Part shown: piece by piece, positions 1-59,018 of the stretch
How the letters are laid out: every line of letters begins with the position of its first letter
Position numbering within the stretch: position 1 is the stretch's first letter
NCBI RefSeq assembly: GCF_030064895.1
Contig: NZ_JASJEB010000016.1
Location: 1-59,018 of the forward strand
Length of the DNA stretch: 59,018 nt
From: Crocosphaera sp.
Lineage (GTDB): Bacteria > Cyanobacteriota > Cyanobacteriia > Cyanobacteriales > Microcystaceae
Direction: 5' to 3'
The notes under the pieces: model-generated
The model's database searches: none
What the model was told of the DNA's origin: nothing
The model's input: only the letters and a program-made list of their open reading frames with translations
Made by a program: the position numbers and the translations under genes

Positions 1-110
1 TAACCAGAAGAATTCAGCAATTACGAGAATCTTTGGCAAGGATTAATCCACTTCATCGAACTCTTCATGAAGAAGAGACCCTGAGAATTTTTGAAAAAAT
101 GTGTAGCTAA
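1..110 (+). CDS. 3' end of an unidentified upstream gene
   Basis: An open frame enters from the left edge (codons from position 3) and stops at TAA 108-110. It encodes about 35 residues ending LRIFEKMCS. The tail is charged and probably helical, with no recognisable motif. The next gene starts at ATG 112, one base after this stop, which is the spacing of translationally coupled genes. The two are therefore probably co-transcribed. Function cannot be judged from this fragment. Confidence 0.5.
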   Translation, partial: TRRIQQLRESLARINPLHRTLHEEETLRIFEKMCS

Positions 111-111
111 A

Positions 112-1161
112 ATGTTAAACCTTACGGAACATCAACTTAAGAAAATTGATGGATACTGGGTTTGTGAGAATTGTCATAAACGATGGAAATCAAAACCTAA
201 AAAATCTTCCCCTAAATGTCCAGGGGTTAAAGCTTATTCAGAAATCCCAGAATATTTAGTTAGCGAAGAAGACTTAAAATGGCAAAATCTTAAACCGATA
301 GAAAATCCATTAGGGGCAAAATATTATCGGTCTACAGGTGAATGGGTAGGTTTATACGATCCGAATAAAACAACGATTTTAGATCCTAATCTCCCTCCTA
401 TTTTAAAGCATGATGAACGAGGACTATTAAAGTACAGTTGGGAGTTAGAAAATTCAAATTTAAAAGCAACTGAAACTACCAAAATTTCAGGTGTAGTAAA
501 ATGGTTCGATAAATACAACTGTTGTCATAAATGGGAACCTTTATATAATAAAGAAGATTGTGAAAAGTTAGATCCTAATATGCCTGACGTTTATTATTAT
601 CACGACAGAGGCGATCTTAAATTTGAGTGGGAATTAAATAAGCTTAATTTGGGACCATCTGAAAATACTAAACCAGCAGGGATGGTACGGTGGTGGGATA
701 AAGACACAGAGACTTATTCCTGGAAATTTTTATACAGAGTTGAAGATTGTGAATGGAAAGCTAGAGATAATTATTTAACAAAAAGCACTATCAAGAAAAG
801 ATACCTACTTTCTGAAGGATGGATAAAAAGGCTAGGGAAACCTGACTTAACCAAAGAAAATCCTTATTATCCTAATGCCACTCCTATGCAATTATATAGT
901 CGTCAGAGAGTAGAAAAATATTTAGCTGATCATGCTGAAAAATATGCCAAATGGTTAGATAAAAGAGATAAATTAGTTGATCATTACTATAAGTTTAAAG
1001 ATAAAATAGAAGCTAAAAGAAAACAGAAAAAAATGTGTAATACTTGTCGAAGTGGAATAACGTTTAGTACAGATAAAGGAAAACAATTTTTATGTGTTAT
1101 TCATCCTACAGGTTTAGAGTTTTTACCTTGTCCTGATTTTTCCGAAAAAGAAGATAACTGA
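112..1161 (+). CDS. uncharacterised protein with three internal repeats and terminal CxxC motifs
   Basis: A 349-aa protein that I do not recognise. I chose ATG 112 rather than the upstream TTG 91 because it lies one base after the stop of the preceding gene. The N-terminus has CENCHKRW followed by a Cys about 20 residues on, and the C-terminus has CNTC followed by CVIHP and PCPDF, so a metal-binding ribbon at either end is possible. The middle (about residues 65-215) holds three diverged repeats of about 55 aa. Each has an aromatic-rich stretch ending in a W/Y-x-L-Y or W-x-x-L-Y motif, and the first two are followed by LDPN and an HDRG(D/L)LK-(F/Y)-x-WEL segment. The C-terminal third is rich in Lys and Tyr and probably helical. 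The repeats suggest a binding scaffold, but no function is assigned. Confidence 0.7.
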   Translation: MLNLTEHQLKKIDGYWVCENCHKRWKSKPKKSSPKCPGVKAYSEIPEYLVSEEDLKWQNLKPIENPLGAKYYRSTGEWVGLYDPNKTTILDPNLPPILKHDERGLLKYSWELENSNLKATETTKISGVVKWFDKYNCCHKWEPLYNKEDCEKLDPNMPDVYYYHDRGDLKFEWELNKLNLGPSENTKPAGMVRWWDKDTETYSWKFLYRVEDCEWKARDNYLTKSTIKKRYLLSEGWIKRLGKPDLTKENPYYPNATPMQLYSRQRVEKYLADHAEKYAKWLDKRDKLVDHYYKFKDKIEAKRKQKKMCNTCRSGITFSTDKGKQFLCVIHPTGLEFLPCPDFSEKEDN

Positions 1162-1190
1162 TCTTGACCTTAATCTTCATGCTCATGGAA

Positions 1191-1358
1191 ATGAATAAGC
1201 AAAACATAGATAATATTCTCAATCAAGATTCTAAGGTGCAATGGCAGTTTAGAACACTTGTCCATGAATTTCGTCAGGGAGAAAAAACAGATTTAGCAGA
1301 TCAGGACTTAACTTCTTACGGTCATTTCATTCATCATTTATCATTCGTTTGGAAGTAG
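1191..1358 (+). CDS. small hypothetical protein, possibly the 5' part of a broken gene
   Basis: ATG 1191 opens a 55-aa frame ending in HLSFVWK-stop. It lies 29 bases after the preceding gene on the same strand. The same reading frame reopens downstream as NPDHVYWLEKDW and runs into the gene at 1452. Between them are three in-frame stops (TAG 1356, TGA 1362, TAA 1398) and a run of heptamer repeats. The two pieces may once have been one gene interrupted by repeat expansion, or this may be an independent small protein. No motif is recognised. Confidence 0.35.
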   Translation: MNKQNIDNILNQDSKVQWQFRTLVHEFRQGEKTDLADQDLTSYGHFIHHLSFVWK

Positions 1359-1381
1359 GCTTGAAACAAAAATGAAAGATG

Positions 1382-1402
1382 TTCAATGTTCAATGTTTAA
1401 TG
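1382..1402. repeat. three tandem heptamers TTCAATG/TTCAATG/TTTAATG
   Basis: Three adjacent 7-base units sit between the small gene ending at 1358 and the AcrVA2-like gene. Short tandem heptamers are common in cyanobacterial intergenic DNA. Here they interrupt what otherwise looks like a continuous coding frame. Confidence 0.7.
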
Positions 1403-1451
1403 TTATCCCAACCCAGACCATGTTTACTGGTTAGAAAAAGATTGGCTAAAA

Positions 1452-2138
1452 ATGATGTTGTCAACTGATTTACCTTCGGTTATTGGTGATTTTAATATTC
1501 CTTTTAATGAGGCTTTATTATTATTACCAGATAATCTGATTATTTCTCCTGATAAATTCCCTTGTCAATGGCTTTATTTTAAGTATGTACCGGCAGGAGA
1601 AAGTTGGGTAAACATAAAGATAGAGGGGAATGAACACAAAAAACCTTATATTCTTCAATCAGTTCCTCACAAGGTAGATAAAATCACTTGGGTTACTTCT
1701 CTTTATGGGTTAATTTATCAATCGACTCTTGAAATTAATCAAGGAGAAATTAATAGAGGCAATTTTGATATTTTTAACTGTCCTGTGTCTTTGGATTTAC
1801 AAGAAGCTGATATTTTAACAGAAGATAGATTTATTCACAATATTAACGATTTAATTCTAAAAATGCTCCTTTTTATCCAAGTATATCCAGAAATTTTGAA
1901 TGAATTAATAGTTAATAAAAGTTCTAAAATTAATTCATATAAAAACAAAAAAAATCTTAAACGTTCTCCACGATGGATTAAAAATACGCAAAAAGTTTCT
2001 ATTAGCTATGAAGAAAAAGGTTCTCATCGTTCTCCTAAAACTCATTTTAGAAGAGGTCATATAAAAAGAGTTGCTATAGGGGAAGGACGAAAAGAACGTA
2101 AATGGACTTGGATTAAACCAACTATTGTGAATCAGTAG
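1452..2138 (+). CDS. AcrVA2-like protein (candidate anti-CRISPR family)
   Basis: A 228-aa protein. Its C-terminus (about residues 190-228) carries a His-x-RRGH motif, then a G-x-GR-x-x-RK-x-x-W stretch, and ends in a PTIVN tail. This closely resembles the end of Moraxella AcrVA2, where RRGHW is followed by a Gly-rich stretch, a Trp and VFVN. The central FPCQWLYFKY segment may correspond to the LPDWCVYVDI segment of AcrVA2. Proteins with this tail are common on plasmids and phages and are often annotated as AcrVA2 family, but inhibition of Cas12a has been shown for few of them. The start is uncertain: readable frame (NPDHVYWLEKDW) continues upstream of ATG 1452 to a stop at 1398, so the N-terminus may be lost. 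The protein is very basic near its end. Confidence 0.5.
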   Translation: MMLSTDLPSVIGDFNIPFNEALLLLPDNLIISPDKFPCQWLYFKYVPAGESWVNIKIEGNEHKKPYILQSVPHKVDKITWVTSLYGLIYQSTLEINQGEINRGNFDIFNCPVSLDLQEADILTEDRFIHNINDLILKMLLFIQVYPEILNELIVNKSSKINSYKNKKNLKRSPRWIKNTQKVSISYEEKGSHRSPKTHFRRGHIKRVAIGEGRKERKWTWIKPTIVNQ

Positions 2139-2197
2139 AACTATACTCAATTTTAGTTTAAACTAATCTAGTTAAGTCGGTTAAAAGTCTAGTCAGG

Positions 2198-4513
2198 CTA
2201 ATTAGCGCAACTTAAGCATTGCTCTGTACTATCTTTAAAATCATCTTTTTGAACGGTTCTGACATAGTAAACCGCCTTACAGCCTTTTTCCCAAGCTAAG
2301 AATAAAGTCTCAAAAATATCTTTGGCTGTTAAACAACGTTCTGGTTCATCAGCAAAGTAAACACCTTGATTCAAATTAAACAACAATTCCATAGAAATCC
2401 CTGTGTCTATCCATTGCTGAATAGAAGCAACTGCTTCAACTACTTTCTTCTGATCTAAATGCTTGTTTTCCTGATAAAAAGAAAATGATTCTTCTATAAA
2501 TGGGGGAGCTACAGGAACTGTCCCTTTTGCCCATTTATCGTAATAAAATTTGCTGTGAGCAGGAAGAATACTGGCAGTACAACCCTGTACCAAAGAAGAA
2601 GAAGTATTAGGTGCGATCGCAGCAATATGGGAGTTACGAATACCATAGGTTTTAATGTCTTCTGATAACTGCACCCAACGCTCTTTTTTAGCAGCATTTT
2701 CAAGAAACCAGTCAACAGGTTTTGAACCTATTAATAAACCTTTACTCCAATCGCTTCCTTCAAAAGCATTATAAGAGCCTCTTTCTTTAGCCAACTCCAT
2801 AGAAGTATGGGTACACCAATAACCTATTTCTTCAAATAGATTGCTGATTTCTCTAGTATTTTCGTATCTCAAGCGTCTTTTCGCCAACCAGTCAGCAAGT
2901 CCCATAGCACCCACTCCAATAGTTCGATAACGATTATTATGGGCTGCTGCATCACCAAAAGGTGGGGTGGTAATATCAATGGTATTATCTAGAATACGAA
3001 CGGCAATTTTGCAAGTATTTTCTATCTCATCATTTTCAATATTAGCTAAATTCAAACTTACTAAATTACAACAGTGAGCAAACTTTCCAGGTTGTACATT
3101 TGAGAAAGACTCCACACATAAATTCACGCCAGGAATATAGCCTTCATGCTTATTAGGATTAGCCCTATTAATAGCATCTTTAAAAGCTAAATAAGGCATT
3201 CCTGTCTCTACTTCTGAGCGCATTATCTCTTTAAATAAATCACGAGCATTTACGCGCTTATAAAGAGTTATTTTTTTGTCTAATTCTGATTCAATTAAAC
3301 GATAAGCTTCTTCAAATTGTTCTCCCCATAACTCAGCTAATTCTATTCCAAGTTTTTCTCGGACTTCATAAGGATCAACTAATGTCCACTTTCGCTTCGC
3401 TTTTGCCCTACGCATAAACTCATCGGGAACAACTAATTGAGGAAAAATGTCATAAGCTTTTCTTCTTTGATCTCCATTCTCTGTCTGCATTTCTAAGAAT
3501 TCTGGAACATCTAAGTGCCAGATGTCTAAGCCCACAGTGATAGCTCCTGCTCTCCGGCCCCCTTGGTTAACCGCGATCGCAGTATCATTTAATAACTTAA
3601 TCCAAGGAATAACCCCCCCAGAAGCGTTATTTTTGCCCATCACCCAGCTACCGGTAGCCCGAACACGGCTAATATTGGTGCCTACACCTCCTCCGTGCTG
3701 AGATATCCTGGCCGCATTGGTAATCTCTTCAAAGATGCTCTCTAAGTTATCGTCAATAGATGTAATAAAGCAACTAGTTAGAGATCCGCCAGGGACTCTT
3801 AGGTTGGCAAGTATCGGAGTTGCTAAAGAAATTTTGCGATTAGCGATCGCCTCATAAAACTGTTTTGCCCTAAAAAGGCGAAACTCCTTGCTTTCTGGTA
3901 GAGCAAGGAGTAGGGAACAAATCAAAAAAGCTTCTTGGGGGAGTTCATTGGGAAGAAGATATCTGCTTGTCAAAAGAACTGCCCCTGCATAGTCATAATC
4001 TTTATCTAGTTGAGGATCAATCCACTTTTCGGCTTCTCTCAATTCTTCATCTGTGTACTCTGATAGGCGATCGCAATAAATTCCTTTTTCTATTTTTTCT
4101 TTAACTACTTCACAAAAATTCTTATAATTATGTCCTCTTGTGACAAAAATATTTTTCCACACACTCCAAATATGCAGCCTTCCTGCGACATACCTCCAAT
4201 CAAGTGCGTCTAGGTTACACATTTCTAAAGCGCAATTAATTAAATTGTCTTGTATCTCTGAAGTTGTAATACCGTTTTTTAATCTTGCAGTCATTCCTGC
4301 TTCTAAAGCGATCGCATTGACTTTGAGTCCATCACAAGCCCAGTCAACCACTTCTCTAATTCGAGTAATATTTAAAGAAGTTGATTCTCCATTTCTTCTT
4401 ATTACCTCAATGTTTTCTTTACTATTATTTTCTCCAAAAGAATTAGTTTTTCCAATGTTATATGGATATCGAGGATTGTTTTTGAAAGTTATTTCTTTTG
4501 GGGTTGTAATCAT
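2198..4513 (-). CDS. nrdA: ribonucleoside-diphosphate reductase, class I large (alpha) subunit
   Basis: A 771-aa protein, the usual length for class I NrdA (E. coli 761). It reduces ribonucleotides to deoxyribonucleotides in the cytoplasm together with a radical-generating NrdB subunit. Visible features, in order: an N-terminal ATP-cone (about residues 35-125, starting IEVIRRNGES); the first redox cysteine in GGSLTSCF (about 247); NLCVES with the thiyl-radical Cys and catalytic Glu (about 465-467); the second redox cysteine in HCCNLVSLN (about 480); the radical-transfer tyrosine pair in KAVYY (749-750); and a mobile C-terminal CLSC (766-769) that would be re-reduced by thioredoxin. All key residues are present and there is no intein. 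No nrdB is in the window. It is transcribed away from the phage-like genes at 4789. It could be a host gene or a phage/plasmid-borne copy. Confidence 0.93.
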   Translation of the reverse strand: MITTPKEITFKNNPRYPYNIGKTNSFGENNSKENIEVIRRNGESTSLNITRIREVVDWACDGLKVNAIALEAGMTARLKNGITTSEIQDNLINCALEMCNLDALDWRYVAGRLHIWSVWKNIFVTRGHNYKNFCEVVKEKIEKGIYCDRLSEYTDEELREAEKWIDPQLDKDYDYAGAVLLTSRYLLPNELPQEAFLICSLLLALPESKEFRLFRAKQFYEAIANRKISLATPILANLRVPGGSLTSCFITSIDDNLESIFEEITNAARISQHGGGVGTNISRVRATGSWVMGKNNASGGVIPWIKLLNDTAIAVNQGGRRAGAITVGLDIWHLDVPEFLEMQTENGDQRRKAYDIFPQLVVPDEFMRRAKAKRKWTLVDPYEVREKLGIELAELWGEQFEEAYRLIESELDKKITLYKRVNARDLFKEIMRSEVETGMPYLAFKDAINRANPNKHEGYIPGVNLCVESFSNVQPGKFAHCCNLVSLNLANIENDEIENTCKIAVRILDNTIDITTPPFGDAAAHNNRYRTIGVGAMGLADWLAKRRLRYENTREISNLFEEIGYWCTHTSMELAKERGSYNAFEGSDWSKGLLIGSKPVDWFLENAAKKERWVQLSEDIKTYGIRNSHIAAIAPNTSSSLVQGCTASILPAHSKFYYDKWAKGTVPVAPPFIEESFSFYQENKHLDQKKVVEAVASIQQWIDTGISMELLFNLNQGVYFADEPERCLTAKDIFETLFLAWEKGCKAVYYVRTVQKDDFKDSTEQCLSCAN

Positions 4514-4616
4514 TTTTTGAACTAAATGTAAAAATACTTGTTCTTAGATTAGCAAATTTCACGTAACTTATGCAATATAAAATCTTTTAAAAAATTGATA
4601 TTTATTTAATATTTAA

Positions 4617-4652
4617 TAAACCAATATTTTTTGGTATAAAAGTATTGGTTTA
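4617..4652. promoter_or_regulatory. 10-bp perfect inverted repeat between divergent nrdA and phage gene
   Basis: TAAACCAATA (4617-4626) and TATTGGTTTA (4643-4652) are perfect inverted arms around a 16-base AT-rich spacer. The repeat lies in the 275-base gap between nrdA (minus) and the gene at 4789 (plus). It could be an operator for either promoter. It does not resemble the known NrdR box, and no clear sigma-70 promoter can be placed next to it. The rest of the gap is AT-rich without other structure. Confidence 0.5.
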
Positions 4653-4788
4653 TAGTTTAATTTTCTTGGGCTTCACGATCGCAGTTTTGACTTATATATT
4701 TCTCTTAGAAAGATGGGCAATTATTGTTATTGGTGTCAAAATAGAAAGTGCAAATTACTTTTCTGGATTTTAAAAATTTAATTAAAAA

Positions 4789-5298
4789 ATGTTGAGAACC
4801 ACAAAAGATGAATTTCCTAATTTGATAAAAAAGATCGACAAAATGTCTCAAGAAATTGGAGATATTGGAGAGCAATGGGTAAGAGAGCGTGTAGATGATT
4901 TTGAGGGAACCTATGGACAACACCTGAAAACTCAAGGTAGGGGTGGTCAACCCCCTCCCTTATCTCAGTTGACAAGAGAAATTTATTCTAAAATTGGGGA
5001 ACCAGATGGCTCTGGGATACGCAACCATATTCGGACTGAAATTCAACGAATAAAATCTTCCACAACCGGAATATTCGGAATCTTAGAAGGGCGGCCTACA
5101 ATAGTTGCAAAGGTACAAGATCAAGGAGCCGTTGTCCCTGTTACCCTCAAAATGAGGCGGTTCCTGGCTGTACATGGGATTTATATTCGAGGCGATAAGA
5201 CCCATTTTGTTATTCCTGCTCGATATAGTTGGACTAACACACATAGAGACGTTCTTCGTAGAGGAAAACAACAACTCAAAAATATAAGGAAACTTTGA
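4789..5298 (+). CDS. phage virion morphogenesis / tail-completion-like protein
   Basis: A 169-aa protein. Its arrangement resembles phage neck and tail-completion proteins of the HK97 gp10 / Mu gpG type: a charged helical N-terminus, a central GQHLKTQGRGGQPPPLS linker, then a beta-rich C-terminus with VPVTLKMRRFLAVHG and FVIPARYSW. Such proteins join the head to the tail tube in the virion. The assignment rests on overall pattern, not on a catalytic motif. No clear Shine-Dalgarno precedes ATG 4789. The stop codon lies inside a dispersed palindrome (5294-5320), after which a second phage-type gene starts on the same strand 35 bases later. If the proposed 44-kb inversion is undone, the tape measure gene falls on the same strand as this one. 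Confidence 0.45.
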   Translation: MLRTTKDEFPNLIKKIDKMSQEIGDIGEQWVRERVDDFEGTYGQHLKTQGRGGQPPPLSQLTREIYSKIGEPDGSGIRNHIRTEIQRIKSSTTGIFGILEGRPTIVAKVQDQGAVVPVTLKMRRFLAVHGIYIRGDKTHFVIPARYSWTNTHRDVLRRGKQQLKNIRKL

Positions 5299-5320
5299 GA
5301 GACGAACTTCGTTCCTCAAA
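5294..5320. repeat. dispersed palindrome, copy A (core CGAACTTCG)
   Basis: A 27-base hairpin with arms TTTGAG and CTCAAA around the core GACGAACTTCGTTC. It is one of five related palindromes in this window (others at 15044, 22009, 30393, 47992). This copy is in the opposite orientation to the 15044, 30393 and 47992 copies. It contains the stop codon of the preceding gene (TGA 5296-5298). Confidence 0.85.
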
Positions 5321-5333
5321 AATAATTAAGATC

Positions 5334-6284
5334 ATGCGTATTGTAAAAACATTTTCAGGCAACGAACTGTACAGACTCGCGATCGCACAAGGGAAGTTTG
5401 AGATTGAAAAAAGAGGATTAGGGATTACTGCTAAAATCGATTCTTCATTAACTTTACCTCAAATAAATCCCGAAGGGGTTTTACAGTACACAAATTTTGA
5501 GATTATCACCAGTTTGAATGACAAAATATTGATTGGTTTTGAACCTAGTTTGCTTCATTCTTTGGCAGATTTTCAATCTTTATTGGTGAGACATTTAGGG
5601 GCGTTAACTATCACTTTAGGTTTACCTCAAGATGTTGTCCTGAATAAAGTTTATGTTGAATATGAGGTACCAGGAAGCATTCTTTCCTATTTCTCTGAAA
5701 ATATATTGCCTTTGCATTTATCAAAATGTTTTTTAAGAACAACTCATGCTACTCGTATAAATAACGGGGAATGGATACTGCCAAAATATTTTGATAAAAA
5801 CATTGTGAAAGAGGCACATTTTAAAGTTTATGGAGGTGATATTATTGCCTGCGTTATTAATGATAGAAAGATAACATTAGATCAAAATATAGCCAATACA
5901 GAAGGACAAATGATTCTAAATATTTCTCCTTCCGTCAAATATGAAGGTGTGGAAGAAGAGTTTTTACTCCAAAGTTTACCTAGTATTTTAGTTAGAAGAA
6001 TGTCTCCAGATAATATGAGACAATCTCTTTCTATATCTCAAATTAGGGATCAACCTTACGAGATAATTATTATTAGTGAGGAAGAAAAAATATCTGAGGC
6101 GATCGCTGAACAATTGGTAGTTTATATGAAAGAAAACAGCACGGTTCATTTGCCTTTATATGACCTAGAATTTGATTTAGATGTAACGTCACTTTTGAGC
6201 ATTGTAAGAAGCGATCGTTTTATCAAAGGATCTTTGCCTCAAGTCAAGTTTCAGGTTACGGCCAGAAATATAAGTTTAACTTAA
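5334..6284 (+). CDS. uncharacterised phage-associated protein
   Basis: A 316-aa protein that I do not recognise. The frame is open from TTG 5295, but that start would lie inside the palindrome, so ATG 5334 is chosen. The sequence alternates hydrophobic beta-like segments (LLHSLADFQSLLVRHLGALT, YEIIIISEEE) with charged turns. There is no signal peptide, membrane segment or nucleotide-binding motif. It follows the gp10-like gene on the same strand by 35 bases and is probably in the same operon. Position suggests a structural or tail-associated role, by inference only. A terminator-like hairpin follows at 6310. Confidence 0.6.
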   Translation: MRIVKTFSGNELYRLAIAQGKFEIEKRGLGITAKIDSSLTLPQINPEGVLQYTNFEIITSLNDKILIGFEPSLLHSLADFQSLLVRHLGALTITLGLPQDVVLNKVYVEYEVPGSILSYFSENILPLHLSKCFLRTTHATRINNGEWILPKYFDKNIVKEAHFKVYGGDIIACVINDRKITLDQNIANTEGQMILNISPSVKYEGVEEEFLLQSLPSILVRRMSPDNMRQSLSISQIRDQPYEIIIISEEEKISEAIAEQLVVYMKENSTVHLPLYDLEFDLDVTSLLSIVRSDRFIKGSLPQVKFQVTARNISLT

Positions 6285-6309
6285 TTATCAAAAAATTGGG
6301 TTTAAAACC

Positions 6310-6326
6310 CCGTCCTTTTAGGACGG
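6310..6326 (+). terminator. hairpin CCGTCCT-TTT-AGGACGG, terminator or IS200 end
   Basis: A perfect 7-bp stem with a 3-base loop, followed on the plus strand by CTTTTCTT. It lies 26 bases after the stop at 6284 and would terminate that transcript. It also overlaps the last codons of a decayed IS200-type tnpA on the minus strand, so it may have begun as the subterminal hairpin of that element. Confidence 0.6.
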
Positions 6327-6413
6327 CTTTTCTTGTTTCCTGATATAAGATTTTAGCACTTCTAAGGGCGCACCTCCAACAGAAGAGACAAAGTAACTAG
6401 GCGACCATAAAGG
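6318..6413 (-). pseudogene. tnpA: C-terminal remnant of IS200/IS605 transposase TnpA
   Basis: The minus strand encodes LWSPSYFVSSVGGAPLEVLK followed by SYIRKQEKPS-stop. This matches the end of the intact TnpA at 11366-11776 (LWSSSYCVISTGGAPLEVIK, then KYIQNQ). It keeps the catalytic tyrosine region but lacks the HUH motif and all of the N-terminal part. The break coincides with the left arm of a MITE at 6414. It comes from a different, older IS200-type insertion than the intact element at 11.2 kb. Confidence 0.8.
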
Positions 6414-6570
6414 AATGCCGCTAAGTTAACGCTGTAACCTAGATATGGAGAGGGACACGGGGGACACGGGGGAAATTCGTTTTTTGTGTATCATTGCTTC
6501 CTTGTCTTCCTTGTCTCCCTTGTCTTAAAAGCTAGAATTGATGAGGCTTTTCTCTTAAGTTAGCGGCATT
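6414..6570. mobile_element. 157-bp MITE with 16-bp terminal inverted repeats
   Basis: AATGCCGCTAAGTTAA (6414-6429) and TTAAGTTAGCGGCATT (6555-6570) are inverted repeats matching at 15 of 16 positions. The interior has short direct repeats (GGGACACGGG-like on the left, CCTTGTCT-like on the right) and no coding frame. It abuts the tnpA remnant. Size, terminal repeats and lack of coding fit a MITE mobilised in trans; the parent IS is not in the window. The remaining stretch to 6662 shows nothing recognisable. Confidence 0.7.
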
Positions 6571-6662
6571 CGTCTATAATAGTCTTCCCTTTGTCTGACG
6601 AAAATCATACCCTAGATGCTTCACTAATAGCCAATCTTTATCTTATTTTTAGCTTTCACTTT

Positions 6663-9600
6663 CTAGGGAGAAAACTTGATAAAACTACACAATGTTTCAA
6701 ATAAAGGTTCACCCCAAGTCATTAATCTTAAAGAAGGCGACTCGTCAAAACTGTCAGGATAGAATGTTACTTGATACGTTTTTTGTTGATAAATAAGTTC
6801 CCAAATTTTGTTGTTGAGTTTCCTAAATTCTATGCCTTTATTTTGCAGTATATGAGAGTAAGTGAATAGCAATTCTATATCTTCACAAGTCAATGGTGAA
6901 GAAGGGATAGGTTGCCGAACTTTATCCAAATCTGCATCGACGTTCATCGCCACCATTGCCTCTAAATCAGGGCGACTTATAGGAATGTCCATAACTTGTT
7001 CAAATTGTGAAAATAAAACCCCTTCTTCTTCGGGATCAGCGGCCATGGCAGCTTGTTCAATGAAAGTAGGGACTTGTGCCAAAATAGGTTGTAAATTTCC
7101 TACTACTGTTTCAAAGGCTTGAATGCGATCGCGTAATCTTCGATAAACTTTAGCTTCAACGGTTCCATCATAATAAAAGTTATGAATACGGATAGTAGGA
7201 TAAACTTGACCAATGCGATCCAGTCTCCCAATTTGCTGCTCAACTTGCATTGGGTTCCAGGGCATTGAATACATTAAAATAACGCCACAAGTCTGTAAAT
7301 TTAGCCCTTCACTGGCTGATTTTGTACATAAAAGTATTTTGATAACACCTTCAAAAAATAACCGCTTAATTTGCTCTTTTTTAACGATTCTCCATTGTCC
7401 CTGTTGATACAGTTCACCTCCTCTCCCCGAATAACAGGCCACTTGGGAACCATATAATTGAACTAAAGTATCTCGAATATAGTCCATTGTGTCTGTATAT
7501 TGAAAGAAGGTGATTGCACTTTCTCTTTGGGTTAATTCTTGACGCAAAATTTCTATGTAAGCGGATAATTTAGTATCTTCTCCTGTATTCTCAAATTGTC
7601 TGAGTAAGTCTTCTAAATAATCAATTTCGGCTGGATCTGTTGGTTCCATATAGGATTCTAACCCAGTAATAACAGCGTCGTCAGCTTCATCTAATTCGGT
7701 TAAGTCGTCTTCTGTTATGCTGATACCTTCTAAGCGACGTTCTAAAGATTTTTTGATAGCGTAGAAGGAACTGGTTAATCGTCGCCGATATAAGGTCATG
7801 AGAAAACCTAGTCCCTGTCGTTGTTCTTGTTGGGCTAAGTTATAGAAATGCCTAACATAATTACTAACTGCTTGATAAAGAGGAACTTCTCGGTTAGATT
7901 CGAGAGCGATCGCATTATCGAATACTATTCGTCTGGGTACATCTTTATCTAAAATACCCCGTCGATAATATTCTCTAAGAGTATCTCTAGTATGGCGAAA
8001 CATCAAATCTTTGAGGGGAGTATTATTACTTAAAAACTGACGGGAAGCATTGATAAAGTTATTATCCTGACAAAGTTGTTTATGATTAACCATAGTCATT
8101 CCACTTTGCCAGATATCTTTTAAACGATACAGCAATAAACGATCTTCGTTACTTAATTGTTGTTCTAATAGGGGACAAAGTTGCCCTCCCTGTTGAAAAT
8201 AATCTTTGGACATCCTTTGCCAAAATTCTAAGCGTAAACGGTCAGGGGGATAAGATAAACTATCAAAGTAGTCACAGAAATTATCTTGATATTGCCATTC
8301 TCCTTTTAAATCAACTAAACTGAGTAAGTCAAATATTTCTACTGTATCAATTTGCATCGGGGTAGCACTTAATAGTAATAAAGACCTTGTTTTGTATTTC
8401 AATTCCCTCATTAAACGTAATAATGAATTAGGCGTATCATCTCGCTTTTGCGGACTTTGACGACGGGCATGGTGGGCTTCATCAAGAACTACTAAATCCC
8501 AATTTTCAGCGTCTAATAATTCTTGGCTTCTTTCTTTTCTTCTAACTAAATGAGATGAGGCTAATATTAATTCTTTTTCATTCCACGGGTTATCAATGGG
8601 TTGGCAAGTTTCACCATAGGTATTTTTGAATATTCCCTTATCGTAACTCCAAAAATGAAGGTTAAATTTTTCTCTAAGTTCTTCATGCCATTGGGGTTGC
8701 ACACTTGCAGGGACTAAAATTAAAACCCGTTTAACTTGTTTGGATAACAATAAATAGCGGACTAAAATTCCGGTACTAATAGTTTTTCCTAAACCCACCT
8801 CATCACAAATCATGACAGACTGAGGCCATTTATCTATCATTTGTCTGAGGATTTTTAATTGATGTATCCAGGGGGTAATAGGAATAGATTTTAGACAATA
8901 ATCTAAACAACCTGGATGTTTATGTAGTTCTCTCAAAATTTCCCATTTTTGCTTTTCTGCTTCATTTATTTTGTTATCAATGTCCTCGTTTATCATGGCT
9001 TCATTTTCTTCTTTATCAATTTCTTGCTTATTTATTTCTTGATCAGGTAGAGATTTTAATTTATCTGATACGATAGCATATTTATTGTTTTTATTAAGAT
9101 TAATATCTCCTGCTTTAATAGGTCTAGTATTTTGTTCAATGGCTGCTGTCCAATTGGGTTTTGTGGTTGGGGTATAACGTAACAATTTCTGTTTGACTGC
9201 TTCAGGAATATTAAAGACTCGTACATTAGGGGCTAAATCATGCCATAATTGGTCAAAACGATATTGTTCTTCATTAACTCGTTCTAAGTCTCTGACTCCT
9301 TCCCAAGAACAATAAACATGAAATGATTCAACGTTTTGTTCCCATCCACTAATGGACTCATTATTTGACCCGTTAAAGGCTAATTGATTACCTTCGAGAT
9401 CAGTAAAAATGCCTGTTTTTTCATGGAATATATGACGAGTATCTAACGGTTTATCGGGTTCGGGTAAACCATTATCTTTCAAGGGAATGGCAATTTTAAT
9501 TTCTAAATAATGATGGGCGATTAACCAACTTAATATCTCAAAATGTTTGAGTTGAACAAAGGTTTTTGGAGGATCTAATTCTCTATCTAAGCAAGTTGCG

Positions 9601-9872
9601 ATCGCTTCTTTTAATTCATACCCTTGTTGTATAGCAGTTAAGTCTTGAGGGGCAAACTGACACCCCATAATTAACCGCATTTTCCCTTCATTATAAAGCA
9701 TGGCTCCTAACCCCCTGGCCACCTTGGAAAGTATGGCACTGTTGAAAAACCCTGACTTGCGATCGTACTGTACCGCCCTTTCTAATGCAGGGATGTAAAA
9801 GTCCGCAATGGGGTTATTTTCATTGCTACTGTAGCTAATACGCCAGGAATGAGAGGGGAGAAGGAAAACCAT
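6663..9872 (-). CDS. PLD-like nuclease fused to SNF2-family DNA helicase (defence protein)
   Basis: A 1069-aa cytoplasmic protein. The N-terminal part (about residues 1-240) is phospholipase-D-like, with HEK (about 149-151) followed by FNGSNNES, the HxK-type catalytic signature. The C-terminal part is a complete superfamily 2 SNF2 motor: motif I DEVGLGKT (about 350-357), motif II DEAH (about 465), motif III LLLLSATPM (about 500), motif V SASEGLNLQ and motif VI QQIGRLDRIGQ (about 880). Fusions of this kind occur in phage-defence loci with an adenine methylase and a DUF499 ATPase. Both of those partners are in this window at 51-58.5 kb, separated by what looks like a 44-kb inversion. The likely role is ATP-driven scanning and cleavage of unmodified DNA. 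The ParB-like gene at 9953 lies just upstream on the same strand. All motifs look intact. Confidence 0.85.
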   Translation of the reverse strand: MVFLLPSHSWRISYSSNENNPIADFYIPALERAVQYDRKSGFFNSAILSKVARGLGAMLYNEGKMRLIMGCQFAPQDLTAIQQGYELKEAIATCLDRELDPPKTFVQLKHFEILSWLIAHHYLEIKIAIPLKDNGLPEPDKPLDTRHIFHEKTGIFTDLEGNQLAFNGSNNESISGWEQNVESFHVYCSWEGVRDLERVNEEQYRFDQLWHDLAPNVRVFNIPEAVKQKLLRYTPTTKPNWTAAIEQNTRPIKAGDINLNKNNKYAIVSDKLKSLPDQEINKQEIDKEENEAMINEDIDNKINEAEKQKWEILRELHKHPGCLDYCLKSIPITPWIHQLKILRQMIDKWPQSVMICDEVGLGKTISTGILVRYLLLSKQVKRVLILVPASVQPQWHEELREKFNLHFWSYDKGIFKNTYGETCQPIDNPWNEKELILASSHLVRRKERSQELLDAENWDLVVLDEAHHARRQSPQKRDDTPNSLLRLMRELKYKTRSLLLLSATPMQIDTVEIFDLLSLVDLKGEWQYQDNFCDYFDSLSYPPDRLRLEFWQRMSKDYFQQGGQLCPLLEQQLSNEDRLLLYRLKDIWQSGMTMVNHKQLCQDNNFINASRQFLSNNTPLKDLMFRHTRDTLREYYRRGILDKDVPRRIVFDNAIALESNREVPLYQAVSNYVRHFYNLAQQEQRQGLGFLMTLYRRRLTSSFYAIKKSLERRLEGISITEDDLTELDEADDAVITGLESYMEPTDPAEIDYLEDLLRQFENTGEDTKLSAYIEILRQELTQRESAITFFQYTDTMDYIRDTLVQLYGSQVACYSGRGGELYQQGQWRIVKKEQIKRLFFEGVIKILLCTKSASEGLNLQTCGVILMYSMPWNPMQVEQQIGRLDRIGQVYPTIRIHNFYYDGTVEAKVYRRLRDRIQAFETVVGNLQPILAQVPTFIEQAAMAADPEEEGVLFSQFEQVMDIPISRPDLEAMVAMNVDADLDKVRQPIPSSPLTCEDIELLFTYSHILQNKGIEFRKLNNKIWELIYQQKTYQVTFYPDSFDESPSLRLMTWGEPLFETLCSFIKFSP

Positions 9873-9952
9873 AAGTGAACTATTAACAGGGTTATCCTTA
9901 ATATGCCCATTTTATCAATTAATAATTGATTAATTCAAGGTTATTCAATACC

Positions 9953-10753
9953 TTAGTCGGTTAGGTGCATATTTTTGATGATATCTGGATGAGAAGAAGC
10001 GATCGCTTTAAGGGCTGCTTTAACTTGTTCTGGACTCATCTGTTCAACGTTGCTCAAAAATGCAATCAATATCTCATCAGTAGTCACTTTAATTGTCGTA
10101 TTTAGGTGTTCTTCTGGGTTTTTCCCAATATTAGCAGTGTTCATGGTAGCGATGGTTCCGTGCTTGGTTCGATAAGTCCGCAGATTTTCATTCGTTGGTT
10201 CTTGTTCCTCACTGCGGACTTCCGCAGTTAAAGAGGTGGATTTGTCACTGCGGATTTTTGGAGTAAAAGTAGAGTTTGTTATCTCACTGCGGATTTCCGC
10301 AGTTAGTTCTTTGCGGATATTCCGCACTGTTTTCTCATTCACTCGACAGACTCTAGCTATTTCGCGGTTACTCCAATTATGCCATTCGGGATCATTGAGC
10401 AACGTTAGGACTGCCTTGCGTTTATCGGCTCTTGATCTGGGTAACGCTGGTTTATGGTCTGCATTAGCCCCAACAGAATAAAGTACAGCATCCCGTCGAG
10501 TGCCTTGATAAATAATAGCTCTAATCGTCGGTTCTTCTTGGTTTCGATGAGCATTCCAGCGATGGAAACCGTCAGCTAACCAGTAATCATCCCCATCATA
10601 GAATATAACAACTGGCTCAATTTCTTGACCCTCTTCCATCTGTTCTTCTAAGCGTTTGATATGCTGTAAGTCTATTTTTGCTCTGGGTTGCGTACCACCA
10701 TCTCTGCGAATTTCTTCGAGATCAAGATGTATTATTTCTGTTGTTGGTTCCAT
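9953..10753 (-). CDS. ParB-like nuclease-domain protein with HTH
   Basis: A 266-aa protein from ATG 10753; the frame extends 12 bases further to a TTG. The N-terminal ParB/Srx-type domain (residues 1-110) includes GGTQPR, EPVVIFYDGDDYWLADGFHR and a helix rich in Arg and Lys. A predicted helix-turn-helix follows, NWSNREIARVCRVNEKTVRN (about 130-150). The linker repeats TAE(I/V)RSE and its DNA contains palindromes (10211-10326). It lies directly upstream of the PLD-SNF2 helicase on the same strand. It may regulate or load that system rather than partition DNA, since a separate parAB pair exists at 48.5-50.2 kb. Proteins of this type with DGFHRW motifs are common in cyanobacterial accessory DNA. 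Confidence 0.7.
   Translation of the reverse strand: MEPTTEIIHLDLEEIRRDGGTQPRAKIDLQHIKRLEEQMEEGQEIEPVVIFYDGDDYWLADGFHRWNAHRNQEEPTIRAIIYQGTRRDAVLYSVGANADHKPALPRSRADKRKAVLTLLNDPEWHNWSNREIARVCRVNEKTVRNIRKELTAEIRSEITNSTFTPKIRSDKSTSLTAEVRSEEQEPTNENLRTYRTKHGTIATMNTANIGKNPEEHLNTTIKVTTDEILIAFLSNVEQMSPEQVKAALKAIASSHPDIIKNMHLTD
10211..10326. repeat. three palindromes of CTGCGGA-nn-TCCGCAG type inside the ParB-like gene
   Basis: ACTGCGGA-CT-TCCGCAGT (10211-10228), ACTGCGGA-TT-TCCGCAGT (10286-10303) and TGCGGA-TAT-TCCGCA (10312-10326) are near-identical hairpins, with a half copy at 10246-10256. They encode the repeated TAE(I/V)RSE linker of the ParB-like protein on the minus strand. Repeat sites inside a gene for a DNA-binding protein could serve as its own binding array, or could simply be a repeat inserted in frame. 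Confidence 0.8.
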
Positions 10754-10780
10754 CGTCAATGCCAACTAATCCTTATCCTA

Positions 10781-10804
10781 TTATAGCGTAGTACGTCACT
10801 ATAA
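10781..10804. promoter_or_regulatory. 24-bp imperfect palindrome between divergent genes
   Basis: TTATAG and CTATAA arms surround a central GTAC, with further symmetrical bases between them. It lies between the minus-strand ParB-like gene (start 10753) and the plus-strand DNA-binding gene (start 10874). A TATAAT box for the plus-strand gene is at 10838-10843. This is a good position for an operator bound by either product. The interpretation is inferred from position and symmetry only. Confidence 0.45.
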
Positions 10805-10873
10805 GATTAAGAAATCATACTGTTTGCAGTGAGCAAGTATAATAAAGATGGGTCAATAGTAAGTAAGGAAACC

Positions 10874-11080
10874 ATGCCAAGACCAGGGGGAAATCCAGAT
10901 TTTGGGACAAAGTATCGTTTTGACTATGGGCGTGAAAAGCCTTTATCAGCCCAAGTTAAAGCCCAAATTTTGCCGGAAACAAAACAACAATTAAAAGATT
11001 TAGCAGACCAACAGAAATGTACTGTCCCTGATATTATTCGGGCAGCTATTGATGAATATTTACAAAAAAATGTAGAATAA
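10874..11080 (+). CDS. small ribbon-helix-helix-like DNA-binding protein
   Basis: A 68-aa protein starting MPRPGGNPDFG. ATG 10874 is preceded by TAAGGA; an upstream in-frame GTG at 10829 is less likely. The C-terminal half (KAQILPETKQQLKDLADQ, then PDIIRAAIDEYL) has the strand-helix-helix pattern of CopG/MetJ proteins. Short proteins with this MPRPGGNP start are frequent in cyanobacteria. The next feature is the C-terminal piece of a PIN toxin on the opposite strand, so it is not the cognate antitoxin by orientation; that role is filled by VapB at 58561. Confidence 0.6.
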   Translation: MPRPGGNPDFGTKYRFDYGREKPLSAQVKAQILPETKQQLKDLADQQKCTVPDIIRAAIDEYLQKNVE

Positions 11081-11099
11081 TTAAAGTAAACAAAGAGTT

Positions 11100-11243
11100 T
11101 TAGGGGATGATTTTAAGGGCTTGATTATCTTTAATCCTATAAATACTGAAATCTCTTTTATCTAAAGTAAATATTGTCCCAATGTTAAGACTTTCAGCTA
11201 AATAGCATAAGGAAACATCAGCAATTTGCGCCCCTATATCGTG
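11100..11243 (-). pseudogene. vapC: VapC PIN toxin, C-terminal fragment (residues 91-137)
   Basis: The minus strand encodes HDIGAQIADVSLCYLAES and ends FTLDKRDFSIYR...LKIIP-stop, the second half of a PIN ribonuclease with its last conserved aspartates. Upstream it is cut off by the IS200/IS605 element. The preceding piece (13098-13294, minus) ends YMMNY, and the two join in frame once the element is removed. PIN toxins cleave RNA, often tRNA or rRNA, and are held inactive by VapB. The gene is broken at two places and cannot make the toxin. Confidence 0.85.
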
Positions 11244-13097
11244 GTATTTTAACCTCTTCCTGGCGAGAAATCCCCGATTGAGCAAGGAAGCTCGCGGAGG
11301 TTTCCTCCGCAAGAGCAGGTCTTGCTTGAGGAACGAAAATCGAGGGATGAAAGCCAGGGCAGAACTTACTGGGGAGACTTTTGATTCTGAATATATTTCT
11401 TGATAACTTCTAAGGGCGCACCACCAGTAGAAATTACACAGTAGGAACTTGACCATAATACAGGTTTGTAATAGACCTGTGATAATTCTATCTTAAATTC
11501 CTTGCGAAGAAGACGACTTGAAGAAGATTTTAGGTTTTTGACAAAAATAGAAATATTGTTGTTGGGATGAAAGGATACCAATAAGTGACAATGATCACTT
11601 TCGGCTCCAAATTCTAATAACTCACATTTCTGTTTTTTACAGGAAACCTTGAAATACTCTTCAAGTCGTTTTATCATTTCTGCGGTCAAAACTTTTCGTC
11701 TATATTTCGTGATAAATATAATGTGCAGGTGAATAGCGTAAGCACAATGAGAACTCTTATTTAGTGAGGTTGACATTTTACATTAGGTGACGTTATACTG
11801 ATTATCATATTTGATTGGGTCGAAAAATGCTAACTACTAGAAGAGTTACATTCAGGTTATATCCGACAAAGAAACAGGAAAAAATACTGCATGATTGGCG
11901 TAAATTACACCAATACTTGTACAATGCCTGTTTATCTCATCGGATAACTGAATATCGACATTTTGGTAAAAACATTAGTTACTTCGACCAACAAAATTGT
12001 CTTCCTGAGTTCAAGGAGTGCTGGACTGAATATAAACAATTAGGTTCACAAGCACTGCAAGCAACTTGCAAAAGAGTTGATTACGCTTTTCAAAGGTTTT
12101 TCAAGGGATTAGCCAAGTTTCCTAAGTTCAAAAGTTTCCAAAGATACCGAGGGTGGACATACCCTGCTAAATCAGGATGGAAAGCCCATACAACAGGAGA
12201 TCACGGAGCTTTAGAATTGTCAAACTTGGGTCAAATCCGAATGCGAGGAAAAGCTCGAACTTGGGGGCAACCTACCACTTGTACAGTTGTTTGGAAAAAC
12301 CATAAATGGTACTGTTCCATTACGATTAAATGTGAGGTATCTAGAGAGACGGGAACGGGTGCTTGTGGTGTCGATTTTGGAACGTTAAGAGCTTTAACCT
12401 TTGATGATTCAACAGGTATTGAAAACCCTCGGTTTTTAGCTAAATCTAAAGACAAGATAGCCAAAGCATCTCGTCAATTAAGACGCAAGCGTTCCCCTAA
12501 TAGAAAGAAACGAACTAGAGCCTCTAAACGGTGGAAGAAAGCTCGTAACAAAGTTAGTAAACTACAAAATAAAGTTGCCAATCAGAGACAAGATTGGCAA
12601 CATAAGGTATCTACACAAATTGTAAGCAGTAATAGCTTGGTAGCTACCGAAAAACTAAATATAAAAGCGATGACTCGCAAGGCTAAGAAAGGAAGTAAGC
12701 GCAAGAAGCAAAAAACCGGACTCAATCGCAATTTACTTGATGTAGGTATAAGTAATATAACCAAGCTCATCAAGTATAAAGTGAAGGAGTCCAGAGGTGT
12801 TTTTGTTGAAGTTCCTATCAAAATAGCCCCTTCGCAAACTTGCCCTAATTGTGGTAAGAGAAAGAAAAAAGAGTTGTCCGAACGAGTGCATCGCTGTGAC
12901 TGCGGATGTGTCATGGATCGCGATGCAGCGGCCGCAACCGTAATGCTCAATTATGCACGGGGGTTAGGAACTAACCTCCTCAATCGTGGATCTCAGTCCT
13001 CTGAGCAAAAACACACATCAAAACGGTGTGGAGGGTTTGCTAAAGATTGGGAGTTGAAGCGACAGAAACCCCAATCAAAGCGTAGCGACGATTGTGG
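11244..13097. mobile_element. IS200/IS605-family element with divergent tnpA and tnpB
   Basis: About 1854 bp inserted in vapC without target duplication. A shared GTA makes the boundary ambiguous by 3 bases. Contents: tnpA (minus, 11366-11776) and tnpB (plus, 11827-13101), back to back. The left 120 bases hold strong hairpins, including GCGGAGG-TTT-CCTCCGC (11294-11310), as expected for the subterminal structures recognised by HUH transposases. Both genes keep their catalytic residues, so the element may be active. IS200/IS605 elements move as single-stranded DNA. Confidence 0.85.
11366..11776 (-). CDS. tnpA: IS200/IS605 family HUH transposase TnpA
   Basis: A 136-aa protein, full length for Y1 transposases of this family. 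The HUH motif is present as HCHLLVSF (about residues 62-69), and the catalytic tyrosine is in GGAPLEVIKKYIQ near the C-terminus. It cuts and joins single-stranded transposon ends as a dimer. It is divergent from tnpB with a short gap holding both starts. The remnant at 6318-6413 belongs to a related but distinct copy. Confidence 0.93.
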   Translation of the reverse strand: MSTSLNKSSHCAYAIHLHIIFITKYRRKVLTAEMIKRLEEYFKVSCKKQKCELLEFGAESDHCHLLVSFHPNNNISIFVKNLKSSSSRLLRKEFKIELSQVYYKPVLWSSSYCVISTGGAPLEVIKKYIQNQKSPQ

Positions 13098-13101
13098 GTA
13101 G
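11827..13101 (+). CDS. tnpB: TnpB, IS605-family RNA-guided nuclease
   Basis: 424 aa from ATG 11827; a TTG at 11815 is in frame but unlikely. TnpB is the ancestor of Cas12 and cleaves DNA guided by an RNA from the element's right end. An N-terminal helix-turn-helix-like region is followed by a RuvC-like nuclease: GVDFG (first Asp), ATEKLNIKAM (Glu) and CVMDRDAAAA (last Asp). A zinc ribbon, CPNC...CDCG, lies before the last motif. The triad is complete. The stop TAG (13099-13101) lies in the flanking vapC DNA, just past the element's right boundary, so the C-terminus is set by the insertion site. The guide RNA would overlap the 3' end of the gene. Confidence 0.92.
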   Translation: MLTTRRVTFRLYPTKKQEKILHDWRKLHQYLYNACLSHRITEYRHFGKNISYFDQQNCLPEFKECWTEYKQLGSQALQATCKRVDYAFQRFFKGLAKFPKFKSFQRYRGWTYPAKSGWKAHTTGDHGALELSNLGQIRMRGKARTWGQPTTCTVVWKNHKWYCSITIKCEVSRETGTGACGVDFGTLRALTFDDSTGIENPRFLAKSKDKIAKASRQLRRKRSPNRKKRTRASKRWKKARNKVSKLQNKVANQRQDWQHKVSTQIVSSNSLVATEKLNIKAMTRKAKKGSKRKKQKTGLNRNLLDVGISNITKLIKYKVKESRGVFVEVPIKIAPSQTCPNCGKRKKKELSERVHRCDCGCVMDRDAAAATVMLNYARGLGTNLLNRGSQSSEQKHTSKRCGGFAKDWELKRQKPQSKRSDDCG

Positions 13102-13294
13102 TTCATCATATAACTTTTTAACCAAGGGGTAGCTTCTTGGGGTAAATGAATAACTTGTAATAAGTTTCCTTCCATCATGGTAAATAAAGCATTAATTCCT
13201 ATCTTATTTTTACGAATTAACCAAAGAACTTCCGTTATGACTGCCCAACAGGTTATCAAAGGTGGTTGTAAGGTTTTGAGAGTATCAACACAAA
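13098..13294 (-). pseudogene. vapC: VapC PIN toxin, middle fragment (residues 26-90)
   Basis: The minus strand encodes CVDTLKTLQPPLITCWAVIT, then EVLWL and, at its end, PWLKSYMMNY. This is the core of a PIN domain including the conserved Glu of WAVITE. Its 5' side abuts the left end of the IS5 element (13295), with TTT at the junction on the coding strand. Its 3' side abuts the IS200/IS605 element. The missing N-terminus is found on the plus strand at 58815-58893, also followed by TTT and the same IS5 end. Confidence 0.9.
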
Positions 13295-13483
13295 AGACCT
13301 CTTGCAAAAGTGTTTCGTGGTATAATAAAAAGCTATTTATTTTAAAAGCAGCCATTCTGGTCAAGCGATCGCCACCACTCCAGAGAGCGATCGCCTAATC
13401 CCCAAAAATTAATTAAGTTTTAAAACAAGAATTGTTGTATAATTATTAAAGACAATTATTCAGCTAATTAAATTGATTTAACG

Positions 13484-13558
13484 ATGAAATATTGGCAAGC
13501 TAAAAAGTTAAAGCAAACTGAATTCAAGCGTTTGACAGGGGTTAAAAAAAACTTTTAG
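13484..13558 (+). CDS. N-terminal frame of the IS5-family transposase
   Basis: Encodes 24 residues, MKYWQAKKLKQTEFKRLTGV, then KKNF-stop. The FKRLTGV motif is the usual start of IS5-type transposases of cyanobacteria, where it continues into TF-x-x-MV. The continuation is found in the +1 frame from 13554 (FSLMVRII). The frame ends TTT TAG, where four T bases let the Phe tRNA re-pair one base forward just before the stop. This could be a +1 frameshift site. A simple one-base mutation is the alternative. Confidence 0.65.
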   Translation: MKYWQAKKLKQTEFKRLTGVKKNF

Positions 13559-13562
13559 TTTA

Positions 13563-14306
13563 ATGGTTCGGATTATCAAAGCTAAAGACCAAGAAAAAAA
13601 GAAACCAGGTCGTAAGCCAAAGTTAATTATTGAAGACCAGATTTTAATGACTCTTCAGTATCTAAGAGAATATAGAACTTATTATCATATTGGTAAAGAT
13701 TGGAAAATATCCGAGTCATCTGTCTGTCGTATTATTCATAAAATTGAAAATGTATTAATAAAATCTCGTCAATTTAGATTACCTGGAAAGAAAGCCTTAT
13801 GGCAAAGTTCTTCAGATGGAGAACTGGTAGTAATGGATGTTATGGAAAGTCAAATCGAAAGACCTAAAAAACGACAAAAACAGTTTTATAGTGGAAAACA
13901 AAAAGAACACACCCTCAAAACACAATTAGTAATTCAACAAAAAACTGGTCAAATTATGTGTTTACTTAACGGAAAAGGAAAAACTCATGATTTTAAACTA
14001 TTTAAAAATAGTGGGGTAAAATTTGGAACATTAATGAAAGTCATTGCTGATAAAGGCTATCAAGGTATAGCTAAAATTCATCGATTAAGTGAAACTCCAA
14101 TCAAGAAAAAGAAAGGGAAAAAGTTGACCAAAGAAGAGAAGAAATATAATCGGCAACTGAATCGATTAAGAATCACAGTCGAACATATTAATAGACGACT
14201 AAAAATCTTTAAAATTCTTTCTTATCCTTATCGAAATCGTGGTAAAAGATTCGGATTAAGAGCGAACTTAATAGCTGGACTTCATAACTACGATCTGGCT
14301 AATTAA
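13563..14306 (+). CDS. IS5-family DDE transposase, main frame
   Basis: 247 aa as an independent frame, or about 270 aa when joined to 13484-13558. The N-terminal half has KKPGRKPKLIIEDQILMTLQ and a helix-turn-helix (YYHIGKDWKISESSVCRII), typical of IS5 and ISL2-type transposases. The catalytic core follows with VVMDVMES (first Asp), KTHDFKLF, VIADKGYQGI (second Asp) and VEHINRRLK (Glu). All three acidic residues are present. It moves the 1224-bp element. A second copy lies mostly outside the window beyond 59018. Confidence 0.9.
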   Translation: MVRIIKAKDQEKKKPGRKPKLIIEDQILMTLQYLREYRTYYHIGKDWKISESSVCRIIHKIENVLIKSRQFRLPGKKALWQSSSDGELVVMDVMESQIERPKKRQKQFYSGKQKEHTLKTQLVIQQKTGQIMCLLNGKGKTHDFKLFKNSGVKFGTLMKVIADKGYQGIAKIHRLSETPIKKKKGKKLTKEEKKYNRQLNRLRITVEHINRRLKIFKILSYPYRNRGKRFGLRANLIAGLHNYDLAN

Positions 14307-14518
14307 TTTGTAAAAAAATGCATAAAATTTCTAGTTATTTGAGCTTTTAATCATTAGCTAGACTGATTTGTGCTGCCCATTTTTAATCATTTTTGTTTGT
14401 GGCGATCGCTCTCTACTATCTCATTCAAAAAAATCAGGAATTCTGGGTGTCTTGCCACGTAAAATTAGACAAAAAAATAGCATTCAATCATATCACAAAA
14501 GACTTTTGCAAGAGGTCT

Positions 14519-14773
14519 ATTACTAAGTTTCCCTTTGTAACCACGATGTAAATCAAGATGACACCCAGTATAGACACATATCAAGTTATCTTCTGATGAA
14601 TTACTGGGATCTCTATCCCAATGATGAGTTTGTAGTGTATATTGCATCCGCTTGGAAACTGTCCAATCTTCAGGGACTTTTTGACCAGGTTCAATACATT
14701 TTCGTCCACATTTCTGACAAGTCCAATTAGCTTTTTTCTTCAGTGCTAAACTGATTTCTTTCCAGTTGCTAGG
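14519..14773 (-). pseudogene. HNH endonuclease gene fragment truncated by IS5
   Basis: The minus strand encodes YPSNWKEISLALKKKANW, then the metal-binding pairs CQKC and CGRKC, then LQTHHWDRDPSNSSEDNL and GCHLDLHRGYKGKLSN. These are the Cys pairs and His residues of an HNH nuclease. The frame is cut at 14519 by the IS5 right end, so the C-terminus is missing. A short inverted repeat (14774-14852) sits at its N-terminal border and no clear start remains. If the proposed inversion is right, the missing end lies beyond the second IS5 copy, outside the window on the plus strand. Confidence 0.75.
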
Positions 14774-14852
14774 ATAGAGTTAAGATGAAGGCATTGATTA
14801 TTATAATTTTTAGGTTTAAAATGGGTGGAACAAATAGATTTAACTCTATCCA
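14774..14852. repeat. 79-bp MITE-like sequence with 12-bp inverted ends
   Basis: GGATAGAGTTAA (14774-14785) and TTAACTCTATCC (14841-14852) are perfect inverted repeats enclosing an AT-rich interior with no coding frame. It lies at the 5' side of the HNH fragment. It could be a very small MITE or a hairpin left by a decayed insertion. Confidence 0.6.
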
Positions 14853-14948
14853 CTTTTAATAATTTAATCCCTACATTGTATCAAACTTTTGTCAAAAAGC
14901 CGATATTAATGAATATTAAGAAATGTTACTTTTGCAATGGTGATTGAA

Positions 14949-15040
14949 CTACCCAATTGTCCCAATATGATTCTCCACTTTTTTCGATAAGGATAAGGGT
15001 TCTCGGACTAATCGATAGATTCTTTGGGGGAGAGTATTAT
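14949..15040 (-). pseudogene. IS1-family transposase C-terminal remnant
   Basis: The minus strand reads DNTLPQRIYRLVREPLSLSK followed by KVENHIG and a stop. This matches the pattern of InsB C-termini in cyanobacterial IS1 elements (LRQR-RLVRK-LSFSK-ENHIG). The frame is short, ends early, and on its other side runs into the dispersed palindrome at 15044. No terminal repeats are visible. The bases from 14853 to 14948 hold nothing recognisable. Confidence 0.5.
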
Positions 15041-15043
15041 CAA

Positions 15044-15076
15044 ATATTTGGAGAGCGAAGTTCGTTCCCCAAATAT
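15044..15076. repeat. dispersed palindrome, copy B (core CGAAGTTCG)
   Basis: A 33-base hairpin with arms ATATTTGG and CCAAATAT around GCGAAGTTCGTT. The outer arms extend further than in the other copies. It sits beside the IS1 remnant. It belongs to the same family as the elements at 5294, 22009, 30393 and 47992. Confidence 0.85.
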
Positions 15077-15215
15077 TCAATAAATAAATAAGTTGCGATC
15101 GCAGGTAATTGCGACTTAAAATAGATTTAAGTAACAACGTGTTATTTATGTTTTAAAATATTAAAATATAAATATTCATATCTAACTATTTTTTGGTTAG
15201 AGATTACATTAAAAT

Positions 15216-15243
15216 AAGGCAAAAATTTTCTTTTTGCCTTTTT
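15216..15243. terminator. bidirectional terminator hairpin
   Basis: AAGGCAAAAA and TTTTTGCCTT form a 10-bp stem with a 5-base loop, with T-rich runs on either strand. It lies 42 bases beyond the end of the minus-strand nucleotidyltransferase gene (stop at 15285) and probably ends its transcript. Confidence 0.75.
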
Positions 15244-15284
15244 ATTGTTAAACTCTGGTGGTATTAATGTCGTTGTATAAAAAA

Positions 15285-16067
15285 TTAGGTAAATAATTTA
15301 TCGAAAATTTTTAATAAAAATATAAATTTTGAATTCAGCTTCTCCTTATCAATAGTTGAGGACAGTATTGTTTCAAGTAAAAAGTCAAAAACATTAATTT
15401 GTTCTTTAATATAGGTGTTTAAAACTTCATCTAGAATGTCATCTTTTCTTCCTCGTTTTTTCTTTTCTAATAATGTAAGAAAACGATCTTTAACGGTAGA
15501 AGGTAGAGACGTATCAGCAAGTAGTGCATCGATAGAAATTGGGGGCATTGTGTGATTTGTTGTAATCCACTGACAGCATAATATTGCTCTTATTGCATGG
15601 ATATACTTTTTGGATGAAGCTTTTTTATTTTCACATAAATATTTTTCGTAGTTGTCTGTAGCTATATTCAAGTAATGGTACATATTTGCCTGAGGAGAAT
15701 AGCACGATGTCGCTATTTCTTGAATTTCATTTAAGAATACAGTATTTCTCTGGTAAACAATAGGAGAAAACAAGTATTCCATTAAGCGAGGATTTGACTT
15801 AGATAGTAGGAAAAAAGTCTTTTTCAAATCCCATCCAACGATGTCCATCGTGTCATTAACTAATGCTTCAATAACGTCTTCTTTATTGTCTTCGATTCCT
15901 AGATACCAATCCAAATTGTGAGCATAAATAAACCTAACATCGTAATCGCTTTGTCTTGAAGCAAATCCAAATGCTCTACTGCCAGCCTCGCAAGCATAAA
16001 GTATCTTGACCTTTTTGCTTGCTTCTAGTCTATTTAATGTGTTTTTAATTTCTGAAGTAATACTCAT
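15285..16067 (-). CDS. RlaP/YcgL-type nucleotidyltransferase (pol-beta fold)
   Basis: A 260-aa protein. ACEAGSRAFGFASRQSDYDV (about residues 25-44), followed by RFIY, is the GS...D-x-D active-site signature of the RlaP family (COG3541, PF10127). This family is linked by genome context to RNA repair and occurs in phages. The C-terminal two thirds are helical, with KKRGRKDDIL. Family members are usually 230-270 aa, so it is full length. A sigma-70-like promoter immediately precedes the start (16073-16100). With a PNK-like ATPase at 27110 in the same accessory region, a role in repairing cleaved tRNA is plausible but inferred. It is transcribed divergently from the 16250 gene. Confidence 0.8.
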   Translation of the reverse strand: MSITSEIKNTLNRLEASKKVKILYACEAGSRAFGFASRQSDYDVRFIYAHNLDWYLGIEDNKEDVIEALVNDTMDIVGWDLKKTFFLLSKSNPRLMEYLFSPIVYQRNTVFLNEIQEIATSCYSPQANMYHYLNIATDNYEKYLCENKKASSKKYIHAIRAILCCQWITTNHTMPPISIDALLADTSLPSTVKDRFLTLLEKKKRGRKDDILDEVLNTYIKEQINVFDFLLETILSSTIDKEKLNSKFIFLLKIFDKLFT

Positions 16068-16072
16068 TGTAA

Positions 16073-16100
16073 ATTCTATAAACTCTTTCTAGACTGTCAA
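16073..16100 (-). promoter_or_regulatory. sigma-70-like promoter giving a nearly leaderless transcript
   Basis: On the minus strand, TTGACA (16100-16095) is followed after 16 bases by TAGAAT (16078-16073). The ATG of the nucleotidyltransferase begins only 5 bases further on, at 16067. Transcription would start at or next to the start codon, so the mRNA would be leaderless or nearly so. Confidence 0.5.
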
Positions 16101-16162
16101 ACCCTTGTAAATAAAATTATATGATATAATAGGAATATATTAAACAATAAATTAATAAAAAA

Positions 16163-16235
16163 TTGCTAAATAGCAACAATTTAAGCTGAACGAAACAGAA
16201 TCAAGTCTGTCTGTCAGGTGGCTAAAATCCTGGCA
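16163..16235 (+). promoter_or_regulatory. structured 5' leader with three hairpins
   Basis: Three hairpins follow each other ahead of ATG 16250: TTGCTA-AA-TAGCAA (16163-16176), ACAGA-ATCAAG-TCTGT (16195-16210) and TGTCAGG/CCTGGCA with a 10-base loop (16212-16235, one G-T pair). TATAAT lies upstream at 16125-16130. The arrangement looks like a structured leader and could be regulatory. It matches no riboswitch class I know. Confidence 0.4.
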
Positions 16236-16249
16236 CTGAAGAGTAGAAA

Positions 16250-16549
16250 ATGTCAAAACACGAACAAGTAAGACAACAAATAGAAGAAACATTAATTGAT
16301 GTTTACCCAGAAATAACAAGAGTTGAAATTGAAATAAATTTATTAGGAAAATATAAAAATAAAGATCCAAATATCAAACATATTACTGTTGTCATTAAAG
16401 AGAAAATAAATGAATTTTCTTACCCTTGTATTGTTAATTTAGAAAAACAACAAATAAATGTATTAACATTGCTTAATTTCTTTGGATGGGAAAAGCACAA
16501 ATTTAACAAAAAAGTGCAGCAATTGATAATAGACTTATTTACAAATTAA
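16250..16549 (+). CDS. hypothetical protein, 99 aa
   Basis: I do not recognise this protein. It has charged ends and a beta-rich centre (RVEIEINLLG, HITVVIKEKI, CIVNLEKQQINVLTLLNFFG) and no membrane segment. The gene has its own leader with hairpins upstream and a strong terminator overlapping its stop, so it is a single-gene transcription unit. Base composition matches the AT-rich module that follows. Confidence 0.6.
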   Translation: MSKHEQVRQQIEETLIDVYPEITRVEIEINLLGKYKNKDPNIKHITVVIKEKINEFSYPCIVNLEKQQINVLTLLNFFGWEKHKFNKKVQQLIIDLFTN

Positions 16550-16605
16550 ATAGAGCTTATCATTTTAACTATAGCCTAAGTTAAGATGATAAGCTCTATT
16601 TTTGT
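16548..16605 (+). terminator. strong terminator after the 16250 gene
   Basis: AAATAGAGCTTATCAT (16548-16563) pairs perfectly with ATGATAAGCTCTATTT (16586-16601). Most of the inner bases also pair, leaving an 8-base loop, and TTTG follows. The stem begins inside the stop codon. Confidence 0.85.
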
Positions 16606-16654
16606 TTTAATAACAACTTTTAAATAGCTTAAAACGTTTATTTTTCTTAACAAA

Positions 16655-16674
16655 TATAGTATAATAATACTATA
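16655..16674 (+). promoter_or_regulatory. palindrome over the -10 box of the DarB-like gene
   Basis: TATAGTAT-AATA-ATACTATA is an 8-bp perfect inverted repeat that contains TATAAT at 16660-16665. It lies 22 bases upstream of ATG 16697. No good -35 hexamer is seen. A repressor bound here would block the promoter. Confidence 0.5.
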
Positions 16675-16696
16675 CAGCTTATTCTCGGTAAAAAAT

Positions 16697-19600
16697 ATGA
16701 ATAAAACAACAAGCTTAACGCAATTAGAAGCTATTAAGCTTATCAAAGATTTACAACAAAACCCAAGAAAAGTGACAGAAACCGAGAAGCAAATTCTCGG
16801 TTCTTTTGTAGGGTGGGGTACGGTGTACTCTGTTTTTAATTCTGATCACAAATGGGCAAAAGAAGCCTATGCAGAATTAGAAGAATTGTTGACTCCCAAA
16901 GAGTTAGCGATCGCCCGACAAGCAACGCTTTTCTCACACTACACAGACCCCAAACTTATTAAAGTTATCTGGGACGGTGTAATTGGAAAAGGTTTTGAAG
17001 GAGGATTAATTCTTGAACCTGGATGCGGTCACGGAAATTTTATGTCCTATCAACCCGACTCTCTTAAAAAGCAGTCAACCTGGGTTGGGGTAGAATATGA
17101 TCCAATCGCTGCATCCATTGCAGAGATGCTTAATCCCCGTGCAATGATCTATAACGACAGATTTGAGAATATCGATCTGCCAACTGACTTTGATCTTGTC
17201 ATTGGGAATGTCCCCTTTGGCGATATTCCAGTAGCCCATCTCAAGTATGCGCACCTTAAACCCAATCTTCATTGTTATTTCCTTCTGAAAGGACTTGATT
17301 TACTCAAAGAAGGTGGTCTAATGGTAGCCATCACATCCACTGGTTTTCTGGATAGCAAGGGTAATAAACAAGTTAGAGAAGCGATCGCCGAAAAAGCAGA
17401 GCTTGTAGGTGCAATGCGTTTGCCCAACACAGCGCATAAGTCTTATGCCGGCACCTGTGTAACGACAGATATTATTATTCTGCGTCGCAACAAAAAGGCC
17501 ACTAAACTAGAGCAAATATGGACAAAATCAGCACCTTTTGCACAATTGAAATGGGAAGCCATTGGCTTAAATCCAGCAGTTGTTGAAGATAATAAACTTT
17601 GGGACGCATTAGCAAAAGTTCTCCGAGAGAAAAGTCTTCATGAGGTTGCTGCTCTACCGGTAAATGGCTATTACGTCCGTAACCCCCAATATATTCTTGG
17701 TAACTTTACTAAGGATATATTATACGGGGGAGAACGAATGGCTGTAGCCCCTAATGAGCGTCCTTTAGATTTAGCCCTAGAGGTTGCCTTTAACAGCATG
17801 GGGCTAGTTTGTGACACCACTGTCACCGACTTGGCTACTATTCACTTTATACCCCCAGAGATGCAAAATATTCCTCTGGACTACTTTGTCCAATATGAGG
17901 AACTGTTTTATCAAAGGGGAGAACATAACTTAGTCCCCGTACCTTCTAAACAAGTCGAACTCATCAAGCATTTCTTGGCCATACATGACAATTTTTTGTC
18001 TGTGGTTGAGAGAATGAAATATGACGATGATGACTTTTTGTACGAAGAACAAAAAAAATTACTTCATGCTTATAAAGGTTTTATCCAAAAGTTTGGGTAT
18101 CTTCGGGACAACGAGAAAAAACTAAAGACAGATCCTCGCTATTACTTGCTCAATGGATTGGAGGTAGAGTCAGAAAAGCCTTACTGGGACTTGTCTGATA
18201 TCCCCAAATCCAAAAAAGTTAAGAAGCATTATAGTCCGGCTGATATATTTTTCAAGCGGACAGCTTCGCCCACTGTGGAACCAGAGATGGCCTACACGGC
18301 CAAAGACGCTTTGATTTATTCTCTTAACTACAAGGGGCAAGTTGATACGGATTATATCGCATGGCTTTTAGACATAGAAGAAGAGGAAGCGATCGCCCAG
18401 TTACAAGCAGAAGAGTTAATCTATTTCGATCCCCTAGAGGATCGTTGGCATACGGCCGAGGTTTACCTATCTGGCAATATTCTAAGGAAGCTGGACGACG
18501 CAATCAAATATAGTCTAACTACCAATGTAGCAGCATTGGAAAAGGTTCAACCTAAATTCATTTTGCCTCCTTGCTCACCTCAATTAAGAGCAGACCTGAT
18601 TATCGAATTAGGGGGAGAAGAAAAATGTGAAATTGACCCACAGGTAAGTATTCGAGTTAGGCTGGCTTCTCAGTGGATTCCTGTCCATATAAAGCGTAAA
18701 TTTATTGGTGAAATGATTAACAATCGATACTTTGATGGATTAAACTATTATCCTGCTTTAAGGGAGTATCAAATCACCAGTTCTTTTGACCATGATAAAT
18801 TTAACACTCTATATCGAAAAGCTTACCAAATTTTCGATTTGGCCTTGAACCTTAGAACAGTCAGAATTTGCGACACCATTTCTATCGATGGTAAAACAAA
18901 AAGCATTTTTAACCCAAAAGCGACGGCTGCGGTAAAAGCAAAAATTCAGGAGATTGAAAAATCTTTTTTGGAATGGCTGTGGACTGATTACCATCGATGT
19001 TTAGAGCTAACCAAGCTCTATAACGGTAAGTACAACTCAGAGGTTTTGAGGAAATACGATGGCTCTCATCTAAACCTTCCTCTTATGAACCCTGACATTA
19101 CTCTCAGGCCCCACCAGAAAAATGCTATCTGGCGCGCTATTCAAAACCAAACTACCTTATTTCATCACTTCGTAGGTGCAGGAAAAACCTTTGCCATGAT
19201 AGGAACTATGATGGAGTGGGTAAGATTGGGCTTAGCTCATAAGCCCATGATGGTAGTTGAAAACGCCACTATCGGTCAAATTGCCAAAGACTTTCGACGA
19301 ATGTACCCCACAGCCCGTATTTTGGTACCTGATTCTGAATCATTCAAAGCAGCTAATCGAAAACGGTTTTGCGGTGCGATCGCTTCTCAGCAATGGGACG
19401 CAGTAATTGTCACTTACGAGCAATTCAAAGCCATTGACGCTTCCCCTCAAGCCTATCAAAACTTCTTTGATCAAGAGCTTGAGGCATTAAAAAGTTTAGA
19501 AGTAGATGGCGTAAAATCTGCTGAACGTCGTGCAATGAGAATAGAGAAAAAACTTCGTTCTCATTATGCCGAAATTCAAGAACATCAAGATAACTGCATC

Positions 19601-21907
19601 TTCCTAGAACAACTAGGAGTTGATGCCTTGGTTTTTGATGAGTCTCATAAACTCAAAAATCTGTATTACGAGACAAAACTACAGGTAGCAGGACTACCTA
19701 CCAACAACAAATCAGGGAGGGCGTTGGATGCCTTTATCAAAATCCAACAGATGTTACGCAGAGGGAAAAAAGTGGTATTTGCCACAGCAACCCCTATTGC
19801 TAACTCTTTGATCGAACTATGGGTTGTCCTGAAATTTCTTGCCAACGATTCCATTTTGCAACCACTAGGTTTAGACTCAGTAGATGCTTTTATGGGAATT
19901 TTTGGCAACATTACAACTGGGGTTGAAATTACCCATAGTTCCAATTTTAAGATTAAAGAGCGTTTTTCGTCGTTTTTTAACGCTCCCGAAGTCTGTAAGC
20001 TGTATTATTCAATAGCCGATGTCATCTCTAGTCAGCAGCTAAAACTTAAGTTGCCAGAAGCTGAGACAATTCCTATCGAGCTACCTATGAATAGACAGCA
20101 AGAGGCATATCAACTGTATTTGACGGCTCGACTACACCGTATTGAAAATAGATCAGTTCAGCCGGACGTAGATAATCACCTAAAAGTTACTCACGAGGGT
20201 AGGCTATCTAATCTAGACATTCGTTTAGTTTTGAAAAATGGTGATAATTTTCAGTATTCGAAGCTCAATCAATGTGCGTTGAATATTTACAGGATTTGGT
20301 TAGCATCCAAATCAATCAAAGGAGTACAATCGGTCTTTTCAGACATTTCAACTCCTAAAAAGCACGAATTTAACTGCTATGCCTATCTTAAGGCAGTTTT
20401 GATCGAATTGGGCATCCCCCATAAGGAGATCGCCTTTATCCATAGCTATTCAAAGGAACAAAGACCGGCTCTTTTTGAAAAGCTTAACAACGGTCAGATC
20501 AGAGTTATTCTTGGCAGTACCAGCAAGATGGGGACTGGCGTTAATATGCAGCGGCTCATGCTTGCTTCACATTCCATCGATTGTCCCTGGCGACCATGTG
20601 ATGTCACTCAACGAGACGGCAGAACTATACGTCAAGGCAATCTTTTTCCCACTGTATTCATGTTCAGGTATCTCACTCAAGGAGTCAATGGTTTTCCTGG
20701 GTTCGATAGCTATTTGTGGCAAAAAATCCAACAAAAACAGTCTGGTCCAGCCATGATTGTTAACGATCCCTTCGGTAATCGTGTTATCGAAGACGCAGAC
20801 CCATTTTTGGCTTCTGCGGCCTTAATGAAGGCTATTGCTACTGGCGACGAACGCATCTTGAAAAGGGAAGAACTTAAACAAGAGTTCTCTGCTCTGCAAC
20901 TTGAATTTGATGGATGGTACTCTAATGTTTGCTATCAAATGAGTAAACTTCGAGGGCTAGAATCCAGGAAGGAAGATATAGAACGCTTCTTCTTGCCAGA
21001 CTTGGAAGACGATTTAAAATCTTTGCGATCGCTTCGGGAGGACTTTCCTTTGGAATTTTCTGGAAAAGTCTATAAAACGAAGGAGGCGATCAAAAAGTAT
21101 CTAAAAGAGCAAGAAATTGCTCTTAAAAAGACTTTTAAATCTCAACAAAACATTGCTCATTATGGTGATCTCACTCTAATGGTTAGAAAAGAAGGATTGA
21201 GAGATGAAATGGTTTATTATCTCAAAGGGGAAGGATTATACCGAGTTACTAAGCAAAATATTGTTGATCAAAAGCGACAGTATTTTGTCAATAAACTTCT
21301 TGGTTATCAGTCTGATAATCAAGAAGAACTTGATGAATGCGTTGAAAAAATTGCTGCTTCTCCTAAAATCGAAACCACTTTCCCAAAAGAAAAGGAAGCT
21401 AACTCTTTAGAGGCTCAAATTAAAGCTTTGGAACTAGAGTTAGGGATGGCACAAGAAGTCGATGATAATGGAGTTCCTTTAGAAGCTCCTAAAGTTGAAT
21501 TTGAGTCTCCTGCCAACATTGCTCATAAATATGAATTAAAACGAGGCAAGGTATCAGGAAACGATATCACTTCTGTTTTAATTGACGATCTCAAAGAGCA
21601 ATTGTTAACCGAATTACCAGACTGGATGGAAAAAATTAAATCTTCCATTTCAGTAGTAGAAGAATACTTCAATCATTCTTCGGAATCCATTGAAAATGGA
21701 ACTGAGTCTAACGAATTGACAGGTGATATTTTACAAGAATTGTACAGTAACCCCTGGAGTTTATTAGATGATGACTTTGATGACACCTCTGAATATTTTG
21801 AAGAGGAAAATGACATCGAAGAAGACGATTTAGACGAATCAGAGGTTGATCCTATCCAAGCTTTATATCAAGATCCCTGGAGCTTGCTGGAACAAATCCT
21901 AGAATAA
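16697..21907 (+). CDS. DarB-like fused N6-adenine methylase and SF2 helicase
   Basis: A 1736-aa protein. N-terminal methylase: GSFVGWGTV, LEPGCGHGNF (SAM motif I, about residue 105), GVEYDPIAA, and NVPFGD in place of NPPF (motif IV, about 170). C-terminal helicase: FVGAGKTFAM (Walker A, about 823), VFDESHKLKN (motif II, about 978), FATATPIAN, SKMGTGVNMQ and DVTQRDGRTIRQGN (motif VI, about 1305). An acidic tail ends with two repeats of the form LY-x-(N/D)PWSLL. This layout matches phage P1 DarB and the large methylase-helicases of plasmids and integrative elements, which protect incoming DNA from restriction. A role in anti-restriction or DNA transfer is therefore likely. It is followed by a terminator, so it forms a single-gene unit. 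Confidence 0.82.
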   Translation: MNKTTSLTQLEAIKLIKDLQQNPRKVTETEKQILGSFVGWGTVYSVFNSDHKWAKEAYAELEELLTPKELAIARQATLFSHYTDPKLIKVIWDGVIGKGFEGGLILEPGCGHGNFMSYQPDSLKKQSTWVGVEYDPIAASIAEMLNPRAMIYNDRFENIDLPTDFDLVIGNVPFGDIPVAHLKYAHLKPNLHCYFLLKGLDLLKEGGLMVAITSTGFLDSKGNKQVREAIAEKAELVGAMRLPNTAHKSYAGTCVTTDIIILRRNKKATKLEQIWTKSAPFAQLKWEAIGLNPAVVEDNKLWDALAKVLREKSLHEVAALPVNGYYVRNPQYILGNFTKDILYGGERMAVAPNERPLDLALEVAFNSMGLVCDTTVTDLATIHFIPPEMQNIPLDYFVQYEELFYQRGEHNLVPVPSKQVELIKHFLAIHDNFLSVVERMKYDDDDFLYEEQKKLLHAYKGFIQKFGYLRDNEKKLKTDPRYYLLNGLEVESEKPYWDLSDIPKSKKVKKHYSPADIFFKRTASPTVEPEMAYTAKDALIYSLNYKGQVDTDYIAWLLDIEEEEAIAQLQAEELIYFDPLEDRWHTAEVYLSGNILRKLDDAIKYSLTTNVAALEKVQPKFILPPCSPQLRADLIIELGGEEKCEIDPQVSIRVRLASQWIPVHIKRKFIGEMINNRYFDGLNYYPALREYQITSSFDHDKFNTLYRKAYQIFDLALNLRTVRICDTISIDGKTKSIFNPKATAAVKAKIQEIEKSFLEWLWTDYHRCLELTKLYNGKYNSEVLRKYDGSHLNLPLMNPDITLRPHQKNAIWRAIQNQTTLFHHFVGAGKTFAMIGTMMEWVRLGLAHKPMMVVENATIGQIAKDFRRMYPTARILVPDSESFKAANRKRFCGAIASQQWDAVIVTYEQFKAIDASPQAYQNFFDQELEALKSLEVDGVKSAERRAMRIEKKLRSHYAEIQEHQDNCIFLEQLGVDALVFDESHKLKNLYYETKLQVAGLPTNNKSGRALDAFIKIQQMLRRGKKVVFATATPIANSLIELWVVLKFLANDSILQPLGLDSVDAFMGIFGNITTGVEITHSSNFKIKERFSSFFNAPEVCKLYYSIADVISSQQLKLKLPEAETIPIELPMNRQQEAYQLYLTARLHRIENRSVQPDVDNHLKVTHEGRLSNLDIRLVLKNGDNFQYSKLNQCALNIYRIWLASKSIKGVQSVFSDISTPKKHEFNCYAYLKAVLIELGIPHKEIAFIHSYSKEQRPALFEKLNNGQIRVILGSTSKMGTGVNMQRLMLASHSIDCPWRPCDVTQRDGRTIRQGNLFPTVFMFRYLTQGVNGFPGFDSYLWQKIQQKQSGPAMIVNDPFGNRVIEDADPFLASAALMKAIATGDERILKREELKQEFSALQLEFDGWYSNVCYQMSKLRGLESRKEDIERFFLPDLEDDLKSLRSLREDFPLEFSGKVYKTKEAIKKYLKEQEIALKKTFKSQQNIAHYGDLTLMVRKEGLRDEMVYYLKGEGLYRVTKQNIVDQKRQYFVNKLLGYQSDNQEELDECVEKIAASPKIETTFPKEKEANSLEAQIKALELELGMAQEVDDNGVPLEAPKVEFESPANIAHKYELKRGKVSGNDITSVLIDDLKEQLLTELPDWMEKIKSSISVVEEYFNHSSESIENGTESNELTGDILQELYSNPWSLLDDDFDDTSEYFEEENDIEEDDLDESEVDPIQALYQDPWSLLEQILE

Positions 21908-21918
21908 ATCTATTAGTT

Positions 21919-21957
21919 AAAAAAGCCGATACAACTTTTGTATTGGCTTTTTCTTTT
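21919..21957 (+). terminator. terminator after the DarB-like gene
   Basis: AAAAAGCCGATACAA and TTGTATTGGCTTTTT form a 15-bp stem with one G-T pair and a 3-base loop, followed by CTTTTT. It lies 12 bases after the stop. Confidence 0.88.
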
Positions 21958-22008
21958 TGTTAAGTATATATTTACTTTAAGCTAAATTGAGCAATAAAAC
22001 TTTTTGCT

Positions 22009-22037
22009 TTTTGAGAAACGAACTTCGCTTCTCAAAA
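22009..22037. repeat. dispersed palindrome, copy C (core CGAACTTCG)
   Basis: A 29-base hairpin, TTTTGAGAA and TTCTCAAAA arms around ACGAACTTCGC. Same family as copies at 5294, 15044, 30393 and 47992. Its outer stem has GAG/CTC where copies D and E have GGG/CCC, so both arms changed together. Confidence 0.85.
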
Positions 22038-22063
22038 TAATATATTATGCTATAAAAATATGT

Positions 22064-22106
22064 TATAATACAAATATACTTAATAGCAAAAGTTAAGTAT
22101 ATTTGT
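22064..22106 (+). promoter_or_regulatory. -10 box followed by a 14-bp perfect inverted repeat
   Basis: TATAAT (22064-22069) is followed directly by ACAAATATACTTAA (22070-22083), a 9-base spacer and TTAAGTATATTTGT (22093-22106), a perfect repeat. The ATPase gene starts at 22125. The repeat covers the expected transcription start. It may be an operator, or a hairpin at the 5' end of the mRNA. Confidence 0.6.
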
Positions 22107-22124
22107 CGTAAACTAATAAGTAAA

Positions 22125-22934
22125 ATGTTCCGAAAGGCCACAAAGAAAGATATTAAATTAAGGATTGCACTTAGTGGTATTAGTGGTTCAGGCAAAACCT
22201 GGACATCACTATTAATTGCCTCATACTTAGGCAAAAAAATTGGTCTAATTGATACTGAAAATGCGAGTTCAGAGAGATATGCCGACCAATTTAGTTTCGA
22301 CATATCAGATTTAAAAAATCACAAACCTGACTCTTATGCCAGAGAAATAAAGGCTGCTCAAGATTGCTACGATGTTTTAATTATTGATTCTTTGAGTCAC
22401 GCTTGGTTGGCTGAACTTGATTATGTTCGTAGCCAAAAAAACTCGTACACAGCATGGAGTTCTGTGCGTCCTAAAGAAAGGGAGCTTTTGTCAGCCATTG
22501 TTGAATGCAAGTGTCATTTGATCGCAACTATGCGCGAAAAAACAGATTATACTCTGGAAAAGAACGAAAAAGGGAAGCAAGTCCCTCGGAGAATTGGTAC
22601 TTCACCGATTCAGGCAAGCGGAATTGAGTACGAATTTGACCTATGGGGCAAGCTTGATTTACAGAACAATTTAAAGATTGAAAAATCTCGTTACTCTAAG
22701 ATTTCAGGACAAACATTTCCTAAGCCTGGAGCCGAATTTTGTAATCTTTTATTGGGTTGGATTTACCCTTGGACACTTTGGAGAAATGACCAGGACGCTA
22801 TTAATTGGGCAGCTAATATTCTACCAGATATGGAAATTAATGAAATCAAAAAAGAATACATTAATCTTCAAGCTGAAAAGGGAGAAAAGTTCCCAACTTG
22901 GGTTAACTATGTTCACAATTTAGACAAGTTTTAA
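22125..22934 (+). CDS. P-loop ATPase of phage AAA_24/Sak4 type
   Basis: A 269-aa protein. The Walker A motif is ALSGISGSGKTWTS (about residues 14-27), then KIGLIDTENASSERYAD, and Walker B is DVLIIDSLSHAW (about 85-96). This is the RecA-like arrangement of phage single-strand-annealing ATPases (Sak4) and related nucleotide-binding proteins. It probably acts in DNA recombination or replication of the mobile element. The C-terminus is helical with no known domain. It has its own promoter with an inverted repeat and is followed after 8 bases by an exported-type small protein, possibly in the same operon. Confidence 0.75.
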   Translation: MFRKATKKDIKLRIALSGISGSGKTWTSLLIASYLGKKIGLIDTENASSERYADQFSFDISDLKNHKPDSYAREIKAAQDCYDVLIIDSLSHAWLAELDYVRSQKNSYTAWSSVRPKERELLSAIVECKCHLIATMREKTDYTLEKNEKGKQVPRRIGTSPIQASGIEYEFDLWGKLDLQNNLKIEKSRYSKISGQTFPKPGAEFCNLLLGWIYPWTLWRNDQDAINWAANILPDMEINEIKKEYINLQAEKGEKFPTWVNYVHNLDKF

Positions 22935-22942
22935 TTGAGTGA

Positions 22943-23389
22943 ATGATGACGTTAATTCCATTGACACTATCGATTTTGATCGCTTACAATCCAATCAATT
23001 TAGTGCGATCGCTTAGCCTGGATTTTGAGTATCCAACTCGAATTCCAGCTAAATTTCCAGACTCATCTAAACGCCTTCGTTTAGATGTCGTCAAAAACAC
23101 TTCTCGAAATTACGTCGTTCTGATTAAGCAAGATTCCCCTTGCTCTGTTCCGAATTGTATTGTTGGAAAGTTAGTAGGAAAGCGTGGTATTTTACGGAGA
23201 GAAGGACAAGCGATCACATTAAGAAATGGTCGCACTGCCCTTTATCAAGATTGTAATAGTAGTTGCCTTTCCTCAATCACCTGGGGCGAGAATGGAACCA
23301 ACTATCAGATATTATACGCTATCGATGAAGACAATTATTCAGACCGACTAAAGCAATTGAAAAAAATGGCTAATTCTTCATTGAATTAA
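22943..23389 (+). CDS. hypothetical exported protein, 148 aa
   Basis: The N-terminus MMTLIPLTLSILIAYNPINL is hydrophobic and could be a signal peptide or membrane anchor, although it lacks the usual basic start. Four Cys follow (SPCSVPNC, DCNSSC), which would suit disulfides in an exported protein. No family is recognised. It starts 8 bases after the ATPase gene and is probably co-transcribed. ATG 22946 is an equally good start. Confidence 0.55.
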   Translation: MMTLIPLTLSILIAYNPINLVRSLSLDFEYPTRIPAKFPDSSKRLRLDVVKNTSRNYVVLIKQDSPCSVPNCIVGKLVGKRGILRREGQAITLRNGRTALYQDCNSSCLSSITWGENGTNYQILYAIDEDNYSDRLKQLKKMANSSLN

Positions 23390-23406
23390 CAGTCTAGGAG
23401 CTTATT

Positions 23407-23685
23407 ATGGCCAAATCATTTCAATGGAATAAATTTACTTTTATTCCTTACAGAAATTTTAGTGAAAAAGAAACTTTTCACACTATTTCTCAACGCTTAC
23501 GTAAGACGGAAATTCACAACTATGATAAAACTATCCGTTCCAAGAAAATTGCACATTGGGATTATCAAAAATTTTATGAATGTGCAAGTAAAGCAGGATT
23601 TGAAAATGTTGATATTTTCATCCTAAATGGACAGCAAGTTGTCCCATGCGTCAACGAACTTTTTGAGTATATGCCAAATGCCTAA
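23407..23685 (+). CDS. hypothetical protein, 92 aa
   Basis: ATG 23407 is preceded by TAGGAG at 23394-23399, a good ribosome binding site. The protein is basic and aromatic-rich (SFQWNKFTFIPYRNF), with a QQVVPCVNELFEYM tail. No family is recognised. It is the first of a tight run, since the next gene overlaps its end by 8 bases. Confidence 0.6.
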   Translation: MAKSFQWNKFTFIPYRNFSEKETFHTISQRLRKTEIHNYDKTIRSKKIAHWDYQKFYECASKAGFENVDIFILNGQQVVPCVNELFEYMPNA

Positions 23686-23863
23686 AGTATTTTTCGTTGA
23701 GTTCATTCAGCCTAAATTACTAGGAGTCTGCTTCTCTGATCAACCAAATCTCCTTCTCTTTACATCTTACGATTTAAGCGATCGTGAAGCAATAAAACGA
23801 TTACTTGAAGACGTTCATTTTAAAGAGTATGAAGCAGTTGGCGAATATTTCTCAAAACATTAA
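23678..23863 (+). CDS. hypothetical protein, 61 aa
   Basis: ATG 23678 overlaps the last 8 bases of the preceding gene, an arrangement that supports translational coupling. A longer frame from 23627 would overlap it by 59 bases and is less likely. Sequence features are FFVEFIQPKLLGVCF and an acidic C-terminus. No family is recognised. Confidence 0.55.
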   Translation: MPKVFFVEFIQPKLLGVCFSDQPNLLLFTSYDLSDREAIKRLLEDVHFKEYEAVGEYFSKH

Positions 23864-23904
23864 AACAAAGGGGGTCGCCCCTCAGCAAATAAAAGGAGTA
23901 AGTT

Positions 23905-24261
23905 ATGTCTTTTCTGAAAATTACTAAACAATGTCCGAAATGTCCTTGGAGAAAAGGTACTAATCCTTTCGATATTCCAGGAGGATACAGTCTAGAAAAA
24001 CACCAAGCATTGGAGACAACTATTGCTCCCCAAAACCCCACTTTAGAAGATTACTTTGGCATTCATTCTAAACCTTTTGTAGTGATGAATTGTCATGAAC
24101 ATGATTCAAGTGATCAAGTTCCATGTGTGGGATGGGTTTGCAATCAAGTAAAAAACAATAATCTTCAATTACGATTAGTTTTGATCGAAGATCCAAAAGT
24201 TAATCAACTGGAAGTCGTTGGAGAACAGCATGATATTTTTGAGGATACAATCCCAAATTAA
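23905..24261 (+). CDS. DUF6283-like cysteine-rich phage protein
   Basis: A 118-aa protein with CPKCPWRKGTNPFDIPGG near the N-terminus, then a conserved CHEHD and PCVGWVCNQ. This C-x-x-CPWR ... P-GG ... CH ... C-x-GW order is the signature of DUF6283, a small phage and prophage family of unknown function that probably binds metal. A strong ribosome binding site, AAAGGAG, lies at 23892-23898. A terminator follows at 24288. Confidence 0.7.
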   Translation: MSFLKITKQCPKCPWRKGTNPFDIPGGYSLEKHQALETTIAPQNPTLEDYFGIHSKPFVVMNCHEHDSSDQVPCVGWVCNQVKNNNLQLRLVLIEDPKVNQLEVVGEQHDIFEDTIPN

Positions 24262-24287
24262 TTTTACTGTCTAATTTTTACATTTTT

Positions 24288-24323
24288 AAAACCATTAAGC
24301 AATTACTGCTTAATGGTTTTTTA
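24288..24323 (+). terminator. terminator after the DUF6283-like gene
   Basis: AAAACCATTAAGCA and TGCTTAATGGTTTT form a perfect 14-bp stem with a 5-base loop, followed by TTATT. It closes the operon running from 22.1 to 24.3 kb. Confidence 0.85.
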
Positions 24324-24375
24324 TTGTCAAATACCAAGCAATGATAAAATTAAGGTGTTGTCATAGGAGCAAGCA

Positions 24376-24495
24376 ATGGAAACTTTTACTGATGGACAAA
24401 TAGAACAAATAATACAAATATCAAATATGGCACATCTCATACTTGTGAGGTACATAGATGATCTCTTTGAGGCAGGAGTTAGGTGTACCTCATGA
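24376..24495 (+). CDS. small ORF, 39 aa
   Basis: ATG 24376 is preceded by AGGAG at 24365-24369. The product starts METFTDGQIEQIIQISNMAH and ends FEAGVRCTS. It is acidic and probably helical. It sits in the 366-base gap between the DUF6283-like and ArdA-like genes. The good ribosome binding site is the main support; no homologue is recognised. Confidence 0.4.
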   Translation: METFTDGQIEQIIQISNMAHLILVRYIDDLFEAGVRCTS

Positions 24496-24540
24496 GTCCG
24501 AGAAACGCTATAATAAATCTAATTTATTCAAAAAGATAAT

Positions 24541-24595
24541 CAATTTATTTATCTAAATAATACATATTTACTTAATTTAAATAAATTGGTATAAT
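24541..24595 (+). promoter_or_regulatory. promoter with inverted repeat ahead of the ArdA-like gene
   Basis: CAATTTATTTA (24541-24551) and TAAATAAATTG (24578-24588) are perfect inverted arms. They end just before TATAAT (24590-24595), which is 32 bases upstream of ATG 24628. The right arm overlaps the usual spacer, so the repeat could be an operator. Confidence 0.5.
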
Positions 24596-24627
24596 ATAAA
24601 TAGAAGTTAACTTATTCTCAAAAATAA

Positions 24628-25254
24628 ATGTCTGAAATTGTAATACTTTCAACAACAACAGGACAGCAAACTAAACTTGATTTTGACCCTAGTTTTCAGT
24701 ATGCTTTACTGGATTTTATTGAAGAAGAATTAAAAAAGATATTAACTAAAGAGCAAGTTGAGTCTCTTGAGGAGCAACTAAATTCAGTCAGTCATCTTTC
24801 TAGACCAGAAGCTTTAGAACAATGGAGAAAAGAAAGCCTTGATTGTGAAAAGTTATGGGAAGTTAAAATTTCTCCACCTGGCTTTACGGAGTTTCCTTCT
24901 GAACTTGAAATGATTCAAGCGATCGCGGAGACTTGTGAGGATTATGACAACAAAGTTGTTAGCATTTATGTTGCAGATTTGATAGGGATTTTAAATCTTC
25001 CTGATGCTTGTGAATTTAAAAACAAATTCAAAGCTGCGTTTATTGGTCTTTACAATTCACTCGACGAGTTTATTCTTGAAGAATTAAATCGTCAAGGTTA
25101 TATAGAAGCAATAGAAAGTCTTGAACCAATCAATCCTGAAAAGTGTTTTAATCTTGAGCATTTTAAGGATAGCGATTTTATTTCTCCTTATTTTTACAAA
25201 TCCTTTGTAAATGAAGAAGGTAGTGTCCAAATGGCACTTTTCCATAGAGACTAA
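24628..25254 (+). CDS. ArdA-like antirestriction protein (tentative)
   Basis: A 208-aa acidic protein. The C-terminal part resembles the end of ArdA: a KAAFIGLYNSLDEFI segment (ArdA has F-x-x-x-Y-x-G-x-(F/Y)-x-S), a helix, NLEHFKDSDFIS in place of FDYEAFARDL, and a closing ALFHRD like the usual VFR end. ArdA proteins mimic DNA and block type I restriction enzymes in the cytoplasm. The N-terminal half is Glu-rich (FIEEELKKILTKEQVESLEE), which suits mimicry but is not diagnostic. Overall similarity is weak, so this may instead be an unrelated acidic protein. It sits in a module that also has a DarB-like gene, another anti-restriction type. Confidence 0.4.
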   Translation: MSEIVILSTTTGQQTKLDFDPSFQYALLDFIEEELKKILTKEQVESLEEQLNSVSHLSRPEALEQWRKESLDCEKLWEVKISPPGFTEFPSELEMIQAIAETCEDYDNKVVSIYVADLIGILNLPDACEFKNKFKAAFIGLYNSLDEFILEELNRQGYIEAIESLEPINPEKCFNLEHFKDSDFISPYFYKSFVNEEGSVQMALFHRD

Positions 25255-25277
25255 AAACTTGTTTTGCGAATATTTGC

Positions 25278-25335
25278 ACTTTAAATATATTAACAAAAGT
25301 AGTAAAAATGCTGCTTACTTTAATATATTTAAAGT
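25278..25335. promoter_or_regulatory. 16-bp perfect inverted repeat
   Basis: ACTTTAAATATATTAA (25278-25293) and TTAATATATTTAAAGT (25320-25335) are perfect inverted arms around 26 bases that also pair in part. It lies between the ArdA-like gene and the next gene at 25397. It may act as a terminator for the former or an operator for the latter. There is no clean T-run after the stem, which favours an operator. Confidence 0.6.
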
Positions 25336-25396
25336 TGCTAAATTTTAGTCTTTACAAAGTTAAAAATAATTAGTAAGACAGGAGTTTAATTTAAAA

Positions 25397-26050
25397 ATGG
25401 TCACTCAAACACAATCAGTTACAGAAGTTTATTACGAAATGGGAAGTGACAAAGTAATTTGTGATGTAAATCCTCAAACATATCAGCCGATAAATTATCA
25501 ATCTGAAAAAGAATTAAAAGCAAAGTATCCTTTAGCAGAAAAAATGCCTTTAGAATTCGTTAAATTTTGTATACAAGAAGTTCTTGAAATTGTTTTTAAG
25601 CAAGAGCCAAAACTTATTACAGAAGAAAGATGGAATTTACAACTCAATGTAATGCTTTATGAAGATTATATATATTCTGATCTAGATTATATTAGAACTG
25701 ATATTTTTAAAGCAAAAGAAAGATTGTTTGGTGAATACACAAATATCTTTATCAAAGTTAAATTTGAAGGTGATACACATTATTACCAAATGAGTGATAT
25801 ACATACGTTATGTCATAAAGATATTGTTCGACGTTTAATAAGTTTCTTGATTTACGGAAATATTAAGCAAAACGCATTTGCAACTAATTATCTTTATAGT
25901 AATCGTAGTAATGAAGTCGATCTTTTCTATTCACCTAAGTTACAAATCAGAACAGAAGAAATTATTCAAGCACCTTGCTGTGTAATTGCTAATGTTTTAA
26001 GCGATCGCTCTCAATATTTTGTTGAAGAACCATCGCTTCCTAAAGAATAA
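25397..26050 (+). CDS. hypothetical protein, paralogue 1 of a tandem pair
   Basis: A 217-aa protein. Its start, EVYYEMGSDKVICDVNPQTY, then QPINYQSEKELKAKYPLAE, matches the start of the 26182 product (HVFYDMGSYHVADIVHPQTQ, then QPVDYGSLKKLRIYHPYAD). Both also share a central YIR/YYIRF strand, and both end with an APCC or SPCSF segment. They are tandem duplicates that have diverged strongly. ATG 25397 is preceded by ACAGGAG 17 bases upstream. The function is unknown; similar sizes and neighbours suggest accessory proteins of the mobile element. Confidence 0.65.
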   Translation: MVTQTQSVTEVYYEMGSDKVICDVNPQTYQPINYQSEKELKAKYPLAEKMPLEFVKFCIQEVLEIVFKQEPKLITEERWNLQLNVMLYEDYIYSDLDYIRTDIFKAKERLFGEYTNIFIKVKFEGDTHYYQMSDIHTLCHKDIVRRLISFLIYGNIKQNAFATNYLYSNRSNEVDLFYSPKLQIRTEEIIQAPCCVIANVLSDRSQYFVEEPSLPKE

Positions 26051-26073
26051 TCAAACTTAAATCATTTAAAATA

Positions 26074-26101
26074 AAACGAAATCTTAGACAGGATTTCGTT
26101 T
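26074..26101 (+). terminator. terminator between the paralogous genes
   Basis: AAACGAAATC and GATTTCGTTT form a perfect 10-bp stem with an 8-base loop, 23 bases after the stop of the first paralogue. The following T-run is short. Confidence 0.7.
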
Positions 26102-26181
26102 AATGCAGCCTTTTTACAAAGAAAAAGCCAGTCCTAAGCCTGGGAAAATGCAGAAGGTTATCACTAATTTACAGAAATAAA

Positions 26182-26799
26182 ATGTCCGAAACAACGAAAA
26201 CATACACCCATGTTTTTTATGATATGGGTAGTTATCATGTGGCTGATATTGTTCATCCACAAACTCAGCAACCAGTTGATTATGGCAGCTTAAAAAAGCT
26301 TAGAATATATCATCCTTATGCCGATATATTCCAATGGTGGTTTGCGCAGATTTGCTGTGACATCATGTCCAAAATATATTTTTGTACTACTTTTAAAAGT
26401 ACAACAGAAGAAAGCTATGAATTTGTTCTTGGAGCAGTTCCCCCACAAAGAAGAAATAGTTTTACAATAGATAGTCAACTTTTTTCATTCTTTGTCCCCT
26501 GCGAAGGTGTTTTTGAGGAATATGTTAATTACTATATTCGTTTTGATGACAATTATTATGTGATGGTTGACTCTATCAAACTTTCTGATGCACAGTTAGC
26601 AAAAAAATTTCAAAACTTTTTGAAATATAATATTAACACTCATCAAATGGGTTTCGCAGTCAACCTCATCTCAAAATATGGAATAAGCTTTGTAGAATAT
26701 CGTGAAACAGATCCAGATTTTTATTCAGAACAAATCGATTCCCCAGAGGGGATTATCTACTCTCCCTGTTCTTTCCTAACCTGTCCAATTACTAAATAA
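26182..26799 (+). CDS. hypothetical protein, paralogue 2 of a tandem pair
   Basis: A 205-aa protein related to the 25397 product over its N-terminal 45 residues and more weakly beyond. Visible pieces: HVFYDMGS, HPQTQQPVDYG, EYVNYYIRFDDNYYVMVDSI and a C-terminal SPCSFLTCP. It is aromatic-rich with no known motif. It has its own upstream and downstream terminators, so the pair can be expressed independently. Confidence 0.65.
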   Translation: MSETTKTYTHVFYDMGSYHVADIVHPQTQQPVDYGSLKKLRIYHPYADIFQWWFAQICCDIMSKIYFCTTFKSTTEESYEFVLGAVPPQRRNSFTIDSQLFSFFVPCEGVFEEYVNYYIRFDDNYYVMVDSIKLSDAQLAKKFQNFLKYNINTHQMGFAVNLISKYGISFVEYRETDPDFYSEQIDSPEGIIYSPCSFLTCPITK

Positions 26800-26801
26800 G
26801 C

Positions 26802-26829
26802 AAAAATACGCCTTAAAAGGCGTATTTTT
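26802..26829. terminator. strong bidirectional terminator
   Basis: AAAAATACGCCTT and AAGGCGTATTTTT form a 13-bp perfect stem with a 2-base loop, immediately after the stop of the second paralogue. Runs of A and T flank it on both strands. Confidence 0.9.
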
Positions 26830-26840
26830 ATGTATTCACA

Positions 26841-26942
26841 ATGATTAATTACAGCGAATACGATACAATTATTGTTCCTAAAAACCGGAAATGGCAATAT
26901 CCATCTGGAGCTTTTGCCGATCTCAAAAGTGGTTCCCCATAA
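26841..26942 (+). CDS. small ORF, 33 aa, between two terminators
   Basis: ATG 26841 to TAA 26942. The product starts MINYSEYDTIIVPKNRKWQY and ends PSGAFADLKSGSP. It is bracketed by strong terminators at 26802 and 26947, so it could be a separate short transcript. No Shine-Dalgarno or promoter is obvious. Weak support. Confidence 0.3.
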   Translation: MINYSEYDTIIVPKNRKWQYPSGAFADLKSGSP

Positions 26943-26946
26943 AAAT

Positions 26947-26983
26947 AAACCCATCCCAAGATAATTTCTTGGGATGGGTTTTT
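26947..26983 (+). terminator. strong terminator
   Basis: AAACCCATCCCAAGA and TCTTGGGATGGGTTT form a perfect 15-bp stem with a 5-base loop, followed by TT. It starts 4 bases after the 33-aa frame. Confidence 0.9.
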
Positions 26984-27016
26984 GCTTTATACATTGAAAT
27001 ATTTTGTTGAAATAAT

Positions 27017-27038
27017 TTTTAGTAAATTAATACTAAAA
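27017..27038. repeat. 8-bp inverted repeat TTTTAGTA...TACTAAAA
   Basis: Perfect 8-bp arms with a 6-base AT spacer, in the gap between the 33-aa frame and the end of the minus-strand PNK-like gene. It may act as a terminator for the minus-strand operon. Confidence 0.5.
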
Positions 27039-27109
27039 TCAAAGTTAATTATCATAAAAAGAAGCAATTGATTTTTTAGAAGGATAATAAATACCACTTG
27101 AATTAATTG

Positions 27110-28261
27110 TCAATTATCATTCCAAAGTTCCCGACACCAATCTCGATAAAGTGTTCCTGAAGATATAGTTCGCTTATAATGTTTTTTAGTATAATTTTGT
27201 ATTAATTCAATCTTCTTTCTTGCCGTTAGTTTATTATTCCAAAGTTGATTTTTTTTTAGATAATCAACAGCCTCTTTGACTAATTCAACAGATTCTAATG
27301 CTCGTTGATCATTAGTTTTATTTTCATTGACACGACCATCACCTCGTTTATCACTATTTATATTTACATCTGGGGATTTTTCACTATTTTTAGATTGATT
27401 AATGACTGACTTAGAGTCATAATTTTGAGTGAGTTTATCGATCAATTGATGTAGATTTTCTTTTGTAATAATTTCTTTTTTTAAAGCATCTTGTAACCGA
27501 ATTTCAAGAGATTTTAAACCATCAGTTTCTAAAGCCTCAAATGTTCCTAATTGTCTTTGACGAACTTCTTCTGGGACATTATGAACTGAGCCATAATTCC
27601 CTTCACAATGAATAATAGAAACTCTATAGTTGTATTTTTTACCTAGTTCAACATAAGGACTTAAATATCTTTTTCTAGAAAAAGTATTAGCAACAGAAAC
27701 ATTAGCTCCTGATTTTAATAGTTTTTCTGTTTCTTGAATAGACCAAAGATGAGATTGTTCTTGTAAATGTAATTGATATTTGCCATCTATATACAAGCCT
27801 GGGTAATTATCAGCAGAAATAACTCTATTTTGAGTTAATGTTTTAGCTAAGGTTGTTTTTCCACTGCCACTTGCTCCCCTGATTAAATAAAGCTGTTTTT
27901 CTAATTGTAAAAATTCATAAGTCAACCATAATAAATTATCAATGGGAAAAGCCGCAAATAATAAATTCGGATTATTGGTACTAGGAAAATGAGCCTTAAT
28001 TATTTGCCTGTGTATGATAACTTCTGGATATTCTGTATTTTTTTCAACAGGAAAAACTTTTAGAGTTAGTCTATAAGGGTATTTAGTTTGATTGCTTTTC
28101 ATATAATTAAAGGTAGGAAGAACAATAACTTTCCCCCAAGGGTTAGACGTTTTTGATAATAATCTCAAATTTTCAAAGTCTTTATCTCTCCAACGATACC
28201 AATTATCTGTACTCGAAAGACTGATAAAGTTTTCTTTCGTAATTGTTGTTACTAATTTCAT
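27110..28261 (-). CDS. N4BP2-like P-loop kinase (AAA_33, PNK-type)
   Basis: A 383-aa protein. A beta-rich N-terminal part (residues 1-125) is followed by the Walker A motif LIRGASGSGKTTLAKTL (about 126-142), RVISADNY, then GANVSVANTFSRKRY and NVPEEVRQRQ. This order is typical of AAA_33 polynucleotide-kinase-like proteins (N4BP2 type) common in phages, which phosphorylate nucleic acid 5' ends. The C-terminal third is low-complexity (Asn, Lys, Ser) then a basic helical region, perhaps nucleic-acid binding. It is probably in an operon with the WYL regulator upstream (40-base gap). With the RlaP-type enzyme it suggests RNA repair, as inference. Confidence 0.7.
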   Translation of the reverse strand: MKLVTTITKENFISLSSTDNWYRWRDKDFENLRLLSKTSNPWGKVIVLPTFNYMKSNQTKYPYRLTLKVFPVEKNTEYPEVIIHRQIIKAHFPSTNNPNLLFAAFPIDNLLWLTYEFLQLEKQLYLIRGASGSGKTTLAKTLTQNRVISADNYPGLYIDGKYQLHLQEQSHLWSIQETEKLLKSGANVSVANTFSRKRYLSPYVELGKKYNYRVSIIHCEGNYGSVHNVPEEVRQRQLGTFEALETDGLKSLEIRLQDALKKEIITKENLHQLIDKLTQNYDSKSVINQSKNSEKSPDVNINSDKRGDGRVNENKTNDQRALESVELVKEAVDYLKKNQLWNNKLTARKKIELIQNYTKKHYKRTISSGTLYRDWCRELWNDN

Positions 28262-28301
28262 TTATTTCTCCAGATTTTTTTTGACAATTGATAAAATTAC
28301 T

Positions 28302-29156
28302 TTATTCAATTTTTTCATATAATTCCAACTTTTCTCGCAACTGATAGATATGTTTTTCTTTCAATTCTAATGGGCTTATAATTGTGACGCTTTTATATTT
28401 TTCAATCTCTCTGAGAAACCAAAAAAACGACCAAATTTCCCGATAAACTTCTAAAATTGCTTCTTTTTTCTCCCCAGGCATAATTATCCACTTTTGTTTG
28501 ACATCGCCTGATTTTGTCTCGTATTTTTTTGTCCAATTACCACGTAATTGAAATACAGCTACAACAGTTCCTAAACTTTCCCATTGTCTCTTAGTTTCTT
28601 TAATCGCATTAATTCTATCAAGTCGAAAGCATCGATTGCAAGAAATCTGTGGATGCTCTGATTTTTCAGCAGTATTGAGGACTTTTGCTACTAAATAACG
28701 GTGTCTTTCGATGTTTTGAAAATGACCATAAGTACATTGAAAAACTTCATCTTCTCCTGCACTATTATTGTAGCTAATCTGAAAAGTTTGTTTTTTTGCA
28801 ATATAAGTCTCTAGTTTGTCGAGAAAAGGTAAATCAGATTTTTTTATCAAAGAAGAGATCGCTTCAAAGTGAACTTGAAGTAAAGGAAATTTTGAAAAAT
28901 ATTCTGCTAATGCTCTTGCTGCTTCACCGTGGCCTGCCTCTACAGCATCTCTAAGAATTTGTACTAAGGCATCTTGCTGTATAGGATTCAGTTCATAAGC
29001 TTCTTTGTCAAGGGAAATTTTGATTCCTCCAGAAGCGATTTCTTTTATTAATCCATTTATATTTGGCTTATTACCCCAAAAAAACTTATGTTGTTTAGCC
29101 AAAGACTCCAAAAAGCTTCTTTCCTCTTGTGAAAGACTAATTGTTAGATTTTTCAT
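28302..29156 (-). CDS. WYL-domain transcriptional regulator
   Basis: A 284-aa protein. An N-terminal segment (LTISLSQEERSFLESLAKQ, then INGLIKEIASGG) looks like a small DNA-binding or sensor helix bundle. A WYL-like domain spans about residues 120-205: FQISYNNSAGEDEVFQCTYG, ERHRYLVAKV and CFRLDRINAI. WYL domains bind nucleic acid or nucleotide ligands and control many phage-defence and phage loci. The C-terminal part is aromatic and helical. It is divergent from the 29307 gene. Repeated TGTGTAA sites in the shared promoter region are candidate operators. Confidence 0.72.
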   Translation of the reverse strand: MKNLTISLSQEERSFLESLAKQHKFFWGNKPNINGLIKEIASGGIKISLDKEAYELNPIQQDALVQILRDAVEAGHGEAARALAEYFSKFPLLQVHFEAISSLIKKSDLPFLDKLETYIAKKQTFQISYNNSAGEDEVFQCTYGHFQNIERHRYLVAKVLNTAEKSEHPQISCNRCFRLDRINAIKETKRQWESLGTVVAVFQLRGNWTKKYETKSGDVKQKWIIMPGEKKEAILEVYREIWSFFWFLREIEKYKSVTIISPLELKEKHIYQLREKLELYEKIE

Positions 29157-29218
29157 GATATGCCCTAGCTACAAAGGCTGGTGATAATTTTTCTTGTCTT
29201 AATCACACTATATCATAT

Positions 29219-29281
29219 TTACACATTTTTAAACAGAAATAATGTGTAAATGTTGACTAATTGTGTGTAAGTTAATATAAT
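29219..29281 (+). promoter_or_regulatory. sigma-70 promoter with repeated TGTGTAA operator sites
   Basis: TTGACT (29253-29258) and TATAAT (29276-29281) are separated by 17 bases, a near-consensus promoter for the 29307 gene. TTACACA (29219-29225) and TGTGTAA (29243-29249) form an inverted pair. A third TGTGTAA (29264-29270) lies inside the promoter spacer. The divergent WYL regulator is the obvious candidate to bind here. Confidence 0.7.
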
Positions 29282-29306
29282 GTAATTGTTGAAAGCAATA
29301 AAAAGC

Positions 29307-29699
29307 ATGGATACAACATTTGGATCTGCATTCTTGCCAACCCCTCAAGAAATCGAAAATTTTTCCACTAAGGTCAAATCTTTGATTCCCCACCAAAAAA
29401 TCACATCTGAGCAGCACTTAAAGCTTATTGATACGCTATACTATATTGTTCAGAGAGCCAAAACAGTTCTGCTAAAAAATGAGTTACCAAAGGATGAAGT
29501 AATAAGAAACTTAACTCAGATAGAAGGTTGCCCAATTTGGTTTGATCTTGATGAAATTTCGCAAATTGATGATTTAAAAGTCGAGGAAATTTGTCGCTTA
29601 ATTGAAGTTTGGCAAGACGGTCAAGATAACTGGGCGAAAGCGGCTAAAGCTATCACAAAAGAAGCTGACAAGAAAATGAGCGGACAAAATTTTAAATAG
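29307..29699 (+). CDS. hypothetical protein, 130 aa
   Basis: ATG 29307 is chosen over an in-frame TTG at 29286, which lies at the predicted transcription start. The product is helical (IVQRAKTVLLKNELPKDEVI, KVEEICRLIEVWQDGQDNWA) with a Lys-rich end. No family is recognised. It has a strong promoter that may be controlled by the WYL protein, and its stop codon is part of a long terminator stem. The DNA between the stop and 29817 holds only that hairpin. Confidence 0.65.
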   Translation: MDTTFGSAFLPTPQEIENFSTKVKSLIPHQKITSEQHLKLIDTLYYIVQRAKTVLLKNELPKDEVIRNLTQIEGCPIWFDLDEISQIDDLKVEEICRLIEVWQDGQDNWAKAAKAITKEADKKMSGQNFK

Positions 29700-29741
29700 C
29701 CACTTGCTAAACAGGAAACATTTCCTGTTTAGCAAGTGGCT
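29698..29741. terminator. 21-bp perfect hairpin overlapping the stop codon
   Basis: AGCCACTTGCTAAACAGGAA (29698-29717) plus one more A pairs perfectly with the complementary run ending at 29741, leaving a 2-base loop. It is unusually long and G+C-richer than its surroundings. The plus-strand side lacks a strong T-run, so it may stabilise mRNA ends or terminate in both directions. Confidence 0.75.
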
Positions 29742-29817
29742 TAATTTCTCTTGTTGAAGAAGTTAACAATATTTTATTTTAAGAAAAATGAAAACAACAG
29801 AATTAATCGAAAAATTA

Positions 29818-30204
29818 TTAATTTTCTGTATCTTTAATATTATAAACATAGTATAAAATATGTCCTTGATAAATTATATTTTCTCCCATGTTTGTTACTT
29901 TATATACTTGATTATTTACTCGAAAACGAGTAGTCGGTTCAACGGATAAAGGATCAAAATTGTCAACATTATTAATATAAAGGGTTGTGGAGTCAGATGG
30001 ATAATTGTCTTGAGTACCCAACAAAGGAATATTTACAGATTGTCCTCTTCCAATATGTCCAATAACAGTCTTACAGTTTAAACTTGTTTCATCAGGAATT
30101 CCTAAATTGGGATTACCAGGAATTGTTATTTGTTGACAAATCTCTACGCGATCGCCTTTCTCTTGCGCTAATTCTATTAATTCAGATTGTTTAAAAAATG
30201 ACAT
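29818..30204 (-). CDS. hypothetical phage-type protein, 128 aa
   Basis: A soluble, beta-rich protein: helical start KQSELIELAQEKGD, then TIPGNPNLGIPDETS and RFRVNNQVYKVTNMGENIIY. The pattern is like small head-closure or tail-associated phage proteins, but no motif proves it. It lies directly downstream of the tape measure gene on the same strand (257-base gap), which supports a virion role. The gap holds a hairpin (30326) and palindrome D (30393). Confidence 0.45.
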   Translation of the reverse strand: MSFFKQSELIELAQEKGDRVEICQQITIPGNPNLGIPDETSLNCKTVIGHIGRGQSVNIPLLGTQDNYPSDSTTLYINNVDNFDPLSVEPTTRFRVNNQVYKVTNMGENIIYQGHILYYVYNIKDTEN

Positions 30205-30325
30205 ATTTTAAAAATAAATGATATATATCTTTGATTTTAGGGTACTTTCTAAATAAGGCAATTTAGTTTAGATTATAGCTGAAAATTGTGAAAGTTTTCC
30301 ATTGCCTTAAATAGTTGGATTTTTT

Positions 30326-30347
30326 GCCTCTTGAGTAATCAAGAGGC
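30326..30347 (+). terminator. hairpin GCCTCTTGA-GTAA-TCAAGAGGC
   Basis: A perfect 9-bp stem with TTTCTTT on the plus-strand side and a run of six T before it. The T-run suits termination on the plus strand, yet both flanking genes are on the minus strand. Confidence 0.6.
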
Positions 30348-30392
30348 TTTCTTTATCCATAGTTCTTACGCTAAACATTGAAATAAAATATG

Positions 30393-30423
30393 AGTTTGGG
30401 AGACGAAGTTCGTTTCCCAAACT
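30393..30423. repeat. dispersed palindrome, copy D (core CGAAGTTCG)
   Basis: A 31-base hairpin with arms AGTTTGGGA and TCCCAAACT around the core ACGAAGTTCGT. It has the most complete stem of the family. It lies 39 bases beyond the stop of the tape measure gene. Confidence 0.88.
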
Positions 30424-30461
30424 TCTAGCAGAAGAAAATCAATTTGAACATTGTTGTTTTT

Positions 30462-33400
30462 TTACCCTTTTGTTAATTCGGTCATGTAAGTCAATCTTTC
30501 TTTCAGTATACTATCAATTTGGGGACCGAATTGAACGACCAACTCTTCTAGAATTTCAGCAGCTAACTGTTGCTTATCCTTCCCTTCCCCTTGAATAATA
30601 ATATTCCCAGAAAACTCAAAATTAACTTTTATATCTCCTATCTCTTTCTTTGTAGCAGTTGCAGCAGGAGAGATAGGACGTACCATAATGGCATCGTAGG
30701 GGTCTCGATAGACTGTTTCTAATTTCCCTTCATTGATCTTTTCTAGTAAAGGTCCGGTATCAGCCGCCGCTCTAGCATTAACAACGAACTCACCATTAGA
30801 TAAAAAGGCGTTAATACTGTCACTGGTTCCCGTCCCAGGCCCATTAACCCACCCCCCTGTAGAAAACTTTTGAACTGGTTCTGTCTGTGAAAGTGGAGTA
30901 ACCAGTCCCTTTAAAATAGGAAGTCTGCCAAGTAATCCAAAGATCCCTCTAAGTGGACTAATGAGGTTGAAAATAAATCCTCTAATACTTTGGGCTATAT
31001 TTGCGATCGCCTTAAATGGGAACAGAATTAACCCTAAAGCCGATTGAACTTGTTGAATTGGAAGTAGCCATAGTCTTAGTATTATGTTTCCCACTTTTAG
31101 TAAAGGTTGAATCAGTAAAGAAATTACTCCAGAAATTACTTTAAAGGTAAAATTGAAAACTTTAAAAAGAATTTTCCCTATTGTAACGATAGTTTTTAAT
31201 CCAATTAAAATAGGAGAAATATAAGGAATTATTGTGAGTAAAACAGAACTTGAAATTTTAGTAATTAACTGAATTCCTTTAAGAATAGTGTTGATAACAA
31301 ACGCTACGGCTCTCAATGGAAGTAGCAAAAAATTGGCAAGATTAGTTGCTCCTTTTTGAAGAATATTGAAGAAATTAGCAGTTTCTGTATTGATTCCTAA
31401 GATTGCGGTAAATGGACTAATAATTGCTTTGCCTAACTCTATAAAAGCTTCAAAAATAACATTAACAGTTTCCTCAAAAGTTTTTAAAACCGACTTAATA
31501 ATCTCCCAAGCCCCTCCAAACAGAGTATCAAAGAACGTCTTAAGAACTTTCCAGGTTCCCAAAACAATATCTTGAATACCAAGAAAATTGTGCTTGAATC
31601 CTAGATAGAGTCCCCCTACGACTCCGGCCACTAAACCTAATGCTGCAATCAATGGAAATAATGGCCCCGTTACCGCTACCCATGTCGCAGTTGCAGCCGA
31701 AGAGATCGCACCGAACCCTGCGGTAATCAAACCTTGAACGGAAGTGAAAATCCCTCCCATAGTGAGGGAAGATACCCCCATGGCCGTATTAGCAGTAGTA
31801 ACAGTAGCAGCCGTCGTTGTTGCAGAACCAGCTACCGCAGTATTACCAACAACCATAGCTGTACTTGATACGTTGGCCGCGGCTTGGGTCCCAAATAATA
31901 AGGTTTTAACTATGGGTAAAGCAGTTTTAAGGTCGGCAAATGCGTCCACCAAATCTAGTGTCATAAACATCGGTGTGGCTAACTGAGGGGCAAAATTACT
32001 CAAGGCCATCCCCAAAGATGTAAAGCCTTGACGCAACGATCCCATTTGTTCACGGCTCAACCTTGCCATGTTCCTCATTTGGGCTGTACCAACTCCTACG
32101 GATGACCTAGTATCAGCATTTAGAGGAACATTAATACCTCCCCTCATCTGTGACTTAAGTTGCTCATAAGCCCTATTCACCTCATTGAAATGCTGAGAGC
32201 TACCCCCCATGTCAGGATGAGCCAGCTTCGCCATTTGACCATAAGCAGATTTTAGTTCCTTCAAGGAAGAGGGCATGGCAGATAGACCCAAATGTTTCAA
32301 AGGATTGGCCATCTGCCTAGATTCTTGATTGAGGCGCATCAACGCTGAACGAGTTCCTTCAAACGCTCGATCTACTCTTTGGGATGAACTAGCGATGGTT
32401 TTGACCTGATTAAGAATATAATCTGTGGTCAGCCCCCAGTATTTACGAATCATAAAGGTAGGCCCTGGAGATGCTTCTGCGATATTTCCTTGAATTTCTC
32501 TGCCTACGCCTTCAGTTCTGCCTCTAAGTTTATTGATGGTGTTACCTATAAAATCAGTAGTATTTGCCCATTTATTTTTAACCGCATTGAGTGGAGTGAT
32601 AAAGGAAGTATTTACAGTCTCTTTAACGGTTTCAACTTTCGTTTTAAACCCCTCAATTTGGTTTTGAACTACATCAAATGTAGTGGTAAAAGTATTTTTA
32701 ACGCCAATAACCGATGAGACGATGCCATCAATAGCCGTTACCAATAGGTTAATAGCTCTAATGGGTAAAACAAATATTTCCCCAATGAATGCGCCCAACG
32801 CTTTTCCGGCCTTGAAAAGTAAAGAGAACTGATGTCTCGTTTCCCTAGTCTCTGTGTTAATTTGTCGAATACCAGGGACTACCAATCCAATTACATTACT
32901 AACCAAATTAAAGGCTGCTTGTACTCCATTTCCAATTAAATTAGCTATTCTTAAAATCTTTTTGAACGAATGCCACAACTCCATTAAGGGAGGTAAAACC
33001 CTTTGCGTAACTGACGCAACAACAGAGACAGAAAAGCCACCTACTGCGATCGTTAATTTTTCAACGAGACTAACAACAGGAGTTAGTAATTTAAGGGTCT
33101 TATTTAGTAGTCTGATCCCTGTTCCTAAACCTTTAGCAAATAATTCTCCTAAGTTAGTTTGCCCCCCAGGAACACTTACTGGAGTTTGAGAGATGGATCT
33201 CATAGACTGTCTTAAATCTGTGAAGTATTGTTTTAGTTTTTCAGCAAATAGTCCTGTTTGTTTGAGTCGAGATACCAATGCGTCAAAAGTGGATATAACT
33301 GTAGGCTTTAATTCTGAGATCGCAGGTTTAATACTATTTTCAAATCCATCTTTAAACCCTTTCCAAAAGGTATTTAAGTATGGTAATGTTTTAGTTAGGG

Positions 33401-36400
33401 ATTTGGTTATTCGTTTCCCAATTCCTCTTGCTTTTTTCATTACCATCATGAGGGTATTTTTAATTCTCTCTCCTGCTTGTTCCCATGCTTGAGGGATTAC
33501 TACAGTCGGGTGACAATTTAAAGCCCGAATAATCCCTCTTCCAATAACATCCTTAATAAAAGTCAGTAATGTTGATAAAATATTGCTGACTTTTTGCTTT
33601 AATCCAACCCATGCTCCGATAACACGATTAATCGCTTCATCTGTGGTTTTAGGAAGGTTTTGCATGAGTCGTTCCCATCCCGTTTTAACCTCAGAAATTA
33701 CAGACTGTAAAATACCAGGAATCTGAGGTGCGATCGCTCTTAATTTATCAAAAAACTTATCAAATAAATTAGTATTATTGATCCAGTTCAAGAATTGCTG
33801 CCATTCTGCTTTAGCGGTTTCTGACAACCATGCCATTCCTTTTCCCACTTCTTGATTTAATTTGAGAAAGTTAGGTATCAAAGATGTGTTTCTAAGGAAG
33901 TTAGATAATCCTTGCCATTTCTTTTCAATCCAATTTATAATTTTGATAAATACATTGTTAAGGTCAAACAGAGCATCAATTACACGACCAAATATAGGAA
34001 CATTAGAGGCAACATTCACTAACCTTTCTTCAAACCCTGTTGCCCATGCTTTAATTTTGGACAAAGACTCAGTTATCCAATCGCTAGAGCCTAATATTTC
34101 ACGGAATTGTAACCATTTGTGTCTCATTTGTCTCATGGCAACGGTATAGCGACGAGACAAATTATTGACTTCGGAGAAAATATTCAGGAACAAGGGAGTG
34201 CGATTTAACCAACCAACAAGCTGCATCCACTTGACTTGAACTTTATTAATGCCAACAATTAATGTTTCTGCAAACCCCTCAGTCTGAATATAATTAATTA
34301 ATTTTGACCATTTATTTTGAATGTCTTGAGTAAACTGATTAAATCTATCTGGAAAATTTTGATGTAGATTTAATATATCTGGAATTATATTTGTTGTTCT
34401 TAATCGTTCTGATAACCGTTGCCATTTTTCGGCAATTGTAATCACAAAATCTTTAAATTTATTATTAATAGCAGCCAACTTAACAGCTATGTTATAAAAT
34501 ATAGGAATTTGAGCAAGTTGCATTATTTTGGAGTGAAAGCGATCGCTAAATTTAACAAGATTATTTAATGCTTTTGTCACCCAGTCATCTGCGCCCAGTT
34601 TTTCTCTAAAAGATATCCAGGATGAAGACATATTCGTAACCGTCACATCATAATTAGTCCATAGTCTTTGTAAATGAGGAACCATGCTGGTAAAGACATC
34701 ACGCCACTTTTCTTTAACAGTAGAAAGGTAGGGCAAAAATGTACCTGTTTCAATCATGAAGCTAAATACTTTCCACTCCTGTTTGATATAGTTTATTTTT
34801 TGACCGATGGTATTACTTAGTGCTGTCCAAGATTGACGGATTTTGTCTGCTATAACGCCAAAATTTCCTAGTAGTTGAGGATCGATATCTAATACGGACA
34901 AGAATACTCGCCATTCTTGTTTTAGATGGTCAATGAACTTCTGTATGCCTAATTCTTTAATTAACTGAGAGCTAAATCCCCCAACAAAGTTTTTTAAGTA
35001 TATAAAAGGAGCTTTTAATATATCAGGTAAGCCATTAAAAGCTTGAGTGATTTCTGACTTGATTATGCTTCCAACTGTAGAAAGATTGCCAACAATATTT
35101 TTTATATCAATTTTCAATAAATCTTGCCATTGGAACGTAGACAAGAAAGTCTTTAATTGGTTGAATTTGATTCTAATATAAGCAATACTTTCTGTAAACT
35201 TAGTTTGTAAGGTTGTTATAATTGTGTTACCTAACAACTTAAAACTGTTAATAACAGTACGAATACCATTAACTAAAGCAGAAGCTAGTAACTCCCCTGC
35301 AACACGGCCATCCTTCATTAAATTGAAGTAAAAACCAGCAGTTTCAAAAAATCGATCAATGTCAATTCTCAAGGTAGGAAATACTTGATTCCATCCTTGT
35401 AAAACTCCCTTGAAAATATCTTGGAATCCGAACCCTATTCTTTTTAGCCCTTGCAGAATACCTTCACCCATGCCACCTAAAGCATGGCGTAACATATCAA
35501 TACCCTCATACAAAGGTATAAAATCACCCTTGAGAGCCTTAAACACACCAACGCCTATGACCCCAAGGGCTTTAACTGTCTTTGTTATGCCTTTTAGTAC
35601 ATTCCAGACTATTTCTCCCGAGCCAATAAATACCTGGAATACACCTTTAATAATTGTCCTCAATCCTAACATATTAGAAGTAAGAACAGCCGAACTAAAA
35701 ACAATTCCTCCAAAGATTAAGGCCGCAATACCCAAAGGAGCAAGTAATGCAGGTAAAGAGGCAGTAATAGCAATAACTCCCATCCCTACATTGGTCAATC
35801 CTCCCACAACTCCCTTGAGTGCATACATAGCATTACCCCCAAAATCCTTGGCTGCGTCTGCCAGTTCAAAGAAGTCAAGAGTAACGATCGCTTTTGCTGA
35901 ACGACTGACGAAACTAAGGATGTCCCCACCGAATATTTGAAGACTTTTCCCAACTTGTTGAATACCTGGGGTCAACAAACTTCCTGCATGGTCTAATCCG
36001 TACTGATGTAGATAGTCCATGCGTTCTTTGATTTGCCAAGTGGTTTCCTCAAATTGCTTATGCAGCCCCTTAAATGGGTTAAACGTCTGTTTTTCAATGG
36101 GGGGTAGTTTTAAGGCGATCGCAGTGTTTAAGCTTTCAGCAATTTGGTCTTTTAAGGTGTTATCTTCCGGTACAGCAAGTGCAGCAAATAAATTCCTCCC
36201 TGTATCCTTAGCCTTTGCCAATAAATCAGAAAATCCGTCGTTAATCGATTTAAAAGTTTTACTCCAATTTTCTCTGGTAAACAAAGATGGCCCCGGAGAA
36301 CCTTCTGACAACGCTTTTTGGATTTCATACCCTTGGGGACGAAGGATGTTAATTAGCCAACCAACCTTACTAAAAATAAATTGAGTGGTACTCTGCCAAG

Positions 36401-39400
36401 CCGTTTGAATATTATCAAATAGCTGAGAGAAGATTGATTCAATAACGTTAACTGTAGATTTAGTTTTTCTTTCAATATCTAGTAAATTTTCTTTAATGCT
36501 GTCACTTAAAGAATTATAAGAAACTGGAGATTGATCACCAATATCTCTAAGTATTTGGTCTTTAACTGATATTTGATCATTTATTTTATACTGAACAGGC
36601 TTGCGATCGCCAATCCTGGGAGTCATTCCCTCTTTCAAAAAACTCCCTATAGCGTTCACTTCAGTTTTTATCATTGCTCCTACTTTTTCTTGGAGACTTA
36701 CACTAGGTTGAGGTTGAGGTTTAAAAGAAACAATATTATTAGATCCACTTGAAGTTAACACGCTAGGCAATGGGCGGCTCGACACATTCTTTTCGCTAAA
36801 TATTAATTCAGCAATTGCTGTTACTGCTGTTGTGATTTTATCTAAATAGTTAGATATCTTCGTATTCCAATTAGATTCAGTATTAATAGCATTTTGATTA
36901 GGTATACTGTTTTCCCACCCAAAGAGATTACGAGCATCAGATAAAGCCCCTTGATTTCTCAGAGCAATGTCAACCAAGGTTGCTCTATCTACTGTTAATC
37001 CTTGTTTTTCCAGCCTATTTGTCAATCCACTTGTCTGTGCCAATTGGCTTAAGTTATTTTTAGAAAAAATTCCAGTTCCCTTTTGAATTTGTTGAGCTAA
37101 TTGTCTTTCTATATATTTTTGTCCTTGGTCACTTAAAACTGTTTTTCCATTTATTTGTTGAATTAGTCCCTGATACTTCTCCCGAACAAGGGCAGATGCA
37201 GATTGTGACTTATTAAGAATCTCTTTAATAATATTTGCTTGCTCATTATATAGTTGCTCGTAAACTTTATATTCAAACCTTGCCTTTTTATTTAATCCAA
37301 ACCCTCCACTTGTATCAATTAATCCGAATAATTTCTTTTTATTATATGATGCTCCCATTTCATTCAATAATTGTTGTTCTGGTTTCTGTTCCCCAGAGAA
37401 TTTTATTTGAGGTAAACTAAAGCGAAATTCTCGATATTGTTGTACACTTAATTGTCCTTTGTGACCAGTGGTATCACCAATTTCTTTACCAGTAGTTTGC
37501 AATCTACTTTTATTATTTAAAGCCATCAACTCTCTAAGTATCTGAGAATTGATGGTTTTTAAATGAGATAAATCTTTATTTTGAATCTGATTTTCTTGCA
37601 GGATAGTAAGAGTATTTAGTGATTCACCTATAGACTTTAACTGTGTTGATATTTCTGATAAAGAAAACCATCTGTGTTTTTCCTTGTTAGTAGATACTAG
37701 ATGGTCTAAACTTTTTATCCCTTTGCTATCTGTAGAAAAACCAAGTTTATTTATAGCTCCTGCAACTTTAGAGGTAATAAATGCCCCCAGTTTTTGCGCT
37801 GACCCCAACAAAGATCCCATAAAGTTTTGTACATTATCAACTGTATTTGACCATGCTTCGGTTATGCGAATGGTGGGATGACAATTTAATGCTCTGATTA
37901 AATCCCCTCCTAAATTCTCGGCAAAAGCTTTAACAGGGGATAGTAGCACACCGAAGTTATTAACAAATCCCTGCCATGCTGCTTTGATAAAGTTGATGGG
38001 AACCGTTGCTATAGTTTTAATGCCCAGAAAATTATGCTTGAAAGCGAAATATAAACCTGCGATCGCCACACCCACCGCAGCAATTCCTAGTAAAAACGGT
38101 GCAAACGCCACTTCCGATAATCCTACTATTCCTGCGATCGCACCTCCTACCCCAGTTATGGCACCACCCAAGGCAAAAACACTACTTGTTACAGCACCGA
38201 CCAAAGATAGACTTGCCGAGAGAAGAGGAGATGCTACGGAGCCGATGGCACCCACAATCCCCATCACTTCACCCATTTTGTCAAACATGGCAATTAGTCG
38301 ATCTCCATCTTCGAGAACTCCTAAATTAACCAAAGAATATCCTAACGACTGTAACCCAAATCCTGTTGCAGATAAGGCTGCACCTATTCCCAAACCAGCT
38401 TGCCAAAATCCTGATATAGCAGAAGAAGTATGACGGAAGAAACCCGTTGTTTGCTGTGCAGCATGGGACATCTGTTGTCGAATTTGTTGTCCTGTATGGG
38501 CCGCTTGAACTTCCATACGATGGAATCCTTTAGCTGCCTCTCTGGGGACTTCTTCTCGGTAGATGCGTTCTACATCAGAAGCTGGCCCAGGAGAGTTATG
38601 AGCAATGAAGTGTTTGATGCGTTGGCCAGTATGCTTAGCTGCATCAACCAACGCTTTCCAACCTTTCCCAATAATACCTCGTCCCGATTCTTCCCATGAG
38701 CGACGGGAACGTTCGGCTGTATTTTTGAAGAAGTTAGCAATTTGGTTGGTGATACTCTGCCCTTTTTCTAGAATGCTGTTAAATGCTTGATCTAACACAG
38801 GTACTACTGTTTGACCGTAATAACTTTCCTGTCCTTCGTTTCGCTGCGCTCTAGAACGTTGCGTCTGTAGATTGCCTAAACGGCCACTCATTATCTGAGA
38901 CAAGCGATCGCCCATTTTCGGCAAGTTTTTACCCAAACCAGACATAAGGTTATTCAATAGTTTATCTGCCTTGCCAATAATGGAAGTTTGATTGATTTCT
39001 CGTTCTAATTCCTGTCTTGCCCTATCTTGTCTTCCTCTTAGCAATAAAATAGTTTTAAAATCGTTTTGTCTATTTTCAGCAGATAAACGAGGATTGTTGA
39101 TGATCGACTGCTCACGAATTCTAAGATTGTCGATCCGGCTCTGCATCCTAACTACATTCGCGGAAGGTTTAAATAGGTTTTGGAAAAAGGATTTTACTCC
39201 TCCTACCATATTCCTAAACATATTCTTGAGAAAATTTCCTACGCTTCCTTGCCTCTCAACTTCCTGCTTTACATTGTCATAGAGATTTTGCACCCCTTCA
39301 GAGATGACTCCGAATAACCCTGACAATTTTTGAATAATAAAACGAGTAGCAGAAGGTTGATCTATGGTATTTCTAACTTGATCAACGAAAGTTGATGTCT

Positions 39401-42400
39401 TGTCTCCAAATTTCAGCATTAGTTGAGATAAACTCTGTAAATTCTTACTAATACTGTTATTTCCAACCATTCGGATCAAAGAATTTGAGGCTATATTGAA
39501 CCCTCTTCCTAGCACAGCCGATGTTCTCCGACTGAAAGATGCGATCGCTTCTAAACTGGGGGCAGAGAATCCTCTCAAGACATCTGTTGCCACTTTCTTG
39601 GTAATAAACTTCACCCCTCGCCCGACAAATGAATTAGAAACATCCTTGGCGAAACTACTAAACAGAGTGGGTAAGGTACGGAGGAAGATAAACTGAACAG
39701 GAGTAGCAGCCCGAGCAGTAAATTTGGAATCGTTCATTGCCTCCGATGCTTCGGCCACTGTCACACCAATTGCCTTGGAAAAAGCTTGTCTAATGGTGTC
39801 TAAATTGTCGGCAAACTCACTGGACAACATTTGAGATAAAGACTGATCTTCTTGTCCTGCTTGCAAGAAGGTGGCAATAATTCTAGATGTGTCTGTTTGC
39901 TTTTGAATCCCTTGATTTTTTAATTCTTTAGCAAAGGCTTTTTGGAATTGAGCAACATTTTGAGGTCTTTGTCCTTTGCCTCTAGTTTCTATTAAGTTTA
40001 ATAGAGTATTTTCTCTAGCTGCTTTTACTTCTGATTGCAATCCTTGCACTGCTTGAACAGTTGATAGTTCGGCAATATTATCTCTGATTTGAGTAATTTC
40101 TTGAGCCACATATTCAAAACTTCCTTTTGTTACTTTGTTTAAGGTTTCAAAAGTTTTTCCCCATAAAGATTGTGCTTTTTCCAATGTGGGCAAAGCTGTT
40201 TGCTCAATTAGTGGTAATTCTTTAACACCTGTTTTTAAAAATTCAAAAATATTGTTGACTTGATGATCTGCGATAGTTAAATTATCAGTAATATTTTCTT
40301 GCCATTTAGTTAATTTAGCTAAAATTGGAGCAAAGAATCCATTGGGTAGAAAATCACCTAAATTTTTGTATTGACGATAATTCAACCCTAATTTAGCCAG
40401 TAATTCTTCTTCTTCTTCCTTTGTTGCTTTAGCACTAAATTTCCCTGATCCAAGAACATCAGCAATATCAGATAAGATACTGTCATTAGCAGTACGTTCT
40501 TGAGCTTGAATTAAAGACGCTCTTAACCGTTTCAAATTAATGTTTAAAACGTCTTCAATTTGTCCACCTCTATCAAGATCGTCAATAAATTTTTTCCAGT
40601 CAGAACCTCCTTTGACCAAGTTCTTGCGAAAATCATCTAATATTTCTTGAGTTAAACCAAATTCATCATTAGATATGGCATTTCTTAACACCTTGTGCAT
40701 ACCCATCAATGGATTTTCTGCATAGTCTGCTAACTGAGGAATTCTAATAGCATTTAAAATGTCTTTATAACCATTATTAATCTGGAATAAATCAACTCTA
40801 AATCTTTCTCCTGTTTGTAAATAATTTTGCAGAATATTATGCAAGCGATCGCCTAATTTTGCTTTGAGGAAGGATTCTTTTTCTGCTAAATTTCCTTCTA
40901 TTCTCAAGTTGCTTAGTAAAGCTTGGTATCCTGCTTGTCTCTGTCTTTGTGCAGTGGCTTCACGCATAGATTCACCAAAGCGGAGGTTTTCGGCATTCTG
41001 TTCTAACTGTCTCGCTCTAATTCCTAATTGTCTGTTGAACTTTATTTGTTGATATAGTTGGGGTAAGCCAGTTAACCGGAATATTTTAGCTGCTAAAGAC
41101 TGATCATTGAACGCATCTCTATTACTACTATAAATTCTTTCTGCCCCTTGCATAAGCATATCTTGATAGCTGGTAGCAATACGTTCAGAATTCCTAATAT
41201 TTTGGCTTTGTAACCGCCTCAAATCTGCTGTCATGGAGTCTTCTATTCCAGAGATTTCTTGGGACAAAACGTCCAAAAAGCCAGACATAATCTGATGACT
41301 GACTTTCTCTGCCATTCCCTTTCTATTACCTTCTGATAATGCACTATAGCTTGCTTCGCTCATAATACCTTCTACGTCTAAAAAGTTTCTATTCCCACCA
41401 AATAGTCGATAAATTTCGTTATATTCTTTCAAACTTGCTTCTAACCCAGTAGTGATATTTGTACCTGTCATCAAGTCATCCATTATTCCTCGAATAGTTG
41501 AAGAAGATTTCAGCATATTTTTAATCACTTCTCCATCTAAATGTGTAGAAACAGACTCGCTCTCTAACCGCCAATATGCAAATCTTTCAACTTGATCTAA
41601 ATTATTTTTAATCTGACTATCAAACATCTTGGATACGTCTTGTATCGATTGATTTACATCTCCAAACCCCCCAGGTTTAGTAACTTGAATAACTCCTGTT
41701 GTTAATTTATCAACATTCATTCTTGGAGACGATATCATCTCTAATTTATTGGTAATTTGATCCATTAAGTTGGCAGGATTTTTAACCCCTAATGCTATAT
41801 CCCCTAATTGCCCTAAAACATCTACATCAGGTGTTTGACCAAGGATTCTTTCGTATGCAGAAATAATATTCATACTTTTTTCAATATTCTCATTACCATC
41901 TTGTTGTTGATATAGTCTTTTTGCATTCTCTCTAGCTGTTTTTCGTCCCAATTCGGTTAGCTCAAATCGTTTTCCTAAACTACTTTGAACCTGAGTAACT
42001 TTGGCCGCTTGTTCTAGCTGATGACGATAACTTCTTCCTTTAGCATTTTCCCTTTCTATATATCCCAAAACATCAATACGATCTTGTTCATTACGAGATC
42101 GCGCCATCTGAATTAATCGTTTTTCTTCCTGCTTAATTAACTTATTTAGCTCTTGATTTGCTTCTTTATTTACTGACATTAACTCCTTAACAAGTTCAAT
42201 CTGAGAGCCAATAAAAGCAGCCCTTTCTTGCAGTTGAGGGTTGGTGCTGTATGCCAGAGGATTTGCCATTCCCATGATGCGATCTTGTCCCCTGACCGCA
42301 TATTCAGCCCTCATTGCCTGTAAACGAGCATTCATCATCAAGGACTGTACTTGAGGATTCTGAGGACTTTTTAACTGTCCAATAGCTGTCCCCAATGCTC

Positions 42401-45400
42401 TGACTTTTTCGATAGATAAGCGAATACCATCCACAAACAACATAAATGCTTGTCCAATATTGCGCTTAATAACTAATGCGATGAGAAAAATACCACTAAC
42501 GATCAAAGGAATATTTTTGACAAACCCCTCAGCAAAATTAGCCATAAAGTTGGTCATACCAGGGGTAATGTATGCACCCATCGTGCCGAATATTCCTTTG
42601 ATCATTAAATTAAGGGCAGCAATGGGGTGAGATAAAGCATCTATCAATCCATGTAATACCTTGAACCCTGTCTTATACTCATAAATCAAGAATCCAATCG
42701 ACTCAATGGCCAATAGCAATGGGTTGAATCGAATGGCGGCCAAGCCAAACACATTCGTGATTTGGGCAATGAGAACCGATATTCCTAAAATCTCTACTTT
42801 GAAGCGTTGGAGGAAGTTAATAATATCTTCCATTGGCAGGTATTGGAGATAAGTAGAAAAAGTCTTTCTCCAGTTCCCTGCCATATTAATGAGGGCATCA
42901 TTTAACCGATTCAACTCCCGTACAGGATTCTGCAAGAAACGGATAATTTCTGCCCCTGCCATGTATGTGTACTTTGCAACCATCCGAAACGGCCAAGTAA
43001 TGGCATTGGCAATGGCAGTTGTCATACCCCAAACAACCCCTGTCACATCTGAGGCTATTTGCTTAATTAGGGGGACAAAATTCCCTCTTAAGGCCGCACT
43101 AATGGCATCTCCATATTGAGTGGTTTTCAGAACAATTAGCTGTAACCCTGACTGTAGAATTTTCAAGGCATTGTTCATCACCTCTAAAATGCCCAAGGGG
43201 ATAAGTAGGAGAGGGTTGACAACCAATGCTTTGAAGACATTGAATCCTACCGCACTAACACCTACCATCAACTGTGTGACGGTTCCTACTACGTCCCCAA
43301 TTACTTTAAAAGTGTTGTGAATCTGGGTTGCCCATCGAGGTAAATTAACTGCCAGATACTTAAAACTATCGGTTAAGTTAACCACCAAAAACCTTGCTAC
43401 TCTAAGGGTATGAGCAAGATAGGTTAGTTGAACACCAAATACGCGAGTTGCTGCGATCGCATCAAATATTTCAGGGGTCAGGGGTTTCAGGACAGAGTAC
43501 CAAAACATCGTTGTAAAGGCGATGCGTCCCAGTATCTGCACGACTGGGTTCATGATCATAGCTGCTTGGGCAAAGCGAATAAATACTTTTGTACCTCCAG
43601 GTACATAATTCAGAATTTCCTCAAGGGGAACAAGAACAGTTCTACCTAACCTACGGCTAGTTTTAGCAGCTTCTGCTGCTGCTTGGGGACTGGCCAAGTT
43701 TTGGAATATTTCTGTAGTTCGTTTACGAATAATATTGGCAGGAAATACAGTGTCGAGAAAGATTCTTCCTAAAAAGGCTATATTGCGATTACCAAATAAG
43801 AAGTCATAAGGAGTAATGGAAAAAAGACCCTTTTTCAATAACCCTTGAAATCCCCCTGTTGTAAAGTACAGTTTCAAAATTTTGAAAAAGCTAAGAGGGT
43901 TAAATGCCTTAAGTAAAATATTGGCTAAAGGAGCAATATTTTTTTGAGTAAATATTACAAAACCCTCTAATCCAACCTTAGCTAAATCAAGTAAAGAGAA
44001 AAATAAATCTTTAAAAGATTGTGTAGGAATTAATCCTAATAAGAATCTTCCATACTGAATTGCAAAAGGTTTAAAGATTTTACTAATATTAGAAATAAAA
44101 CGATATACGTTGATGAATGTCGTAATAATTCCTTCTCCAACAAAAGGAATAGTGCGTATTACTTCTATTAATTGTCTCGATACTATGGATACACCTGTAA
44201 CACTTAAATCAGCAAAGTTTTTGACTAATATACCTGTATCTAAAATGATGGATCTAAGTAGCAAAGAAACTTGGTCCACTCCATACATTAGAGGGATAAT
44301 AACAGGGCTAAAACTAACCCCAGTTATTAGCTGTAATGTTTCATAAACACTGATTAAAGATTTTAAAAAGACATCTAAAACATTGCTTCTCAAAAAATTA
44401 ACCAGCATTTTTATTTCAGGCGATCTCAACACTTCGAGAAGTCCCTTGATGAAGGGTTGAACAACAGTAAAATTAGGGACAAGGGGAACAGAAGCTAATG
44501 CAGAGATAATAGGAATATTGCCCAACTGGGGGAATATATTTAATACGTTAAATTCTAATAAAGGCTTTAACAGCGCAACTAATTCTCGTCCAACTTGTTG
44601 CGCTGTTGTCCCCACCACAAGTAAATAATTAACAATGCTTGATAAAGTCGTATTAACTGCATTTTGCGTCTGTTGATAAACAGTATCCAAGTCAAACGCA
44701 AAAGCGAAAGTTTCTGATCCAGGAAATAAACTAGGCGCACTTTTAACCAAATCAGTAACCGCATCAGATACTCCCTGATTAAATTGAGTCTTAAATTCGT
44801 CGCTAATTAATGAATATAAATTGTCTAAAGTATTAGAAAGAACAGAAGGTACTTGTTTTAAGAAATCTGAAAACCCTTGTTCAAATTCATTTAATGTGCC
44901 GGTAAAAATCAAACTAGCAATAATACCAGGGAAAGTAAATATCAAGCCTCGAAAAATACCGGCATCAGTCAATAAAGCTAATTCCTTGACAATGTTTTTA
45001 GCCGTAGGCAGTAGTTGATCCGCCAGCGTCATTGGTAGGGAGGATAAAGTAAGTAAACTAAACCCCAATAAATCCATATTGGAGATAGTTTCCTTGATAA
45101 CCTGATTTTGCCAATTCCTAAACTGTTGCCAAAGAGAGAACAAGCTACTAATCAACTTGATTCCCCCAATGAACATATTTAACGTGCCTTGCAATAATTC
45201 AATTCTTGCATTTCCCCTTTCTTCCGCCGTAATATCACCAATCCCAAGAAAAGCTTGATTCACTAATTTAGCAAAGTGAATGAGCTTATCAAATTGTGTT
45301 TTAAGAAAATCAATAGTCATCCCCCACTTTTCCCTAATCAGATAAGTAGGTCCAGGGGAATTTTCAGCTAAAAAGCTAACCAATAATTTCCCAATAGATT

Positions 45401-47900
45401 GTACAAAATCAGCAAAGGGACGTAGAGGCTGACGAATAGCATTAATGGTCATCTGCCAAATACTAACAATAGTTCTACCAGCCCATAAAAAAGGACTTAC
45501 AAGAATTTTCCCAAAAGTTTTTCCCAGATTTTCTCCAGTTTGACTAAATAGCTCAAAAGATTTAGCTGCCATTGAAATAGCATTACCAATACTTTCAAAA
45601 ATAGGACTAATTACCCCTAAGCCCCCTGCCCTTGTAACACCAAGAAAATCAAAAATAGCTTCTGTAAAACCTTTAACCACCCCCCAAGAAAAACCTGTGA
45701 TCGCGGTTATTCCACTTAAAGCAATGCCCATCAGATTAAGTCCTGGGACTAGCTTTTCTACAACCGTATTTAAAGCAAGAAAAGTTCCAATGGTTAATCC
45801 TAATGGGGACAGCAAAAAAGCACGAGATAATTGTAAAAAATCTAAAGCAAGAAGTTTAACTACAGTAGAAACTTTACCAAAGCTAACTAAAGTTGCTCCA
45901 CCTGTCCCTACAACTACATTCTGTAAATCTCCAAAAGCGTTAGAAAGAGAAGGGATAATGCTATCCAACTCAAATGCTCCCCGAAGTCCCCCCATGGCCT
46001 CATTGAAAAATCCTGTTAGGGGAATCATCCCTCCCCGAGCCAGAGCCGTGGTTGCTATACCTGCTGTAGCTGCTGCTTGAGAAAAACCGAATAATGCTGC
46101 GGAGACACTGCCAATAACTACCAATGCCGTTCCCATAGTTACTGTGAGCAACGCCATGCTGCTAATTACAAACCGTATGGGTTCTGGGAGATTAGCAAAA
46201 AATCTTAGGAGTCCTGCGATCGCATTAGTTGTGGTGATAATCAGAGGTTCTAAGGGTTTGATGTAAGCCAGCCTAAAAGCTTCCAAGGCCGAGGAAAGCG
46301 ATCGAAATGCACCCCCCAGATTATTCTGCATAATTGAAGACATGGCTAATGCAGCCCCTTGTCCGCTTCTACCACTCTGAATAAGATCGTCTATTCCTTT
46401 CTTCAAAACCTCAACCGCTTGATTATAATTCCCCGTTTGCTTAATCAACTGATCGTATAAATTCTGACCTTCTTGAATATTAATCCCCAAAATATCTGCT
46501 AATTTTTGTTCTTCTACCCCCGAGGCCAATCCTATTAAAGTATCTCGCTGCAGCTTACTATAATTATTGATTTGTGCAGACCAAAAGCCCACTGCTGTTT
46601 TTCCAAAAACCTTGGTTAAAGCATCTAATGATTCTGCTGGCCTTTCCTCAAATGTTTTTGTATAGGCAATGGACAAATCTCCCATAATGTCTATGATGTC
46701 TCTGATTTGGCCTTTTTGATCAACGACATCAACCCCAAAAGCTTTTTTCAGTTTGGCTTGCTTGGAAGCATCGGCTAAATTGGCTAAACCGGAACGTAAC
46801 CCCATACCAGCCGATGATGCTTGAATACCGATGTCACCAGCTACCCCTAGCAACGCAGATGTTTCTTCCAGGGAAACATTGAACATCTTAGCTTGTGTAC
46901 CACCGTAGGTAAAGGCTTCCCCTAACTGAGCAACATTAGTATTGGTTTTTGAAGCAATTTTTGCCAAAATATCAGCCACCCTAGCGGTATCTTTCATCGC
47001 ATCCAGTTCATAGGCACTCAGTACGTTACTGGTAATGTCAGCACTCATGGCTAAGTCAATACTGGAATCTGAACCGGCTAAGCCTAAAACTGAGGGTAAG
47101 GCTGCATAGATTTCTCTGGCATTAAATCCTGCTTGCCCTAAATACACTTCTGCTGAGGCTGCTTGACTAGCTGTAAAAGATGAAGTTGCTCCCAACCGTA
47201 GAGCAATTTTTTCTAATTTCTTCATCTCTTCAGTCGTTGCCCCTGTCTTAGCTTCGACAGAGGAAAGTTGATCGTTCAAAGCCATTAAAGCATCTGTGGC
47301 TTTTTTCCCTTCTCTAACAAAGGGAAGCACCATATTTCTTCCTATTTGTTCTGCTGCTTGAAATTGCCCTACTCTTTCAGCAGAACGGGCTGCTAAACGT
47401 TCTTGGTATTGAATCCCAATTTTAGTGTCCAATACTCTTTGTTGCTGTTTTAGGGAAGCGGTAAACTCTCTTTCTGCGAAGGTGGTTCCTTTGATTTGCC
47501 TTTCTAATCTTTCAAATTGTTTTATATAATTTCTCGTTTCTTTTTCGGCTTTTCTAAAAGCCTTAAAATCATAAATTTCTCCAAATTCAATATTCCTAAC
47601 TTCTTTCTTTAATGCTCTAAATTCCGCTCTTAATGGTGATAATTCATTTCTTACCCTTTTACTATCATCCGCAAAATTATCCATACCTCTTCCCATCGCG
47701 TCAGTGCTTTTTACGCTTGCTTTTGCCATCGCATCAAATTGTTTTTGAAAGCCAGTAAGTTCAGAGGTCTTTTCTAACTTTTCTAGTTCTTTTCTTATAC
47801 CTCGTAAAGCATCTTGTGTCGCGCTCATGCGACTAAAATTATCTTCTTTAACAATAAAATCGAACTGCGCTCTTAAGCCATAACTTTCTTGATTATCCAT
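30462..47900 (-). CDS. giant phage tail tape measure protein, 5812 aa
   Basis: It fixes tail length and is packed inside the tail tube before DNA ejection. The N-terminal 450 residues show the TP901-type tape measure domain: coiled coil, then GATSSFTASQAASAEVYLGQ and AGDIGIQASSAGMGLRSGL. The rest alternates coiled coil, amphipathic helices with regularly spaced Trp, and hydrophobic segments. Six degenerate SPGPT/NCHPT modules lie near residues 847, 3102, 3340, 3867, 4797 and 5143. KHNFLGI recurs near 3288 and 5437. Two copies of a 168-residue unit lie near 4440 and 4608. A J-domain-like segment with HPD is at 5228-5230. The end has FSTGGWVNGPGTGTSD and NGEFVVNARAA, typical of such proteins. 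At 0.15 nm per residue the tail would be near 0.9 micrometre. Coding is uninterrupted over 17.4 kb, so the gene is under selection or recently acquired. Confidence 0.93.
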   Translation of the reverse strand: MDNQESYGLRAQFDFIVKEDNFSRMSATQDALRGIRKELEKLEKTSELTGFQKQFDAMAKASVKSTDAMGRGMDNFADDSKRVRNELSPLRAEFRALKKEVRNIEFGEIYDFKAFRKAEKETRNYIKQFERLERQIKGTTFAEREFTASLKQQQRVLDTKIGIQYQERLAARSAERVGQFQAAEQIGRNMVLPFVREGKKATDALMALNDQLSSVEAKTGATTEEMKKLEKIALRLGATSSFTASQAASAEVYLGQAGFNAREIYAALPSVLGLAGSDSSIDLAMSADITSNVLSAYELDAMKDTARVADILAKIASKTNTNVAQLGEAFTYGGTQAKMFNVSLEETSALLGVAGDIGIQASSAGMGLRSGLANLADASKQAKLKKAFGVDVVDQKGQIRDIIDIMGDLSIAYTKTFEERPAESLDALTKVFGKTAVGFWSAQINNYSKLQRDTLIGLASGVEEQKLADILGINIQEGQNLYDQLIKQTGNYNQAVEVLKKGIDDLIQSGRSGQGAALAMSSIMQNNLGGAFRSLSSALEAFRLAYIKPLEPLIITTTNAIAGLLRFFANLPEPIRFVISSMALLTVTMGTALVVIGSVSAALFGFSQAAATAGIATTALARGGMIPLTGFFNEAMGGLRGAFELDSIIPSLSNAFGDLQNVVVGTGGATLVSFGKVSTVVKLLALDFLQLSRAFLLSPLGLTIGTFLALNTVVEKLVPGLNLMGIALSGITAITGFSWGVVKGFTEAIFDFLGVTRAGGLGVISPIFESIGNAISMAAKSFELFSQTGENLGKTFGKILVSPFLWAGRTIVSIWQMTINAIRQPLRPFADFVQSIGKLLVSFLAENSPGPTYLIREKWGMTIDFLKTQFDKLIHFAKLVNQAFLGIGDITAEERGNARIELLQGTLNMFIGGIKLISSLFSLWQQFRNWQNQVIKETISNMDLLGFSLLTLSSLPMTLADQLLPTAKNIVKELALLTDAGIFRGLIFTFPGIIASLIFTGTLNEFEQGFSDFLKQVPSVLSNTLDNLYSLISDEFKTQFNQGVSDAVTDLVKSAPSLFPGSETFAFAFDLDTVYQQTQNAVNTTLSSIVNYLLVVGTTAQQVGRELVALLKPLLEFNVLNIFPQLGNIPIISALASVPLVPNFTVVQPFIKGLLEVLRSPEIKMLVNFLRSNVLDVFLKSLISVYETLQLITGVSFSPVIIPLMYGVDQVSLLLRSIILDTGILVKNFADLSVTGVSIVSRQLIEVIRTIPFVGEGIITTFINVYRFISNISKIFKPFAIQYGRFLLGLIPTQSFKDLFFSLLDLAKVGLEGFVIFTQKNIAPLANILLKAFNPLSFFKILKLYFTTGGFQGLLKKGLFSITPYDFLFGNRNIAFLGRIFLDTVFPANIIRKRTTEIFQNLASPQAAAEAAKTSRRLGRTVLVPLEEILNYVPGGTKVFIRFAQAAMIMNPVVQILGRIAFTTMFWYSVLKPLTPEIFDAIAATRVFGVQLTYLAHTLRVARFLVVNLTDSFKYLAVNLPRWATQIHNTFKVIGDVVGTVTQLMVGVSAVGFNVFKALVVNPLLLIPLGILEVMNNALKILQSGLQLIVLKTTQYGDAISAALRGNFVPLIKQIASDVTGVVWGMTTAIANAITWPFRMVAKYTYMAGAEIIRFLQNPVRELNRLNDALINMAGNWRKTFSTYLQYLPMEDIINFLQRFKVEILGISVLIAQITNVFGLAAIRFNPLLLAIESIGFLIYEYKTGFKVLHGLIDALSHPIAALNLMIKGIFGTMGAYITPGMTNFMANFAEGFVKNIPLIVSGIFLIALVIKRNIGQAFMLFVDGIRLSIEKVRALGTAIGQLKSPQNPQVQSLMMNARLQAMRAEYAVRGQDRIMGMANPLAYSTNPQLQERAAFIGSQIELVKELMSVNKEANQELNKLIKQEEKRLIQMARSRNEQDRIDVLGYIERENAKGRSYRHQLEQAAKVTQVQSSLGKRFELTELGRKTARENAKRLYQQQDGNENIEKSMNIISAYERILGQTPDVDVLGQLGDIALGVKNPANLMDQITNKLEMISSPRMNVDKLTTGVIQVTKPGGFGDVNQSIQDVSKMFDSQIKNNLDQVERFAYWRLESESVSTHLDGEVIKNMLKSSSTIRGIMDDLMTGTNITTGLEASLKEYNEIYRLFGGNRNFLDVEGIMSEASYSALSEGNRKGMAEKVSHQIMSGFLDVLSQEISGIEDSMTADLRRLQSQNIRNSERIATSYQDMLMQGAERIYSSNRDAFNDQSLAAKIFRLTGLPQLYQQIKFNRQLGIRARQLEQNAENLRFGESMREATAQRQRQAGYQALLSNLRIEGNLAEKESFLKAKLGDRLHNILQNYLQTGERFRVDLFQINNGYKDILNAIRIPQLADYAENPLMGMHKVLRNAISNDEFGLTQEILDDFRKNLVKGGSDWKKFIDDLDRGGQIEDVLNINLKRLRASLIQAQERTANDSILSDIADVLGSGKFSAKATKEEEEELLAKLGLNYRQYKNLGDFLPNGFFAPILAKLTKWQENITDNLTIADHQVNNIFEFLKTGVKELPLIEQTALPTLEKAQSLWGKTFETLNKVTKGSFEYVAQEITQIRDNIAELSTVQAVQGLQSEVKAARENTLLNLIETRGKGQRPQNVAQFQKAFAKELKNQGIQKQTDTSRIIATFLQAGQEDQSLSQMLSSEFADNLDTIRQAFSKAIGVTVAEASEAMNDSKFTARAATPVQFIFLRTLPTLFSSFAKDVSNSFVGRGVKFITKKVATDVLRGFSAPSLEAIASFSRRTSAVLGRGFNIASNSLIRMVGNNSISKNLQSLSQLMLKFGDKTSTFVDQVRNTIDQPSATRFIIQKLSGLFGVISEGVQNLYDNVKQEVERQGSVGNFLKNMFRNMVGGVKSFFQNLFKPSANVVRMQSRIDNLRIREQSIINNPRLSAENRQNDFKTILLLRGRQDRARQELEREINQTSIIGKADKLLNNLMSGLGKNLPKMGDRLSQIMSGRLGNLQTQRSRAQRNEGQESYYGQTVVPVLDQAFNSILEKGQSITNQIANFFKNTAERSRRSWEESGRGIIGKGWKALVDAAKHTGQRIKHFIAHNSPGPASDVERIYREEVPREAAKGFHRMEVQAAHTGQQIRQQMSHAAQQTTGFFRHTSSAISGFWQAGLGIGAALSATGFGLQSLGYSLVNLGVLEDGDRLIAMFDKMGEVMGIVGAIGSVASPLLSASLSLVGAVTSSVFALGGAITGVGGAIAGIVGLSEVAFAPFLLGIAAVGVAIAGLYFAFKHNFLGIKTIATVPINFIKAAWQGFVNNFGVLLSPVKAFAENLGGDLIRALNCHPTIRITEAWSNTVDNVQNFMGSLLGSAQKLGAFITSKVAGAINKLGFSTDSKGIKSLDHLVSTNKEKHRWFSLSEISTQLKSIGESLNTLTILQENQIQNKDLSHLKTINSQILRELMALNNKSRLQTTGKEIGDTTGHKGQLSVQQYREFRFSLPQIKFSGEQKPEQQLLNEMGASYNKKKLFGLIDTSGGFGLNKKARFEYKVYEQLYNEQANIIKEILNKSQSASALVREKYQGLIQQINGKTVLSDQGQKYIERQLAQQIQKGTGIFSKNNLSQLAQTSGLTNRLEKQGLTVDRATLVDIALRNQGALSDARNLFGWENSIPNQNAINTESNWNTKISNYLDKITTAVTAIAELIFSEKNVSSRPLPSVLTSSGSNNIVSFKPQPQPSVSLQEKVGAMIKTEVNAIGSFLKEGMTPRIGDRKPVQYKINDQISVKDQILRDIGDQSPVSYNSLSDSIKENLLDIERKTKSTVNVIESIFSQLFDNIQTAWQSTTQFIFSKVGWLINILRPQGYEIQKALSEGSPGPSLFTRENWSKTFKSINDGFSDLLAKAKDTGRNLFAALAVPEDNTLKDQIAESLNTAIALKLPPIEKQTFNPFKGLHKQFEETTWQIKERMDYLHQYGLDHAGSLLTPGIQQVGKSLQIFGGDILSFVSRSAKAIVTLDFFELADAAKDFGGNAMYALKGVVGGLTNVGMGVIAITASLPALLAPLGIAALIFGGIVFSSAVLTSNMLGLRTIIKGVFQVFIGSGEIVWNVLKGITKTVKALGVIGVGVFKALKGDFIPLYEGIDMLRHALGGMGEGILQGLKRIGFGFQDIFKGVLQGWNQVFPTLRIDIDRFFETAGFYFNLMKDGRVAGELLASALVNGIRTVINSFKLLGNTIITTLQTKFTESIAYIRIKFNQLKTFLSTFQWQDLLKIDIKNIVGNLSTVGSIIKSEITQAFNGLPDILKAPFIYLKNFVGGFSSQLIKELGIQKFIDHLKQEWRVFLSVLDIDPQLLGNFGVIADKIRQSWTALSNTIGQKINYIKQEWKVFSFMIETGTFLPYLSTVKEKWRDVFTSMVPHLQRLWTNYDVTVTNMSSSWISFREKLGADDWVTKALNNLVKFSDRFHSKIMQLAQIPIFYNIAVKLAAINNKFKDFVITIAEKWQRLSERLRTTNIIPDILNLHQNFPDRFNQFTQDIQNKWSKLINYIQTEGFAETLIVGINKVQVKWMQLVGWLNRTPLFLNIFSEVNNLSRRYTVAMRQMRHKWLQFREILGSSDWITESLSKIKAWATGFEERLVNVASNVPIFGRVIDALFDLNNVFIKIINWIEKKWQGLSNFLRNTSLIPNFLKLNQEVGKGMAWLSETAKAEWQQFLNWINNTNLFDKFFDKLRAIAPQIPGILQSVISEVKTGWERLMQNLPKTTDEAINRVIGAWVGLKQKVSNILSTLLTFIKDVIGRGIIRALNCHPTVVIPQAWEQAGERIKNTLMMVMKKARGIGKRITKSLTKTLPYLNTFWKGFKDGFENSIKPAISELKPTVISTFDALVSRLKQTGLFAEKLKQYFTDLRQSMRSISQTPVSVPGGQTNLGELFAKGLGTGIRLLNKTLKLLTPVVSLVEKLTIAVGGFSVSVVASVTQRVLPPLMELWHSFKKILRIANLIGNGVQAAFNLVSNVIGLVVPGIRQINTETRETRHQFSLLFKAGKALGAFIGEIFVLPIRAINLLVTAIDGIVSSVIGVKNTFTTTFDVVQNQIEGFKTKVETVKETVNTSFITPLNAVKNKWANTTDFIGNTINKLRGRTEGVGREIQGNIAEASPGPTFMIRKYWGLTTDYILNQVKTIASSSQRVDRAFEGTRSALMRLNQESRQMANPLKHLGLSAMPSSLKELKSAYGQMAKLAHPDMGGSSQHFNEVNRAYEQLKSQMRGGINVPLNADTRSSVGVGTAQMRNMARLSREQMGSLRQGFTSLGMALSNFAPQLATPMFMTLDLVDAFADLKTALPIVKTLLFGTQAAANVSSTAMVVGNTAVAGSATTTAATVTTANTAMGVSSLTMGGIFTSVQGLITAGFGAISSAATATWVAVTGPLFPLIAALGLVAGVVGGLYLGFKHNFLGIQDIVLGTWKVLKTFFDTLFGGAWEIIKSVLKTFEETVNVIFEAFIELGKAIISPFTAILGINTETANFFNILQKGATNLANFLLLPLRAVAFVINTILKGIQLITKISSSVLLTIIPYISPILIGLKTIVTIGKILFKVFNFTFKVISGVISLLIQPLLKVGNIILRLWLLPIQQVQSALGLILFPFKAIANIAQSIRGFIFNLISPLRGIFGLLGRLPILKGLVTPLSQTEPVQKFSTGGWVNGPGTGTSDSINAFLSNGEFVVNARAAADTGPLLEKINEGKLETVYRDPYDAIMVRPISPAATATKKEIGDIKVNFEFSGNIIIQGEGKDKQQLAAEILEELVVQFGPQIDSILKERLTYMTELTKG

Positions 47901-47991
47901 TTATCAATTCTTCTTTAAATTTTTGTATTCAATCTTAACACTGATATCGATGAAAATTTATTAGTTCTTTGTCTTTTTTGAAAAAAGTGTA

Positions 47992-48018
47992 TTTGGGAAA
48001 CGAAGTTCGCTCCCCAAA
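47992..48018. repeat. dispersed palindrome, copy E (core CGAAGTTCG)
   Basis: A 27-base hairpin with arms TTTGGG and CCCAAA (one extra C on the right) around AAACGAAGTTCGCTC. It lies about 90 bases upstream of the start of the tape measure gene, in the gap before parA. The surrounding gap (47901-48455) has no gene. It also holds a TCTCG/CGAGA hairpin near 48102 and the inverted pair at 48156-48313. Confidence 0.85.
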
Positions 48019-48155
48019 CTAGGGCGATTGGGTAAAAGTAATCCACCAGATTTAAACAGAAACTTTTTTTTTACTGAAATAAAAGCATTGCCAATTAACG
48101 TCTCGAACCGAGAGAAAAACTCAGTAGATCACAAAGATCCTAGTTGGGATTGTGG

Positions 48156-48313
48156 GGGAGCAGGGAGACCGGAGCATGGGAGAAAACAATCATAGTCAAA
48201 AAACCAAAAATAACGAGTTAAAGTGAGAGAACTAAGGTTTATATCCCTTAAAAAACTTTATTTACTCGAAAAAGTTTGAAAATAATCTCCCCTTCTCCCC
48301 ACTCCCTGCTCCC
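48156..48313. repeat. inverted pair GGGAGCAGGGAG / CTCCCTGCTCCC
   Basis: GGGAGCAGGGAG (48156-48167) and CTCCCTGCTCCC (48302-48313) are perfect 12-bp inverted repeats 134 bases apart in the parA upstream region. G-rich septamer strings like these are widespread in cyanobacterial intergenic DNA. It could be a MITE-like unit or two independent copies of such a repeat. Confidence 0.65.
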
Positions 48314-48455
48314 TTGCAGCCCAAGCAAGTAAGTTTTTGATCTACTGAAACTGATTGCTGCCCAAGAACAACAGGGAACGGACAAAAAATTAACCCATTT
48401 TGGTTTATCTTTGTAATTGATTGTGAGCAAAAACAGGAAACTCCGAAATATCTCA

Positions 48456-49214
48456 ATGAGCAAAATTATCGCAATTTTTAATCAAGCTGGGGGGGTGGCA
48501 AAAAGCACTCTGGCCATGAATTTAGGTTATCATCTACAGCAATTAAACCAAAGAGTCGCTTTAGTGGATTTAGATCCACAGGCATCTTTAACCTTATTTT
48601 GTGGACTAACACCTTTTGATTTACCGCAAACTATTTATGAATCTTTAGTACAAGACCTACCCCTACCCATACAGTCTATTGATGGTGCCGGATTTGATTT
48701 GATTCCGTCTAATATCAATTTATCTGGGGCTGAAATTGAATTAGTCAATGCGGACTTACGAGACTTCCGCTTACGTGATACCTTAGAGTCAATTCACGGA
48801 CTTTACGATTTTATTGTCATTGACTGTCCTCCTTCCTTGGGAATTTTAAGCTACATAAGTTTAGTGGCGGCTACCCATCTTCTTGTCCCCATTGCCACTC
48901 AATATAAAGCCTGGATGGGAACGGAATTACTTTTAAAGACAGTCAAAAGAGTTCAAACACGGGCTAATAAAGAACTGAAATTGGCCGGTTTTGTCCCCAT
49001 TCTCTATGCTAAAAGTAATTCTCAAGATGTGAGAGCTTTACAAGCAATTAGGGACTATTTAGGAAAAGTGGGACATATCTTTCAACCGGTTCCCCGTGCA
49101 ACCGCTTTTGCTGATTCGGTGGAGGAACATTTACCTTTAGCTTTATATCAATCTAGACATCCGGCCGTTAAACCCTTAAGAGCGATCGCTCGTTACTGTC
49201 TTGAAAATTTGTAA
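48456..49214 (+). CDS. parA: ParA-family partition ATPase
   Basis: 252 aa from ATG 48456; the frame extends upstream to TTG 48417 but the conserved start MSKIIAIFNQAGG favours this ATG. The deviant Walker A motif is FNQAGGVAKST (residues 8-18), then VDLDPQASLT, and the second motif is FIVIDCPPSLG (about 118-128). ParA ATPases move plasmid or chromosome copies apart with ParB and a parS site. parB follows after 27 bases. The residue GVA in place of the usual GVG before KST is a slight oddity. Next to phage genes this fits a plasmid or phage-plasmid, though chromosomal islands can also carry parAB. Confidence 0.9.
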   Translation: MSKIIAIFNQAGGVAKSTLAMNLGYHLQQLNQRVALVDLDPQASLTLFCGLTPFDLPQTIYESLVQDLPLPIQSIDGAGFDLIPSNINLSGAEIELVNADLRDFRLRDTLESIHGLYDFIVIDCPPSLGILSYISLVAATHLLVPIATQYKAWMGTELLLKTVKRVQTRANKELKLAGFVPILYAKSNSQDVRALQAIRDYLGKVGHIFQPVPRATAFADSVEEHLPLALYQSRHPAVKPLRAIARYCLENL

Positions 49215-49241
49215 ATTACTCTCTTATCTCACCTGTGAACT

Positions 49242-50192
49242 ATGTCTAAGAAAAATAAGCCTTTTCAACCATTAGGGATCAATGCTTTATTCGGAGAAGA
49301 GTTAGAAAAGGAAGTAGAATCCCCTCATTTTATTCCTATTGAATTAATTCTACTTCCTCCTTCCCAACCTCGTCGCTATTTTGACCCTGAAAAAATGGCA
49401 CAACTAACTGATTCAATTCGAGTTGATGGTATTCTTCAACCTTTAGTTGTACGCCCTTATTCTGAACGCAAGGGCTATTATGAATTAGTTTTTGGGGAGC
49501 GTCGTTATCGAAGCGCAAAACAAGCTGAGTTTACTGAAGTTCCTGTCATTATTAAAGAACTCAATGATTCCGTTGCTCAACGGTTAGCTTTAATTGAAAA
49601 CTTGCATCGAGAAGACTTAAATCCTGTGGATGAAGTTGAGGGGATTTTACAATTTCTTTCACTGTCTCTAGAAAAGTCAGTCCCCGACGTTATTTCTGAG
49701 CTTAATTATCTGAAAAATAAGAAAGAAAATAAAGTTACGGATAACGTTATCCGTAATGAACATGAATCAAAAATCTTGGAAATCTTTGAGCAACTCGGAC
49801 AAAATTGGTACTCATTTACCTGTAATCGTTTAAGAATACTCAATCTTCCTGATGACCTTTTGAGTGCTTTACGAGAAGGTAAAATTGCTTATACTAAAGC
49901 TAAAGCTATTGCCAAAGTAAAAAATTACGATGACCGACAACGGATTTTATCCGAAGCGATCGCACAGCAATGGAGTCAACGAGAAATTGTTGACAGAGTT
50001 AAAGAAATTCTCTCATTAGCTTCAGATAAAAGTAAAACGCCATCGTCTCCTAGTCGTCAATTAGATGATTTAAGCAAACGTATAAAAAAAGCTAAGTTAT
50101 GGGAAAATAAAGACCTTTGGAAGAAGATAAAAACTCGATTGAAATATATTGAAGATGTTCTCGATTCTCTTGAAGACGAAATGCCCAATTGA
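49242..50192 (+). CDS. parB: ParB-family partition protein
   Basis: A 316-aa protein. The N-terminal ParB domain has SQPRRYFDPEKMAQLTDSIR (about 40-60), ILQPLVVRP, FGERRYRSAK (about 84-93) and LIENLHREDLNP (about 115-126). These motifs bind and use CTP in canonical ParB proteins. A helix-turn-helix-like region follows (LPDDLLSALREGKIAYTKAK), then a Lys-rich helical C-terminus for dimerisation. It forms an operon with parA. A perfect 22-bp palindrome at 49735-49756 inside the gene is a candidate parS site. Confidence 0.9.
   Translation: MSKKNKPFQPLGINALFGEELEKEVESPHFIPIELILLPPSQPRRYFDPEKMAQLTDSIRVDGILQPLVVRPYSERKGYYELVFGERRYRSAKQAEFTEVPVIIKELNDSVAQRLALIENLHREDLNPVDEVEGILQFLSLSLEKSVPDVISELNYLKNKKENKVTDNVIRNEHESKILEIFEQLGQNWYSFTCNRLRILNLPDDLLSALREGKIAYTKAKAIAKVKNYDDRQRILSEAIAQQWSQREIVDRVKEILSLASDKSKTPSSPSRQLDDLSKRIKKAKLWENKDLWKKIKTRLKYIEDVLDSLEDEMPN
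49735..49756. promoter_or_regulatory. perfect 22-bp palindrome in parB, candidate parS
   Basis: TTACGGATAACGTTATCCGTAA equals its own reverse complement over 22 bases, with no loop. A perfect palindrome of this length is very unlikely by chance in 59 kb. It lies within the parB coding region, in the linker between the ParB domain and the helix-turn-helix, and encodes VTDNVIRN. ParB proteins bind palindromic sites near or in the par operon, which makes this the best parS candidate. No second copy was noticed in the window. Confidence 0.6.
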
Positions 50193-50393
50193 TGTGCTTC
50201 ATTTTTCAAATTTACTTTTATAGAATCTGTATGTTTCCAAATCTTAGACGTAGAGATTACTTTACCCACAAGGTTCAACTCATGCACCGCAATTTATTAA
50301 TACGGTAATTACTCAAAACAGACAGGAATATAACCAAATAATCCGTGATTATACCAATTCCTTAAATGTATCCCACTGTGTCACGATAGGGAC

Positions 50394-50984
50394 ATGGTAA
50401 AACAAAAGTGGTTAAGAGTTCGTATAACTGACGAACAAGATGAAAAGCTCGAACATTACTCCGCAAATTGCGGATTATCTCGTTCTGAATTGATTCGACA
50501 AATAATTGAGGAAATGCCCCATGAGCCAACTTCTGATCTGCCTAAGTTTGATAAGAAATTCAAGAAAAAGGAACCCATAATGAAAGAATACATTGACAGT
50601 CTGGGTAATAAGTATATGCTATCCATAGAATACAGAAATAGCTTTAATCTATGGCGGATTTCTCTCAGGAAATTAGATCGATTGAATCGTGGTAAATTTA
50701 CAGCAGGAATTGATTTAGTTAAAGAAGTAGAATCTTCATCCGAAGAAATTTGGCTAAATATGGTTAGTCCTTGTTCAACTGATTCATCTGAAGAAATTAA
50801 TTTTTTACTCTGGGATACGGTTAAAAATTTAGCTTCTCAAGAAGGATGGAAAAAGTTATACGGAGAATTAACATTAGAGCAAATTGAAAGAAGACCGAAA
50901 ATGTTATCTTGGTTGAAAGAATTTGGCTTTGGAATAAATAGTCATCCAGAACAAGAAAGTCTGAGTTTTTCTAAAATAATTTAA
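50394..50984 (+). CDS. ribbon-helix-helix protein, 196 aa
   Basis: The N-terminal 45 residues (KWLRVRITDEQDEKLEHYSA, then CGLSRSELIRQIIEEM) have the strand-helix-helix pattern of Arc/CopG DNA-binding proteins. The remaining 150 residues are unrecognised, with YMLSIEYRNSFNLWRISLRK and a Trp-rich end. It lies 12 bases before the DUF499 gene on the same strand, so it is probably the first gene and regulator of the defence operon. An imperfect palindrome, ATAATC-CGT-GATTAT (50337-50351), lies upstream as a possible operator. The upstream 200 bases also contain a short frame ending THAPQFINTVITQNRQEYNQ..., a possible gene remnant. Confidence 0.65.
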   Translation: MVKQKWLRVRITDEQDEKLEHYSANCGLSRSELIRQIIEEMPHEPTSDLPKFDKKFKKKEPIMKEYIDSLGNKYMLSIEYRNSFNLWRISLRKLDRLNRGKFTAGIDLVKEVESSSEEIWLNMVSPCSTDSSEEINFLLWDTVKNLASQEGWKKLYGELTLEQIERRPKMLSWLKEFGFGINSHPEQESLSFSKII

Positions 50985-50996
50985 TTATTCAAATTA

Positions 50997-53900
50997 ATGT
51001 TATCTTCTATCTTTGAGACGTGCGAACCCAGAGCGGAAATTTTATCAGGGGAATTAACCGTTGATTTATTCGCAGCGAAACTTCGTTTAGTTGTTGAAAA
51101 AAAAGCTCCCCAAGTTTATCAAAATCCCGATATTTTCTTTGCTAATACCTTTGCTACTGACGGTATAAAAACCTTACTAAGAGAAGTTTTTAGTCGTTTA
51201 ACAGGCAAAAGTTCAGGTTCCCCTGTCATTCGCTTAGAAACCAGTTTCGGGGGCGGTAAAACCCACGATGAAATTGCTCTATGGCATATTTGTCAACAAG
51301 GAAGAAATATTACTGGTTTAGAGCGTTTTGTGTCCGTTGAACTATTACCTACATCTCCTGTTCAAGTGGCAGCCGTTGATGGTCGAGATTTAGACCCAAT
51401 TAATGGCATTTACCACGAAGATACAGGCATAACCACTTATACTTTATGGGGAGAATTCGCTTATCAAATAGGAGGTATTGAAGGTTATCAATTATTACAA
51501 GCGAGTGATCAATCTGGGGTAAGTCCTGGTACTTCGGTTATGGAAAGATTGATGCAGGATAAGCCTACTGTTATTATTTTAGATGAAATTGCCCGTTATT
51601 TAAGTGCAGCTAAAGGGAAAGCAATTAAAGATAGTAATTTAGCTAAGCAGGTTATTAATTTTCTCTTTTCTTTAATGGACTTAGCTGCGGCCTGTAACCA
51701 TCTGGTATTTGTTTATTCTTTGGCTTCTTCAACGGATACTTTTGCTGAAGAAACCGAAGAATTTAGAGAGCAAATTCAGCAAGAATTACAAGAAATTTCC
51801 CGTGCGTCAGCTAGACAAGAACGGGTGTTGACCCCCAGTAATGATATAGAAATATATAATATTGTCAAACAACGGTTATTTGCTGCTGTAGATATCAATA
51901 TAGCAGAAGCGATCGCCACAGAATATTTGAGTGCGTATCGTACCAGTCAAGTTAATTTACCCGATGCGTCTAAAGATGCTAACTATGCTCAAGCGATCGC
52001 CCAAAGTTATCCGTTTCATCCTGAGTTATTTAGTTTATTAACCAAGAAAATAGCTTCTATTCCTGAGTTTCAGAAGACGAGGGGTGCATTAAGGTTATTT
52101 GCTCAGATTGTCCGTCACTTATGGCAAAATAAACCTAATTGGGTCTATTTAATCCATACTCATCATATTCCCGTTGGGGTTGATGAAGAAGTGACCAATG
52201 ATTTAACGTCTCGGTTGCAACGTTCCCCCATGCGTAACCCCATTGGGGCCGATATTTACAATGCTAACGGACGAGAAGCTTATGCTCAAGTCCAAGATCA
52301 AGAGTGGTTATTAGCAGGAAAACCTCCCTTTTCTACTTGGGTAGCAAGAACGATTTTTTTGCATTCATTAACCCAAGGAATAAGTTCCGGTATTCGACGG
52401 GCTGAATTAAATTTATCATTATTAACCCCTGGTGTCGAGATCGGTTTTGTAGATAAAGTGATTAACCAGTTGGTTTCAGTAGCTTGGTATTTAGATGATG
52501 ATCCTGTTACTAATTTATCTCGGTTTAAAGAGGAACCTTCTATCAATAAAATAGTAACAGAAGAAAAGGAACAAGTGGGGCGTACCGAGGCTAAAGAAGA
52601 TTTAAGAAATCGTCGGGATAGTATTTTTGCTAAAAAGTTTTTTACCTTAATTTCGTCTCCTGAAAGTCCTTCAGATGTAGATGATCGTCCCGATGATATT
52701 GCCTTATGTGTCATTGATTTTCAAGAAGGAACCGTTAACAGTTCCACTGATGAACCACCTTCTTTAGTGACACAAATTTTTGGGAATACAGGGGATGCTG
52801 GTAAGTTTAGATTATTTCGCAATCGTTTATTGTTTTTAGTAGCTAATCAAACTCAAATTGAAAATGCCATTGATATTGCTAGAGAATATAAAGCAATTAA
52901 AAATATATTAGGTTCACAAACTCGTTTAGAAGATTTATCCGAAAGTCAACAGAAACAATTAAGAGAACGAGAAGGGGCGAAAGATTTAGAAGTAAGAATT
53001 AGTTTAACTAATGCTTATCGTCATTTATTTTACCCTGATTCAGACCCTGTTAAAGCTCCCAATGGCTTAAAACATTATACCTTACCGGCACAAGAATCGA
53101 GTAGTGTTAAAGGAAAAAATAATCAACAAGACGTTGTTTTTAAAGCCTTAAAAGATTGTCAGAAAATACGTCCCGAAGAACCATTAAAAGCTTATGCACC
53201 TGCTTTTATTCTACAGAAAGTATGGCCAGTCGGGTTAGAGTATTGGACAACTAAATCATTAAAAGAAACCTTTGCCAAAGATTTAGGATTACGGTTTCTC
53301 ATAGAAGGGGAAATTTCGCTGTTAAGGGACACGATACGCAAAGGATTAGCAGAGGGTCATTGGGACTTAAAAGTAGGGCTTGAAGACGAAAATAAGGTTA
53401 ATCCAGAGGATGAAAATACCAGTCAGGGGTCAGAAGATTCCCTTAAGAAAGAATCATCCTCAACCCGTAGAAATCCTCGTTTATATATTAAAACAGAAGG
53501 ACAAAGTTTAACCCTTCCTAACACCATTGAATTTAGCGATCGCTTTATTTTATATCGACGGGGAATCCTACAACCACCGGAACCTCGTACTATTGAATTA
53601 AGCGCACAAGTTATCTCTGGAAATGAGAATAAACAAGTTAGAGTTAGATGGAAAGCAAAAGAAGCTTTAACGATTACTTTATATCAAAATAATGTTGAGA
53701 TAACGGGTAGCTTTTTACCTAGTGATGAATATGAATGTCAAATTAATCAATCTACGACGTTTAAGGTAGTTGCTGATTATGGTAGTGGGGAAATAGCAGA
53801 AAAAGAAACCACGGTATCTTTAGGAGGTGGAAAAGTTAGAGAAAAGGGGGGAACTTATGATACTGGGGGGTCAGTTATTAGTATTCCTATGGCTGATTAT

Positions 53901-54347
53901 AAACCCCCTACGTTATCGTTTGATGGGACAGTTGATAGAACCTTTAATGATTTTAAAGATCAATGTTTAGATAATAAAGTCCAAGGGGTTGAAAGTTTAG
54001 ATATTACGGTTAATTCTATTATGGATTATCGGAAGCTTGGAACCAGTTTATCTTTATTAAATCGACCTTTTTTTACTTTAATGATTGAACAAACTGTTAC
54101 CATTCAAGCACAAGGTCAATTTGTTCGTTTAGAATATCAAGGAGATAATCGAGGTTTTATGAGTTTCTTTAATCCTATTAATAGTTTACTGAATAGTCCC
54201 AATGCTCAAGCTACTATTAATTTGGCTTTATCTTTTGAGTTTAAGGATCTTGTTAAGTTTGATGGAACAGAAATTAATATGATTCACCAAGCTTTATCTC
54301 GTAATCCTGTGGAAAGATTAAATTTAACAACAAAAGTTAATTATTGA
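50997..54347 (+). CDS. DUF499 (COG1483) AAA+ ATPase of a methylase-linked defence system
   Basis: A 1116-aa protein. The N-terminus VDLFAAKLRLVVEKKAPQVY leads to an unusual Walker A motif, ETSFGGGKTHDEIALWH (about residues 81-97), and Walker B PTVIILDEIARYL (about 188-200). The central part covers the DUF499 ATPase fold, with YPFHPELFSLLTKKIASIPE and TRGALRLFAQIVRHLW. A linker, then a beta-rich C-terminal part (about 830-1116) with immunoglobulin-like strands, ends the protein. DUF499 ATPases are found beside DUF1156 adenine methylases and PLD/SNF2 helicases in predicted phage-defence loci. The methylase follows at 55559, and the helicase is at 6663, apparently moved away by inversion. A motor or sensor role is probable but unproven. 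Confidence 0.85.
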   Translation: MLSSIFETCEPRAEILSGELTVDLFAAKLRLVVEKKAPQVYQNPDIFFANTFATDGIKTLLREVFSRLTGKSSGSPVIRLETSFGGGKTHDEIALWHICQQGRNITGLERFVSVELLPTSPVQVAAVDGRDLDPINGIYHEDTGITTYTLWGEFAYQIGGIEGYQLLQASDQSGVSPGTSVMERLMQDKPTVIILDEIARYLSAAKGKAIKDSNLAKQVINFLFSLMDLAAACNHLVFVYSLASSTDTFAEETEEFREQIQQELQEISRASARQERVLTPSNDIEIYNIVKQRLFAAVDINIAEAIATEYLSAYRTSQVNLPDASKDANYAQAIAQSYPFHPELFSLLTKKIASIPEFQKTRGALRLFAQIVRHLWQNKPNWVYLIHTHHIPVGVDEEVTNDLTSRLQRSPMRNPIGADIYNANGREAYAQVQDQEWLLAGKPPFSTWVARTIFLHSLTQGISSGIRRAELNLSLLTPGVEIGFVDKVINQLVSVAWYLDDDPVTNLSRFKEEPSINKIVTEEKEQVGRTEAKEDLRNRRDSIFAKKFFTLISSPESPSDVDDRPDDIALCVIDFQEGTVNSSTDEPPSLVTQIFGNTGDAGKFRLFRNRLLFLVANQTQIENAIDIAREYKAIKNILGSQTRLEDLSESQQKQLREREGAKDLEVRISLTNAYRHLFYPDSDPVKAPNGLKHYTLPAQESSSVKGKNNQQDVVFKALKDCQKIRPEEPLKAYAPAFILQKVWPVGLEYWTTKSLKETFAKDLGLRFLIEGEISLLRDTIRKGLAEGHWDLKVGLEDENKVNPEDENTSQGSEDSLKKESSSTRRNPRLYIKTEGQSLTLPNTIEFSDRFILYRRGILQPPEPRTIELSAQVISGNENKQVRVRWKAKEALTITLYQNNVEITGSFLPSDEYECQINQSTTFKVVADYGSGEIAEKETTVSLGGGKVREKGGTYDTGGSVISIPMADYKPPTLSFDGTVDRTFNDFKDQCLDNKVQGVESLDITVNSIMDYRKLGTSLSLLNRPFFTLMIEQTVTIQAQGQFVRLEYQGDNRGFMSFFNPINSLLNSPNAQATINLALSFEFKDLVKFDGTEINMIHQALSRNPVERLNLTTKVNY

Positions 54348-54410
54348 CGAGGTTAAAAGGTATAATGATTAAGTATTATATTTCTCTTTTTACTGATTGA
54401 TTCACTAGAT

Positions 54411-54839
54411 ATGCAAGAGTTTCAACTAAGGATTTTACCATTAAAAGATAACGACTTTGCGTTAGAATTATATCAGTGTGCTTACAAAAAAGCAGGGGAG
54501 AAAAAAAGACCCGCAGCTAAACGCATTGGACGAGTTAAAGGTCATTCTTTAGTATTGATTCGTCAAGCAGTTTATCAAACTTTAAAAGCAAATAATTATG
54601 ACCCTAAAACATTATCTTATAAGCGTTCAACTCCTTACATTCTAAGTGAAGAATCAGGGGTTAATTTAGCTATTTTGTTTCAAGCTGTACAACCGTTAAG
54701 AAAAGAGTCTAAAATTGTTAATATTCGGGATGGTATAATGGCCATGAGTAATGAGGAGGCACATTATTGGTTTGCTAAGATTTCTAATGGTAAACGGAGT
54801 CCTGCTTTAAAAGCAATGAGAGTTTTATTAGGAGAGTGA
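54411..54839 (+). CDS. short companion protein of the DUF499/DUF1156 locus
   Basis: A 142-aa basic protein. The N-terminus is strand-rich (FQLRILPLKDNDFALELYQC), followed by KKRPAAKRIGRVKG. The C-terminus MSNEEAHYWFAKISNGKRSP, then ALKAMRVLLGE, is a pattern I associate with small proteins next to DUF499 ATPases (possibly DUF7680, not certain). No catalytic motif is visible. It lies between the ATPase and the methylase and is likely part of the same complex or operon. Confidence 0.55.
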   Translation: MQEFQLRILPLKDNDFALELYQCAYKKAGEKKRPAAKRIGRVKGHSLVLIRQAVYQTLKANNYDPKTLSYKRSTPYILSEESGVNLAILFQAVQPLRKESKIVNIRDGIMAMSNEEAHYWFAKISNGKRSPALKAMRVLLGE

Positions 54840-54840
54840 T

Positions 54841-54909
54841 ATGATTACCCAATTAAAACAACTAAGAAAAGAAAGACAAAAATCAAGAACTGTTGAAGTT
54901 TTAGATTAG
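54841..54909 (+). CDS. 22-aa ORF or remnant
   Basis: ATG 54841, one base after the preceding stop, to TAG 54909. It encodes a basic peptide, MITQLKQLRKERQKSRTVEV, then LD. The position suggests either a coupled micro-protein or the 5' end of a deleted gene. Weak support. Confidence 0.25.
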   Translation: MITQLKQLRKERQKSRTVEVLD

Positions 54910-54929
54910 ATTTTCAGGAGAGTATTAAC

Positions 54930-55238
54930 ATGACTTTAGAATTAAGTTTGACTTTTGATGAATCTCAGACTGATTTTTTAAATCAGTATCAAGACTATGG
55001 TTTTGATAGTCAAGAATCGATGATCCAATCTGCTTTAGAAAAGTTAAAACAAGAATTAGAGAATAAGGAATTAGATGAATCAGCTAAACTTTATACAGAA
55101 GTTTATGCAGAAGATATAGAATTACAAGAAGTAACTGAGTCTGCTTCTCTCATAAATACGACTCGTAACCATCAAGCTTTTCTTAATGGTTATTCACCTG
55201 AAGATGAGGGGTTATATGATGACTATCCAACCCGGTGA
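54930..55238 (+). CDS. antitoxin of a MazEF/PemIK-type pair
   Basis: A 102-aa protein. The N-terminus MTLELSLTFDESQTDFLNQY, then SQESMIQSALEKLKQELE, fits a ribbon-helix-helix DNA-binding domain. The acidic C-terminus (GYSPEDEGLYDDYPTR) would wrap the toxin. AGGAGA lies upstream. Its 3' end overlaps the toxin gene by 23 bases. It neutralises the MazF-like nuclease encoded next and probably represses the operon. The pair sits inside the defence operon, between the companion gene and the methylase. Confidence 0.75.
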   Translation: MTLELSLTFDESQTDFLNQYQDYGFDSQESMIQSALEKLKQELENKELDESAKLYTEVYAEDIELQEVTESASLINTTRNHQAFLNGYSPEDEGLYDDYPTR

Positions 55239-55545
55239 TTTTTGGGTAGCAGAAATTCCTTTTACTAATGGTGTGAGTAGCAAAAAGCGTCCTGTTTTAG
55301 TTCTTTGGTGTGATGGAAATGATGTTGTTGTTGCTGTTGTAACTTCTGCGCAACCTCGTTCTCAAACTGATGTAAAATTAAATGATTGGGCAATGAGTGG
55401 TTTAAGATTACCTTCAACAGTTCGTCTATCTCGGTTAGATTGTTTAGAAAATTCTCTTTTATTGGGAAAAATTGGACATATTTCTATTCAAGATTCTCAA
55501 ACAATTTTAAACGTTTGGAATTTATACGTTAAACCTCAATTTTAA
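55216..55545 (+). CDS. MazF/PemK-family endoribonuclease toxin
   Basis: 109 aa from ATG 55216 (or 108 from ATG 55219, better spaced from GAGGGG). PGDFWVAEIPFTNG, KKRPVLVLW, VVVAVVTSAQPR, STVRLSRLDCLENSLLLGKI and a closing LY-x-KPQF follow the MazF fold. The PGD, RPVLV and K-G/T-x-S-x-V-R-like segments are in order. MazF toxins cut mRNA at short motifs. It overlaps the antitoxin gene and is followed by the methylase after 13 bases. Confidence 0.85.
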   Translation: MMTIQPGDFWVAEIPFTNGVSSKKRPVLVLWCDGNDVVVAVVTSAQPRSQTDVKLNDWAMSGLRLPSTVRLSRLDCLENSLLLGKIGHISIQDSQTILNVWNLYVKPQF

Positions 55546-55558
55546 AGTAATTAAATCC

Positions 55559-58501
55559 ATGACTAACCCCAACCGTCCGAGAGTTTTTATTGAAAAGATT
55601 ATGCCTGTTAAGTTGTTAAATGAACAGGTTTATTATGAACATGGAGGCAACCCCTTTAAAGGGTTACATCGTTGGTATTCACGCAAACCTTTATCTTTCT
55701 CCCGTGCGTCGGTTTTGGGGTCAATTCTTCCTGCTGATATTTCTATGGAAGAGTTTGAATATTTATTAGGGTTACATACAGAGGAAGAGTTAGAATTATG
55801 GTTAAATTCTAAATTATCAAAGGAAGAAAAAGAAGAGTTAAGAAATAAGAATAAGGTTAGATTATATAAAACACCTCCCACTGAAAAACAAATTAACCGA
55901 GTTCATGAATTATGTCAGAAAATATGGGGTAAAACACCCACTATTTTAGATCAGTTTGCGGGTGGGGGTAGTATTCCTTTTGAAGCAGCTAGATATGGGT
56001 TAAATGTCTATGCTTCTGACTTAAATCCTGTGGCGGTTGTCACGATGAAAGCTGCGATGGAATATCCCTTAAAGTTTGGGGCAGACTTACAAAAGGATAT
56101 TGATAAATGGGTGAAATGGGTAGGTGATGAAGCTGAAAAAAGACTGGCTGAATTTTTCCCTTCTCCTGAAGGTGAAACGGTACAAAATTATCTTTGGGCG
56201 CATACCGTTGTTTGTCCAAACTGTCAGTCGGTTGTTCCTTTATCTCCTAATTGGTGGTTATATAAACGTCCAGAAAAGCAGAATTTACATAAATGGTGTG
56301 CAGTTAAACCTATACCTAATATTGAACATAAACGGGTTGATTTTGAGTTAATTAAGGGAAAAAAAGGTAAGGGGACAACAATTCAAACTGAGAATGGAGA
56401 TTTTGATCCCAAAGATAATAATACTATTAGTAGAGGTGTGGGTAAATGTTTATGTTGTGATAGTGTAATTGAAAATGAAATAATTATGCAATCTGCTGAA
56501 AATTTAACTCTTGGTTGTCAATTATATGCTGTTGCGTATAAAGAGGGTAAAAGTAGCTTACAATTTAGAATTCCTAATGAATTGGACTTGAAAGGATTTA
56601 AGAAAGCAGAAGATTATTTAAAAGAAAAAAACGATATTTTACAACAATTAAATCTTATTCCTATTGAATTATTACCTGATGGACAAGATTTAGATGAGCA
56701 AATTAGAATATTTTGTCCAACTTGGAAAGATATGTTTAACCCCCGTCAACTTCTAACCCTCGTTACTTACCTAGAAATCATCAACGAAGCTAAAACTAAA
56801 TTATATATTGAATATGAACCAGAAAAAGTAGAAGCTATTTGTACTTATTTAAGTTTAGTTATGGATAGATGCGTTGACTTAAACTGTAGGTTAACAGTAT
56901 GGAATACAGGAACAGCAACAACTATCAAAGCAAGCTTGACACATTCATTAAATTTGAACTGGAATTATCCAGAATTTCAAGGCTATAAAAAACTATGGAA
57001 TCAAATGGCTAAATTTGCAGATGGTTATACACAATTATTTAACTACTATAAAACGCTATTAACTAAAAACACTATAGATAAAACATCTAAAACTAACTCA
57101 TCATCCTTTGCCGATACCCCATTAGGAAAACTAGAAAGAAAAAAAAATGATTCAACCATCACCAATAATGACCAAAATAATAACGATGTAGAAATAGAAA
57201 ACAACTTACACAATAATTATGCACCAGAAATTGTTAACATTAACCTAGAATCAGCCGATAGTTTATATCACATTCCCGATAACACTTTAGATGCCATAAT
57301 TACAGATCCCCCCTATTATGGAACCATCCAATATGCAGAATTAAGCGACTTTTTTTATGTCTGGCAACGCAGAACATTAGGAGATATATTTCCCGACCTA
57401 TTCTATCAAGAATTAACGGACAAAGACAGAGAAGCCGTCGCCAACCCTTCCCGTTTCCGTAACATGGGAGAAAGCCCCGACTTCTTAGCCAAACGAGACT
57501 ATGAAGCTAAAATGGCCTTAGCATGGTCAGAAGCTTACCGAGTCTTACGGGATGAAGGAGTCTTAACGGTACAATTTAACCATAAAGACTCAGGGGCATG
57601 GGACACCCTAGCCAAAGCCTTAATCGACGCAGGGTTTGAAATTACCGCATCTTGGGCAGTTTCTACCGAAAACCCTCAAAACCTCCATCAAGCCAAGAAA
57701 AACAGCGTTTCTAGTACCGTTATCCTCGTCTGTCGTAAACGAGATCCCAACGCCCAACAAGCATGGTGGGATGACTTACGCCCCGAAGTCGCCAACCTCG
57801 TCGAACAACGGGCCCCCGAATTTGAAGCCAATGATATCACAGGCATCGACCTCTATTTAAGCGCGTTTGGCCCCGCTTTAAACGTCTTTAGCCGTTCCTA
57901 CCCCATCTTAGACAGTACAGGGGATGAAGTACGCCCCGAAGCTGCCTTCGCCGAAGCCCGAAAAGCGATCGCCTCTTACCGTTTCCAGACCTTAGTACAA
58001 ACGGACACCGCAGGGTTTGACCCCTTAACCCAATGGTATTTACTCGCCTGGGATGCCTTTAAAGCGCGAGAGTTCCCCTTTGATGAAGCCAGACAGTTAG
58101 CCTTAGCCATTGGGGGGTTCAACGTGACAGAATTAGCCAAAGGGTTTAAAGTGTTAGACTCAGCCAGTGGTACTTGTAAACTATTAACCCCTCAACAACG
58201 ACTGAAAAAACGGGCATTTACCACCGATGTTAACGAGTTTTCCGTGACTCATTTAGTGGATGGGTTACACGCTGCGATCGCCATTTATGAAGAGGAAGGA
58301 AACTTACAACAAGTGCGACAGTTTATGCAGAAAACAGGGTTAGTGAATAACGATAAATTCATGAAGACATTAGAAGTGGCATTTAAAGTTATTCCTACCA
58401 AAGTTAAAGAAAAAGATACCTTAGTTAACTTGTGGTTAGGTATTGATGAAATTAAAGCGAAAGTTACTTATCAACAGGGGGAATTATTTGAGTTTGAGTA
58501 A
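55559..58501 (+). CDS. DUF1156 (COG1743) adenine-specific DNA methylase
   Basis: A 980-aa protein. The N-terminal DUF1156 region spans residues 1-60 (RVFIEKIMPVKLLNEQVYYE, GNPFKGLHRWYSRKPL). The SAM-binding motif is LDQFAGGGSIPFEAA (about 124-138), followed by ASDLNPVA. Two zinc-ribbon-like Cys pairs, CPNC and CLCC, lie in the middle. The catalytic motif IV is TDPPYYGTIQYAELSDFFYV (about 581-600). The C-terminal part is helical, with FGPALNVFSRSYP. It transfers methyl groups to the N6 of adenine and in this context would mark self DNA. Ordered after DUF499, the companion and MazEF, it completes the right half of the defence set. G+C appears higher in its last third, perhaps a mosaic origin. 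Confidence 0.9.
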   Translation: MTNPNRPRVFIEKIMPVKLLNEQVYYEHGGNPFKGLHRWYSRKPLSFSRASVLGSILPADISMEEFEYLLGLHTEEELELWLNSKLSKEEKEELRNKNKVRLYKTPPTEKQINRVHELCQKIWGKTPTILDQFAGGGSIPFEAARYGLNVYASDLNPVAVVTMKAAMEYPLKFGADLQKDIDKWVKWVGDEAEKRLAEFFPSPEGETVQNYLWAHTVVCPNCQSVVPLSPNWWLYKRPEKQNLHKWCAVKPIPNIEHKRVDFELIKGKKGKGTTIQTENGDFDPKDNNTISRGVGKCLCCDSVIENEIIMQSAENLTLGCQLYAVAYKEGKSSLQFRIPNELDLKGFKKAEDYLKEKNDILQQLNLIPIELLPDGQDLDEQIRIFCPTWKDMFNPRQLLTLVTYLEIINEAKTKLYIEYEPEKVEAICTYLSLVMDRCVDLNCRLTVWNTGTATTIKASLTHSLNLNWNYPEFQGYKKLWNQMAKFADGYTQLFNYYKTLLTKNTIDKTSKTNSSSFADTPLGKLERKKNDSTITNNDQNNNDVEIENNLHNNYAPEIVNINLESADSLYHIPDNTLDAIITDPPYYGTIQYAELSDFFYVWQRRTLGDIFPDLFYQELTDKDREAVANPSRFRNMGESPDFLAKRDYEAKMALAWSEAYRVLRDEGVLTVQFNHKDSGAWDTLAKALIDAGFEITASWAVSTENPQNLHQAKKNSVSSTVILVCRKRDPNAQQAWWDDLRPEVANLVEQRAPEFEANDITGIDLYLSAFGPALNVFSRSYPILDSTGDEVRPEAAFAEARKAIASYRFQTLVQTDTAGFDPLTQWYLLAWDAFKAREFPFDEARQLALAIGGFNVTELAKGFKVLDSASGTCKLLTPQQRLKKRAFTTDVNEFSVTHLVDGLHAAIAIYEEEGNLQQVRQFMQKTGLVNNDKFMKTLEVAFKVIPTKVKEKDTLVNLWLGIDEIKAKVTYQQGELFEFE

Positions 58502-58560
58502 AGGATATATAAAAAAAAATTACAACGAAAACAACAAGTATTTATCAATGAGGTAAAAAC

Positions 58561-58818
58561 ATGAATCCACCGAATCCAAATAATATTAGTATTCCTCTTA
58601 GTCCCAGTTTAGAACAACGATTAAAAGAAGTTGCTCAAATGAATCAAAAAACAGAACAAGAATTAATCTTAGAAGCCCTTGAAAACCATTTAAAACAGTT
58701 CCCTACTACAAAAACTTGCTATGATTTAGCAATAGAATTAGGGGTGATTGGAGTAGCCGAAGATTTACCATCTGATTTAAGTACCAACCAAAGTCATTTT
58801 GAGGGATTTGGTGAATGA
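58561..58818 (+). CDS. vapB: VapB-like antitoxin
   Basis: An 85-aa protein. The ribbon-helix-helix part is ISIPLSPSLEQRLKEVAQ, then KTEQELILEALENHLKQ. The acidic tail DLPSDLSTNQSHFEGFGE is typical of antitoxins paired with PIN toxins in cyanobacteria. Its stop overlaps the vapC start in ATGA. The toxin is disrupted after 26 residues by IS5, so the antitoxin is now an orphan. Confidence 0.8.
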   Translation: MNPPNPNNISIPLSPSLEQRLKEVAQMNQKTEQELILEALENHLKQFPTTKTCYDLAIELGVIGVAEDLPSDLSTNQSHFEGFGE

Positions 58819-58893
58819 TGAAACAACAAATTTTAATAGATACTAGCCCCATTGTAGCTATCTTATCACCGAAAGATACTTATCATCAACTTT
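58815..58893 (+). pseudogene. vapC: VapC PIN toxin, N-terminal fragment truncated by IS5
   Basis: Encodes MMKQQILIDTSPIVAILSPK and then DTYHQL. The first conserved Asp (IDTS) of a PIN domain is present. The coding sequence runs straight into the IS5 end at 58894. The last three bases, TTT (58891-58893), are repeated on the other side of the break at 13292-13294 (minus strand), as expected for a 3-bp target duplication. Joining the pieces gives HQL-CVDTLKTL in frame. Confidence 0.9.
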
Positions 58894-59018
58894 AGACCTC
58901 TTGCAAAAGTCTTTTGTGATATGATTGAATGCTATTTTTTTGTCTAATTTTACGTGGCAAGACACCCAGAATTCCTGATTTTTTTGAATGAGATAGTAGA
59001 GAGCGATCGCCACAAACA
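58894..59018. mobile_element. IS5-family element, copy 2, partial at the window edge
   Basis: These 125 bases are the exact reverse complement of 14394-14518, the transposase-distal end of copy 1, starting with the terminal repeat AGACCTCTTGCAAAAGT. The rest, including the transposase, lies beyond the window. Its orientation is opposite to copy 1, so recombination between the two copies inverts the DNA between them. Confidence 0.93.

Follow-up and report, generated by a model that had tools for sequence, protein, structure and literature searches.

The window analysed here is the whole of contig C67 (59,018 nt), one of the 188 contigs of a 5.5 Mb draft assembly. It encodes the core genes of a DUF499-centred defence cluster, together with a vapBC pair whose vapC is in pieces and insertion sequences at the breaks. 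The features are listed below in order of position.

6663-9872, minus strand: hmaA, open frame of 1069 aa, a SNF2/DEAD helicase whose N-terminal part has a PLD-like stretch (HxK..D..GSxN)
9953-10765, minus strand: ParB-like gene between the vapC tail and hmaA (Pfam ParB_N 4.2e-4 and HTH_23 3.8e-4, both below cut-off)
11100-11258 (bounds approximate), minus strand: vapC tail, matching the PIN gene of Picosynechococcus PCC 7003 (L086) with 49% over 43 aa
11259-13109 (bounds approximate): IS200/IS605-type insertion in vapC, with TnpA at 11366-11776 (minus) and TnpB at 11815-13101 (plus)
13110-13294, minus strand: vapC middle, 61 aa, reaching IS5 copy 1
13292-13294: left target repeat AAA, paired with the TTT at 58891-58893
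13295-14518, plus strand: IS5-family element copy 1, 1224 nt, transposase ORF at 13563-14306
14519-14779, minus strand: fragment of an HNH-like gene, cut off before its C-terminus where it meets IS5
14519-58893: block of 44,375 nt whose orientation in the contig is unlike the inferred original one, judging from the inverted repeat, the order in relatives and the junction flanks
50997-54347, plus strand: hmaC, DUF499 ATPase, 1116 aa (Pfam DUF499 1.3e-35; PADLOC HmaC 3.7e-100)
54411-54839, plus strand: DUF7680 gene (Pfam DUF7680 9.3e-46)
54930-55545, plus strand: MazEF-like pair (54930-55238, without a family; 55186-55545, PemK_toxin 2.5e-9)
55559-58501, plus strand: hmaB, DUF1156 DNA methylase, 980 aa (Pfam DUF1156 5.5e-8, N6_N4_Mtase 5.6e-7; PADLOC HmaB 2.8e-77)
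58561-58818, plus strand: vapB-like antitoxin gene, 85 aa (RelB-like 8e-5, below cut-off), a homologue of which adjoins a vapC homologue in locus L195
58818-58893, plus strand: vapC start, 25 aa, ending at IS5 (58893|58894)
58894-59018, minus strand: IS5 end fragment, 125 nt, at every position the same as the right end of copy 1; the contig stops here

The cluster is the known Hma, or DUF499-centred BREX-related, system. Hma (helicase, methylase, ATPase) was named as a candidate system by the authors of PADLOC in their text on it (PMC8565338), and the passages on Hma in PMC12839542 treat it as a DUF499-centred BREX relative, rename it among the DUF499-centred BREX-related (BR) systems and cite an experimental study as confirming the role of the helicase in phage defence. 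The same passages define a Type-2 with an HKD nuclease and a DUF3780 gene, and a Type-3 with PglZ. Neither DUF3780 nor PglZ was found among the window proteins scanned with Pfam, and the PLD-like motif of hmaA was read by eye, Pfam giving no PLD match. The DUF499 ATPase, the DUF1156 methylase and the SNF2-type helicase are all present in the window as full-length open frames. The helicase matched Pfam SNF2-rel_dom (2.4e-18) and Helicase_C (5.9e-15), NCBIfam phospholipD_antiphage at 1e-104, which is below the cut-off, and the PADLOC models PbeA (1.1e-78), PLD_Helicase (1.9e-70) and HmaA (1.2e-55), the first two scoring above HmaA; four near full-length matches at 59-69% were found in relatives. 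These proteins still match the system models, but the genes are not clustered in an operon-like manner in contig C67, where hmaA lies ~41 kb from hmaC and in the opposite orientation.

The PIN-type (VapC-like) gene is interrupted twice, by IS5 and by the IS200/IS605-type element (Pfam Y1_Tnp 1.8e-40; OrfB_IS605 3.3e-15; Cas12f1-like_TNB 1.8e-11), while the vapB-like gene is open. The second of these breaks, made by an element with both TnpA and TnpB, was missed in the earlier sequence-only reading of this contig. Uninterrupted vapC homologues exist, and the middle piece has matches in 7 of 97 other genomes (E<=1e-3). Ten loci were chosen by a match to the middle piece, and when the pieces were searched apart the start lay flush before the middle in nine of them, with scores of 40 to 83 against <=-2 at the next best offset; the tenth (L088, Euhalothece natronophila, E 0.66) has no flush start and its VapC shows no clear match to that of the window. 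Among the first 188 loci, start and middle were paired at L195/L119 (one place) and L086 only, and seven more homologues were found later. The PIN gene of Picosynechococcus PCC 7003 gave weak matches to each of the three pieces (start 20 bits, middle 26, tail 45). IS5 is therefore inserted in vapC.

Copy 1 of this IS5 sits between the vapC middle and the HNH-like gene. Its transposase scored 192 bits with NCBIfam NF033581 (cut-off 140) and its terminal inverted repeats match at 40 of 48 positions, which places it in the IS5 family. The sole long inverted repeat found in the window, 14394-14519 / 58893-59018 (126 nt, 100% identity), is made up of 125 nt of IS5 and one base of matching flank. 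A second IS5 copy had been proposed at the right end; what is visible there is 125 nt, identical to the end of copy 1 and stopping with the contig. A second whole copy is therefore putative, and the far end formerly given for it, 60117, is an extrapolation beyond the sequence. At least 11 places in the same genome match the IS stretch, and among the 40 of 75 candidate places scored in this assembly there was no full-length copy other than that of contig C67 and none that yielded the far flank.

The three bases on the left of copy 1 are AAA and those on its right are ATT, and so there is no target repeat around the copy as placed. The left flank does however match the far flank TTT (58891-58893; AAA in the other orientation), and the earlier observation that the vapC start (to 58893) and the vapC middle (to 13294) both abut IS5 and have TTT/AAA in common was seen at both junctions. 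For comparison, ten stretches with this IS were fetched from the genus, of which seven, from two genomes, had both ends recognised and three (L262-L264) did not. Target repeats of 3 bp were present at four of the seven copies (TTT, ATT, ATT, TCA), whereas identical flanking 3-mers are expected by chance at about 1 in 50 at this base composition; the other three had unequal flanks, so mismatched flanks alone are not rare. As same-genus copies of this IS make 3-bp target repeats, the left and far flanks are a proper target-repeat pair and copy 1 as placed has none. The target-repeat flanks have thus been exchanged on one side.

At the right border of copy 1 lies the HNH-like fragment, for which Pfam gave no match and the HNH label was read by eye. 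Its DNA is 87% and 81% identical to sequences in two same-genus genomes, with homology beginning exactly at 14519, and in both the gene continues past the position of the IS border. The missing gene end was not found in this assembly with a degenerate pattern built from the gene end of the relatives (44 matches at <=3 mismatches, where the reversed control gave 29; the two closest had 2 mismatches), nor was the far flank found with 9 kb of a relative's contig (40 of 211 candidates scored). Beyond the gene the sequences of the two relatives are alike for a short stretch only, and they therefore do not predict the far flank. The HNH-like gene had been counted as a member of the defence array, which did not hold up: it lies ~44 kb from the cluster once the block is flipped, and no cluster gene was matched when the window was compared by blastn with the two same-genus contigs of 17 kb that have the close homologue.

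Among relatives the genes run hmaC-DUF7680-hmaB-hmaA, all on one strand. Forty-five loci were tabulated and one (L085) was dropped, having its four genes at the same coordinates as L043; of the remaining 44, L051 is without hmaB and 11 have <5 kb downstream of it (three of these show hmaA), leaving 32 with >=5 kb beyond hmaB. Within 3.7 kb downstream of hmaB and on the same strand, hmaA was present in 29 of the 32. It was missing in L047 and L054, where hmaB is truncated, and in L049, where hmaB is whole and 8 kb beyond it are without hmaA. In 34 of 38 loci the gene hmaC is found upstream, likewise on the same strand, and of the 36 tabulated loci showing both hmaC and hmaB, 33 have DUF7680 between the two. 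All loci were found through hmaB, so the sample favours places with that gene, and in two genomes (G071 and G051) hmaA and hmaC are on different contigs, which says nothing either way. In the same-genus genome G006, decayed copies of hmaC, DUF7680, hmaB and hmaA lie on one strand within 5.5 kb, which is the uninverted order, and a vapB match of 36 nt separates hmaB from hmaA. The DUF7680 protein of G006 is 99% identical and full length while the core genes have decayed, and a word search of PMC12839542 gave 0 occurrences of DUF7680. Picosynechococcus PCC 7003 and Euhalothece natronophila both have, between hmaB and hmaA, a toxin-antitoxin pair that includes a PIN or VapC gene.

The distance between the two IS5 borders was confirmed as 44.4 kb, and flipping 14519-58893 restores the cluster order of the relatives, unites the two flanks that share a target repeat and joins the two vapC pieces that are flush in homologues. 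The junction flanks, the flush vapC pieces, the same-strand cluster of relatives and G006 together show that the cluster was once contiguous and that the order in the contig is inverted between IS5 borders. The proposal of one ancestral cluster that this flip would restore is thereby upheld, and the comparison with related genomes that had been suggested for it has been run, with the uninverted order as its outcome. GC skew along the window showed nothing clear on the orientation of the block and appears to follow gene strand.

A real IS5-mediated inversion in the cell is the most likely explanation, held with modest confidence, and it is from the above that we infer both the turned order in the cell and its mechanism. 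The original order was hmaC-DUF7680-mazEF-hmaB-vapBC-ParB-like-hmaA, all on one strand, a cyanobacterial DUF499-centred defence cluster. IS5 entered vapC with a 3-bp target repeat, and the IS200/IS605 element entered the same gene separately. A second IS5 copy presumably sat, or was placed, in the HNH-like gene ~44 kb away in inverted orientation, and the 44.4 kb between the copies could then have been turned either through their recombination with each other or through an inverse transposition of the first, leaving hmaA ~41 kb from hmaC in opposite orientation with the three core genes still open. The junctions predicted by homologous recombination of inverted IS5 copies are also those predicted by an inverse intramolecular transposition that takes the vapC copy into the HNH-like gene, and the two are indistinguishable here. 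Counting against an inversion are the length of the second copy seen, 125 nt, with the contig end there, and the far flank, which was not found. The unequal flanks at three of the seven same-genus copies, the repeat lengths of the assembly described below and L049 count against it too.

The main rival, less likely than an inversion, is an assembly misjoin: two IS5 copies in the uninverted order would have been collapsed, and a wrong exit would have connected the vapC middle with the HNH-like gene and left a broken end at the vapC start. The same four IS5 junctions belong to either order, inverted or not, and only the way they are paired across the identical 1.2 kb tells the two apart. The end of contig C67 falls 125 nt inside the repeat, and at 21 of 71 tested contig ends, its own included, 121-139 nt were common to another place. 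No exact repeat >139 nt was present twice in 83 stretches of the assembly (1.23 Mb), and for this reason the 1.2-kb IS was probably not phased by the short reads; the pattern looks like the output of graph assembly from short reads at a word size of ~140, which by itself would not phase the IS. Contig ends elsewhere also match inner places of contigs, by 119-137 nt, and reading through one copy while breaking at another is thus not special to the window. The smallest contig seen is 5,237 nt among 105 lengths of 188, suggesting that a length filter was applied, and a short piece carrying the far flank may have been dropped. Against a misjoin, contig C67 runs through the whole IS, and assemblers usually break at such repeats and seldom pick a wrong exit. 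As a control for the choices of the assembler, other repeats that had been run through were sought, and the places found were without clear IS ends and gave no usable case.

In the same-genus genome G007, contig C323 has two direct IS5 copies ~27 kb apart (at ~683.8 kb and ~711.3 kb; L257 and L258) with unmatched flanks. The inner flanks of these copies are joined around one IS5 with a TTT/TTT target repeat on contig C88 (1-1240, L255), the flanks agreeing at 16/16 nt on the left and at 99% over 116 nt on the right. This junction is that expected of a 27-kb circle excised or integrated via IS5, or else reflects assembly ambiguity.

It is improbable that both orientations coexist, with inverted IS5 copies recombining back and forth or strains in the sample differing, so that the contig represents one form. 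The two copies are identical over the comparable 125 nt, which permits recombination, and G007 shows two junction combinations of the same IS flanks in one assembly, but no alternative junction was found among the 40 of 75 candidate places scored in the assembly studied here. More speculative still, and very doubtful, is a reversible switch in which recombination of the IS5 copies couples the helicase-nuclease to, or uncouples it from, the methylase and ATPase, so that the defence operon of the replicon would be co-expressed at one time and split, and perhaps silenced, at another. Two unrelated IS5 insertions without rearrangement, copy 1 having entered between its present flanks, form the least probable reading, for although non-matching flanks occur at three of the seven same-genus copies, the left and far flanks are parts of one gene (flush in 9 of 10 loci) with a common 3-bp repeat, and homology on the right flank stops exactly at the IS.

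If the preferred IS5-mediated inversion is real, hmaA would no longer be co-transcribed with hmaB and hmaC, a co-transcription that the two vapC insertions may already have weakened. As all three are full-length open frames, their products could function in trans if expressed. Inversions between inverted IS copies are common in bacteria, and the insertion and inversion event is in itself ordinary. The window has inverted IS ends at both borders and a target repeat common to the left and far flanks, as such cases would, and it differs in that 125 nt of its second copy are seen and a fourth flank was not found. A real inversion would add to the cases in which the genes of a multi-gene defence system were scattered by an IS rearrangement, and it would offer a natural test of function, in the absence of co-transcription, for the DUF499 ATPase, DUF1156 methylase and helicase-nuclease. 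A system split at contig level can also reflect an unresolved IS, and tools based on gene neighbourhood could call such a system incomplete.

Compared with Hma as described, the locus has the ATPase, methylase and helicase as long open frames matching PADLOC HmaA, HmaB and HmaC, which form a same-strand cluster in relatives, but in the window hmaA is far from hmaC and on the other strand, and its helicase scores higher with models other than HmaA. The cyanobacterial clusters also differ in adding DUF7680 and often toxin-antitoxin genes between the core genes, in the loci where annotation was seen. The nearest parallel in layout is plasmid pEu3 of Euhalothece natronophila (NZ_CP042329.1), with hmaB, a VapC-family gene, TnpB and hmaA on one strand; it differs from the window in that its vapC, beside which TnpB lies, has a gene annotation and shows no clear kinship to the window's vapC. 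Its hmaC-DUF7680 gap is ~8.6 kb and includes a CyRepA1 plasmid replication gene, which is another split of the cluster.

Contig C67 encodes ParA and ParB and may thus be a plasmid or part of one. No plasmid records near-identical to window 34000-48000 were found, an Rfam scan gave nothing at gathering score, and the two junction patterns had 0 matches each in viral_contigs. The HIP1 sequence, GCGATCGC, was counted 44 times in the window, which, with the organisms whose defence genes are closest, is the ground for regarding the contig as cyanobacterial. At the left end, positions 1-110 recur at 93% in contig C68 (3998-4107), with further short matches (window 1327-1422), so a repeat-like stretch is reached at this end as well. 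On the minus strand, 30462-47900 is one open frame of 5812 aa, the N-terminal half of which matches families of phage tail length tape measure proteins (PHROG 1533, 8.3e-67; Pfam PhageMin_Tail, 9.1e-33). The same contig encodes a ribonucleotide reductase and, at 22125-22934, an ATPase with weak similarity to Sak4, and on the basis of these genes, the tape measure frame and ParA/ParB, contig C67 may belong to, or be a remnant of, a phage-plasmid. A 1736-aa protein at 16697-21907 (plus strand), in which Pfam recognises a methylase part of Eco57I type alongside a helicase part, is weakly like the mad2 and PLD_Helicase models, and is possibly a second restriction-like system on this contig.
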